A program made the translations under genes and the position numbers. This document shows positions 1 to 50,763 of a DNA stretch of 50,763 nt, piece by piece (within the stretch, counting starts at the first letter, position 1; every line of letters begins with the position of its first letter). Origin of the DNA: Atribacterota bacterium. Its GTDB lineage: Bacteria; Atribacterota; Phoenicimicrobiia; Phoenicimicrobiales; Phoenicimicrobiaceae. The notes beneath the pieces were generated by a model, which was given only the letters and a program-made list of their open reading frames with translations, did not search any database and was not told the origin of the DNA. Location: positions 1 to 50,763 of the forward strand of contig JAUWHZ010000015.1 of NCBI GenBank assembly GCA_030605615.1, given 5' to 3'.

Positions 1-1690
1 TAACTGATATTTTTGGTGCATAGACAGATAAATTATCTCTTGATTTTGATATTATCTTATTCATTTTATCAAGAATATATAATCTTGCTTCTTTTGCTCT
101 CTTTAAGATATCGCTTAACGCATTTTTGGAAATACCGGCAATTTTTAAATCCATTTGAATAGCAGTAATGCCTTCACTACTTCCGGCAGCTTTAAAGTCC
201 ATATCACCATAATGATCTTCTATACCTAAAATATCGGTTAATATTTCTACGTTTTCATCTTCTTTTACTAATCCCATAGCAATTCCAGCTATAGGTCTTT
301 TTAGAGGAACTCCTGCATCAAATAAGGACAGACTCCCCCCGCAAACAGTAGCCATAGAAGAAGAACCATTTGATTCTAAAATTTCCGAAACAATCCGAAT
401 AGTATAAGGAAATTCTTCTTCTGAAGGAATTAAAGCTTTTAAGGCCATTTCTGCCAATGAACCATGGCCAATTTCTCTTCTTGATTGCCCTCTTCTTGGT
501 CTTACTTCGCCAACACTAAAAGGTGGAAAATTGTAATGTAAATAAAATCTTTCGGAAGAATCTTCTTCTAATGTATCAATAAATTGTCTATCTTTAATCG
601 TTCCCAAAGTTGTTACAACTAAAGCTTGAGTTTGCCCTCTGGTAAACAAAGCGCTTCCATGAACTCGGGGAAGTATTCCGGTTTCACTGCTAATAGGTCG
701 AATATCATTTAATTTTCTTCCATCCATTCTAATTTTTTCTTTAATTACTAAATTACGTACAATTTCTTTGCAAATATTATCAAAATCATTCTTTATGAGA
801 AATTCTTGATCTTCTTCAATGGATAATTTTTCGAGAATATTATTAAATATGTTTTTTAATGATTTTTCTCTTTCCTTCTTTTCATTTATACAAATAGCTT
901 CTTTGATTTCTTTTTCATAAATATCTTTAATTTCCTTAAAATATTTCCCTTTTTCTTCTATTGTTTCTGAATATTTCCCCTTATTTTTTATATTTGATTT
1001 CCCTAAAATACCTAATAATTTTTCTTGGCCTTCTACAATTATTTTTATTGATTCCTGAGCAATATCAATTGCTTTTAATATAATTTCTTCTGGCACTTCT
1101 TTTGCTTCCCCTTCCATCATCATAATAGAGTCTTTTGTACCAGCTATAATTAAATCTAATTCACTATTTTCTAATTCTAAAGAAGTAGGGTTTACTATAA
1201 ATTCATTATCTATTAGTCCAATTCTTACCGCTCCTATAGGACATTGAAAAGGAATATCTGATAGCCATAATGCAGAAGATGCTCCAATAATAGCAAGAAT
1301 GTCCGGTAAGCTTTTTTGATCATAGGAGAGAACAGTAACAATTATCTGAACATCATTCCTGTATTCTTTTGGGAATAAAGGCCGTAATGGGCGATCAATA
1401 AGTCTCGAAGTTAATATCGCATTATTACTCGGCCTTCCTTCTCTTTTAAAAAAACCACCAGGTATTTTTCCAGCTGCATAAAATTTTTCCTCATAATCTA
1501 CCAGCAAAGGAAAAAAGTCTATCCCTTCACGTGGTTCATTAGAGGAGACCACAGTAGCTAATACAATTGTTTCCTCACAACTTACCACCACTGAAGCAGC
1601 AGCTTGCTTGGCAATTTTACCAGTTTCTATATTAATTAATTTACCATTTAAATCAATTTTAATTTTTTGAGATCCTAATATTTTAATAAT
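1..1690 (-). CDS. pnp: Polyribonucleotide nucleotidyltransferase (PNPase), 3' end beyond the window
   Basis: Reverse-strand translation IIKILGSQKIKIDLNGKLINIETGKIAKQAAASVVVSCEETIVLATVVSSNEPREGIDFFP... to ...LSVYAPKISV at the window edge. Adjacent to rpsO. AAGGAGG lies 6 nt before ATT (1688-1690), and an in-frame TAA sits immediately upstream. Confidence 0.95.
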   Translation of the reverse strand, partial: MIKILGSQKIKIDLNGKLINIETGKIAKQAAASVVVSCEETIVLATVVSSNEPREGIDFFPLLVDYEEKFYAAGKIPGGFFKREGRPSNNAILTSRLIDRPLRPLFPKEYRNDVQIIVTVLSYDQKSLPDILAIIGASSALWLSDIPFQCPIGAVRIGLIDNEFIVNPTSLELENSELDLIIAGTKDSIMMMEGEAKEVPEEIILKAIDIAQESIKIIVEGQEKLLGILGKSNIKNKGKYSETIEEKGKYFKEIKDIYEKEIKEAICINEKKEREKSLKNIFNNILEKLSIEEDQEFLIKNDFDNICKEIVRNLVIKEKIRMDGRKLNDIRPISSETGILPRVHGSALFTRGQTQALVVTTLGTIKDRQFIDTLEEDSSERFYLHYNFPPFSVGEVRPRRGQSRREIGHGSLAEMALKALIPSEEEFPYTIRIVSEILESNGSSSMATVCGGSLSLFDAGVPLKRPIAGIAMGLVKEDENVEILTDILGIEDHYGDMDFKAAGSSEGITAIQMDLKIAGISKNALSDILKRAKEARLYILDKMNKIISKSRDNLSVYAPKISV

Positions 1691-1748
1691 TTATTTCCTC
1701 CTTGTTATTTGAAAAGCCAGTATTATTTATTGTAAATATTTTATCTTG

Positions 1749-2018
1749 TTATTTTCTTAAACTTAAAGCATCAACGACTTTCCGATATTTTTCGATATCT
1801 TTATCTTTAAGATAAATTAACAATCTTCTTCTTTTACCAACCATCTTTAATAGGCCTTGTTTTGAATGAAAATCTTTCTTGTTATCTTTTAGGTGTTCTG
1901 TTAGATCATTTATTCTTCCAGTCAATAAAGCAATTTGAACTTCTGGTGACCCTGTATCAGTAGTATGATGTTGGTATTTCTTTATTGTTTTTTCTTTATC
2001 TTTTTTAATAAAAACCAT
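1749..2018 (-). CDS. rpsO: 30S ribosomal protein S15
   Basis: [44 protein letters not shown]...; start trimmed to M18 of the supplied ORF, after an SD. Confidence 0.97.
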
Positions 2019-2116
2019 ATTACTACCTCCTTTCTTTTTTATAGTTATAATTTTTTTAATGATAAGCATTATATTTTAATATTTTACCATAATCAATTAG
2101 GCGCTTCAACCAAAAT

Positions 2117-2179
2117 TCGTATATCGCATTTCGTATAAAATACAGCAACAAGTAATATGTAATGAGTAATAAGATTAAA
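2117..2179 (+). repeat. Heptamer array tcgtata tcgcatt tcgtata aaataca gcaacaa gtaatat gtaatga gtaataa gattaaa
   Basis: Seven-nt register read directly. Confidence 0.85.
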
Positions 2180-2201
2180 TTTCTGAAATTACAAAAACAT
2201 G

Positions 2202-2243
2202 TTACTTATTACACATTACTTATTACATGTTACTTATCATTTT
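2202..2243 (-). repeat. Heptamer array ttactta ttacaca ttactta ttacatg ttactta tcatttt (contains the ribF stop)
   Basis: Inverted complement of the GTAATNN units at 2152-2172. Confidence 0.9.
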
Positions 2244-3161
2244 ATGGGCTATTAAAATGTCATTTTCTATCTGTTTCTTTAATAAATTTGGATGGCTAAA
2301 GTACTTTTCATTTCTTATCTTTTGAAGTATGTTAATGCTAACTATTTCGTTATAAATATCTTTACTAAAATCCATAATATGTACTTCTATGGTTCTTTTT
2401 ATTTCTTTAAAAGTAGGTCTAATCCCGATATTTATTAAACCGTAATATTTTTTACTATTAATTACAATTTCTACTAAGTACACCCCATTAGCGGGAATAA
2501 TTTTTTTTAAAGGTGTCTCGATATTAGCTGTAGCATAATTTAATAGTTCTTTGCCTCTACCTTTCCCGGGGATAACTCTTCCTGTAATTGTTATATTATG
2601 ACCCAACATTTTTTTTGCTTTTTTAATATCTCCCAGGCTAATGTATTCTTTTATTTTTGTGCTGCTTATAATAATATTACTTAGAATTTCTGGTTTTAAT
2701 ATATTAGTCTTAAAATTATACATTTTTCCATATTTTTTTAAACAATCTACATTTCCTTTACCCTGAAAACCAAATTTATAATTAAATCCCACGAAAAGTT
2801 CTTTTACTTCTAAACTATCTACTAAAATGTTTCGTATAAAATCTTCAGGTGACATTCTGCTTATCATTTTAGTAAATTTAATAATAAGAAAAATATCTAC
2901 CTTTAAATCTTTAATTAATTCTATCTTTTCTTCCAGAGTGGTTAAAAGAAAAACATCATTTTTAGGGATGATTATTTTGTCAGGATGAGGTTCAAAAGTT
3001 ATAACAATACTTGTTCCATTATTTTTTTTAGCTTTATCAAAAGTTGATTTAATCAACTTTTGATGGCCTAAATGTACACCATCAAAAACACCCAAGGCAA
3101 TATATCGGCCTCTCTCAGGTAGTATTATGTTTTTTGAGAATTTTATAATTTTCATAATCAA
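2223..3161 (-). CDS. ribF: Bifunctional riboflavin kinase/FAD synthetase
   Basis: ALGVFDGVHLGHQKLI; GRVIPGKGRGKELLNYATANI motif. Confidence 0.93.
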   Translation of the reverse strand: MIMKIIKFSKNIILPERGRYIALGVFDGVHLGHQKLIKSTFDKAKKNNGTSIVITFEPHPDKIIIPKNDVFLLTTLEEKIELIKDLKVDIFLIIKFTKMISRMSPEDFIRNILVDSLEVKELFVGFNYKFGFQGKGNVDCLKKYGKMYNFKTNILKPEILSNIIISSTKIKEYISLGDIKKAKKMLGHNITITGRVIPGKGRGKELLNYATANIETPLKKIIPANGVYLVEIVINSKKYYGLINIGIRPTFKEIKRTIEVHIMDFSKDIYNEIVSINILQKIRNEKYFSHPNLLKKQIENDILIAHKMISNM

Positions 3162-3183
3162 TTGTTTAATATTAAATTAACGA

Positions 3184-3939
3184 TTATCTTTTGTGGTCGA
3201 ATTTATTCGACCCGCCTTTTATAGTTATTTTATCTAAATCTTTAAGGGCAGAATCTATGGTAATAAGATATTTTTTACCTAAAGTATTGTCTTTTTTCAA
3301 TTCCTCTAAACTTAAAGAATCTTCGATATTAAAACTACCAATTTTTTTTCTAACTAAATTAGATAAATATGCACCACAACCTAATTCTTCACCTATATCA
3401 TTGCATAATGTTCTAATATAGGTACCTTTTGAACATACAACTTCAAATTCAACAATCGGATTCTTTTTTTGAATAATCTTAATCAGATTTAATTGATATA
3501 TCTTAACTTTTTTAGGATTTCTTTTTACCTCTATGCCTTTTCTGGCTAAATGATATAATCTTTCGCCCTTATAATGAACTGCGGAAAACATCGGGGGTAT
3601 TTGACTAATTGTCCCTTTATATTTCTGGAATATTTTGTTAATCTTTTTTTCGTCAATATCAGTATTAACTTCTTTTCTTTGAATAATTTTTCCTTCCGAG
3701 TCTTGAGTATCGGTGCTTACACCTAAGGTCATTTCACCAAGATAGTGTTTGTTTAATTCCATCATAAATTTTACAATTTTAGTCGCTTGACCAAGACACA
3801 CCAATAAAACACCCGAAGCAGAAGGATCTAATGTCCCCGCATGTCCAGCTTTTTTAATATTTAAAATATTTTTAACTTCTCTTACAACTTTATACGAACT
3901 GATTCCTTTTGGTTTTAGTATGTTTAAAATACCGTTCAT
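3184..3939 (-). CDS. truB: tRNA pseudouridine(55) synthase
   Basis: NGILNILKPKGISSYKVV, GHAGTLDPSASGVLLV. The C-terminal residues are encoded by a palindromic repeat. Confidence 0.95.
   Translation of the reverse strand: MNGILNILKPKGISSYKVVREVKNILNIKKAGHAGTLDPSASGVLLVCLGQATKIVKFMMELNKHYLGEMTLGVSTDTQDSEGKIIQRKEVNTDIDEKKINKIFQKYKGTISQIPPMFSAVHYKGERLYHLARKGIEVKRNPKKVKIYQLNLIKIIQKKNPIVEFEVVCSKGTYIRTLCNDIGEELGCGAYLSNLVRKKIGSFNIEDSLSLEELKKDNTLGKKYLITIDSALKDLDKITIKGGSNKFDHKR
3195..3212. repeat. Palindrome GGTCGAATTTATTCGACC inside the truB 3' end
   Basis: Perfect palindrome related to the copies at 10841 and 21376. Confidence 0.88.
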
Positions 3940-3943
3940 TAAT

Positions 3944-4984
3944 TTATATTAAAAATAATTTATTTTTAATTAAAAGATTCTTACGCATTTTATCTTTAAG
4001 AGAACTAATTTCTTTAAATAATTCGGAAAGAATATTTTCCTTTACTTCTTCCAATTTTCCCGAGCATAAACAGCCCGCTGAGTTTGGATGCCCGCCTCCT
4101 TTAAATTTATCAGCAAATTTACTTACGTTAAAGTTTCCTTTGGAACGAAAACTAACTTTTATTTTATCGTCCTTAGTTTCTCTAAACAAGATTGATATTT
4201 CAGTATTTTTTAATGTTGTGGATACATCAATGATTCCTTCTATTTCTCCATCATCAGCTTTGGTCTCATCTAACATCTTTCTGGTGATAGATAACCATGA
4301 AACATAATTAGAATCATCCATTTTTAATGTTAATAGAGCTTTCCCCAATAATTTTAATCCAGCGATGGTGTTTTTATTATAAATATTTTTAGCAATCAAG
4401 TAGGGTTTCATTCCAGTAAGAGTTAAATCAGAAACTATTCTAAATGTTTTAGAACTAACATTTGAATATCTAAATGAACCTGTATCAGTTATTATAGCTG
4501 CAAATAAACAGGTAGATATTTTTTCATCTAATAAATCTAAGTTAATAAATTTAATCAATTCATAAATAATTTCTCCAACTGAAGAAGTGGAATAGTCTAT
4601 ATAATTTAAATTACCATAGTTTTCATTACTACCATGGTGGTCAATATTTATTATAGTATTTGTATTTTCTAATATGTTAGATATTTCTCCTGCTCTTTTG
4701 ATGTTGCTGCAATCAAGCACTATTCCAACATCAAAATTATTTTTTTTAATATTATTATCTTCTAAATTATGTATTTTATCGCTTTCGGGTAAAAAACCGT
4801 AAATTTCTGGTAATTTATCCTGATTTAATATAATAGACTTCTTATTTAATTTTTTTAGGATAAAATGAAAGGCAAGCTCAGACCCAATAGCATCACCATC
4901 TAAATTTATATGTGAAGTAATTAAAAAATTATTATTCTTTTTTAACACCTTAACGATTTCATTAAATTTATTTATCATTTTCAC
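3944..4984 (-). CDS. nrnA: DHH/DHHA1 phosphoesterase (NrnA-like oligoribonuclease/pAp phosphatase)
   Basis: SHINLDGDAIGSELA, NIDHHGSNENYG, GGGHPNSAGC motifs; typical position between rbfA and truB. Confidence 0.87.
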   Translation of the reverse strand: MKMINKFNEIVKVLKKNNNFLITSHINLDGDAIGSELAFHFILKKLNKKSIILNQDKLPEIYGFLPESDKIHNLEDNNIKKNNFDVGIVLDCSNIKRAGEISNILENTNTIINIDHHGSNENYGNLNYIDYSTSSVGEIIYELIKFINLDLLDEKISTCLFAAIITDTGSFRYSNVSSKTFRIVSDLTLTGMKPYLIAKNIYNKNTIAGLKLLGKALLTLKMDDSNYVSWLSITRKMLDETKADDGEIEGIIDVSTTLKNTEISILFRETKDDKIKVSFRSKGNFNVSKFADKFKGGGHPNSAGCLCSGKLEEVKENILSELFKEISSLKDKMRKNLLIKNKLFLI

Positions 4985-5351
4985 CTTTCTTTTTATTTGA
5001 TTGTTCCTGGTGTATTTCTGAAGCTATCTTTAATAATTTATATTGATACTCCATACTTTCATCAATTTTAAATTTAATTTCTGGTACAAATCTAATTTTT
5101 AATTGTCTTCCAATTTCACCTCTTATAAATTTTGTGGCACTTTTTAACCCTTTTAAACACTTTTTATTATGATCTTCATCACCATAAATACTAACATAAA
5201 TATTAGCATGTTTTAAATCTGAAGAGACTTGTATCCTGGTAATGGTTGTAAAATTTATTCTTGGGTCATTTATCTTTCTATAAATTATATTGTTAATTAC
5301 TTTTTTAAGAGATTTTTCTAATTGTTCAGTTTTTTTAAAAGATGGCAACAT
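4968..5351 (-). CDS. rbfA: 30S ribosome-binding factor A
   Basis: INDPRINFTTITRIQVSSDLKHANIYVSIYG; position. Confidence 0.92.
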   Translation of the reverse strand: MLPSFKKTEQLEKSLKKVINNIIYRKINDPRINFTTITRIQVSSDLKHANIYVSIYGDEDHNKKCLKGLKSATKFIRGEIGRQLKIRFVPEIKFKIDESMEYQYKLLKIASEIHQEQSNKKKGENDK

Positions 5352-5363
5352 GATTGTCTGTAC

Positions 5364-5645
5364 CTAAATAATGGTTATCTCAAATTTTGTTAATTGAAAA
5401 TCATTTTGTTTTTCTAAAAATATAATAATCTTATTTAGAACTTTATTAAGATATTTTTTTTCATTTCCTATGCAAGCAATTCCTAAAGTTGTATTTTTCC
5501 ATAGATCGGAATTATCTATTTCAGAAATTGAAACATTATAACGGTTTCTTATTCGTAATTTAATACTCTTTAGTATATTTCTTTTGTCCTTTAGTGAGTG
5601 GCTATTTGGTAAATACAAATTTATTTTACAAATTCCTATAAGCAT
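5364..5645 (-). CDS. DUF503 family protein
   Basis: CKINLYLPNSHSLKDKRNILKSIKLRIRNRYNVSISEID, typical between infB and rbfA. Confidence 0.88.
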   Translation of the reverse strand: MLIGICKINLYLPNSHSLKDKRNILKSIKLRIRNRYNVSISEIDNSDLWKNTTLGIACIGNEKKYLNKVLNKIIIFLEKQNDFQLTKFEITII

Positions 5646-5678
5646 ATTATTTATATATAAACTTCTTTGTTTTGGTTT

Positions 5679-7613
5679 TTATTTAATTTCTTTAAAATTA
5701 TAAAATTCAATAATATCTTTTAATTTAATGTCATTAAATTTCTCCAGACCAATTCCGCATTCAAAATCTGCATTTACCTCTTTGGCGTCCTCTTTAAATC
5801 TTTTTAAGGAAGTTACTTTACCTTCATATATTAACTTTCCGTCTCTAATTAACCGTACATTATCGTTCTTAGAAATTTTTCCGTTCAATACATAACTTCC
5901 TGCAATTGTACCAACTTTAGGAATTTTAAATATTTCTCTAACCTCTGCTTGTCCACAGATAAATTCTTGAATTTTAGGCTTTAGATAACCGAGTAAAGCA
6001 GATTTAATCTCATCTATTAAATCATATATAACCCTATACAATCTTATTTCTACTTTTTCACTTTTTCCAATTTTTTGGATATTTGCATCTGGACGAATAT
6101 TAAAACCAACTATGATTGCGTCTGAAGCAGAGGCTAACATTACGTCAGTTTCGGTAATGTTTCCTACTCCTGCATGTATTATAACAACCTTCACCTCTTC
6201 ATTTTCAATTTTTATCTTTTTTAAAGTTTCTTGTAAGGCATCTAAAGAGCCTTGAGTATCTGTCTTTAAGATTATTTTTAAATTATCTATTTTACCTTCT
6301 TTTATCTCTAAAAATAAATTGTCCAAAGAAACTTTCGATGATTCTTCTATAATTTTACTTCTTTCTTCATTTTCCCTTTCATTAATTATGATTTTGGCGA
6401 ATCTATCGTCTGGTACAATTTGGAAATAATCACCTGCTTGAGGCATTTTAGAAAAACCAATAATTTCAACTGGAGTAGATGGTCCTGCTTCTTTAATGTT
6501 TCTCCCTTTATCATCGATTAGATTTCTAATTTTACCGTATGACAATCCTGCAATAAAATAATTACCGACTTTTAATGATCCATCTTGAATTAATACTGAG
6601 CCAATAATTCCTCTTTTTTTATCTAATTTTGTTTCTATTATTAAACCTTTAGCAGGAATATTTGAATTTGCTTCTAATTCCAAAATTTCCGCTTGCAAGG
6701 ATATAGCTTCTAACAATTTTTTGATACCTTTATTTTTAAGGGCAGAAATTTCCACCATTAATGTTTCTCCGCCCCATTCTTCAGAAACTAAATCATATTT
6801 AGAAAGATCCTTTTTAATTTTTTCAACATTAGTATTAGGTCTATCTATTTTATTTATTGCCACAATAATAGGGACATTCGCGGCTTTAGCATGATTGATT
6901 GCTTCAATTGTTTGAGGCATTACTCCATCATCTGCTGCCACAACTAAAACTGCAATATCTGTTGCTTTTACACCACGTGCTCTCATGGTCGTAAACGCCT
7001 CATGACCAGGAGTATCAATAAATACAATCTTTTTATTTTTTATTTTAACCTTATATGCACCGATACTTTGAGTAATTCCCCCAAATTCATCTTTGGTTAC
7101 ATTAGTTTTTCGTATTACATCAAGAAGAGTAGTTTTACCGTGATCAACATGCCCTATTATAGTTATTACAGGAGGTTTTGAGACTAATTTTGTGGTTTTA
7201 TCTTTTTTTTGAGATTTTATTTTATTTCTTAACTTCTCGGAATATTTTATTTTAAACCCATATTCTTTTACAATATCTTGTAAAATATTTGTGGGGATTT
7301 CTTTATCAATTGAACTAATTGTTCCAAAATTAATTATTTTTTGCATTATTGCTAATAATGGAATTTTTAGCTGTAAAGACAATTCTTTTAAATTAGGAAG
7401 TTTATTAATTTCTATAATTTTAATTTGTTTTTTTCTCTTTTCCCCTTTTTTCTTTTTGTCAGAAATAATTATTTCTTTTATTAGTTCAATAGTATCTTTA
7501 TCTAAATTACTCATATGATTTTTAACTTTAATGCCTTCTTTTTTTAAAAAAACAAGTAATTCTTTAGATGGTATTTTTAAATTTTCAGCAAGTTCGTAAA
7601 CTCTCATTTTCAT
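5679..7613 (-). CDS. infB: Translation initiation factor IF-2
   Basis: GHVDHGKTTLLD, DTPGHEAF, NKID. Start assigned to MKMRVYELAENL (M6 of the ORF), with GGAGG 8 nt upstream. Confidence 0.97.
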   Translation of the reverse strand: MKMRVYELAENLKIPSKELLVFLKKEGIKVKNHMSNLDKDTIELIKEIIISDKKKKGEKRKKQIKIIEINKLPNLKELSLQLKIPLLAIMQKIINFGTISSIDKEIPTNILQDIVKEYGFKIKYSEKLRNKIKSQKKDKTTKLVSKPPVITIIGHVDHGKTTLLDVIRKTNVTKDEFGGITQSIGAYKVKIKNKKIVFIDTPGHEAFTTMRARGVKATDIAVLVVAADDGVMPQTIEAINHAKAANVPIIVAINKIDRPNTNVEKIKKDLSKYDLVSEEWGGETLMVEISALKNKGIKKLLEAISLQAEILELEANSNIPAKGLIIETKLDKKRGIIGSVLIQDGSLKVGNYFIAGLSYGKIRNLIDDKGRNIKEAGPSTPVEIIGFSKMPQAGDYFQIVPDDRFAKIIINERENEERSKIIEESSKVSLDNLFLEIKEGKIDNLKIILKTDTQGSLDALQETLKKIKIENEEVKVVIIHAGVGNITETDVMLASASDAIIVGFNIRPDANIQKIGKSEKVEIRLYRVIYDLIDEIKSALLGYLKPKIQEFICGQAEVREIFKIPKVGTIAGSYVLNGKISKNDNVRLIRDGKLIYEGKVTSLKRFKEDAKEVNADFECGIGLEKFNDIKLKDIIEFYNFKEIK

Positions 7614-7639
7614 ACATATCGCCTCCATTATAACTTAGA

Positions 7640-7674
7640 TATACCACGTGTCATTGCGAGGAGCAAAGCAAGCC
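7640..7674. repeat. CATTGCGAGG-type intergenic palindrome (gtcattgcgaggagcaaagcaagcctggcaatgac)
   Basis: GTCATTGC...GCAATGAC outer stem. Confidence 0.8.
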
Positions 7675-7723
7675 TGGCAATGACAATATTATACGTACTT
7701 TAGTGAATATTTATAAATTATTT

Positions 7724-8014
7724 TTATTTAACTGGACTTTTTAAAGTAACTTTTTCTAAAAATCTTCTTAATTCATCGATTATAGGTACAGGAATATCTT
7801 TTTTAAATGACCTATTTAATCTCTTTTCTCTTAGTGCAACATCTAAACATTTAATATTATAACAAAGATAAGCCCCCCTGCCTGATTTTTTACCAGTAGT
7901 ATCAATTTCATAATTTCCTTCTGGCGTTCTTATTATTCTAATCAGCTCTCTCTTTGGCTTTTTATTTTGACACCCAATACAAGTTCTTATAGGTATCTTT
8001 GTGTTTTTTATCAT
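7724..8014 (-). CDS. rnpM: YlxR/RnpM family RNA-binding protein
   Basis: PIRTCIGCQNKKPKRELIRI...GRGAYLCYNIKCLDVAL; between nusA and infB. Confidence 0.9.
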   Translation of the reverse strand: MIKNTKIPIRTCIGCQNKKPKRELIRIIRTPEGNYEIDTTGKKSGRGAYLCYNIKCLDVALREKRLNRSFKKDIPVPIIDELRRFLEKVTLKSPVK

Positions 8015-8038
8015 TTCAGAATTTTCCCTTTTAATATT

Positions 8039-9136
8039 CTATTTATTTTTCGAGGTATTTTCTTCAAGATTATTATTATCGCTTTTGCTATTTTCTTCCT
8101 TATATTGTGATTCGCTTTTTATATCAACTTTCCAACCAGTTAACTTAGCAGCAAGCCTGGCATTTTGCCCTTCTTTTCCAATTGCCAGAGAAAGTTGTTG
8201 ATCTGGTACTACTACTGTAGCAGTTTTATCATTTTCAAATAGATTTACTAATATAACCTTAGCTGGACTTAACGAATTTGCGATAAATACTTTTTCATCA
8301 TCACTCCATCTAATAATATCGATTTTTTCATCTTTTAACTCAAGCATAATAGATTTTATTCGAGAACCTCTATCGCCTATACATGCACCTACCGGGTCAA
8401 CCCTATCATCTTTTGAATAAACTGCAACTTTTGTACGTTTTCCTGCTTCTCGAGCAATATATTTTATTTCCACTAATCCTTCATGGATTTCTGGTACTTC
8501 AAATTCAAATAAACGTTTTAGTAATTCAGGATGAGTTCTCGAAACAAATATTTTGGGACCTTTAGATGTTTTTCTTACTTCTATTATATATATTTTTATC
8601 CTTTTTCCTTTGTAATATTCTTCATTCCTTATTTGTTCATTGGGCAAAAGGAGTGCTTCAGTTCTGCCCAAATCAATAACTACATTTCTTTGTTCTATTC
8701 TCTGTATAACTCCCGTAACAATATCTCTTTCTTTATCAATATATTTTTCATAGATAACATTTCTTTCAGCTTCCCTAATCTTTTGTACTATTACTTGTTT
8801 TGCAGTTTGCGCTGCTATCCGTCCAAATTCTTTAGGTGTAGTCTCTATTAGAATATTATCTCCAACGTGGTAATTGTCTTTATCTGATACCGTTAACTCG
8901 TCTAAAGATATTTCATTTAAAGGATTTTTTACTTTATTTACAATAGTTTTTTGGTTGAATACTTTAATCTCGCCAGTATCTTTGCACATTTTGATTTCTA
9001 CATTATTCATATTAGCACCATAATTTTTTTTATACGCAGATGCTAATGCAGATTCAAGTGCTTCTACTAAGATATCTTTGGATATACCTTTTTCTTTTTC
9101 AATCTCATCCAAGACTTTTATTAAATTTCCATTCAT
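8039..9136 (-). CDS. nusA: Transcription termination/antitermination protein NusA
   Basis: S1/KH architecture; DPVGACIGDRGSRIKSI, SLAIGKEGQNARLAAKLTGWKVDI. Start trimmed to MNGNLIKVLDEIEKEKG after a GGAGGGG SD. Confidence 0.96.
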   Translation of the reverse strand: MNGNLIKVLDEIEKEKGISKDILVEALESALASAYKKNYGANMNNVEIKMCKDTGEIKVFNQKTIVNKVKNPLNEISLDELTVSDKDNYHVGDNILIETTPKEFGRIAAQTAKQVIVQKIREAERNVIYEKYIDKERDIVTGVIQRIEQRNVVIDLGRTEALLLPNEQIRNEEYYKGKRIKIYIIEVRKTSKGPKIFVSRTHPELLKRLFEFEVPEIHEGLVEIKYIAREAGKRTKVAVYSKDDRVDPVGACIGDRGSRIKSIMLELKDEKIDIIRWSDDEKVFIANSLSPAKVILVNLFENDKTATVVVPDQQLSLAIGKEGQNARLAAKLTGWKVDIKSESQYKEENSKSDNNNLEENTSKNK

Positions 9137-9197
9137 ATAATCTGTCCCCTCCTCATTCCCAATATAATGTCTTAATTGTATATTGCTTATTATATAA

Positions 9198-9227
9198 CAA
9201 AAGAGTGGTTTAGTTACCACTCTTTTG
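9198..9227. terminator. 12-bp perfect hairpin, CAAAAGAGTGGT-TTAGTT-ACCACTCTTTTG, in the mtaB-nusA intergenic region
   Basis: Perfect inverted repeat with T/A tracts on both sides; candidate terminator or nusA leader attenuator. Confidence 0.6.
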
Positions 9228-9272
9228 AGGAGAACAATCTTTTACTTTAATAATATAAATTATAACACAAAG

Positions 9273-10592
9273 TTAAATTTTTGGCAATATTTTTGAAATG
9301 ATATAATCGGGATGAGGTTTGTATAATTGAACTTTTACTAATTCACCTCTTTTCCCGGTTAAATCAGGTATCAAAACTTTAATATAATTATCTGTGCTGC
9401 CTTTTGAATACAGTCTTCCCTCTTTGCTTTTTATTTCATTCTCGATTAAAATATTTGCGGTTAAACCGATATATTTTTTTTGAAAATTACAAGATAACTC
9501 CTTAGATAAATTTAATAATTTATTCCTTCTATCTTTTTTTATTTTTTGATCTACTTTATCGGGAAATAAAGTTGCTAAACACTTTTCACGATCAGAGTAA
9601 GGAAAGATATGTATTTTTGCAAATCCTATTTTTTTAACAAAATTATATGTATTATTAAAGCTTTGAACATCTTCGCGGGGGAAACCAACCATAATATCGG
9701 TAGTTATTGCAATATCAGGAATTTTTCTCATTATTTGGGAAATTTTATTTTTAAATACTGAGGTAGTGTAGGGACGATTCATAAGTTTAAGAATTTTATC
9801 ATCACCGCTTTGTAAGGGGATGTGTAAATGATGACATAATTTGGGATATTTTATAAAAACATCTATTAATTCATCGTTAATGTCATCTAATTCTATCGAG
9901 CTTAAACGAATTCTTTTTATTTCTTCAAAATTACTGATAAGAGAAATTAATTTTGACAAACTTACCTTTTTATCAAACATATCTTTGCCATATGTTCCTA
10001 AATTAATTCCTAAAAGGACTACTTCCTTAACCTCTCTACTATTCAGATTAGATATTTCTTTTAATATATCCTCAATTAATCTACTTCGAGCTGGGCCTCT
10101 CGCATATGGGACTTTACAATAGGAGCAGAATTTATTACAGCCATCTTGTATTTTAACCCAGGCTCGGGTATGTAAACTTATTTCACCTTTAAAAATATTA
10201 TCGAATTTTCTTAAGTATTTTACGGGTTTTACTTTAATAACAGTATGATTAATATTCAATTTATCTATTTGCTTTAAAATGATATTTTTTTCATTATTAC
10301 CTGTTATTAAACTTATTCCTTCTATTTTTTTTAGATCTTGATAATTAGATTGGGCATAACAACCAGTTACAATTATTTTAGCATTTTGATTTTGACGAAT
10401 AGCTTTTCTTATCATCTGTTTAGATTTTCTATCTGCCTCTTTGGTAACCGTACAAGTATTTATTATATAGATATCTGCTTTTTCTTTAAAATTAATTATT
10501 CGATAACCGGCAGTTTGAAATAAATTAAAGATAACTTCAGTCTCATATTGATTTACTTTACAACCAAGAGTTTTAAAAGCAACTTTTATTAT
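9273..10592 (-). CDS. mtaB: MiaB-family radical SAM tRNA methylthiotransferase (MtaB-like)
   Basis: The supplied ORF starts at an internal Met. The frame continues upstream as VAFKTLGCKVNQYETEVIFNLFQTAGYRIINFKEKADIYIINTCTVTKEADRKSKQM. SD GGAGG (10601-10605) is 8 nt from ATA (10590-10592). Radical SAM motif CNKFCSYCKVP. Confidence 0.9.
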   Translation of the reverse strand: MIKVAFKTLGCKVNQYETEVIFNLFQTAGYRIINFKEKADIYIINTCTVTKEADRKSKQMIRKAIRQNQNAKIIVTGCYAQSNYQDLKKIEGISLITGNNEKNIILKQIDKLNINHTVIKVKPVKYLRKFDNIFKGEISLHTRAWVKIQDGCNKFCSYCKVPYARGPARSRLIEDILKEISNLNSREVKEVVLLGINLGTYGKDMFDKKVSLSKLISLISNFEEIKRIRLSSIELDDINDELIDVFIKYPKLCHHLHIPLQSGDDKILKLMNRPYTTSVFKNKISQIMRKIPDIAITTDIMVGFPREDVQSFNNTYNFVKKIGFAKIHIFPYSDREKCLATLFPDKVDQKIKKDRRNKLLNLSKELSCNFQKKYIGLTANILIENEIKSKEGRLYSKGSTDNYIKVLIPDLTGKRGELVKVQLYKPHPDYIISKILPKI

Positions 10593-10631
10593 AAAATAAT
10601 CCTCCTTTTTTGGTATAGCGGGTAACGAATC

Positions 10632-10788
10632 TAGTATATCGTATTTCGTATATCGTATATAGTTAGGAATACAGAAGTCAGAAGCCTAATTCGTATCTCG
10701 TATCTCGTGAATCGTATCTCGTGAATCGTATCTCGTGAATCGTATCTCGTTAAGAGAATAGAAGTCCGAAGACAGAATTCAGAAGACA
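10632..10788 (+). repeat. Long mosaic heptamer array with a 14-nt higher-order repeat (TCGTATC-TCGTGAA)
   Basis: tagtata tcgtatt tcgtata tcgtata tagttag gaataca gaagtca gaagcct (aat) tcgtatc tcgtatc tcgtgaa tcgtatc tcgtgaa tcgtatc tcgtgaa tcgtatc tcgttaa gagaata gaagtcc gaagaca gaattca gaagaca. Confidence 0.92.
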
Positions 10789-10840
10789 AAATAAAAAAAA
10801 CAGAAATGTCATTGCGATAAAGAAATTGCTAAAATGAAAC

Positions 10841-10860
10841 GGGTCGAATAAATTCGACCC
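10841..10860. repeat. REP-like hairpin GGGTCGAAT-AA-ATTCGACCC + CTAC
   Basis: Perfect 9-bp stem followed by CTAC. Confidence 0.9.
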
Positions 10861-10933
10861 CTACACTAAATATTTATGTTATGGGAAAAATATTTTTGAA
10901 TTGTAAATTAAGGTTTTTCGCTTTATGGATTTA

Positions 10934-10968
10934 TCCTATGCGCTATACGATATACGATATACTAATTA
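10934..10968 (-). repeat. Heptamer array tcctatg cgctata cgatata cgatata ctaatta (contains the dnaJ stop)
   Basis: dnaJ TAG is at 10962-10964. Confidence 0.85.
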
Positions 10969-12107
10969 TTATTTTGACCAAAGGTATTTTTTATTTTATC
11001 AAAAATACCTTTTTCTCCTATGGTATTCAGTTCCTCCCCGCTTAATTTTGCAAATTCTAATAATAATTTTTTTTGCTCATTACTCATTCTTTTGGGAGTT
11101 TCTACTATAATTTTAACATATTCATTCCCTCGTTGATTAGTGCCAATTTTATATATTCCTCTCCCTTTAAGCCTAAATATAGTATTTGACTGTGTTCCGG
11201 CAGGTATTTTTATCTTTGCTTTCTCTTTTAAGGTGGGGACGGTAATTTCACCACCCAAAGCTGCTTTTATAAAACTTATCGAATGATCACTTATAATATC
11301 TATATCTTCACGCTTAAATATTTTGTGAGGTTTCACATATATTACAATAAAAAGGTCACCAGAAGAACCCCCTCTTTCTCCGGGCTCACCCATTCCAGTC
11401 ATTCGTAATCGATGCCCAGTGTCTACACCGGCAGGTATTTTTACTTTTACTATTCTATTCTTTTTGACTTTTCCAGTACCTTTACAATTAGTACAAATAT
11501 TTGTAATTATTTTCCCTTCTCCTCCACATCTGGGACAGGTTTGGATGTTTACGAATTGACCGAATAGGGTACTTTGAGTATTTCTTATTTCTCCAGTACC
11601 ATTGCAATCTGGACAAGTTTGGGGTGAGCTTCCGGGTTCAGCTCTACTACCCTTACATCTGGGACAGGTTTCCCAATGAGGGACTTCAATTCTTGTCTCT
11701 TTTCCAAAAGCAGCATCTTCAAAGTTTATCTCTAAATTATATCTTAAATTAGATCCTCTCTGAGGACGCACTCTATCTTCGCGCCTTCTTGTTCTGGTTC
11801 CAAAAAAAGAATCAAATATATCACTAAAATCACCAAAGTCAGAAAAACCTCTTCCCTGAAAATCACGAAAATCAAATCCTCCAAAACCCTCTGCAGAACC
11901 AAACTGATCGTATCGCGCTCTCTTTTCTTTGTCACCAAGAACTTGATAAGCTTCATTAATTTCTTTAAATTTTTTTTCAGCATTGCTATCGGAAGAGTTT
12001 CTATCCGGATGATATTTAAGGGCAAGTTTTCTATAAGCTTTTTTTATCTCCTCAGTGGTAGCATTTTTATTTAGACCTAAAATCTCATAATAATCTCTTT
12101 TTGGCAA
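10962..12107 (-). CDS. dnaJ: Chaperone DnaJ
   Basis: [34 protein letters not shown]; four CxxCxGxG-type repeats. Confidence 0.98.
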
Positions 12108-12149
12108 TTAATATTCCCCTCTCCGTTCCCCTTTTTCCGTAAGTTTCCG

Positions 12150-12172
12150 TCATTCCCGTGGAAACGGGAATC
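12150..12172. repeat. GTCATTCCCGT-type intergenic palindrome
   Basis: gtcattCCCGTggaaACGGGaat. Confidence 0.75.
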
Positions 12173-12227
12173 TATCTTTTTTCTATCCACTTCGTCATCA
12201 TTCGGGTTTATAAATCGAATTTACTTA

Positions 12228-12246
12228 GACAGGCGAGACGCCTGTC
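12228..12246. repeat. REP-like hairpin GACAGGCG-AGA-CGCCTGTC + CTAC
   Basis: Same stem as the RAYT-flanking copies. Confidence 0.92.
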
Positions 12247-12271
12247 CTACGGTTTTATTTATATTATTGGG

Positions 12272-12288
12272 GGCGTATGCAATACGCC
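12272..12288. repeat. REP-like hairpin GGCGTAT-GCA-ATACGCC + T + CTAC
   Basis: Perfect 7-bp stem with CTAC foot. Confidence 0.8.
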
Positions 12289-12315
12289 TCTACTTTTTTC
12301 TCTTTTGCCTTTCTT

Positions 12316-12371
12316 TACTATATACTACATACTACATACTATATACTAAAATGCTAACGACTAATCTATCA
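12316..12371 (-). repeat. Heptamer array tactata tactaca tactaca tactata tactaaa atgctaa cgactaa tctatca (ends at the dnaK stop)
   Basis: dnaK TGA is at 12369-12371. Confidence 0.88.
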
Positions 12372-14312
12372 ATCTTTTTTGTCTTCGTCTTTTTCGACTT
12401 CGTAATCAGCATCAACTACTTTTTCTTCTCCCTTTTTATCTTCTTTTTCAGCTTGACTATCTTTATCACTTTCCTTATTTGCTTCTTGTTGTTGTGTTTG
12501 AGCTGTTGCTTTTTTATAAATTTCTTCAGCAAGCTTATGTGAGGAAGCAGTCAATTTTTCGATACCAGATTTAATTTTCTCTACATCATCTTCTTCTAAG
12601 GCTTTCCTGAGATCTTTAATATCTTCATTTATCTTATTTTTTTCGTCCTCACTAACCTTGTCTTCTGAATCTTTCATAGTTTTTTCTACTGAATAAATCA
12701 AGGTATCTGCCTGGTTTCGAAGCTCTATCTTTTCTTTTATTTTTTTATCTTCTTCGGCATATTGCTCTGCTTCTTTTACCTTTTTCTGAATTTCTTCTTC
12801 GGTTAATCCGGTAGAAGCTGTAATAGTTATCTTTTGTTCTCTGCTAGTTCCTAAGTCTTTGGCTTTAACATTTAAAATACCACTGGCATCAATATCAAAG
12901 CTTACTTCAATTTGAGGAATTCCTCGTGGTGCAGGAGGAATACCCACTAATTGAAATCTACCTAAACTGGTATTATCTTTAGCCATAGGCCTTTCACCTT
13001 GTAATACATTTATATCAACTGCTGTCTGATTATCTGCCGCAGTTGAAAATATCTGGCTTTTGGAAGCGGGTATAGTAGTATTTCTTTCGATAAGTCTAGT
13101 AGCTACTCCACCTAAGGTTTCTATACCTAAAGATAAAGGTGTAACATCAAGTAGTAATACATCCTTAACTTCACCTTTTAATATACCAGCTTGAATTGCT
13201 GCACCAACTGCAACCACTTCATCAGGATTAACCCCTTTATTTGCTTCTTTTCCAAAAATATTCTTAACGGTTTCTTGCACTTTAGGCATCCGAGTTTGGC
13301 CACCAACTAATATCACTTCATCAATATCTTCCGGTTTTAGTTTTGCATCTTCGAGCGCTTTATAACAGGGTTTAACAGTACTTTCAATAAGTTCAGCTGT
13401 AAGCTGTTCTAATTTTGCCCTGGTTAGAGTGATATTTAGATGTTTTGGTCCACTGGCATCAGCAGTGATAAAAGGTAAATTAATTTCGGTCTCTAACGCA
13501 GAAGATAACTCACATTTTGCTTTTTCTGCAGCTTCTTTTAACCTTTGTAATGCCATTTGATCATTTTTCAAATCTATTCCATTTTCTTTTTTAAAATTAT
13601 CCACTAACCAATCTATTACCCTTTGGTCGAAATCATCTCCACCCAAGAAAGTATTGCCATTAGTTGATTTTACTTCGTAAACACCTTCTTTGCCAATCTC
13701 TAAAATGGAAATATCAAAGGTACCTCCCCCAAGATCAAAAACAGCAATTTTCTCATCTTTCTTCTTATCTAATCCGTAAGCTAAGGCGGCAGCAGTAGGT
13801 TCATTAATAATTCTTAAGACATTTAAACCAGCAATTTTTCCACCATTTTTCGTTGCCTCCCTTTGGTTATCATTAAAGTATGCCGGTACGGTAATAACTG
13901 CATCGGTTATTTTTTCTCCCAGATGATTTTCAGCAGATTTTCTTAATTTTTGTAATACCATTGCGGACATTTCCTGCGGGCTATATGCTTTACCTTTCGC
14001 TTCAATTTTAATATCCGTGTGTTCCCCAGGAATTATCTTAAAAGGTAAGAATTTTTTTGCTTTTTTTATTTCTTCATCATTATATCTTCTACCAATAAGT
14101 CTTTTAACTGAAAAAATTGTGTTTTCCGGATTAGTAATTGCCTGTCTTTTAGCCAGTAAACCTACTAATCTATCTCCTTTTTTAGTAAATGCTATTATTG
14201 AGGGTGTTGTCCTCCCTCCTTCTTCGCTCACAATAACTACCGGCTTCCCGGCTTCCATTACCGCTACAACCGAATTAGTTGTTCCTAAATCTATTCCAAT
14301 TATTTTTCCCAT
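12369..14312 (-). CDS. dnaK: Chaperone DnaK (Hsp70)
   Basis: [26 protein letters not shown]. Confidence 0.99.
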
Positions 14313-14354
14313 TATAAATTTCCTCCTTAAATATATTACATTTATTCAAATTAA

Positions 14355-14945
14355 TTATTTTAATCTATATTTTTTTCTCTTAATAGGAACTGCGACCTTT
14401 ACCATTGCTGGTCTTAGTATTTTTGATTTTATATAATAACCCTTGCGAAGCTCTTCTGTTACTGTATCTTCAGGATATTGATTTGTTTCAACTGTCATTA
14501 TTGCTTCATGTTTATAAGGATCAAATCTATAGCCTATTGTTTTTATGTGCCTAACTCCTTCCTTATCCAGGGTATTGTAAAATTCTTTTAATATGTTATT
14601 AATTCCATGTTTTATTGCTTCCATATTATTTTCATTTTTGGTGGAATCTAAAGCTCTTTCTAAATTATCTACTATAGATAATAAGTTATTCAATAATCCT
14701 TCTTTGGCAAATTCTATAAATTCTATCTTCTTTTTTTCTTCACGTTTTTTGTAATTCTCAAAATCAGCTTGCAATCTTTTCAAGTGCTCTAAATATTCTT
14801 TAGATAAATTCTCTTTTTCCTGATTAATTTTTTCAGCTTTTAATAATTTATTCTGTAACTTTTTAATTATTTCTTTTTTTTCTTTTAATTTTTTAGTTAA
14901 TATTTCCTTATATTGTAAATTCTGATCACTTTTTTTATCAGCCAT
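14355..14945 (-). CDS. grpE: Nucleotide exchange factor GrpE
   Basis: LERALDSTKNENNMEAIKHGINNILKEFYNTLDKEGV; between hrcA and dnaK. Confidence 0.93.
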   Translation of the reverse strand: MADKKSDQNLQYKEILTKKLKEKKEIIKKLQNKLLKAEKINQEKENLSKEYLEHLKRLQADFENYKKREEKKKIEFIEFAKEGLLNNLLSIVDNLERALDSTKNENNMEAIKHGINNILKEFYNTLDKEGVRHIKTIGYRFDPYKHEAIMTVETNQYPEDTVTEELRKGYYIKSKILRPAMVKVAVPIKRKKYRLK

Positions 14946-14983
14946 TAGTAGTCCTCCAAATAAACTCTTCTACAGGTATATTT

Positions 14984-16015
14984 TTAAAATTCAGATAATA
15001 TATCACTTAATTTATCCGAAATATACTCTACAATCGAAATCATTCGCGGATAATCCATTCGAGTCGGTCCTAAAATACCTATCGCCCCAGCTGGTTTACC
15101 CTTGATAGTATATTTTCTTGCCACTAAACTGCAATTTTGTATCTCTTTTTGTTTATTTTCTCTGCCTATTATTATTTTTGTTTGTTTAAAACCTAAATAT
15201 TTTCTAATTGTATTAGCTAAAGCATTTTCTTCTTCAATAAAAGATAAGATATAATTTAATTTATTTGTTTCTTTAAATTCAGGTTGTGTAATTATATTGA
15301 TTCGTCCATCTAAATATACTTTGTCACTGAAATCTCTAAGATTAAAACATTCCTCTATAAAATTATGGATATAGTTGAAACTTTCTTGAAATGAAAGGAT
15401 TTTGTCAAGTTCGTCTCTTAATATATTATTCAAATTTATAAGATCTATATCTTTTTCGATTAATTTGCTATTTATGAAATTTGACAGATAATTTAAAGTG
15501 TTTTTAGTAATTTCCCCGGATATGTTTATTAGTTTTTGACAAACCAAGCCTGTATTGGTAATTATTACTACTAAAATACGGTTATTTCCTACTGATATAA
15601 ATTGAATATGCTTAATTGAATTATTTAAAATATGTGGCCCTAATACAACTCCTATATTATTAGTTAACTTTGATAGTAATTGAGAAGTTGTTCTCATCGT
15701 TTCTTCAAACTCTTTACTTTTTTGATAAATTTGAATAATTCGTTTCTTTTCATTTTCTTTTAGATGACTCTTTTTCATCAAATTATCCACATAAAGCCTA
15801 TAGCCTTTGTCAGTAGGGATTCTTCCTGATGAGGTGTGAGGTTGCCACAAATAATCATGTTTTTCCAACAAATTCATCTCATGACGTATGGTAGCAGTGC
15901 TTAAATTTAATTTATATTTTTTAGCAATTATACTTGAGCTAACCGGTTCAGCAGTTGTAATATATCTATGTAGCACTGCTGTTAATATTGTTTTCATTCT
16001 TTCATTTAATTCCAT
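14984..16015 (-). CDS. hrcA: Heat-inducible transcription repressor HrcA
   Basis: LNERMKTILTAVLHRYITTAEPVSSSIIAKKYKLNLSTATIRHEMNLLE; CIRCE upstream. Confidence 0.97.
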   Translation of the reverse strand: MELNERMKTILTAVLHRYITTAEPVSSSIIAKKYKLNLSTATIRHEMNLLEKHDYLWQPHTSSGRIPTDKGYRLYVDNLMKKSHLKENEKKRIIQIYQKSKEFEETMRTTSQLLSKLTNNIGVVLGPHILNNSIKHIQFISVGNNRILVVIITNTGLVCQKLINISGEITKNTLNYLSNFINSKLIEKDIDLINLNNILRDELDKILSFQESFNYIHNFIEECFNLRDFSDKVYLDGRINIITQPEFKETNKLNYILSFIEEENALANTIRKYLGFKQTKIIIGRENKQKEIQNCSLVARKYTIKGKPAGAIGILGPTRMDYPRMISIVEYISDKLSDILSEF

Positions 16016-16028
16016 TTTATCACTCCAT

Positions 16029-16055
16029 TTAGCACTCTCACCTTGAGAGTGCTAA
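16029..16055. promoter_or_regulatory. CIRCE operator (TTAGCACTC-N9-GAGTGCTAA)
   Basis: Exact 9-bp inverted repeat upstream of hrcA. Confidence 0.98.
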
Positions 16056-16066
16056 ATACCCTAAAT

Positions 16067-16095
16067 AAGATATCACCATATAATTAATTTGTCAA
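16067..16095 (-). promoter_or_regulatory. Sigma-A-type promoter for hrcA-grpE-dnaK-dnaJ
   Basis: TTGACA (16090-16095) -17 nt- TATCTT (16067-16072) on the minus strand, directly upstream of CIRCE. Confidence 0.8.
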
Positions 16096-16137
16096 GAAAT
16101 TCAAAAACATTTCTTCGAGCATTTTATATATTTTTTT

Positions 16138-17274
16138 TCAATCAACAAATTCCCTAAAAACATTATTGGCAATAAATAAGCCCTTCTTAGTCAGTTGAAT
16201 TTTATAATTATCTTTTCTTAATAATCCTAAACCAACTAATTTATCAACCTGTTGATTAAATATTTCATCCATTTTTACTTTAAATCTGTTATAAAATTTT
16301 TGATATACTACTCCCTCTTTAGTTCTTAAGTTTAAAATCACCGTTTCTGCCATTCTTTTTCGTAAAGACAATTTTTCTCCCTTATCTACTGGCAATTTAC
16401 CATTCTCAACCTCTTTAATGTATCTGGATGGATCTTTGAAATTCATATATCGATATCTATTTATAAAAGAACAAGCGCCTGCTCCTATTCCTAAATACGG
16501 TTGATTATACCAGTAGATTTGGTTGTGAATCGATCGCTTAGAAGGACGGGCAAAATTTGATATCTCATAATGCTCAAAACCGTTTTTTTCTAAAAAATTA
16601 ATTGCCCAGCTGTACATATCATATTCTTCATCTTCTGTAGGAAGGTTTAATTTACCTTCTTTAAAACTCTCAAAAAATATTGTTCCTTTTTCAATGGTTA
16701 AATTATATAAAGATAAGTGATCCAGTTTTAAGGAAATGGCTTTTTTCATAGTATTTCGAAAATCGATTAAGGTTTGGTCAGGCAATGCGAACATAATATC
16801 TATATTAATATTATTAAATCCTGATTCCCGGGCTTTATAATAAGAATCAATAATATCCTGGGCAGTATGAATTCTACCTAATTTTTTTAATAGAGAATCA
16901 TTAAAACTCTGGGCCCCCAAACTTAATCTATTTATCCCAGCTTCATTTAATCTCTTTGTTTTCTTTTTATCCAATGTTCCCGGATTTACTTCTATGGTTA
17001 TCTCAGCATTCTTATCTATTTTGAAACTATTCTTACAAAAATTTAAAATATTGTAAATTGAATCACCTGACAAAATAGAGGGGGTACCACCACCTAAATA
17101 GATAGTCTTTATGGTGATATTTTTTAATTTTTGAGAATATATTGCAATTTCGCTATATAAAGCTGAAATGTAAGATGAAAGCTGGTAATCGTCTCTTAAA
17201 GGATAAGAATTAAAATCACAGTAATGACATTTTGATTTACAAAAGGGTAAATGTAAATATAAACCTAAATCCAT
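16138..17274 (-). CDS. hemW: Radical SAM family heme chaperone HemW
   Basis: GLYLHLPFCKSKCHYCDFNSY; YLGGGTPS. Confidence 0.93.
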   Translation of the reverse strand: MDLGLYLHLPFCKSKCHYCDFNSYPLRDDYQLSSYISALYSEIAIYSQKLKNITIKTIYLGGGTPSILSGDSIYNILNFCKNSFKIDKNAEITIEVNPGTLDKKKTKRLNEAGINRLSLGAQSFNDSLLKKLGRIHTAQDIIDSYYKARESGFNNINIDIMFALPDQTLIDFRNTMKKAISLKLDHLSLYNLTIEKGTIFFESFKEGKLNLPTEDEEYDMYSWAINFLEKNGFEHYEISNFARPSKRSIHNQIYWYNQPYLGIGAGACSFINRYRYMNFKDPSRYIKEVENGKLPVDKGEKLSLRKRMAETVILNLRTKEGVVYQKFYNRFKVKMDEIFNQQVDKLVGLGLLRKDNYKIQLTKKGLFIANNVFREFVD

Positions 17275-17284
17275 TTATCATCAC

Positions 17285-19099
17285 CTATTCAATTTTTAAT
17301 ATTCCTAAAAATGCTTCTTGAGGAATTTCTACCTTTCCCAATCTTTTCATCCTTTTTTTCCCGGCTTTTTGTTTTTCCAAAAGCTTTCTTTTGCGAGTAA
17401 TGTCTCCTCCATAGCATTTAGCTATTACATCCTTTTTTAAAGCTTTTATAGTTTCTCGAGCAATAATCTTTCGTTCAATTGCGGCTTGAATTGGTACCTG
17501 GTATAATTGACGAGGAATAATTTCCTTTAATTTTTCCACTATCTTTCTTGCCCGGTAATAGGCTTTATCTTTATGAACAATAAAAGATAATGCATCTACT
17601 AATTCATGATTAGCTAATATGTCTACCTTGATTAAATCAGATTGTTTATAACTTATGAATTCATAATCTAACGATGCATATCCGCTACTTCTGGATTTTA
17701 ATTTGTCATAAAAATCTAAAATAATTTCATTTAAAGGGAGATCGTAATCTAATATTGCTCTTTTTTCATCTATGTATTCCATATTTTTAAAAGTTCCCCT
17801 TCTATCTTGCACTAAATCCATAATCCCACCTATATATTGGCTGGGAGTAATAATATTTACTTTTACATATGGTTCTTCAATCTTCTCTATTTCAATCTTT
17901 GAAGGGAAAGAGGCGGGATTGCTTATTTTAATGGTTTTTCCGTCCTTTTTGGCAATCTGGTACATTACGCTGGGAGTTGTTGCAATTAAATTGAGATCAT
18001 ATTCTCTTTCCAATCTTTCTTGAATAATTTCCATATGTAGTAATCCTAAAAACCCACATCTAAAACCGAAACCCAATGCTTGTGACGTCTCGGGTTCACT
18101 AAATAAAGAGGAATCATTCAATTTTAATTTTTCTAAAGCGGCTTTAAGGTTTTCATATTCTTTATTATCAATAGGATAAATACTACAAAAAACCAAAGGG
18201 GTAACCTTTTTATATCCGGAAAGGCTTTTTCGAGCAGGATTTGAAGCATCAGTAATAGTATCTCCTACTTGAGTATCTTTAATGTTTTTAAATCCTGCCT
18301 TTATATATCCAACCTCACCAGCAATAAGCTTTTTTGTTGGTTCCATATTAGGTCGAAAAACGCCTACTTCCGCAACTTCGTACTTTTTTTCATTAGACAT
18401 AGTTTGGATAATTATTCCTGGTTTTATAATTCCATCTACAACTTTAACATACACAATTGTTCCCTGGTAAGGATTGTAAATTGAATCAAATATAAGTGCT
18501 CTTAAAGGTAAGTTTAATTCTCCTGATGGTGGTGGTATTTTATTTACAATAGCCTCAAGAATATCGGAAGTCCCAATTCCTTCCTTGGCACTTGCTAAAA
18601 TCACTTCTTCTTCTTTTAGTTCGGGAATATTTTTCAGTTCTTGATTAACTTTTTCAGTATCAGCGGTGGCAAGATCTATCTTATTAATTATGATTATTAT
18701 TTTTAAATTATTTTTAACAGCCAGGTGAATATTGGCTAAGGTTTGTGCTTGTACCCCCTGGGATGCATCGACAATAAGTAAAGCTCCTTCACAAGCAGCT
18801 AAACTACGAGATACTTCGTAAGAAAAATCGACATGTCCAGGAGTATCAATTAAATTCAAAACATATTCATTTCCATCTTTAGCTCGATAATGTAATCTTA
18901 CCGCTTTTGATTTAATAGTAATGCCCTTTTCTCTTTCTAAATCCATATCATCTAATATCTGTTCTTTTCTTTCTCTTTCTGAAATTGTTCCAGTATATTC
19001 TAACAGTCTATCGGCTATAGTTGATTTTCCATGGTCAATATGAGCAATTATGGAAAAGTTTCTAATATTTTTAGTATTGCTATGAAAATCTTTTAACAT
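17285..19099 (-). CDS. lepA: Elongation factor 4 (LepA)
   Basis: [27 protein letters not shown]-terminal [25 protein letters not shown]. Confidence 0.98.
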
Positions 19100-19102
19100 C
19101 TT

Positions 19103-20671
19103 TTAACTTTTTCCTCTTAAGATTATTTTTAAATTTTGTTTTAAATTCCTAATTTCTTGGATACCTAATAAATAACTGCTGATAAAATATATTATACCAC
19201 CACATAAAATAGGGATGGCAACTTGTATAATCTGGTTAATTTTATTTGATAATTCTAATATATTTTCCAGATAATTACTAATTAAAATGCAACTCATACC
19301 CATAATTAATGAGGCTATAACAATTTTCAATAGAAATAATATTTGAGCCCTTGATATAACATTTCCTATTTTATTCTGTAGAAATATTAGCAAAATAATC
19401 ATATTTATTATAGCTGCTAAAGAAGTGGCTAAGGCTAACCCTGAATGAGCTAAATACCTAACTAAGATTAAATCCAGGGTGATATTTAAAAATACAATAT
19501 ATATTCCAATTTTTACTGGAGTTTTAGTGTCTTTTAAAGCATAAAATGCCATAGTAATTAATCGAACACTGGCATATGCAAACAGTCCTATAGAATAATA
19601 TAATAGTGCATTGGCAGTCATTGTAGTGGCTACTCCACTAAATATACCATGCTCATAGATTAAACGAATTAAAGGCCCTTTTAATGCCATTAAACCAACA
19701 GCAGAAGGGACAGTAATAAATATTAACATCTTCAGGCCAAATAATAATGATTTTTTTAACTCTGCAATATTATTTTTGGCTGCATATTTAGAAAGCGTGG
19801 GGAAAATAGCAATAGAAATAGCTATTCCAAAAGCACCTAAGGGAAATTGAACTAATCTATTAGCATAATACAAAGCAGATATACTCCCGTCAATTAAAGT
19901 AGACGCTATTGCCCTATCTACCACTACATTAATCTGCGTAATAGCTAAACCTAACATTACCGGCAGTAATAACTTGAATATTTTTTTTACTCCAGCATCA
20001 TTTAAATCTATAACAAATTTATATTTTATTTTATTTTTTATCAATACCGGAACTTGTATTAATGCTTGACCAATTCCTCCCAAAATCACCCCAAAGGCTA
20101 AACTAAAAATTCCAAACTTAAAACTCAAGGTAAAGGCAAAAATTATAATAAAAATATTTAACATAGCAGGTGCCAAAGCAGGCACTAAAAAATGATTATA
20201 AGAATTTAATATTCCCATAAATAAAGCAGCAATTGCTACAAAACCTATATAAGGAAACATTGTCCTGGTTAAATTTACCGCCAATTCATATTTATATATA
20301 TCACTTTTAAAACCAATTGCGATTACATTAATTAATAGAGGTGCTGCCCAGATACCTAAAACTACTACTATTATTAAAATTAGAATCAATATGTTTAATA
20401 TATTGTTGGCAAAATATTCAGCTTTCTTTCTATCGTGATTAGTCAAATATTCAGTAAAAATAGGTATAAACGCAGTATTTAACGCACCTTCCCCTAAAAA
20501 ACTTCTTAGCAAATTAGGGATCATAAATGCAATAAAAAAGGCATCAGTTTCGATACCCGCTCCAAATTTATTAGAAATTACTATTTCTCTACCTAATCCT
20601 AATATTCTACAAAATATGGTTGCTGCAATAACTATTCCAGCATATTTAGCAATTTTGTGTTTTGTTTCCAT
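19103..20671 (-). CDS. murJ: MurJ-type lipid II flippase
   Basis: Multi-spanning MATE-like protein; FFIAFMIPNLLRSFLGEGALNTAFIPIFTEY. Confidence 0.93.
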   Translation of the reverse strand: METKHKIAKYAGIVIAATIFCRILGLGREIVISNKFGAGIETDAFFIAFMIPNLLRSFLGEGALNTAFIPIFTEYLTNHDRKKAEYFANNILNILILILIIVVVLGIWAAPLLINVIAIGFKSDIYKYELAVNLTRTMFPYIGFVAIAALFMGILNSYNHFLVPALAPAMLNIFIIIFAFTLSFKFGIFSLAFGVILGGIGQALIQVPVLIKNKIKYKFVIDLNDAGVKKIFKLLLPVMLGLAITQINVVVDRAIASTLIDGSISALYYANRLVQFPLGAFGIAISIAIFPTLSKYAAKNNIAELKKSLLFGLKMLIFITVPSAVGLMALKGPLIRLIYEHGIFSGVATTMTANALLYYSIGLFAYASVRLITMAFYALKDTKTPVKIGIYIVFLNITLDLILVRYLAHSGLALATSLAAIINMIILLIFLQNKIGNVISRAQILFLLKIVIASLIMGMSCILISNYLENILELSNKINQIIQVAIPILCGGIIYFISSYLLGIQEIRNLKQNLKIILRGKS

Positions 20672-20703
20672 TTTCTTTTTTTGCTTCCTGTCTTTTATTT
20701 TCC

Positions 20704-20745
20704 TAACTTGATACTCGATACTTGATACTCGATACTGATTAGGCT
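20704..20745 (+). repeat. Heptamer array taacttg atactcg atacttg atactcg atactga ttaggct
   Basis: Between divergent murJ and rpsT, immediately upstream of the candidate rpsT -35. Confidence 0.85.
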
Positions 20746-20773
20746 TGATTTTAAAATAAAATAATGTTAAAAT
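20745..20773 (+). promoter_or_regulatory. Putative promoter for rpsT
   Basis: TTGATT (20745-20750) -17 nt- TAAAAT (20768-20773), upstream of the GAAAGGA SD and ATG at 20811. Confidence 0.55.
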
Positions 20774-20810
20774 TTACCAAGTAAAATTAATATTATCGAA
20801 AGGAAATACT

Positions 20811-21362
20811 ATGCCAAGATTAAAATCTGCAATAAAAAGAGTTAAAACCTCTAAGAAAAGTCATTTAAGGAATATTTCATATAGATCAAAAATAAAGACC
20901 AATATTAAAAAATACGATGTTGCCTTATCTGAAAAAAATGAAAATGAGGCCATCAAATATTTTAAGGATTCTGTTTCAATTTTAGATAAAGCTGTAAACA
21001 AAGGTATTCTTGCTAAAGGTACCGTTTCTCGTAAAAAATCGAGATTAGCTAAAAAATTAAATGTTTTAATAAAACCTATACAGCCGTCTGAAATTCAAAA
21101 AACAATAAAAATTGAGAAAAAACCAAAAGTTAAAAAAACAGTAAAAGCTGTAAAGAAAACAGAAACTAAGAAAATTTTAAAAACTACCAAAAAACCTAAA
21201 ACTAAAAAAACAGCAATCTCTAAGAAAAAACCAGTAATTAAAAAGGCATCAAAAACTACTAAAAAAACAGAAACTAAGAAAACAACAAAATCTACTGAAA
21301 AAACAGTAGATAAAAAAACTACAAAACCAGCAAAGAAAACAGAAACTAAAAAAAGTAAATGA
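20811..21362 (+). CDS. rpsT: 30S ribosomal protein S20 with a long Lys/Thr-rich C-terminal extension
   Basis: MPRLKSAIKRVKTSKKSHLRNISYRSKIKTNIKKY...KGTVSRKKSRLAKKLN is S20; residues ~88-183 are low-complexity K/T with repeated KKTETKK. Confidence 0.93.
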   Translation: MPRLKSAIKRVKTSKKSHLRNISYRSKIKTNIKKYDVALSEKNENEAIKYFKDSVSILDKAVNKGILAKGTVSRKKSRLAKKLNVLIKPIQPSEIQKTIKIEKKPKVKKTVKAVKKTETKKILKTTKKPKTKKTAISKKKPVIKKASKTTKKTETKKTTKSTEKTVDKKTTKPAKKTETKKSK

Positions 21363-21375
21363 TCTTTTAATCTAA

Positions 21376-21395
21376 GGGTCGAATTTACTCGACCC
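21376..21395. repeat. Palindrome GGGTCGA-ATTTAC-TCGACCC
   Basis: 7-bp stem downstream of rpsT. Confidence 0.85.
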
Positions 21396-21403
21396 GAAAT
21401 TTT

Positions 21404-21426
21404 AGGACAGGCGAGACGCCTGTCCT
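21404..21426. repeat. REP-like hairpin AGGACAGGCG-AGA-CGCCTGTCCT + AC
   Basis: 10-bp perfect stem; reads CGCCTGTC-CTAC. Confidence 0.92.
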
Positions 21427-21451
21427 ACCTATTTATGATTAATTGTTGTAG

Positions 21452-21471
21452 GGATCAGATTCATCTGATCC
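21452..21471. repeat. REP-like hairpin GTAG + GGATCAGAT-TC-ATCTGATCC
   Basis: 9-bp stem; 5' gtag at 21448-21451. Confidence 0.88.
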
Positions 21472-21482
21472 GTTCTTGTTGC

Positions 21483-21502
21483 GGGCTTGATAAATCAAGC
21501 CC
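21483..21502. repeat. REP-like hairpin GGGCTTGAT-AA-ATCAAGCCC + CTAC
   Basis: 9-bp stem with CTAC foot. Confidence 0.9.
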
Positions 21503-21505
21503 CTA

Positions 21506-21617
21506 CACATCACTCATCACATATTACTATTTTCTTCTGACTTCTGGCTTCTGGCTTCTGACTCCCTCTTTCCTAACTCTACGCTCTACGCTAACTAAAC
21601 ACTATTCACTAACGACT
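21506..21617 (-). repeat. 16-unit mosaic heptamer array (includes the holA stop)
   Basis: cacatca ctcatca catatta ctatttt cttctga cttctgg cttctgg cttctga ctccctc tttccta actctac gctctac gctaact aaacact attcact aacgact; holA TAG is at 21609-21611. Confidence 0.85.
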
Positions 21618-22640
21618 ATTTTTCTGATTTATAATATTCATAACTAATTCTTCTAAAATAATTTGAGGATTTTTCTGGCTATCTTTCAGTTCTAAATCTG
21701 CGACATTTAGTAATTTATAAGATTGGCAAAGTTCTTTAACAGTATATTTTTTCGATTGTTTTATCATTTTTTCAATAATAAAATAAGGTAATTTTAATTC
21801 GTTCTTTATTTGATTAAAATCTGCGCCGTTTATAAGTAATAATTTTGTTTGCAGTATAAGTCTTATTTGCCGATAAATCATAGCAAATATGGATAAATAA
21901 TGGAGATTGCTTTTGTCTAATTTAATTAAGCCATCTATCGCATTTTTCAACTCTTTCTTTCCTATAGAATCTAAAACATTGAATATATTAATAGATTCTG
22001 AACCGCCTATAGCCATCATAATATCTTCTTTTTCTATTATATTTTTATCTTTCGTATAAATATCTATTTTTTCTATTTCAATAAAAAGACGTCTTACATC
22101 AGAACCAATCATAGATTGCAGGTAGAATGATGCTTCAGGAGTTATTTTTTTATTACTTTGTTGGAATTTAGATCTTATCCATATAGTTAATTTCGATTTA
22201 TCCGGAATATTGAAATTAACTGCCATTCCTATTCTTTTTATTGCTTTACTTAATTCTTTATGTGGAGTCTTTTCTTTATATACTATTATTAGTGTTGAAA
22301 AATAATTTTTAAAATTATGGTTATTAAGATAATTTATTAATCTATCCATTTCTTCTTTAGAGATTTTTTCTGCTTCTTTTATTACTACTAACTTATATTT
22401 AGATATAAAGGGTAATGTTTCTACCTCATTTATTATTTCACCTATTAATGTCTTTTCACCATAAAATACTTTATAATTTAATTCTCTGTAGTTGGAATCA
22501 ATCAATTTGTTTTTAAATTTATTTAGAATATTATCTTTTAAATAATTTTCATTTCCAAAAAATAGATAAACGGAAAAGATTTTTTCTTTCTTTACATGAT
22601 CTAATATTCTTTCATAACTTAAATTATTTTCTTGTTTCAT
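21609..22640 (-). CDS. holA: DNA polymerase III subunit delta
   Basis: FFGNENYLKDNILNKFK; adjacent to comEC and convergent with rpsT, as is common. Confidence 0.9.
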   Translation of the reverse strand: MKQENNLSYERILDHVKKEKIFSVYLFFGNENYLKDNILNKFKNKLIDSNYRELNYKVFYGEKTLIGEIINEVETLPFISKYKLVVIKEAEKISKEEMDRLINYLNNHNFKNYFSTLIIVYKEKTPHKELSKAIKRIGMAVNFNIPDKSKLTIWIRSKFQQSNKKITPEASFYLQSMIGSDVRRLFIEIEKIDIYTKDKNIIEKEDIMMAIGGSESINIFNVLDSIGKKELKNAIDGLIKLDKSNLHYLSIFAMIYRQIRLILQTKLLLINGADFNQIKNELKLPYFIIEKMIKQSKKYTVKELCQSYKLLNVADLELKDSQKNPQIILEELVMNIINQKNSR

Positions 22641-22650
22641 TTTTATCTTT

Positions 22651-25047
22651 TTACCTTAATGTTCTTACCCAATATTTTTTACCATCAGTCCTGATAATTA
22701 TCGTACCATTTTCATCTGTACGGTATACTTTTATATTTTTATCTTCTAATCTTTCAATAATTTTCGGTGACGGGTGGCCAAAGTTGTTTTTGCCGACGGA
22801 AATAACAGCTATAATCGGGTCAACCTCGTTTAGAAATTCTAAACTGGACGAACTTGAACTTCCATGATGGGCAACTTTTAAGATATCACTCTTTAGATTG
22901 TTTTGCCAGACTAACATTCTTTTTTCTGCAATTTCTTCTATATCTCCAGTAAATAGAAATTTTGAGTTTTTATAGAATAATTTTACCACAATTGAAGCAT
23001 TATTAAAATCAGATTCATTATATATATTTGAAGTATATATAGGATTAAGCAAAAGCATTTCCATATTTTTACTGAAAACAAAATTATCCCCGGCATTGGC
23101 CTGGTAATAGGGTATATTCTTCTCTTTTATAGTTGAAATAAACTCTCTATATTCTGAGATATCACAAATTACTCTACTATCTAAGACCATATCAACTTTA
23201 AATTCTCTTAATATAGGTAATAATCCTTCTAAATGATCTAAATGAGGATGAGTTAAAACTAACAGATTAATCTTGTTTATCCCTTTTCTCCTTAAATAAG
23301 GTATAACAATTTTACTTCCTACATCAAAAGTGCTTCGAGGTGTCCCTCCTCCATCAATTAAAATATTATATTTTTTAGGAGCTTCAATTAAGATGCAATC
23401 CCCTTCTCCTACATTTATAAAGTTTACTTTAAGATTGTCTAAAGGATAAAATATTTGGACTACAATGACCACCAATACAGCTGATAATATTAAAATAATA
23501 GCTTTAATCTTAAGTTTTGGCGGGAATATTTTTCTATAAAAAATTTCTATAACAAAAAACAGCATAATATAATATAAAAAAACAAAGATGATCAAAGGTT
23601 GAGCAACATATATAAATGAAAAAGGGATAGAGGAAAATAATTTAGCTAAAAAAGTAATTAATATTAAAACATAATAATTAATATTTGCTATTAAATTAGC
23701 TAAGGGAATACTAATTAACCCGAGGAAAAATATTATAAATCCCAATATTACTGCTATTCCAGTTAATGGAACAATAAATATGTTAGAAATGACTGAAATT
23801 AATGATACTTTACTAAAAAAATAAGCAGAAAGTGGAAAAATTCCTAACCAGGCAGCCATTGAAACTGATAAAGGATTTTTAATCCAAGTTATTGTATTAG
23901 AAAATAATTCTTGTAAAATTGGAGATAGATATATTATAAAAAATGTAACTATAAAAGATAATAGAAAACCCGCATCATAAAGTATCAAAGGATTTATCAA
24001 TAAAATTAAAAGAGCTGCCAGGAAAAGAGAAATGTAAAGATTTCTCTTTCTGTTAATTAATTTTCCCGTTACTAATAAAGAAAACATAATTGTAGCCCGA
24101 ACTACAGAGGGACGGAACCCGGTAATAGAAGCATACATGATTAATATTAATACTACTAAAATCATCTTAGTTCTTTTTGGTAGGCGTAGAGAATTTAAAA
24201 AAATAAATAGAGCAATAGCAATTATCCCCACATGTAAACCAGAAACGGCTAATATATGCATAATCCCTGACTCGATAAAAACATCTTTTAGTTCGGGTGG
24301 AATACGAGTTTTTTCTCCCAATAACATACCGATAAGGAGAAAATTATAAGGAGGATGTATAAGTCGTTCTATTATACTTTTTATTTTATTTCTCATAGAC
24401 ATAGAAAAAGATACTAACAGATTTGTTCTTTCCTCTCCAATTTTTTGAATATCTTTATCCTGCCATATATTGGTATAAACAAAAATTCTTTTTTGGGCTA
24501 AATATTGTTCATAGTTAAATTCTCCAAAATTATTTTGGCCTATAGGTTTAGTCAATCTTCCTCGAATTTTAAGCACATCTCCATATTCATAGGGATAATT
24601 CTCGGCATATACATTCACCAATATTAAGCCTTTTGTTCTAATGTACTGATCTTCTCTTTCTATCTGATTTACCTTAACTTTTAAAGAATATTTTTCTTGC
24701 TCAGAATAATGTTCTTTTTCTAATACTGTTCCAATAATAGTTAATTTTTTGTCTTCAGCAAAATTTATTATATGATTATCGCCAAGCGGTTTAGAATTTA
24801 GATTGTAATTAAATATGCCTATTAAAATTATTATTACAAATAATAAAGCAGTGGTTGTATTCCACTGCTTTAAAAAACTTATAAGGGAAATAATAATTAA
24901 AAATATTATAATAATAAATAAATAAATTAAATTAAAATTAATAAATTTACCAAAAATTGTCCCAATAATATATAAAAATAAAATTATAGTCAAAGGTCTG
25001 ATATTATTATATTGTTTGTCTGAAGACATATTTTTTATTGGACACAA
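22651..25047 (-). CDS. comEC: ComEC/Rec2 competence channel with C-terminal MBL-fold domain
   Basis: HILAVSGLHVGIIAIALF; VNFINVGEGDCILIEAPKKYNILIDGGG; THPHLDHLEG. Confidence 0.95.
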   Translation of the reverse strand: MCPIKNMSSDKQYNNIRPLTIILFLYIIGTIFGKFINFNLIYLFIIIIFLIIISLISFLKQWNTTTALLFVIIILIGIFNYNLNSKPLGDNHIINFAEDKKLTIIGTVLEKEHYSEQEKYSLKVKVNQIEREDQYIRTKGLILVNVYAENYPYEYGDVLKIRGRLTKPIGQNNFGEFNYEQYLAQKRIFVYTNIWQDKDIQKIGEERTNLLVSFSMSMRNKIKSIIERLIHPPYNFLLIGMLLGEKTRIPPELKDVFIESGIMHILAVSGLHVGIIAIALFIFLNSLRLPKRTKMILVVLILIMYASITGFRPSVVRATIMFSLLVTGKLINRKRNLYISLFLAALLILLINPLILYDAGFLLSFIVTFFIIYLSPILQELFSNTITWIKNPLSVSMAAWLGIFPLSAYFFSKVSLISVISNIFIVPLTGIAVILGFIIFFLGLISIPLANLIANINYYVLILITFLAKLFSSIPFSFIYVAQPLIIFVFLYYIMLFFVIEIFYRKIFPPKLKIKAIILILSAVLVVIVVQIFYPLDNLKVNFINVGEGDCILIEAPKKYNILIDGGGTPRSTFDVGSKIVIPYLRRKGINKINLLVLTHPHLDHLEGLLPILREFKVDMVLDSRVICDISEYREFISTIKEKNIPYYQANAGDNFVFSKNMEMLLLNPIYTSNIYNESDFNNASIVVKLFYKNSKFLFTGDIEEIAEKRMLVWQNNLKSDILKVAHHGSSSSSSLEFLNEVDPIIAVISVGKNNFGHPSPKIIERLEDKNIKVYRTDENGTIIIRTDGKKYWVRTLR

Positions 25048-25658
25048 ATTAGCTCTTTGATTCCTTCAAACTTTTTTTCTCCAATCCCTGATACATCTTT
25101 TATATCATCAATAATTCCAAATAATCCATTCTGATTTCTATATTCTATTATCCTTTCTGAGAGAACCGGGCCAATTCCAGGCAATGTCTGTAATATATTA
25201 GAATTAGCCGTATTAATATTAATTTTATCTGTGGTAGAAGAAGAATACATATCTTCAATATTTATATAGATATTATCATCATTTTCTTCGTCAGGATTCT
25301 TTGAAATTTTATAGGGGATAATTATTTTTTGACCATCCCTTAGAAGAGCAGCTAAATTAATCGCATCTAAATTTGCCTCTTCAATTGCCCCTCCCGCAAT
25401 CTTCACTGCATCAATGACCCGTTCTGTTGATTTTAATTGATAAACCCCCGGATTTTTAACCGCCCCGGAAATGTGAATTATAACTTGAGGAACTTCTATT
25501 TTTACTGTAGAACTATCTTCTGAAGAATTTACAGGAGGGCTTATAGTAAAATTTTCTTCAAAATTAAAATTCTTATATAAAATTACTCCTAAAACTATTA
25601 TTATCATTATTAATAAAAAAATTATCGTAATTTTTTCTTGATTTGAAAGGTTGAACAT
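25035..25658 (-). CDS. comEA: ComEA-type SLBB + helix-hairpin-helix DNA-binding protein
   Basis: VIIHISGAVKNPGVYQLKSTERVIDAVKIAGG; INTANSNILQTLPGIGPVLSERIIEYRNQNG. Confidence 0.92.
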   Translation of the reverse strand: MFNLSNQEKITIIFLLIMIIIVLGVILYKNFNFEENFTISPPVNSSEDSSTVKIEVPQVIIHISGAVKNPGVYQLKSTERVIDAVKIAGGAIEEANLDAINLAALLRDGQKIIIPYKISKNPDEENDDNIYINIEDMYSSSTTDKININTANSNILQTLPGIGPVLSERIIEYRNQNGLFGIIDDIKDVSGIGEKKFEGIKELICVQ

Positions 25659-25660
25659 AA

Positions 25661-26974
25661 TTATTTATACTCCTTGCTTTTGAAGTATCTCTTTGCTTCA
25701 CCTACAGTATATAGTGATCCAGTTATACAGATTAAATCATCCTTATGTGAATTAGATAAAGCACATTTTATAGCTTGGGGAATATTTTCTGTAACAATTA
25801 TTCTATCTTGACTTATGTATTGAGCAGCTTTTTGGGCAATTATTTGAGGAGGAGTTGCTCGGGGGTTTTTTGCTTTAGTAGTAATAATCAAATCAGCTAT
25901 AGGTGATATTATCCGGATCATCTTTTTATAATCTTTATCAGAAAAAATAGCCAATACTAAAATAAGTCGATGATAAGAAAATACCTCTTCTAAGGCTTGC
26001 CGAACTTTCTTAACTCCATTGGGATTATGTGCGCCATCTAAGATTAATAAAGGGTCATATTGGATGATTTCTAACCTTCCTTCCCAATTAACTTTTTCTA
26101 AACCTTCACTTACTGCTTTTTTAGAAATATTTAAGCCCTTAATTCTAAGAGCTTCTATAGTTGTAACAGCGGTAGCTGCGTTATCTACTTGATATTTGCC
26201 TAATAAAGGGATATATAGATTTTTATAATCATTATAAATTCCCTTTAAATTAAATATATTACCTTTAACATCAGATTTTATTATCTTATAATTTATTTCT
26301 TTGCCTATACCAAAAATAAGAGAATTTTTCTCGCAGGTCATTTTTCTAATTTCATCGTAAGCTTCATCATATTGATTAGAAATTATTACAATTCCTCCAG
26401 ATTTAATAATTCCACCTTTTTCTCTGGCAATTTCTTTTATACTATTCCCTAATTTATCCATATGGTCATAATCAATGTGTGTAATAACTGAAATTAAAGG
26501 TTCACAAACATTGGTAGCATCTAACCTGCCGCCTAATCCTACTTCTAAAACTAAAAAGTCTACTTTTTCTTCAAAAAAATAAAGAAAAGCCATTGTGGTA
26601 ATTACTTCAAAGAAAGTAGGATGGTTATATCCAGATGTATGATCAACTTCCTTAATATAGGGTTTAATCCTCTCTAATAACTCACAAATCTTACCCTCAC
26701 TTATAGATTGAAAATTAATCTTCATTCTTTCTGTAAAATCAACTAAATGAGGAGAAGTATAAAGTCCAACTTTAAAACCATCAGATTGAATGATTGAACT
26801 TATTATCGCCGCAGTTGACCCTTTTCCATTAGTTCCAGCTATATGAATTATATTTAGTTTTTTATGAGGGTTACCTAAAAGAAAAAGTAGATAGGAAATA
26901 TTTTTAAGACCTAATTTTATTCCATATTTATTTAAATTATAAATATAATCTAATGCTTCCGCATAAGTTATCAT
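25661..26974 (-). CDS. folC: Folylpolyglutamate synthase/dihydrofolate synthase
   Basis: IHIAGTNGKGSTAAIISSII; LGGRLDATNV; LDGAHNPNG. Confidence 0.95.
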   Translation of the reverse strand: MITYAEALDYIYNLNKYGIKLGLKNISYLLFLLGNPHKKLNIIHIAGTNGKGSTAAIISSIIQSDGFKVGLYTSPHLVDFTERMKINFQSISEGKICELLERIKPYIKEVDHTSGYNHPTFFEVITTMAFLYFFEEKVDFLVLEVGLGGRLDATNVCEPLISVITHIDYDHMDKLGNSIKEIAREKGGIIKSGGIVIISNQYDEAYDEIRKMTCEKNSLIFGIGKEINYKIIKSDVKGNIFNLKGIYNDYKNLYIPLLGKYQVDNAATAVTTIEALRIKGLNISKKAVSEGLEKVNWEGRLEIIQYDPLLILDGAHNPNGVKKVRQALEEVFSYHRLILVLAIFSDKDYKKMIRIISPIADLIITTKAKNPRATPPQIIAQKAAQYISQDRIIVTENIPQAIKCALSNSHKDDLICITGSLYTVGEAKRYFKSKEYK

Positions 26975-26976
26975 AT

Positions 26977-29637
26977 TTACCTCAAAGTTTTTAGGTTATT
27001 TTCCAGTCTTTGTTTAATATCTCTTAACTCATCAGCTTTCCCTTTTTCTTTCTTAATAACATCTTCAGGAGCTTTAGATAAGAAATCCTTGTTATTTATC
27101 TTTTTAAATACGGTATTTAGTTCATTTTCTATTTTTTTTAATCTCTTCTCTAACCGGGCTGTCTCCTCTGAAATATTAATTATGCCTTTTAGCGGAACAA
27201 AGACTTCTACTCCTTCTAAAACACCTGTAGCCGAATAAGCCGGCTTCCTAATACCCTTTTTGATCTTTAATGATTTTATTTTAACCAGTGTTTCTATAAA
27301 ATAAATATTTTCTTTAATTAATTCTAAATTGCCGTCTTCAGTAATATTCAAATACAAATCTATCTTTTTACTATAGGGAATATTCATATCTGACTTTATA
27401 TTTCTTATAGTTTTAATGATGCTCATAATTTTATTCATATTTTCTTCTGCATCTTTATTTACATATTTTTCCTTATATTGAGGCCAAGGCAAAATCATAA
27501 TACTTTCTCCTTTATGAGGAAGTTTTTGCCAAATTTCTTCAGTTATGAAAGGCATAAAGGGGTGTAAAAGTCTTAAAGTATTTTCAAGAACAAACCATAA
27601 AATATATTGAGCTGTTAGTCTTTCCATTTTATCTTTTTCTTGATATAATCTTGGTTTAATAAATTCTACATACCAATCACAGAACTCACTCCAGGTAAAT
27701 TCATAAATAGTTTTTGCCGCCTCTCCAAAATTATACTCATTAAGGTAATCAGTAGACTTTTTTATTGCTTCATTTAACCTGCTAATTATCCACTTATCAG
27801 CCAAGGTCATTCTTAGCTTATTTTTTTCTAATTTATTAACATTAAAATCATCTAAATTCATTATCGAAAATCTCGAAACATTCCATATTTTATTGGCAAA
27901 ATTTCTAAATCCTTTAATTCTCTCCTCAGATAAAGAGATATAACTTCCTTGAATAGTTAGGGAAGCAAGGGTAATCCGTAGGGCATCAGAACCATATTCA
28001 TCAACTACTGTTAAGGGATCTATCACATTTTCCTTTGATTTACTCATTTTTCTACCTTCTGCATCTGTAATTAAAGGATTTATGTAGACTTGTTTAAAAG
28101 GTACATCTCCACAAAATTTTAATCCCATCACTATCATTCGAGCCACCCAGAAGAAAATTATATCAAAACTAGTAACTAAAACTGAAGTAGGATAAAAACA
28201 TTTTAAGTCATCAGTTTCTTCGGGCCATCCTAAAGTAGAAAAAGGCCATAATGACGAACTGAACCAGGTATCTAAAACATCGGAGTCTTGCAGTAAATTA
28301 TGACTACCACATTTTTTACAAAATTGAGGAGCTTCCTCCTCAACATTTATTTCTGAACAATCCTGACAATACCAAACCGGAATACGATGTCCCCACCATA
28401 ATTGGCGTGAAATGCACCAATCTTTTATATTTTTCATCCATTCATAATATACTTTAGTCCAACGAGAGGGAGTAAATTCAATTTTACCTTCTTCTACTGC
28501 AGAAATCGCTGGAAGTGCGAGCTCTTTCATCTTTACAAACCATTGTCTGGAAAGATATGGTTCAATAACAGTTCCACATCGATAACAATGGCCTACAGAA
28601 TGATGATAATCTTCAATCTTTTTCAAGTATCCCTTTTCTTTTAACTCTTTTAAAACTTTTCCTCGACATTCTAATATACTTAAACCTTTAAATTTTCCCG
28701 CTTGCTCATTCATAGTTCCATCATCATTTAATAAATTTATCATAGGTAGATTATGACGTTTACTTAATTCAAAATCGTTTAAATCATGAGCAGGAGTAAT
28801 CTTTACTGCACCGGTTCCAAATTCGGGATCAACATAACTATCGGCAACTATAGGCAATTCTCTCTCCATTAGAGGTAATATGGCAATTTTACCTATTAAT
28901 TTTTGATATCTTTTATCATCAGGATGTACAGCTACGGCAGTATCTCCCAGCATGGTCTCAGGTCGAACAGTAGCAACTGTGATAACTTCCTCTGAATCTT
29001 TAATAGGATAGTTTATATAATAAAGATTGGCTTCCTCTTCAATTGATTCTACCTCAATATCAGCTAAGGCAGTCTGACATCGAGGACACCAATTTATCAC
29101 ATAATTTTCTCTATAAACTAATCCTTCTTTATATAACTGTACAAATACTTTTCTAACTGCCCGGGAAAGACCTTCATCTAAAGTAAACCGTTGTCGTGAC
29201 CAATCACAAGAAAACCCCAATCTTTTTAATTGATTTAGAATATTATTACCGTATTTCTCTTTCCATTGCCATACCCGTTCCAAGAATTTTTCTCTTCCTA
29301 AATCATCCCTGCTTTTTCCTTCTTTAGCTATTTCTCTTTCCACTACATTTTGGGTAGCAATTCCAGCATGATCAGTTCCGGGCAACCAGAGAGTATTATA
29401 TCCTTCCATTCTTTTCCATCTAATTAAAATATCTTGCAAAGTATTATTTAAAGCATGGCCAATATGTAAAGATCCTGTCACATTAGGTGGTGGTATGACG
29501 ATAGAATAATTATTTTCTTTATTAATAAATTGATTTTGTGCTTTAAAATAATCTTTTTCCAACCAAAATTTATACCATTTTTCTTCGACCACTTTTGGAT
29601 TATATACTGATGGTATTTCTTTGTTTATATTTTTCAT
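26977..29637 (-). CDS. valS: Valyl-tRNA synthetase
   Basis: PPPNVTGSLHIGHALNNTLQDILIRWKRMEGYNTLWLPGTDHAGIATQ; KMSKSKENVIDP. Confidence 0.98.
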   Translation of the reverse strand: MKNINKEIPSVYNPKVVEEKWYKFWLEKDYFKAQNQFINKENNYSIVIPPPNVTGSLHIGHALNNTLQDILIRWKRMEGYNTLWLPGTDHAGIATQNVVEREIAKEGKSRDDLGREKFLERVWQWKEKYGNNILNQLKRLGFSCDWSRQRFTLDEGLSRAVRKVFVQLYKEGLVYRENYVINWCPRCQTALADIEVESIEEEANLYYINYPIKDSEEVITVATVRPETMLGDTAVAVHPDDKRYQKLIGKIAILPLMERELPIVADSYVDPEFGTGAVKITPAHDLNDFELSKRHNLPMINLLNDDGTMNEQAGKFKGLSILECRGKVLKELKEKGYLKKIEDYHHSVGHCYRCGTVIEPYLSRQWFVKMKELALPAISAVEEGKIEFTPSRWTKVYYEWMKNIKDWCISRQLWWGHRIPVWYCQDCSEINVEEEAPQFCKKCGSHNLLQDSDVLDTWFSSSLWPFSTLGWPEETDDLKCFYPTSVLVTSFDIIFFWVARMIVMGLKFCGDVPFKQVYINPLITDAEGRKMSKSKENVIDPLTVVDEYGSDALRITLASLTIQGSYISLSEERIKGFRNFANKIWNVSRFSIMNLDDFNVNKLEKNKLRMTLADKWIISRLNEAIKKSTDYLNEYNFGEAAKTIYEFTWSEFCDWYVEFIKPRLYQEKDKMERLTAQYILWFVLENTLRLLHPFMPFITEEIWQKLPHKGESIMILPWPQYKEKYVNKDAEENMNKIMSIIKTIRNIKSDMNIPYSKKIDLYLNITEDGNLELIKENIYFIETLVKIKSLKIKKGIRKPAYSATGVLEGVEVFVPLKGIINISEETARLEKRLKKIENELNTVFKKINNKDFLSKAPEDVIKKEKGKADELRDIKQRLENNLKTLR

Positions 29638-29671
29638 AACAATTTCTCCTCTCCAAATTTAAGAATAAAAC

Positions 29672-29935
29672 AAAAAGACTCCTTTCGCTTTTCAAAGGAC
29701 GAAAGAAGTCTATTCCGCGGTACCACCTTAATTCCTGTTTAAAAAGATTACTATAAAAATGTGAAAATGTACAGGCTCTTGATGTTTTAGTTGTAACATA
29801 ACTATCGGTTAATCCTACTTTTATTCTTTCAGATTAACAACTCGGGGAGGACATTCAATGAAAAACCATAAATAATGGCGCTCTTCTACTCTTCCCCTCA
29901 CAGTTTTTATTTTCTTAAGTTTAATATATATTACT
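29672..29935 (-). promoter_or_regulatory. T-box leader (riboswitch) upstream of valS
   Basis: Minus-strand AAGGTGGTACCGCGG (29715-29729), then a terminator hairpin AGACTTCTTTCG...CGAAAGGAGTCT-TTTT (29672-29711). GAA-U-GUC in the 5' region is compatible with a Val GUC specifier. Confidence 0.92.
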
Positions 29936-29967
29936 ATATGTTAGATTATCTGTCAAAAATTTTCTTA

Positions 29968-30063
29968 AAAACTCTGACGTTCTCGGCATCTCTGAACTTT
30001 GCGTTAGTAAAGTTAGGCGAAACGAAGTGTAGCCAGATATGCCGTATTATCTGAAGTTTTTAT
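29968..30063. other. Roughly 95-nt imperfect inverted-repeat element between the HEPN gene and the valS T-box
   Basis: Minus strand AAAAACT-N10-CGGCATATCT ... AACTTT-N8-AAAGTT ... AGAGATGCCG-N10-AGTTTTT. Confidence 0.6.
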
Positions 30064-30081
30064 GGCTTAAAAACCTATAAA

Positions 30082-30543
30082 TTATAACCTATCCAAAAAA
30101 TCAGAAATAATCTTCTTTATATCAATCCATAAAGGTTCAATATTATCCACTAACTCCAGCATCTTTTCGTATTTTAGCTGGAAGCCATATCCACTCACAA
30201 AACGATGTCTAAAATTTCTATATGGATAGAGCCTTTCTACTATATTCTGGTTAAATACTGCAATCTTGCCTGAAGGTGGATTAGATGATAAAGAAAGAAG
30301 CTCCTTATGCCAGCTCGCTCCTTTAGGCATAGTCAAGTAGTACTTTATAGTTATGCGTTTCAAAATATTTTCTATCCCATTATAAAAATTCATTAAATAA
30401 GTTCCCATCGCTGGCTCTGTAAGATAATCCTTCATTTGGGGATCAAATTTTGTTCTAACTTTATAGAGCCTCCCTAAAATTTCTTCTATTGCCTTTTCCT
30501 CATCTAATACATCTTCCCTTAATTCCTTATACTCTTCTTTCAT
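30082..30543 (-). CDS. HEPN-like protein, putative partner of an MNT nucleotidyltransferase
   Basis: All-helical; YRNFRHRFVSGYGFQL resembles the catalytic helix of HEPN toxins; overlaps the MNT gene by 17 nt. Confidence 0.65.
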   Translation of the reverse strand: MKEEYKELREDVLDEEKAIEEILGRLYKVRTKFDPQMKDYLTEPAMGTYLMNFYNGIENILKRITIKYYLTMPKGASWHKELLSLSSNPPSGKIAVFNQNIVERLYPYRNFRHRFVSGYGFQLKYEKMLELVDNIEPLWIDIKKIISDFLDRL

Positions 30544-30817
30544 ATATAACCCTTCCTTTAGATAAAATTCTTTTATGAAGATGTTCTCTTATATCATCCA
30601 AATCAACTATATCCACTTCATTCTTGACTGCCATAGAAACCTTACCATAATATTTAAAAAACTCTCTAGATTTAATCCCACTAACTGCTATATCAATATC
30701 ATGAGCCAATTTAATATTTTCAAGACATGAACCAAATAATAGCACTTTTTTTGCATCAAATTCTTTGCTAATATCAACAATCTTATCCAGCTCTCTTTTT
30801 AAAACTGCTCTTTTCAT
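30527..30817 (-). CDS. MNT-type minimal nucleotidyltransferase (antitoxin-like)
   Basis: VLLFGSCLENIKLAHDIDIAV (GS-X10-DxD) and downstream EVDIVDL. Confidence 0.85.
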   Translation of the reverse strand: MKRAVLKRELDKIVDISKEFDAKKVLLFGSCLENIKLAHDIDIAVSGIKSREFFKYYGKVSMAVKNEVDIVDLDDIREHLHKRILSKGRVIYERRV

Positions 30818-30882
30818 TATTCATCACCTCTCAAATAGCCATCAAAATTTCGGATAACTGTATTTACACAACAAGTGCGTAT

Positions 30883-30911
30883 AATATACCAAATGGGTAT
30901 GTTGGCCACAA
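30883..30911 (-). promoter_or_regulatory. Putative promoter of the MNT/HEPN pair with overlapping palindrome GTATAATATAC
   Basis: Minus strand TTGTGG (30906-30911) -17 nt- TATATT (30883-30888); palindrome at 30879-30889. Confidence 0.4.
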
Positions 30912-30969
30912 TGTTGCGCTTATTTTTTATGTTCTTAAAAATCTTCAATAAAATTTTTTATACTATGTT

Positions 30970-33318
30970 TTAAAAAGGACATCGGGTAAGGGCTGCTTTT
31001 AGAACATCGTCTATATTGTTTACCGAGATAAATTTTAAACTTTTTTTAATATCATTAGGCAGGTTATCTATGTTTTTAATATTATCTTGAGGAATAATTA
31101 TTGTTTTAATACCCGACTGATAAGCAGCGAGTATTTTTTCTTTTAAACCTCCCACTGGCAAAACCCTTCCTCTTAAAGTAATCTCACCGGTCATTGCTAC
31201 ATCTTTTCGAACTGGAATTTTAGTAAGGGAAGAAATCAAAGAAGTAGCCATAGTTATACCTGCTGATGGACCATCTTTAGGTATAGCACCTTCCGGAATA
31301 TGAACATGGATATCATAATTTTCATAAAATTTATCTTTTATCTTAAACTTTGCTGCCCGAGAACGAGCATAGGTTAAAGCAGCTTTCCCTGACTCCTGCA
31401 TTATTTCTCCCAATTGACCTGTAAGAGTCAACTTACCCTTTCCAGGCATTACTATAGTCTCAACTGCTAATATTTCACCACCTGCCTCGGTCCAAGCTAA
31501 ACCTGTTGCTAAACCTATCATATCTTCTTTTTCGACATTATCGGTTTTAAATTTCGGTATACCTAAATAATTCTCTAAATTTTTTAAAGTTATTTTTACT
31601 CCTTTTTTCTTTTTAGAATAAGCAATTTTTAAGGCAACTTTTCTACATATAGAAGCAATCTCTTTTTCTAAGCCTCGTACTCCTGCTTCATGAGTATATT
31701 CTCTAATTACTTTTTTAATGGCTTTTTCTGATATCTCTATATCCCTTTCTTGAAAGCCATGATTATTTAATTGTTTGGGAAGTAAAAATAACTGACCAAT
31801 TTTTAATTTTTCATAATCTGTATATCCGGGAATATTAATTATTTCCATTCTATCCCTGAGGGAGTAAGGTATTTCATCTTCAATATTTGCAGTAGTAATA
31901 AACATTACTTCAGAAAGGTTGAAAGGCACTTCAAGATAATGATCTCTAAAAGTGTTATTTTGTTCCGGATCTAACACCTCTAAAAGTGCAGCAGCAGGAT
32001 CACCTCTGAAATCCACACTCATTTTATCAATTTCATCTAATAGAAAAACCGGGTTTTTAGATTTTGCATTAATTATCCCCTGTATAATTCTTCCTGGCAT
32101 TGAACCTATATAAGTTTTTCTATGTCCACGTATTTCTGCTTCATCCCGAACACCACCCAAAGAAACTCTTATAAAGTTTCTACCCATTGCTCGAGCCACT
32201 GATTTTACCAGGGATGTCTTACCTACTCCGGGAGGACCCACCAAACAAAGAATTACTCCCTTTTGTTTATTGCTTAATTTTCTTACCGCTAAGTATTCTA
32301 AAATTCTTTCTTTAATATCTATTAAGCCATAATGGTCTTCATCTAATATCCTTTTAACTAATTCTATATCCAATTTTTCTTTTGTCTTTTTATTCCAGGG
32401 AAGAGATAAAATCCATTCTAAATAATTTACTATTACTCCACTTTCTGCAGACAGTATTGGGATTTTTTCTAAACGGGTTATTTCTTTTAGGAATTTTTCT
32501 TTCAGTTCTTTATTTAATTTTAACGATATTATCTTTTCTTTGAACTCCTCAACTTCAGTAATATTTTTTTCATTGTTCCCCAATTCTTTTTGTATTTCTT
32601 TTAGTTGTTCTTTCAAGTAATAATCTTTCTGAAATTTCTCTAATGTTCCCTCTACTCTACTCTGTATTTTTTGCTCTATTTTTAAAATAGTTATCTCTCT
32701 TTTTAATATACTAATCAATTTTTTTAATCTTGTTGACTGATCGTATATTTCTAACAAATCCTGTTTATCTTTTACTTTTAAAATTAAATTAGAAGCAACT
32801 ATGTCAGCCAACTTATCAGGTTTTTCAACATTTCCAATTGAAAATATTATTTCAGAAGGTAATTTATTGTTTAATTTTAAATATTGCTCAAATCTACTGA
32901 TAGTTAATCTCATTAAAGCTTCTATTTCTAAATTTTTTACAGGTTTAGCTTTAATTTTTTTTATTTTTATCTTAAGAAAATTATTTTTCTCTTCTATATC
33001 AGTGATTTCCGCTCTACTAAGTCCTTCTACTAAAACTTTAACTGTATCATCAGGCAGTTTGTATATTTGTATTATTTTGGCAATTGTTCCTACAGAATAA
33101 AGATCTTCTAAGTCAGGTTTTTCTAATTCAGGATCTCTCTGAGAAACTATGAAAATTTGACTATTTAACTTTACTGCTTCTTCTAAAGCATTAATAGATT
33201 GTTCCCTTCCCACAAACAAAGGGATGACCATGTAAGGAAAAACCACTAAATCCCTTAGTGGTAATAAAGGTAAAACATTTTTATCACGATAGTTTATTTT
33301 TTTATTTTGATTATTCAT
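30970..33318 (-). CDS. lon: ATP-dependent protease La (Lon)
   Basis: [48 protein letters not shown]. Confidence 0.98.
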
Positions 33319-33344
33319 ATAGAATATTAAATCTCCCTTTTTTA

Positions 33345-33372
33345 TCGTATGTCGTATGTCGTATGTCGTTAA
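33345..33372 (+). repeat. Heptamer array (TCGTATG)3-TCGTTAA
   Basis: Tandem 7-nt units; contains the stop codon of the four-helix-bundle gene. Confidence 0.9.
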
Positions 33373-33728
33373 AGCTTTTTGATTAGACTTGAAGTCATTC
33401 TACCAATATGATCCAATTTTTCAATCAGTTCTGTTTCTTCATTTTCATTTATATATTTTAATTTTTTTGCAATAATTATTTGCGTTTCTAGCTCAGCACA
33501 ACTTCCTAAAGTTATATATAAAAACTGTTTATATTCTTTATTGTGATACCTCTTAAATCCTTCAGCTATATTGGAAGGTATGGAAATTGCAGAACGTCTT
33601 AATTGTGAAGTTAAACTAAATAATTCTTCTTTAGGAAATTTCTTAGTTAAAATATAGATATCACTAACAATTTCTATTCCCTTTTGCCAAATCCTTAAAT
33701 CTTTAAAGCTTTTTATTTTCTCTTCCAT
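33369..33728 (-). CDS. Four-helix-bundle protein of the 23S rRNA intervening-sequence (S23/IVP, Avd-like) family
   Basis: SFKDLRIWQKGIEIVSDIYILTKKFPKEELFSLTSQLRRSAISIPSNIAEGFKRYHNKEYKQFLYITLGSCAELETQIIIAKKLKYI is the characteristic family signature. Confidence 0.92.
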   Translation of the reverse strand: MEEKIKSFKDLRIWQKGIEIVSDIYILTKKFPKEELFSLTSQLRRSAISIPSNIAEGFKRYHNKEYKQFLYITLGSCAELETQIIIAKKLKYINENEETELIEKLDHIGRMTSSLIKKL

Positions 33729-33740
33729 TTTTCCTCAATT

Positions 33741-33768
33741 CGATATACGATATACTCGACTATATGCT
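33741..33768 (-). repeat. Heptamer array, 5' side of the four-helix-bundle gene
   Basis: cgatata cgatata ctcgact atatgct. Confidence 0.75.
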
Positions 33769-33800
33769 ATTTATCCCTTTAATTATATCTTTATCTTAAT

Positions 33801-33835
33801 ACGATATACGAAATACGATATACGATATACTACTT
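33801..33835 (-). repeat. Heptamer array abutting the clpP stop codon
   Basis: acgatat acgaaat acgatat acgatat actactt; clpP TAG is at 33830-33832. Confidence 0.88.
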
Positions 33836-34429
33836 CTTAATTGCTTCGTCTCGACGTTTAATTACTTCATCAACTATTCCATAATCCTTAGATTCCTGAG
33901 CAGTTAAATAAAAATCTCTATCCGTATCTTTTTCAACCTTCTCTAATGGTTGGCCAGTATGATAAGTTAATATCTTATTAATGGTATCCTTAATTCTTTT
34001 AAGTTCCTTAGTTTGTATCTCTATATCTGAAACCTGACCCCGTGCCCCACCTAAAGGTTGATGAAGCATAATTCTTGAATTAGGTAGAGCAAATCTTTTT
34101 TCTTTTGCGCCTGAAGCCAATATCAAAGCAGCACCACTCGCTGCCATACCGACACATATAGTAGAAACATCAGCTCTGATATATTGAACTGTATCGTATA
34201 TAGCGATTGTTGAACTAACTGACCCTCCAGGGCTGTTTATATAAATATAAATATCCCTATCAGGATCGCTTGCTTCTAAAAATAGCAACTGAGCTATGAT
34301 AGTATTAGCTGTTGTGTCATCTATTTCTGTCCCTAAAAATATTATTCTATCTTTTAATAAACGGGAATAAATATCATATGATCTTTCTCCACGGGGAGTT
34401 TGTTCTACTACGATAGGTATTAAAGTCAT
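33830..34429 (-). CDS. clpP: ATP-dependent Clp protease proteolytic subunit
   Basis: [49 protein letters not shown]. Confidence 0.98.
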
Positions 34430-35742
34430 TTTGATTTGTCCTCCTTTTTAGATTCTATTATTTTTATTTTCTTACTTATAAAATCTATTATTTTCTCTCT
34501 CTTTATATTTTCTCTTAAGCCATCTAAACTATTATTCTTTTTAAAGTTAGTCTCTACTTTTAATGGATCTTGCTTTATCTCTTTAGCAATAGTGTTAATT
34601 TTGTTTTTAATTTCCTTTTCGGTAACTTTAATGTCTTCTTCTTGAGCAATTTTATCTAAAATTAATTCTTGTTTTACTCTTTTTTCTGCAACAACTCTAT
34701 ATTCTTTTTTAACTTTTTCCTCATCTGAATTAATACTCTTACAGTAATCTTGTAAAGATAATTTTCTTTCCCTTAAGTCATTTTCCAAAGATTTTATCAT
34801 ATAATCTGTTTCTCTTTCAATTAAGACTTCAGGAACATTTACTTCACAAACCTCAGCAACTTTTTCTAATAATTTTTGTTCATAATTATTTTTATCAATT
34901 ATCTCGACTCGTCTGGTTAACTCTTTCTTTATATCTTTTTTAAGATCATTCAAACTTTTAAAATCACCCACTGTTTTTGCAAAATCATTATCCAATTTTG
35001 ACAATTCCTTCTCTTTTATTTCAAATACTTTTATTTTATAAATAATTTCTTCACCTGCAATTTCTTTATCTTTTGCATCTTTAGGAACCAGAACTTTTAT
35101 CTCTTTTTCTTCCCCCGCTTTACATCCTAAAAGTTGCTTGTTAAATTCTGGTACAGCACTTTTACCTAATTGAATGATTTGTTTTTTAACCTTACTTTCT
35201 TTTATTAATTGACCGTCAGAATATGCCTCAGCATCTATTATCAGAAAGTCTCCTTCTTTTGCCTTACGGTCTTTTACTACTTTTAATACAGCCTGGCTTT
35301 CTTGAATTCTCTTTATCTCATTTTCCACATCTTTATCGTTTATCTCTAAAGTTTCTTTATGTATTTTAATATTACCTAAAGGACCAACTTTAACTTCTGG
35401 CTTTACCTGGACAGTTGCTTCGAAAATTAAGGGCTTATCCTTTTCTATCTGCATTATATTAATTTTTGGTTGATCTATTGGTTTAATATTCTCTTTTTTT
35501 ACTGCTTCAATATAACTATCCGGAATTAATATTTCTGCAGTTTTTTGATAAAAATACTCTTTTCCTAAATGCATATCCAGAATATTTCGTGGTATTTTAC
35601 CTTTTCGAAATCCGGGAATTTTTACTTGATATGATAAATCATTATATACCTTTTCTAATTTGTTATTTACTTTTAATTTATCAACTTCTATCTTCAGGTT
35701 AATCTCATTCTCTTTTCGTTTTTTAATTTCAACATTTATCAT
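34426..35742 (-). CDS. tig: Trigger factor
   Basis: [23 protein letters not shown]; start trimmed to [14 protein letters not shown]. Confidence 0.93.
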
Positions 35743-35816
35743 CAAACAAAAACCTCCACTAAGTGATGCCTTTAAATACAATTGCAATAAAGCCGCAAAT
35801 AATTTGCGGCTGTTTT

Positions 35817-35901
35817 TGGTGCGAAGGGCGGGACTCGAACCCGCATGGTTTTACCCACTGGATCCTAAATCCAGCGTGTCTACCAATTCCACCACCCTCG
35901 C
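35817..35901 (-). tRNA. tRNA-Leu (anticodon UAG)
   Basis: Cloverleaf read by eye; loop TTTAGGA; encoded CCA; long variable arm. Confidence 0.93.
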
Positions 35902-35916
35902 ATTTTTAATTTTTAT

Positions 35917-35992
35917 TGGTGGGCCGTACAGGACTCGAACCTGTGACACCCTGATTAAAAGTCAGGTGCTCTACCACCTGAGCTAACGGCCC
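35917..35992 (-). tRNA. tRNA-Lys (UUU)
   Basis: GGGCCGTTAGCTCAGGTGGTAGAGCACCTGACTTTTAATCAGG...; encoded CCA. Confidence 0.95.
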
Positions 35993-36004
35993 ACAAATTA
36001 AAAA

Positions 36005-36081
36005 TGGCGCGCTCGGAGGGACTCGAACCCCCAACCCTCGGATCCGAAGTCCGTAGCTCTATCCAATTGGGCTACGAGCGC
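36005..36081 (-). tRNA. tRNA-Arg (UCG)
   Basis: GCGCTCGTAGCCCAATTGGATAGAGCTACGGACTTCGGATCCG...; encoded CCA. Confidence 0.85.
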
Positions 36082-36093
36082 TTAATATTATAC

Positions 36094-36172
36094 TGGGGTG
36101 AGCGAGGGGATTCGAACCCCCGACCTCTGGAGCCACATTCCAGGGCTCTAACCAGTCTGAGCTACGCCCACC
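36094..36172 (-). tRNA. tRNA-His (GUG), with G-1
   Basis: GGTGGGCGTAGCTCAGACTGG...CTGGAATGTGGCTCCAG; encoded CCA. Confidence 0.93.
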
Positions 36173-36191
36173 ATATCTAATTTTTAAAAAA

Positions 36192-36268
<77 letters not shown>

Positions 36269-36280
36269 GAGGACTTACTA

Positions 36281-36356
36281 TGGAGCGGGAAACGGGGTTC
36301 GAACCCGCGACACCCAGCTTGGAAGGCTGGTGCTCTACCAACTGAGCTATTCCCGC
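36281..36356 (-). tRNA. tRNA-Gly (UCC)
   Basis: GCGGGAATAGCTCAGTTGGTAGAGCACCAGCCTTCCAAGCTGG...; encoded CCA. Confidence 0.95.
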
Positions 36357-36434
<78 letters not shown>

Positions 36435-36503
36435 AAACAAAAGTTATTATATAAGAAATATATATATAAGTCAATCGTAACCTTATGAGTGATGCAGAGA
36501 ACC

Positions 36504-36529
36504 GTCCCCTGAATCAGTCCCCTGAATCA
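36504..36529. repeat. 13-bp direct repeat GTCCCCTGAATCA x2 overlapping the rdgB stop codon
   Basis: Exact tandem copies, preceded by GAACC. Confidence 0.9.
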
Positions 36530-37101
36530 TTTATTATTTCAATCATCTTTCTTAAAGCTTTTCCCCTATGACTGATTTTGTTTTTTATCTTATCTCCTAA
36601 TTCGGCAAAAGTTTTGTTATATTCTGGAATTAGAAAAATAGGGTCATATCCAAAACCAAATTTTCCTCTGGGATTAAAAGAAATCCTTCCGTTGCATTCT
36701 TCTTGAATTATATATTTTTTCCCTTCAGGGTAAGCAAGCACTAAAGCACAAACAAACTTTGCGCTTCTTTTATTTTCAGGAACATTTTCTAATAACTTAA
36801 GTACTTTATTTATACGTTCTTCGTCACTATTCCCCCACCGGGACGAATAGATACCTGGTTCACCTTTTAAATAATCAATTTCTAACCCCGAATCATCTGC
36901 TAAGCATATTTTCCCAGTATATTTTGATATTTTGCAGGCTTTTTTAAGGGCGTTTTCTTGAAATGTTTTACCATCCTCTTCAATTTTTGGAAGATTATGA
37001 AAATCTTTTATAGTCAATATCTTTATATTTGTATCTACTAAAATATCCTTTATTTCTTTCACTTTACCCGGATTGTTAGTGGCAATAAGTATCTCTAACA
37101 T
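36514..37101 (-). CDS. rdgB: XTP/dITP diphosphatase (RdgB/HAM1)
   Basis: [38 protein letters not shown]. Confidence 0.95.
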
Positions 37102-37820
37102 ATATCTCCTAACATCTCTTTTTCTATCTCAACTACTTTTTTTATGCCTATTTGGGCTAATTTAATTAATTCTTGTAGATTTCTTTTAGAAAAAGGTCTT
37201 CCTTCAGCAGTCCCTTGAATTTCTACTATCTCGCCTTTCTCAGTCATAGCCATATTTAAGTCAACCTGAGCGTGAGAATCTTCCTCAAAATTTAAGTCTA
37301 ATATCATTTCTCCATCCACTATTCCAGCACTAATAGCACCTATATAATCTTTTATAGGGATATTATTTAGTAGACCTTCCGCTTTTAAATAATTCAAAGC
37401 ATCATAGAGGGCAATAAATGACCCGACAATAGCAGCGGTTCTCGTACCACCATCGGCCTGGATTACATCACAATCTATCCATATAGTCCTTTCTCCTAAT
37501 TCATTTAAATTAACCACAGACCTTAAAGCTCTTCCTATCAATCTTTGAATTTCAGAAGAACGTCCGCTTATTTTACCCTTTATTGAATCTCTGACATTTC
37601 TTATTTGATTTGCACGGGGAATCATAGCATATTCTGCAGAAATCCACCCCTGCTTTGTGCCCCTCAAAAATAATGGTACTTTATCCTCTACTGATGCAGT
37701 GCAGATTATTTTAGTATCACCCATTTTCATCAAGGTAGAACCTTCAGCATATTTTATATAATTCCTGATAATATTAATGGGTCTTATTTCATCAAACTTT
37801 CTATTATTCGATCTAAGCAT
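37095..37820 (-). CDS. rph: Ribonuclease PH
   Basis: [56 protein letters not shown]. Confidence 0.97.
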
Positions 37821-37836
37821 TTTCCCTCCAATATTT

Positions 37837-37871
37837 TAGTATATCGTATATCGTATTTCGTATTTCGCCAG
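37837..37871 (+). repeat. Heptamer array TAGTATA TCGTATA TCGTATT TCGTATT TCGCCAG
   Basis: Uninterrupted 7-nt register; complementary to the array ending at 38017. Confidence 0.9.
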
Positions 37872-37933
37872 AAAAATAAGATCCAAATATTTAAATCTCC
37901 AAATCAATTAATCCCTTATTGCAACTGCTATCT

Positions 37934-38020
37934 TGCTATATGCTACATACTATATGCTAATCTATCTTCTGACTTCTTTCTTCTTAACCATATACGATAT
38001 ACGATATACGATATACGATC
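37934..38020 (-). repeat. Heptamer array (tgctata/tgctaca... to (atatacg)4) downstream of ispA
   Basis: Register read by eye; (atatacg)4 is at 37990-38017. Confidence 0.85.
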
Positions 38021-38023
38021 CTT

Positions 38024-38884
38024 TTATTTTTCTCTTGAGATAATGTAATCTGCTAAATTATCTAATACTTCTGCTTTATTATTAAATATTTTTAACGATT
38101 TTTTTGCCTCTTTAATCAATCTTTCAGCTTCTATTTTTGATTCATTAATACCATATTTCTGAGGATAGGTAGATTTCTTCATCTCCCTTTGATCTTGCAT
38201 TATATCAAGCATATCATCTACTATTTGAAAGGCCACACCAATATTTTCTCCATATCTGGCTAAAGCTTTAAGTTGTCTCTGATTTGCACCAGATAAAATT
38301 GCTCCCGCCCTGATAGAAGCACAGATTAAGGCTGCGGTCTTTTTCATGTACATATTATATAAATCTTTCTTAGTAATATTTTTATTTTCCGGGTTTATAT
38401 CTTCTACTTGCCCACCTAACATATTTTCAGTCCCAATATAATAAGATATTTCTTTGATTACTTTTAATATAGCTCGTTTTTTTATACCTTTTACCTCAGC
38501 ATTTTTTACTATAAACTCAAATCCGGAAACCAAAAGAGCATCTCCAGCTAATAGAGCCATAGCTTCTCCAAATACTTTGTGATTGCTTGGTTTTCCTCGC
38601 CTGAAGTCATCATTGTCTATGCATGGTAAATCATCATGGATTAAAGAAAAAGTATGAATTAATTCAATTCCACAAGCTGTATTTAATACTGTTTCTATTT
38701 CTTCCCCCAGTAATTCAGCAGTGGCTAAAGTTAAAATAGGTCTCAGTCTTTTTCCTCCGCTGAAAACACTGTAACGCATAGCTTTATGAATATTTGATGG
38801 AGATTTTTCTTCAGTTGGTAAAAATTCATCTAAAGCCTTATCGATGATAATTTTTTTATCTTTTAAATATTTTTCAAAGTTCAT
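38024..38884 (-). CDS. ispA: Polyprenyl (farnesyl/geranylgeranyl) diphosphate synthase
   Basis: GGKRLRPILTLATAELLG; LIHDDLPCIDNDDFRRGKPSNHKVFGEAMALLAGDALL. Confidence 0.94.
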   Translation of the reverse strand: MNFEKYLKDKKIIIDKALDEFLPTEEKSPSNIHKAMRYSVFSGGKRLRPILTLATAELLGEEIETVLNTACGIELIHTFSLIHDDLPCIDNDDFRRGKPSNHKVFGEAMALLAGDALLVSGFEFIVKNAEVKGIKKRAILKVIKEISYYIGTENMLGGQVEDINPENKNITKKDLYNMYMKKTAALICASIRAGAILSGANQRQLKALARYGENIGVAFQIVDDMLDIMQDQREMKKSTYPQKYGINESKIEAERLIKEAKKSLKIFNNKAEVLDNLADYIISREK

Positions 38885-39143
38885 TAACTGTATTTTCTCC
38901 TTTTTTTATAGAAAAAGGTTTAAGAGAATATTTTTCCTCACCTTTTACTACTAACTGTTCTATTTTTTGTTTAGCTTTATTTAATTTTTCCAAACATATT
39001 TTAGAAATACTCATACCTTCTTCATAAAGCTTTACTGATTCATCTAAAGTTAATTCCCCTTCTTCTAATTGTTGAACAATTTTCTCCAATTTTTTTAAAT
39101 AATCTTCAAAAAGAATCTCTTTTTCTTTTTTTTTGGTTTTCAT
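38874..39143 (-). CDS. xseB: Exodeoxyribonuclease VII small subunit
   Basis: FEDYLKKLEKIVQQLEEGELTLDESVKLYEEGM. Confidence 0.94.
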   Translation of the reverse strand: MKTKKKEKEILFEDYLKKLEKIVQQLEEGELTLDESVKLYEEGMSISKICLEKLNKAKQKIEQLVVKGEEKYSLKPFSIKKGENTVNEL

Positions 39144-40369
39144 CTTGACACAGCCTCCTTTTTATCGACTTTACCGGATATCCTCCCATTGCTTATAATA
39201 ACTTCAATTTCATTACCAATTTCAACTTGCTCCAATCTTTTAACAATCTCTAATCGTGGCAATTTTCTACAAATACTATATCCGCGTTCAATGATTGCCC
39301 AAGGACTTAATGAATCTATCCTTTGTGAATCTTTTTTAATTCTTTCCTCATATAATTCTATCTGGTGCTTAATCCTTGATTTTATTCGACCCGTAAATTC
39401 ATCAATATATTGATAATACTGATTAATCTTATTTTCTGGACCCTGATACTTAAGACTCTTAGATAAAGAATTTGTGGCTTCTAATTTTAATTCAAAATTT
39501 CTTTTTATTGCTCTTACCAGTTTATCATTCAATAAATTTATATTATTTATTAAATTATTCTTATTAGGTACGGTCATTTCGGCTGCCGCCGATGGTGTGG
39601 GGGAACGTAAATCAGCTACAAAATCAGAAATAGTAAAATCTGTCTCATGACCTACAGCCGAAACAATTGGTATTTTTGAATTATATATACTACGAGCTAA
39701 TATTTCTTCGTTGAAAGCCCATAATTCTTCTAAGGAACCACCACCCCGACCGATGATAATAAAATCTAAATCACTAAAATACTTATTTAAAAAATCTATT
39801 TTCTGGGAAATCTCTTGAGCTGCAAATGTCCCCTGTACTAAGGAAGGGACAACTAAAATTGAAAGATTGGGAAATCTTCTCAATGATATCGTGATAACAT
39901 CTCTAATTGCTGCCCCGGTAGAGGAAGTTATCACAGCAATTCTTTGAGGAACGAGGGGTAATTTTTTCTTGAATTCTTCAGTAAAAAGACCTTCTGCCTT
40001 AAGTTTCTCTTTTAATCTTTCAAAAGCTAAATAAAGTTCGCCTTTACCAGCTTCTACAATTTTATTTGCATATAATTGATATTCCCCTCTCCTTTCGTAA
40101 ACACGAATATCACCCATTACTTTAACTTTCATACCATCCTGAGGCATAAATTTTAATTTGATATTATTTCCTCTAAACATTACACATTTAATTTGACTTT
40201 CCTGATCTTTAAGCACAAAATACATATGTCCGGAAGAATGTAATTTAAAATTAGAAATCTCCCCTAATATCCAAACATTTTGTAACTTATAATCACTCTC
40301 AAATAGGGTTTTTATATATCTATTTATTTTTGAAACAGTATAAATTATTGATTCTTTATAGTTATTCAT
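39140..40369 (-). CDS. xseA: Exodeoxyribonuclease VII large subunit
   Basis: VWILGEISNFKLHSSGHMYFVLKD; RGGGSLEELWAFNEE; PTPSAAAEM. Confidence 0.97.
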   Translation of the reverse strand: MNNYKESIIYTVSKINRYIKTLFESDYKLQNVWILGEISNFKLHSSGHMYFVLKDQESQIKCVMFRGNNIKLKFMPQDGMKVKVMGDIRVYERRGEYQLYANKIVEAGKGELYLAFERLKEKLKAEGLFTEEFKKKLPLVPQRIAVITSSTGAAIRDVITISLRRFPNLSILVVPSLVQGTFAAQEISQKIDFLNKYFSDLDFIIIGRGGGSLEELWAFNEEILARSIYNSKIPIVSAVGHETDFTISDFVADLRSPTPSAAAEMTVPNKNNLINNINLLNDKLVRAIKRNFELKLEATNSLSKSLKYQGPENKINQYYQYIDEFTGRIKSRIKHQIELYEERIKKDSQRIDSLSPWAIIERGYSICRKLPRLEIVKRLEQVEIGNEIEVIISNGRISGKVDKKEAVSR

Positions 40370-40375
40370 ATTTTT

Positions 40376-40792
40376 CTATTGCATTCTCTTTACTACCATT
40401 TTATTAATTTTACCTAAAACTCCATTTACAAAACTAAATGAACTTTTTGTACCATATTTTTTAGCTAATTCAATCGCTTCATTAATGGAAACACTTTTTG
40501 GAATCTCTTTCATATATAAAATCTCATAAATTGCTATGCGTAAAACATTTCGGTCAATATTGGTTATCCGTTCTAAAGACCAATTGTCGGTATAACCCTT
40601 AATTGCTTTATCAATTTCAATTAAATTGCTGATTACACCCTTAACTATTGTCAAAGTAAATTCTTTAACTTCTTCAGGGGATTTATAGTGTTCAAATATA
40701 TATTTTAAACTTTCTATCATATTGGCATTAACTAAATCAATTTGAAATAATACTTGTAATGCCAACTCTCTGGATAATCTTCTTCCTCCCAT
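40376..40792 (-). CDS. nusB: Transcription antitermination protein NusB
   Basis: [20 protein letters not shown]...[30 protein letters not shown]; start after AGGAGG. Confidence 0.93.
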
Positions 40793-40805
40793 TAATCCTC
40801 CTGAT

Positions 40806-40842
40806 AATGTAACATTTTGTGCCTGGCACAAAATGTTACATT
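40806..40842. repeat. Perfect 18-bp inverted repeat AATGTAACATTTTGTGCC-T-GGCACAAAATGTTACATT
   Basis: Exact palindrome between the Asp23 stop and the nusB SD. Confidence 0.97.
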
Positions 40843-41260
40843 AGAATACTTTTATGAATAGGTTAGAAGCAACTAAATCTTTCCTGCTCTGGGCTTTTTT
40901 AGGAAATTGTATTCCTTGAATATGTATATTTATTTCTCTTGCGTCTGAATCTATTTTTTTTATTAAATCTTCTTTAATTCTGTTTTGAATATCCCAGGCA
41001 ATATCGGGAATTCTTACTCCATATTTGATGATAATAGATAAATCAATAAAAATATTATTATCTTTTATTTCAACTTTTATATTACGCGGAGTATTATTTT
41101 CCTTGTTTATATTTCCCATTAGCATATCAGTTATTTCTTTAACAATTGTTTTTTTACTTCCTACTAAACCTTTAACATTGGCTAAATTCAAACTAACCAT
41201 GCTTTCAATTGTTTCTATGGAAATATTTATTTCTCCTAAATTATTTTTAATAGTTTGCAT
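40841..41260 (-). CDS. Asp23/Gls24 family envelope stress response protein
   Basis: GEINISIETIESMVSLNLANVKGL...DLSIIIKYGVRIPDIAWDIQNRIKEDL. Confidence 0.88.
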   Translation of the reverse strand: MQTIKNNLGEINISIETIESMVSLNLANVKGLVGSKKTIVKEITDMLMGNINKENNTPRNIKVEIKDNNIFIDLSIIIKYGVRIPDIAWDIQNRIKEDLIKKIDSDAREINIHIQGIQFPKKAQSRKDLVASNLFIKVF

Positions 41261-41263
41261 TAG

Positions 41264-41821
41264 TTACACTCTTTCTAAATATTTTTTCTCTCTGGTATCT
41301 ATTTTTATTATATCACCTTTTTTTATAAACAAAGGGACCTGGATTATTGCTCCGGTTTCTAAAGTTGCTGGCTTAAGTGCACCTGAAACAGTATTTCCTT
41401 TTACTCCCGGTATAGTCTTAGTTATTTTTAAGTTCATAAAATTAGGTAATTCTGCTCCTATCATATCCTCCTTACAGAAGATAATTAACACATCATTTCC
41501 TTCTTTAAGAAATTCTTTTAATTCACTTACTTGTTCTTTAGATAAAGATATTTGTTCATAATTTTCTTTATTCATAAAATAATAATTTTCACCATCATTA
41601 TATAAATACTGCATTGTCTTTCTATCAATTATGGCTTGTTCCATTTTTTCTCCAGCTCTAAAAGTCTTATCTACCACCAAACCAGTTTTAATATTTTTAA
41701 GCTTAGTTCGGACAAAAGCACCACCTTTACCAGGTTTTACGTGAAGAAAGTCAACAATGCCATATATTTCTCCTTTAAATTCAATAGTTAACCCTTTTTT
41801 AAAATTACTGGTCGATATCAA
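41264..41821 (-). CDS. efp: Elongation factor P
   Basis: FLHVKPGKGGAFVRTKLKNIKTG; PGVKGNTVSGALKPATLETGAIIQVPLFI. Confidence 0.97.
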   Translation of the reverse strand: MISTSNFKKGLTIEFKGEIYGIVDFLHVKPGKGGAFVRTKLKNIKTGLVVDKTFRAGEKMEQAIIDRKTMQYLYNDGENYYFMNKENYEQISLSKEQVSELKEFLKEGNDVLIIFCKEDMIGAELPNFMNLKITKTIPGVKGNTVSGALKPATLETGAIIQVPLFIKKGDIIKIDTREKKYLERV

Positions 41822-41850
41822 AATATATCCTCCTGTTTGTTTTAGCTATT

Positions 41851-43077
41851 TTATACAAATTTTTTACAAAAGCTTTTCACTTCTTTTCTTACTTCTTCTT
41901 TTATCTTCTGATCTTCTATATTATTTAGGACTCGACTAATCATCTCCGCTATAATTCCCATTTCCTTTTCTTTCATCCCGCGGGTAGTAACTGCAGGAGT
42001 TCCGATTCTTATTCCGCTGGCAACCCAAGGCTTTTGAGGGTCAAAGGGAACCATATTCTTATTAACAGTAATTCCGGCTTCTTCCAAAGCTTTCTCTGCC
42101 TGCTTTCCGGTAATTCCTTTATTTATCAAATCAACTAACATCAAGTGATTATCAGTTCCACCGGATACTAAATTATAACCTAATTCTATTAATTTATCAG
42201 CTAAGGCTTTGGCATTTTTAATGATTTGCTTCTGATATTCTTTAAACTCTGCAGTCATTGCCTGTTTAAAACAGACTGCCTTAGCAGCAATTACATGCAT
42301 TAATGGCCCACCTTGAATCCCCGGGAATATAGTTTTATCAATTATACGTGCATACTCTTCTTTACATAAAATTAATCCACCTCGTGGTCCCCTTAAAGTT
42401 TTGTGAGTAGTAGAAGTGACAAAATGGCAATAAGGCACAGGACTTTGGTGAAGATCTGCTATAACCAACCCGGCAATATGGGCAATATCAGCCATTATGT
42501 ATGCCCCTACTTCATCAGCAATATCTCTAAAAGCAGAAAAATCTATTTCTCTCGGATAAGCACTTGCCCCGGCAATAATTAACTTAGGTTTATGTTCTAA
42601 AGCAAGATCTCTTAAATTATCATAATCAATTCTACCTGTATCTTTTCCTACACCATAAGGAATAATATTAAAATATTTACCAGAAAAATTTACCGGGCTG
42701 CCATGGGTTAGATGACCTCCATGAGAGAGGTTCATAGCCAGAATTGTATCTCCCATATCTAAAACACCAAAATAGACCGCCATATTAGCTTGTGAACCAC
42801 AATGTGGTTGAACATTAGCATGGTCAGCCTTAAATATTTCTTTTGCTCTTTCAATGGCTAAATTTTCTACTACATCGATATATTTGCATCCACCATAATA
42901 TTTTTTACCGGGATATCCTTCCGCATATTTATTGGTTAAGACTGATCCCTGGGCTTCTAATACGGCGGGAGAAACAAAATTCTCTGAGGCAATTAATTCT
43001 ATAGTATATTTCTGGCGATTTTCTTCATTTTTTATAGCTTCAAAAATTTCAGCATCAACTTCCTTCAAATTACTCAT
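41851..43077 (-). CDS. glyA: Serine hydroxymethyltransferase
   Basis: [54 protein letters not shown]. Confidence 0.98.
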
Positions 43078-43159
43078 CTTTTCCTCCTTTTAAAATAATT
43101 AACTTATCAAATTTTTTTCTAGTATCTTCGTTATTCATTTATTTTCCGTAAATAAGTAG

Positions 43160-43178
43160 GACAGGCGTCTCGCCTGTC
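43160..43178. repeat. REP-like hairpin GACAGGCG-TCT-CGCCTGTC with 5' GTAG foot (left of RAYT)
   Basis: gtagGACAGGCGTCTCGCCTGTC; overlaps the RAYT stop codon. Confidence 0.9.
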
Positions 43179-43705
43179 TACGAATTATCATTTATCCAAC
43201 CTTTTACATATAACCACTTATAGTCTATATAACTTTTTGACAAATTCGCTTTTATAGGATTATTTGCAATATATTTAATTTTTTCTATAAATTCTTTTTC
43301 ATTTCTTATTACTTTATCATAATTCTCATCTTGCCAAAATTTACCTTTTCTGTTAGTTTTCTTATTAATTTCATGAGCTGTAAAACTCTTAATACTATGC
43401 ATTATCTTGGATAATTTATCCATAGGATTTATTATCATGTGGATATGATCATTTAATACTACTACAGAATAAAGTTCGTATTTTTTACCATCTAAAAAAT
43501 GAATAGCATTAAAAATACAATTTTTTTGTGATGGTTGTAGTTTTATTCTTTTATATGTCGTAAAAGTAATAAAATAATAACCTGCCTGAATTTGGAAATG
43601 CGGAAGATGACGTCTCCATAAATCTTCTGACAGGCGAGACGCCTGTCCTACGTTGTGGTTGTAATTTTGGTTATTTCTTGTTAACAAATTTTCATTCATC
43701 ATCAC
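43178..43705 (-). mobile_element. RAYT (REP-associated tyrosine transposase, IS200-like TnpA_REP)
   Basis: HUH motif in VVVLNDHIHMIINPMD; catalytic Tyr region EKIKYIANNPIKANL; N-terminal VGQASRLS is translated REP. The first residues of the ORF may not be native. Confidence 0.92.
43629..43647. repeat. REP-like hairpin GACAGGCG-AGA-CGCCTGTC followed by CTAC (right of RAYT, inside its ORF)
   Basis: Inverted relative to the copy at 43160. Confidence 0.9.
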
Positions 43706-43781
43706 AACACTCCAGGTTTAATATATTTTAACTCCCTGCATTACACCTAATTATTTTAAAATACTCTGTTCATCTACATTT

Positions 43782-44888
43782 TTAAAGATTAAGGATTTTA
43801 GGAAACCAGGTTAACATTTCATATCCCTCATCAGTAATTAAAACTGAATCTTCAATCCTGACTCCACCAGTCTCAGGTAGATATATCCCCGGTTCAATAG
43901 TTATCACCATTCCAGGCAAAAGAACGGTTTCGTCACTAAAAGAAACTCGAGGTAATTCATGAATATCCAAACCTACCCCATGGCCTAAGCTATGTCCAAA
44001 ATATTTTCCATAACCTTTTTTCTCAATTAAATTTCGAGCAACAGAATCTACTTCTTTACATTTTATCCCTGGTTTTAAAAATTCGAGGGCTTTTCCCTGG
44101 GCTTCTAAAACAATAGAAAATATCTCTTTTTGTTTTTTATTTTCCTTGCCTAAAACTATAGTTCGAGTTATATCAGAATTATAGTTCTGATAATTTGCTC
44201 CCACATCAATAATTATCAGTTCACCTTCAGCGATCTTTTTTTCAGAAGGTTTCCCGTGAACTAAAGAAGATCTTTCTCCTGAAACAACAATTATATCAAA
44301 AGCCTCTTTCTGGGCACCTTTCTTCCTCATAGTATAAGATAACTCTGTAGCGATATCAAGTTCTCTTATGCCTGGTTTAATTATCTCAATTGCTTCTTTT
44401 AAAGCCTCAGTAGTTATCTGGGAAGCTTTCTTTATTTTAATAATTTCTTCTTTTTCCTTAATCATTCTTATCTGTTCAATGACATCTTCGAAAGGCACAA
44501 ATTCTACAGATTCAAAACTATCAGAATATTTCTTAAAATCATTATAGTTCAAATGACTGCTTTCAAAAGCTATCTTCTTTAACTTCTTTTTCTTTATTAT
44601 TTTATTTAATTCTTCTATTCGGGCATTTTTTTGTTTTAATTTCTCAGTTATAATTTTAAAATCAGGGCTTTCTTTCTGAGCCTGTTCGGTATAACGTGAA
44701 TCAGTAATTAAAAAATTATCTCCCTTAGTAATTAAAGCTAATCCTTCTCCATTAAAACCAGATAAATAAGTTAAGTTTTTATAGTTAAAAACTAAAAACC
44801 CTTCAATATCTTTATTTTTTTTAAATATATTTCCTCTAAATATTTTTAATCTATCTTTAATCAAAACTACCCCTCCTAAATTTTTCAA
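43782..44888 (-). CDS. pepP: M24 family Xaa-Pro aminopeptidase
   Basis: GELIIIDVGANYQNYNSDITRTIVLG; GHSLGHGVGLDIHELPR; TIEPGIYLP. Confidence 0.92.
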   Translation of the reverse strand: MKNLGGVVLIKDRLKIFRGNIFKKNKDIEGFLVFNYKNLTYLSGFNGEGLALITKGDNFLITDSRYTEQAQKESPDFKIITEKLKQKNARIEELNKIIKKKKLKKIAFESSHLNYNDFKKYSDSFESVEFVPFEDVIEQIRMIKEKEEIIKIKKASQITTEALKEAIEIIKPGIRELDIATELSYTMRKKGAQKEAFDIIVVSGERSSLVHGKPSEKKIAEGELIIIDVGANYQNYNSDITRTIVLGKENKKQKEIFSIVLEAQGKALEFLKPGIKCKEVDSVARNLIEKKGYGKYFGHSLGHGVGLDIHELPRVSFSDETVLLPGMVITIEPGIYLPETGGVRIEDSVLITDEGYEMLTWFPKILNL

Positions 44889-45375
44889 TTATTTTCTGGT
44901 TTATTTCTTCTATAGATAAATCGGTAATATCGATTATATAATCAGCTGCCGGAAAACTTGGAGTTTTTAAATTTAAAATACCTTTTGCAGATTCAAATAA
45001 CTGATCCCATTGACTCATTAAACGAGATTTTTCGTCTTTAATTTTATTTATTTTTAAATTTATTTTACTGGTAATTAAACTAATCAATAAACCATTTCGC
45101 TTTAGAGCTTTTACATTTCTTCCTCTTAATATACTCCCACCACCAACAACAATTACTGTGTTAGTGGCATTTGATATTTTTTCTATTATCTCGTTTTCTA
45201 AAGAGCGAAAATATTTTTCTCCATACTTTTTAAATAATTCAGAGAGACCTAATCCACTTTCTCTTTTCATCATCTCATTAGTGTCTATAAACTTCATCTT
45301 TAATTTTAAAGCTAAGTCTTTTCCTATTTCTGACTTATTTGTCCCCTCTAATCCGACTAAAATTATATTTTTCAT
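44857..45375 (-). CDS. aroK: Shikimate kinase
   Basis: IILVGLEGTNKSEIGKDLALKLKMKFIDTNEMM; VVGGGSILR. The P-loop is GLEGTNKS, slightly atypical. Confidence 0.82.
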   Translation of the reverse strand: MKNIILVGLEGTNKSEIGKDLALKLKMKFIDTNEMMKRESGLGLSELFKKYGEKYFRSLENEIIEKISNATNTVIVVGGGSILRGRNVKALKRNGLLISLITSKINLKINKIKDEKSRLMSQWDQLFESAKGILNLKTPSFPAADYIIDITDLSIEEINQKIIEKFRRGSFD

Positions 45376-46715
45376 AATTTTTTGATTTCACCTACTAAAT
45401 CATATTCAGAAGTTTCTATAATATTTACTTTTATAAACTCCCCAATCCAAGCTTTATCTGTTTTTATGATCACCTTGCCATCTATCTCGGGGGCATCGGC
45501 TTGAGTGCGGCCAATGGCTAACTTTGACTTGCCTGAAGATATCTCATTAACCAATACTTCTACTTCTTTTCCCAGGTAAGAACAATTTATTTCTTTAGAA
45601 ATTTTCTGTTGAGTCACCATTAGTTTTTCCAAACGTTCCTTCTTTATCCGCAAAGGTATTTGCTGGGGAAAGTTATAGGCTGGAGTTCCTTCTTCTTTAG
45701 AAAAAACAAATGCCCCTAACTTTTCAAATCTTACTTCTTTCACAAAATTCAACAATTCTTCAAAATCTTGATCGGTTTCACCAGGAAATCCTACCATAAA
45801 AGTTGTGCGTAAAGTTAAATTTGGGATTTTATCTCTTAATTTTTTTATCAGCGAAATAATATATTTTTTTTCAATCGGTCTATTCATCTTTTTTAATATT
45901 TTATCACTTATATGTTGTAAAGGTAAATCCAGATAAGGGCATATCTTGGGATAATTGGCTATCACTTCGATTAAATTATCATTATAATGAAGAGGATGGG
46001 TATATAAAAGTCTAATCCATTTTAGATTTTTTAATTCAAGGAGAGAAAGTTTTTTTAGCAATTCAGCCAATTTATATTCTCCATAAAGATCAATTCCATA
46101 CAAAGTAGTATCTTGACCAATTAAAATTATCTCAGAAAGATTTTGTTTTTCAGAAAGCATTTTTACTTCTTCAATTATATCTTCCATCTTTCTACTACGA
46201 TAACTTCCTCTTATTTTAGGAATCAGACAATATGAACAATTATTCTGGCAACCTTCTGATATTTTAATATAGGCGTAGTGTTGGGGGGTTAAAACAGTTC
46301 GAGGGGTAATATAATTATAAAGAAAATCAGGTTTATGGTTTACCTGGAAGATTTGTTCACCTTGCAAAACTTTTTCTATTATCTCATCAATCTCTAATAA
46401 ATCTCCGACTCCCAAAAAAGCATCAACTTCTGGAAGTTCTTGACTAAGATTATTATCTTTATATCTCTGAGGAAGGCACCCGGCTACTATTAAATACTTT
46501 ATTTTGCCCTCTTTTTTTAATTTTACTGCAGAAAAAATCTCTTCAATTGATTCTTCTACTGCATCTCTTATAAAACTGCAGGTATTTATAATTACTAAAT
46601 CCGAATTATTAATTTGTCCGCTTATCTTGTGCCCTTTTTCTTCTAATTTCCCGCAAATTACTTCAGTATCAACTAAATTTTTAGGACATCCTAAAGATTT
46701 AATACCAATTCGCAT
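45372..46715 (-). CDS. rimO: Ribosomal protein S12 methylthiotransferase RimO
   Basis: IGIKSLGCPKNLVDTEVICGKLEEKGH; ISEGCQNNCSYCLIPKIRGSYRSR. Confidence 0.96.
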   Translation of the reverse strand: MRIGIKSLGCPKNLVDTEVICGKLEEKGHKISGQINNSDLVIINTCSFIRDAVEESIEEIFSAVKLKKEGKIKYLIVAGCLPQRYKDNNLSQELPEVDAFLGVGDLLEIDEIIEKVLQGEQIFQVNHKPDFLYNYITPRTVLTPQHYAYIKISEGCQNNCSYCLIPKIRGSYRSRKMEDIIEEVKMLSEKQNLSEIILIGQDTTLYGIDLYGEYKLAELLKKLSLLELKNLKWIRLLYTHPLHYNDNLIEVIANYPKICPYLDLPLQHISDKILKKMNRPIEKKYIISLIKKLRDKIPNLTLRTTFMVGFPGETDQDFEELLNFVKEVRFEKLGAFVFSKEEGTPAYNFPQQIPLRIKKERLEKLMVTQQKISKEINCSYLGKEVEVLVNEISSGKSKLAIGRTQADAPEIDGKVIIKTDKAWIGEFIKVNIIETSEYDLVGEIKKL

Positions 46716-46746
46716 AGTATATGAAATTTCTTCTTCCTTTCATAAT

Positions 46747-46767
46747 ATAGCACACAGCGTATAGTGT
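46747..46767 (+). repeat. Short heptamer array atagcac acagcgt atagtgt
   Basis: Upstream of rimO; weak on its own but similar to the array at 48085. Confidence 0.5.
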
Positions 46768-46778
46768 TTATATTATCT

Positions 46779-47123
46779 TTAACGAAAAAATCTATATTTT
46801 TGCTTATTTTCTATATCGATTGCTTTTACGTGCCCCTCTACAACTTCAGGTGGGCTCAACTTAACTAAACCAATTAAACACAAAATTCCAATGATAATAT
46901 CTTCAAAAAACCCTAAAAACGGAACTAAAAAATCAGGTATTAAATCATAAGGCGATAATACATATGCAATTGCTCCATATACTAATAATTTCAAATAAAA
47001 AGGTACTCTCTTGTCTTTGAGCAATCTTAAAGATAATTTTATAAAATTAGGTATATGAAAAATTATCCTGGCAAAGTATAATTGTCTTTTTAATTTACCA
47101 TAAGGATCTTTATTATTAGACAT
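46779..47123 (-). CDS. DUF1232 (YkvA-type) small membrane protein
   Basis: VPFYLKLLVYGAIAYVLSPYDLIPDFLVPFLGFFEDIIIG. Confidence 0.88.
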   Translation of the reverse strand: MSNNKDPYGKLKRQLYFARIIFHIPNFIKLSLRLLKDKRVPFYLKLLVYGAIAYVLSPYDLIPDFLVPFLGFFEDIIIGILCLIGLVKLSPPEVVEGHVKAIDIENKQKYRFFR

Positions 47124-47237
47124 AATTTATCTCTCAAAAAGTAAAAATAATCAATAAATTAAATAAAAATGAACCCATTACTTTGTTTTGATGAAAGTTT
47201 TTTAACGAGAAAAATTATAAAAAGTAAATATTTTTTT

Positions 47238-47942
47238 CTAACTCTTTAAGGTGTATGCAGTAATCAAATCTTTTTTGCCTTTTATCTTTAATTTACGCGG
47301 ATAAGTAAATTTAAAATTGGCTTTAATCTTTTGATAGGTTCTTTCGCCAATCATAATTTCTCCTGATGGAGCATTAACCTGTAAACGGGAAGATAAATTA
47401 ACGGTATCGCCGATAACAGTAAATTCTTTCCTTAATGGTGAACCAATTTCGCCTGAAATACATAAACCCGTATTTATTCCAATACTCGCTTTTAATTTCA
47501 TTTTTTTATTATCTATCTCTATTTCACCATTTCTTTCGATAGATTCCATTATCTCCATACTTGTTCTAATTGCTCTCTCCGGGTCATTTTCGTGAGAATA
47601 AGGTGTCCCAAAGACTATCATTAAGCCATCACCCAAAAATTTATTTATTGAGCCTTCGTATTTATAGATAATATTGATAATTGGTTGAAATATACGATTT
47701 AAAATATCAGTAGCTTCTTCGGGGTCTAAACGTTCAGCAAGATGGGTAAAATCTTTTATGTCCAAAAATATTACTGTAACTTCTCTTCTTTCACTGGGTA
47801 AGCTGGACTTTCCTTCTAATATTCTGGAAGTTACTGCCTTAGGGACATATGGTTTAAACAATTCTAATATTTTATTTTGCATCTTTTTCTGTGCGTTTTC
47901 TTTATCCATTTTTAAAAACACCTTTCGGGCGGATAAATCCAC
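47238..47942 (-). CDS. Class III adenylate/guanylate cyclase catalytic-domain protein
   Basis: VTVIFLDIKDFTHLAERLDPEEATDILNRIFQPI...NKFLGDGLMIVFGTPYSHENDPERAIRTSMEI; IGDTVNLSSRLQ. Confidence 0.93.
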   Translation of the reverse strand: MDLSARKVFLKMDKENAQKKMQNKILELFKPYVPKAVTSRILEGKSSLPSERREVTVIFLDIKDFTHLAERLDPEEATDILNRIFQPIINIIYKYEGSINKFLGDGLMIVFGTPYSHENDPERAIRTSMEIMESIERNGEIEIDNKKMKLKASIGINTGLCISGEIGSPLRKEFTVIGDTVNLSSRLQVNAPSGEIMIGERTYQKIKANFKFTYPRKLKIKGKKDLITAYTLKS

Positions 47943-47979
47943 TCCCTTGTAAATTTAAAAATATATAATCATTGTTCCC

Positions 47980-48014
47980 TCTCCCCTCGGTGGGAGAGGG
48001 TTAGGGTGAGGGGG
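47980..48014. repeat. CCCTCTCCC-type intergenic repeat (ccctctcccctcggtgggagagggttagggtgagg)
   Basis: Hairpin CCCTCTCCC...GGGAGAGGG followed by TTAGGGTGAGG. Confidence 0.8.
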
Positions 48015-48084
48015 AATTTGATTTTTATTTTGTGATTTTTAATATTATAACAAAAGCAGGAAAATAAATAAAGAATAAAAAACC

Positions 48085-48133
48085 AGCGGATAGCGCACAG
48101 CGTGTAGCGTATAGAAAAAATAGTATATAGTAA
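48085..48133 (+). repeat. Heptamer array agcggat agcgcac agcgtgt agcgtat agaaaaa atagtat atagtaa
   Basis: 7-nt register read directly. Confidence 0.85.
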
Positions 48134-48153
48134 TGGGGGCATATGCCCCCATT
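48132..48153. repeat. Perfect palindrome AATGGGGGCATATGCCCCCATT
   Basis: 22-nt self-complementary sequence adjoining the heptamer array. Confidence 0.92.
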
Positions 48154-48184
48154 ATTCATTAATTTATTGACATCCTCCATTTGA

Positions 48185-48991
48185 CTATGGTTTTGTAATT
48201 TTCACACTACCAGCAGCAGCATCCTCATTGCCATGATAATCAGTAACAGTTAAACTTACTGTAATAACTTCACCGCTATCAGTTGCAGGAATAATTAAAC
48301 TGCATGATAATTCTTTTGAGAAGCAAATATCTGTGGATATAACACTACTTGATATTTGAGGAAGATACCATTCATATTTAGCTATTCCTATGCCTTCTCC
48401 ATCATTAGAACCTGAACCATCAAATATAACAGTTAAGGGACAATCTCCTTCAGAAGGGATAATTGTAATTATTGCTTCAGGAGGAGTATTATCTACTCCT
48501 AATGCTGATAATCCATCAGCAACTTTAATCTTTAAATCATGACCAGCTTCATCTGTACCCACAATATATAAATCACAAGAAATTTCATTAAAAGCAGAAT
48601 ATAATTTTATATAATTTAATACTGCTGATGAATAAAGGTATAATCCTGTAATTTCGGTCTCTGCACCAGCTTCTCCAGGTGAGCTTGAAGGCGCGACATA
48701 ATAATAAGCACCCACAGTACGATCTAAAGAAGTTACTCTACTTGCACCCTGATAATAATCAAATTCAAAACCTGAACCAATAAATTCTACTTGATTTAAA
48801 CTAAATATTTTCATATCTACGGTTCCGTCATCATTAATATTTAATTCACTCAACCTTATCTGTGCCTGGGGGTCAAAAATATTTAAAAGGCCCAGAGAAA
48901 ACCAATCACAACCAACTAAGGATACTATAAAACTTAACAATATTACTATAAATAGTATCTTATATAATTTCTTTTTATATTTGTATTGCAA
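48185..48991 (-). CDS. Putative lipoprotein with PKD-like domain
   Basis: Lipobox LVGC; PPEAIITIIPSEGDCPLTVIFDGSGSNDGEGIGIAKYEW. Confidence 0.8.
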   Translation of the reverse strand: MQYKYKKKLYKILFIVILLSFIVSLVGCDWFSLGLLNIFDPQAQIRLSELNINDDGTVDMKIFSLNQVEFIGSGFEFDYYQGASRVTSLDRTVGAYYYVAPSSSPGEAGAETEITGLYLYSSAVLNYIKLYSAFNEISCDLYIVGTDEAGHDLKIKVADGLSALGVDNTPPEAIITIIPSEGDCPLTVIFDGSGSNDGEGIGIAKYEWYLPQISSSVISTDICFSKELSCSLIIPATDSGEVITVSLTVTDYHGNEDAAAGSVKITKP

Positions 48992-49022
48992 AGTCTTGTC
49001 CCCCTTCGAATCTAAGTTATTT

Positions 49023-50763
49023 TTAATAATCTAACAAATGTGCGGTAATCAGGATAATTATCTCAGTCTTTTTACTTTTAGTATGAGTAAATTTAAATAA
49101 TTCACCAAATATAGGAATATCTGATAAAAAGGGTATCTTTCGAATATTTTTTATATCTTCTGAAGTAATTAAACCGCCTATTACTACTGTTTCATCCAAA
49201 TTGGCTCGGATTATTACCTTCTCTTCTCGAGAATTAATTACAGGATAACCCTGAATAAGTTCTTCACCCAGTGAATCTATCGTTGTATATACGTCCATTG
49301 TGATAAGTCCATCAGTACTTAATCGTGGAGTAATGATCATAGTCAGTCCCACATCCATATATTTTATGGTTTCTAAACCTTCGGAAGTAATTTCTCTAAT
49401 GGGAATTTTAGATCCAGATAATATTTTTGCTTCTTTACCATCTAAAGTAAGCACTTTAGGATTAGATAAGATATTGGTTTTACCTTCAGTTTGTAAAGCC
49501 CTGAGAGTTACATTAATTAGCCCACTTCTTTCAAAGGAACCTCCCAGAGTTATTTCTCCTATAGTAATTTGTCCTTCTATTTTTTCTTCCCCACTTCCGC
49601 TAAACCACTTAACTCCTAAATCTTTTTCAGCATCTAAGGTAATTTCAATCACCTTTGCTTCTATCATTATCTGACGTGCACGTTTATCCAGTCCAACAAT
49701 CATTGTTTCTACATTATCTAACTCTTCTTTAGTGCCCTTTACTATAATCTCACTTTGCCTTGAATCAATAATTACTCTTCCTTCTTCTGGAACAATTATA
49801 CCTAACATATTTTTTATAGCTTCAATCTCCTCTTCATCAATAGCATTATCTATTTTAAAGGTCTTAGTCAACAATTCTACATCTATCTCAGCTATAATCT
49901 CCGCCAGCTTTTCAATCTCCTCATTTGTCCCGGTGACAATAATAGTATTCAGTCTTGCATCAGCAACAATATTAACCTTTGCTCCTTCTTTCACATAACT
50001 ATCTAATATACTCTTTGCCCCTTCTGCGCTCGCATTCTTTAACTCAAATATTCTGGTAATAGGTTTTTTATACCCCTCTATTAACTCTTTTTGGGCAATA
50101 ATCAGGACATTACTAACTTCGGTATAATCTAATCCCCTGAGTTTTAAAATCAAATCCAGCGCATCTTTAAAAGAGACTTCTCTGAGATTTAAGGTTATTT
50201 TTCCGGTTACTGAATCATCAACAACCATATTTATTCCACTAATTTCTGATAATGCTCTAACTGCATCAACAACCTCTGCTTCTTTAAGATTTAATGTAAT
50301 AGGTGTAGTTACTGTATCTACTAAAAAAATCTTTGGTTCTTCTTCTTTTTCAATTTTTACTACTTCGCCTTTCACTGGTGTAACCGTAAAGACTTGCGCT
50401 TCTGGTTTTTTAAATTCAACATAATCATAAACATCGATATACAGTAATCTCTTATCAGAAGATAATTTTACTTCATAATCAGCTTTCTGGAATAAATCTA
50501 CAACAAATCTAGTTATAGGTATTGGTTCATTTTCAAATTGTCCGCATCTTACCTGTTTTACAGAACCCATATATAAACGTAAAATGTTTTTGACTAATTC
50601 GTCAATACTGTAGTTGGCATTCTTAACATCAATTATTATTCTCTCGGGTGCCTCTAAATAAGAAACCTCATATTCTGAAATAGCTCCACTTGCTTTAATG
50701 GTAAGATGGGTATAATTGGGTAATTTCTTGTACCAGATATTGGTCATACTAATATTTTGAGAA
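49023..50763 (-). CDS. PilQ-type secretin (AMIN + secretin N domains + secretin), 5' end open at window edge
   Basis: SEISGINMVVDDSVTGKITLNLREVSFKDALDLIL; VNIVADARLNTIIVTGTNEEIEKLAEII; C-terminal secretin domain. The frame is open upstream of the supplied Met (SQNIS-MTNIW). Confidence 0.92.
   Translation of the reverse strand, partial: SQNISMTNIWYKKLPNYTHLTIKASGAISEYEVSYLEAPERIIIDVKNANYSIDELVKNILRLYMGSVKQVRCGQFENEPIPITRFVVDLFQKADYEVKLSSDKRLLYIDVYDYVEFKKPEAQVFTVTPVKGEVVKIEKEEEPKIFLVDTVTTPITLNLKEAEVVDAVRALSEISGINMVVDDSVTGKITLNLREVSFKDALDLILKLRGLDYTEVSNVLIIAQKELIEGYKKPITRIFELKNASAEGAKSILDSYVKEGAKVNIVADARLNTIIVTGTNEEIEKLAEIIAEIDVELLTKTFKIDNAIDEEEIEAIKNMLGIIVPEEGRVIIDSRQSEIIVKGTKEELDNVETMIVGLDKRARQIMIEAKVIEITLDAEKDLGVKWFSGSGEEKIEGQITIGEITLGGSFERSGLINVTLRALQTEGKTNILSNPKVLTLDGKEAKILSGSKIPIREITSEGLETIKYMDVGLTMIITPRLSTDGLITMDVYTTIDSLGEELIQGYPVINSREEKVIIRANLDETVVIGGLITSEDIKNIRKIPFLSDIPIFGELFKFTHTKSKKTEIIILITAHLLDY

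What the first reader, a model, noticed from the sequence alone, without database searches (positions are those of the whole stretch)
2117..48133. A dispersed family of heptanucleotide-phased intergenic arrays with drifting units and a largely fixed 7-nt register
At least 13 intergenic arrays share one property: a 7-nt period. They are at 2117-2179, 2202-2243, 10632-10788, 10934-10968, 12316-12371, 20704-20745, 21506-21617, 33345-33372, 33741-33768, 33801-33835, 37837-37871, 37934-38020 and 48085-48133, with a weak one at 46747-46767. Units differ widely (TCGTATA, TCGTATG, TCGTGAA, GAAGTCA, CTTCTGG, TACTACA, ATACTCG, GTAATGA, AGCGTGT). They switch inside one array, mostly without losing register; one break is visible at ~10688. 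Replication slippage makes identical units and does not explain register kept across unit changes. That suggests a heptamer-templated or heptamer-reading process, or selection on spacing (3 units = 21 bp, about two helical turns). The closest named precedent I know is the heptanucleotide STRR sequences of heterocystous cyanobacteria, which are more uniform.
Basis: seen in the sequence. Interest (0 to 1): 0.86.

Follow-up and report, generated by a model that had tools for sequence, protein, structure and literature searches.

The report
Heptad arrays are hairpin-element arms
The scattered 7-letter repeats are real and are the matching arms of hairpin-shaped genetic elements that, in complete form, carry the small protein gene known from insertions in bacterial ribosomal RNA; this link recurs in many bacterial phyla and may explain why 7-letter repeats are so common in bacteria.

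Summary
The arrays are real. Lag-7 autocorrelation in the intergenic DNA of this Atribacterota genome is z=26.7 against dinucleotide shuffles, and there are about 100 arrays in 624 kb. (1) Arrays have strand polarity. Going left to right, intergenic regions read L...L R...R, where R units are reverse complements of L units: 41 L-to-R transitions against 1 R-to-L, with neighbouring L and R of the same unit class twice as often as chance. They are the two arms of quasi-palindromes. (2) Three listed arrays (33345, 33741, 33801) are the arms of one element with an IVP gene (PF05635, 23S rRNA intervening-sequence protein) in its loop. IVP genes across the order, in other phyla and on cyanobacterial plasmids sit between inverted, matched heptad arrays. 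Matched arms flank 17/29, 18/30 and 8/14 IVP genes, against 1/507 control genes, almost only at lag 7. Arm unit class tracks IVP clade. A real 23S rRNA IVS (Azospirillum) has the same heptad arms. Orthologous sites show full, solo-array and empty states. Register across unit-class changes is not kept beyond chance. Mobility and RNase III processing are inferred.

The parts
33369..33728 (-). IVP gene (23S rRNA intervening-sequence protein / four-helix-bundle protein, 119 aa), the ORF in the loop of the complete element
   Evidence: PF05635 E=4.7e-41; TIGR02436 and, weakly, DGR Avd NF033474 1.1e-9; PDB 2gsc 4.9e-22
33797..33835 (-). Outer 5' arm of the IVP element; on the minus strand it reads GTATATCGTATATCGTATTTCGTATATCGTAT and begins at the clpP stop codon
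33736..33768 (-). Inner 5' array of the IVP element (minus strand GTATATCGTATATCGAAT)
33345..33372 (-). 3' arm of the IVP element (minus strand ACGACATACGACATACGACATACGA), complementary to the 5' arm; MFE fold pairs them as runs of 6 bp plus one mismatch per heptad
37837..37871 (.). L arm (CGTATAT/CGTATTT) of an ORF-less quasi-palindrome
   Evidence: paired in the fold with 37990-38019
37987..38020 (.). R arm (ATATACG) of the same quasi-palindrome, 128 nt from the L arm; R-type ACTATAT/ATGCTAC units at 37934-37970
2117..2179 (.). L array (CGTAT then AGTAATA/TGTAATG units), copy of a dispersed ~60-nt composite module found at many loci of the family
   Evidence: 84% match of window 2117-2179 to the G007 locus
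2197..2243 (.). R array (ATTACTT/ATTACAC), inverted partner of 2117-2179, loop about 32 nt
10629..10806 (.). L arrays: CGTATAT (10629-10663), GAAGTCA class (10667-10689), TCGTATC/TCGTGAA (10691-10750), GAAGTCA class (10761-10806)
10936..10974 (.). R array (ATACGAT), partner of the CGTAT L arrays, at the boundary of the dnaJ gene
12316..12371 (.). Solo R array (ATACTAC/ATACTAT)
20704..20745 (.). Solo R array (ACTTGAT/ACTCGAT)
21505..21618 (.). Composite R arrays: ATCAC, CTTCTGA/CTTCTGG, CTCTACG, ACTATTC/ACTAACG; runs into the stop codon of the 21609-22640 gene
48085..48133 (.). Solo L array (TAGCGTA class)
46747..46767 (.). Weak L-type array (TAGCACA CAGCGTA TAGTG)
   Evidence: below the score cut

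Best explanation
The heptad arrays are the arms of hairpin-forming elements of the 23S rRNA intervening-sequence (IVS) type that have colonised intergenic DNA. A complete element is: 5' arm of tandem heptads (unit [A/C]GTNNNN on the coding strand) - IVP gene - 3' arm of reverse-complementary heptads of the same class. Transcribed with the neighbouring genes, the arms pair into a long stem with the IVP ORF in the loop, as in rRNA IVSs. Most arrays in the window are ORF-less pairs or single arms left by deletion or short-form copying. Arms lengthen and shorten by 7-nt slippage and drift by substitution. Each IVP subfamily keeps its own arm class, so the protein (a homopentamer in its solved Xanthomonas relative, and an Avd relative) probably recognises its own heptad arms. 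Shown here: periodicity, polarity, matched arms, IVP flanking in many lineages, class-clade correlation, full/solo/empty states at orthologous sites, and the same anatomy in one rRNA IVS. Inferred: transcription, RNase III cleavage, protein-arm recognition, and the route of spread.
For: Lag-7 excess. Polarity: L-to-R 41 vs R-to-L 1 in the order, same class 21/41 vs 9.7 expected, p<2e-4. IVP flanks: lag-7 arrays on both sides with a shared inverted 9-mer in 17/29 (Atribacterota), 18/30 (other phyla), 3/30 (Bacteroidota) and 8/14 (plasmids of isolates), against 1/507 (G000), 2/73 (array-rich G007) and 0/38 (Nostoc plasmid) control genes; other lags 0-1. 38 of 48 two-armed IVPs share an inverted 9-mer, 3.3 when partners are shuffled. 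Arm duplex mean -32 vs -12 kcal/mol for swapped partners. IVP identity vs arm similarity: Mantel r=0.44, Atribacterota 0.56, p=0.0005; paralogues in one genome rho=0.79, p=3e-5, with a sharp step near 70% identity. clpP-clpX site: L-IVP-R in G000/G007/G008, R array alone with the same flank in G006, empty in G005; near-empty G000 sites opposite IVP elements. Azospirillum IVP lies inside LSU rRNA (RF02541, 1123 bits) with arms GAGGACG/GATGACA and CTGTCTTCTGTCATCCG. A published Coxiella IVS has three to four tandem GACAGAT heptamers before its S23p ORF and a 28-bp stem cut by RNase III (PMC4990558).
Against: Arrays far outnumber IVP genes (about 100 vs 1 in G000). G006 has 105 ATACGAN hits and no IVP found. 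Five array-bearing genomes in other phyla, including a Vibrio and a Paraglaciecola, have no PF05635 match. 65 of 88 G000 regions have arrays of one orientation only. Two-sided matched arms are rarer in Bacteroidota (3/30). Stand-alone ATACGAN arrays outside Atribacterota show no gene-boundary polarity. The fold of the whole window element is not better than shuffles (z=-0.99). The 'other phyla' IVPs come from genomes picked for ATACGAN arrays (their arms are mostly other units; the Bacteroidota and plasmid sets were not so picked).
Confidence: 0.8

Rival explanations
1. Ordinary heptanucleotide simple-sequence repeats: DNA polymerase favours 7-nt slippage, point mutation makes the units drift, and nothing else is going on.
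For: Heptamers are the commonest long SSRs in many bacteria and a polymerase-footprint cause has been proposed (Mrazek et al. 2007 as described in PMC4679880 and PMC4692102). The window genome and G007 show the 7-nt excess without needing a protein. Slippage surely acts inside the arms.
Against: It does not predict L/R polarity, matched inverted partners, IVP-specific flanking, or arm class following IVP clade.
Confidence: 0.1
2. Binding sites of a transcriptional or translational regulator placed at gene boundaries, as proposed for TAACTGA repeats in Beggiatoaceae and for MTYCTGA heptads in Geobacter.
For: Arrays abut stop codons and ribosome-binding sites; Beggiatoa repeats lie just before start codons (PMC4679880). 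Geobacter class-3 sites are five tandem heptads, most of its predicted site classes being paired (PMC2700814).
Against: Rapid turnover at orthologous sites, from empty to several arrays, next to housekeeping genes of many kinds. Polarity and arms matched around IVP genes are not predicted.
Confidence: 0.15
3. Non-autonomous elements moved by REP-associated tyrosine transposases (RAYTs), the arrays being REP-like ends.
For: RAYT genes in the window (43178-43705) and in nearly all genomes of the order; GTAG-type palindromes sit inside L...R regions.
Against: Arms track IVP clade. G006 and G018 have many arrays and no Y1 match. REP palindromes and heptads are separable.
Confidence: 0.1
4. Assembly or binning artefact.
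For: The genome is a 66%-complete assembly.
Against: Same arrays and anatomy in independent species and in closed plasmids of isolates.
Confidence: 0.01

Closest known systems
23S rRNA intervening sequences (IVS) with S23p/IVP ORF (Leptospira, Coxiella, many Alphaproteobacteria)
   Same: Inverted arms forming a long stem, IVP ORF in the loop; heptad arms found here in the Azospirillum IVS and published as GACAGAT repeats in Coxiella
   Different: Here the elements lie between protein genes, are multicopy (up to 11 per genome), have many ORF-less or single-arm forms, and arm class follows IVP clade
Heptanucleotide STRR/LSSR of cyanobacteria, Xanthomonas (GGGAATC) and Nostoc (GGGGAYT)
   Same: Intergenic, 7-nt period, units with fixed and variable positions (GGGANTN in Xanthomonas)
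   Different: Described mainly as repeats, without general polarity, partner arms or a linked gene (some inverted pairs are noted in Xanthomonas); here those are the defining features
TAACTGA repeats of Beggiatoaceae (MacGregor 2015)
   Same: Intergenic heptads at gene boundaries, scattered across phyla with no known vehicle; the reverse complement TCAGTTA fits [A/C]GTNNNN
   Different: Uniform unit, mostly upstream of start codons, no IVP link reported
Cyanobacterial trnL intron P6b stem-loop
   Same: A hairpin built from heptads TDNGATT or NNTGAGT, swapped as a whole between lineages (PMC4476775)
   Different: Inside a group I intron, no ORF
Avd of diversity-generating retroelements
   Same: Homologous protein family (NF033474 1e-9)
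   Different: Score below the Avd cut-off; no reverse transcriptase or variable repeat seen next to the element

Membership tests
IVS-type element (23S rRNA intervening sequence) | IVP/S23p ORF | tested here: met
   PF05635 4.7e-41 for window 33369-33728
IVS-type element (23S rRNA intervening sequence) | Terminal complementary arms forming a stem | tested here: met
   Matched arms in 46 of 103 IVP loci (17/29, 18/30, 3/30, 8/14); stem pairs in the window element
IVS-type element (23S rRNA intervening sequence) | Located inside 23S rRNA | tested here: not met
   Window element lies between clpP and lon; one related element (Azospirillum) is in LSU rRNA. So: works like an IVS, not filed as an rRNA IVS
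IVS-type element (23S rRNA intervening sequence) | Excised from the transcript by RNase III | not testable with these tools
   Shown for Coxiella (PMC4990558), inferred here
Heptanucleotide SSR / STRR | Tandem 7-nt units in intergenic DNA | tested here: met
Heptanucleotide SSR / STRR | Copy-number variation in 7-nt steps between close relatives | tested here: inconclusive
   Arm lengths differ between species at the clpP site; no strain-level data
MITE | Terminal inverted repeats with target-site duplication | tested here: inconclusive
   Arms inverted; empty sites at the stop codon (L252 vs G000: aaaTAG.. vs aaaTAA..) but no clear duplication
MITE | Ends shared with an autonomous transposon | tested here: not met
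   The only coding partner found with matching ends is IVP, not a transposase
REP/BIME | GTAG-flanked palindromes with a RAYT | tested here: not met
   Heptad arms lack that form; separate GTAG palindromes and a RAYT are present
Diversity-generating retroelement (Avd) | Avd with reverse transcriptase and template/variable repeats | tested here: not met
   IVP scores 38.5 vs the Avd cut-off of 80; neighbours are clpP and lon/clpX

The most novel reading that the evidence does not exclude
A pan-bacterial class of hairpin elements in which an Avd-like pentameric protein (IVP) reads its own heptad-repeat arms, each protein clade with its own heptad 'word', spreads them through intergenic DNA and rRNA, and is the source of the long-unexplained excess of heptanucleotide repeats in bacteria.
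Probability: 0.45. Interest if true: 0.95.

Novelty: new variant of a known kind. Interest (0 to 1): 0.86.

Why it matters
Two old puzzles meet here: why 7-nt repeats dominate bacterial long SSRs, and what the S23p/IVP proteins and their intervening sequences are. If heptad arrays are IVP-element arms, the first gets a vehicle and the second gets a recognisable substrate. Protein-arm pairs from many phyla then make a recognition code directly testable by binding assays and RNA-seq.

Tried and rejected
Fixed register across unit changes: not above chance. Cross-phylum boundary polarity of stand-alone ATACGAN arrays: none. Genome co-occurrence of IVP and arrays (43/48) set aside as evidence, because 116 of 148 Bacteroidota genomes also have IVP. 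RAYT as the vehicle: weak. Whole-element RNA fold: not significant. Matching of CGTAT subtypes between arms in the same region: only 8 pairs, p=0.065. Literature searches for a published IVP-heptad link found only the Coxiella remark; subscription journals are not covered. Nostoc PCC 7120 plasmid record was not held.
Full report
Setting. The window is contig C12 of a 624-kb, 27-contig, 66%-complete assembly at about 30-33% G+C. A named contig of Candidatus Atribacteria RBG_19FT_COMBO_35_14 is 100% identical to genome G007 of the same family, so the host is an Atribacterota bacterium.

Observation. I pulled all contigs and masked ORFs with a simple longest-ORF rule. Intergenic lag-7 identity is 26.7 s.d. 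above dinucleotide shuffles. Arrays at lag 7 number 86 in intergenic DNA at score >=12, against 0-11 for lags 4-6 and 9-13; lag 8 has a smaller peak of 28. Relatives of the same order share the ATACGAN units: 12 of 13 others in the family, G007 with 167 hits. Sampled stretches of other families of the phylum have no lag-7 arrays.

Register. Substitution inside an array cannot change register, so a fixed register within a unit class is expected. Between neighbouring arrays of different class the core phase is close to uniform (0 in 10 of 46, p=0.11).

Polarity. Printing every region showed the same orientation almost everywhere: TCGTATC, TAGTNNN, AGCGTAT, GAAGTCA and AGTAATN units ('L') to the left, their reverse complements ('R') to the right, whatever the strand of the genes. 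In G000 plus relatives, neighbouring arrays change from L to R 41 times and from R to L once. L and R neighbours are of one class in 21 of 41 cases, against 9.7 expected. Folding shows long stems between them. The arrays are arms of quasi-palindromes.

The gene in the loop. Window ORF 33369-33728 is an IVP, the protein encoded in 23S rRNA intervening sequences (PF05635). The order has 0 to 11 such genes per genome, and most sit between an upstream L array and a downstream R array of the same class, for example CGTATCGCGTATTGCG / CGCAATACGCGATACG, TAGTCGTTAGTGAA / TTCACTAACGACTA, AGTATCGAGTATAT / ATACTCGATACT, GTAATGAGTAAC / ATTACTCATCACT. The same holds in Omnitrophota, Planctomycetota, Chloroflexota, Patescibacteria and Pseudomonadota with other units, including GGGATTA, CGTCCCT, TGGTTCC and AGCTATA. 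It also holds on closed cyanobacterial plasmids.

Statistics. Both flanks with lag-7 arrays sharing an inverted 9-mer: Atribacterota 17/29, other phyla 18/30, Bacteroidota not selected for arrays 3/30 (upstream array in 16/30), plasmids 8/14. Lags 4-6 and 8-10 give 0-1 in each of the three genome sets. Controls: 1/507 genes of G000, 2/73 of the array-rich G007, 0/38 of a Nostoc plasmid. Shuffling partners among 48 two-armed IVPs lowers matches from 38 to 3.3, maximum 10 in 2000 shuffles. True arms pair at -32 kcal/mol, swapped arms at -12. The upstream unit, rotated, reads [A/C]G(T)NNNN: G in 66 of 67, A or C before it in 64, T after it in 53. The rotation was chosen to favour such a match, so this is a description, not a test.

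Arm class follows the protein. IVP identity and arm similarity correlate (Mantel r=0.44 overall, 0.56 in Atribacterota, 0.36 elsewhere, each p=0.0005). Among paralogues within one genome, pairs at >=72% identity have arm cosines 0.47-0.93 and pairs at <=68% have at most 0.16 (rho 0.79, p=3e-5). This is not explained by host relatedness, since both members are in one genome.

History at orthologous sites. Downstream of clpP, G000, G007 and G008 have L-IVP-R. G006 has R-type arrays whose last units and flank into clpX match G007 and G008, but no IVP. G005 has an empty 36-nt gap. G000 has empty or near-empty sites (6-28 nt) opposite several IVP elements of relatives, and at another a lone L array. 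Elements start at the stop codon of the upstream gene; the TAG of the first unit is sometimes the stop codon. Other intergenic regions show equally fast turnover.

Link to rRNA IVSs. The Azospirillum lipoferum copy lies inside large-subunit rRNA (RF02541, 1123 bits) and its arms are heptads GAGGACG GATGACA GAGGACG GAGGACA. Warrier et al. 2016 report three tandem GACAGAT heptamers plus a degenerate one before the S23p ORF of the Coxiella IVS, and a 28-bp stem cut by RNase III (PMC4990558). These units fit the looser pattern [A/C]GNNNNN. Published heptads elsewhere also fit: TAACTGA (reverse complement TCAGTTA), Geobacter MTYCTGA, the trnL-intron class NNTGAGT.

Reading. The heptad arrays are stem arms of IVS-like elements. 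Complete elements carry IVP; ORF-less pairs and single arms are short or decayed forms. IVP's solved relative is described as a homopentamer of four-helix bundles (PMC4990558; PDB 2gsc), and IVP is related to Avd. Own-arm recognition is the simplest cause of the class-clade correlation, but it is inferred. Spread by copying is inferred from dispersed copies and empty sites; the enzyme is unknown.

Limits. Arrays greatly outnumber IVP genes. One array-rich genome, G006, shows none. Some phyla have arrays without IVP. Gene calls are heuristic. The 'other phyla' IVPs come from genomes chosen for ATACGAN arrays. No transcript data were available.

Noticed in passing
window 43178-43705 (-): REP-associated tyrosine transposase (NF047646 2.3e-29); four Y1 transposases in the assembly. 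GTAG-type palindromes (GACAGGCGAGACGCCTGTC and others) are common between genes.
   Followed up: partly
window 12226-12250 and 21408-21430; many loci: Palindrome ACAGGCGAGACGCCTGTCCTAC recurs, often directly next to TAGTCGTTAGT arrays, as if inserted at one fixed point of the array.
   Followed up: no
assembly-wide (lag 8); L246, L356, L359:16463-16849: A second array type with an 8-nt period (ACTGGTAA, GCAGAGGA) exists, and some IVP genes seem to have octad instead of heptad arms.
   Followed up: partly
L347, L352: On Pseudanabaena and Anabaena plasmids an IVP gene with flanking heptad arrays sits between cas6 and cas4 of a CRISPR operon.
   Followed up: no
window 20811-21362 (+): Ribosomal protein S20 (Pfam match residues 4-84) has a roughly 100-residue tail encoded by imperfect 18/36/72-nt tandem repeats.
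   Followed up: no
window 30970-34429: Order is lon - IVP - clpP with no clpX between them, whereas relatives have clpX there; clpX may be elsewhere or missing from the bin.
   Followed up: no
L093, L098, L101, L115: Vibrio, Paraglaciecola and Cellvibrionaceae carry near-perfect ATACGAG arrays; V. chagasii, Paraglaciecola and the Cellvibrionaceae have no PF05635 match, so heptads can exist without this protein family.
   Followed up: partly
window 48185-48991 (-): 268-aa ORF without a Pfam match.
   Followed up: no
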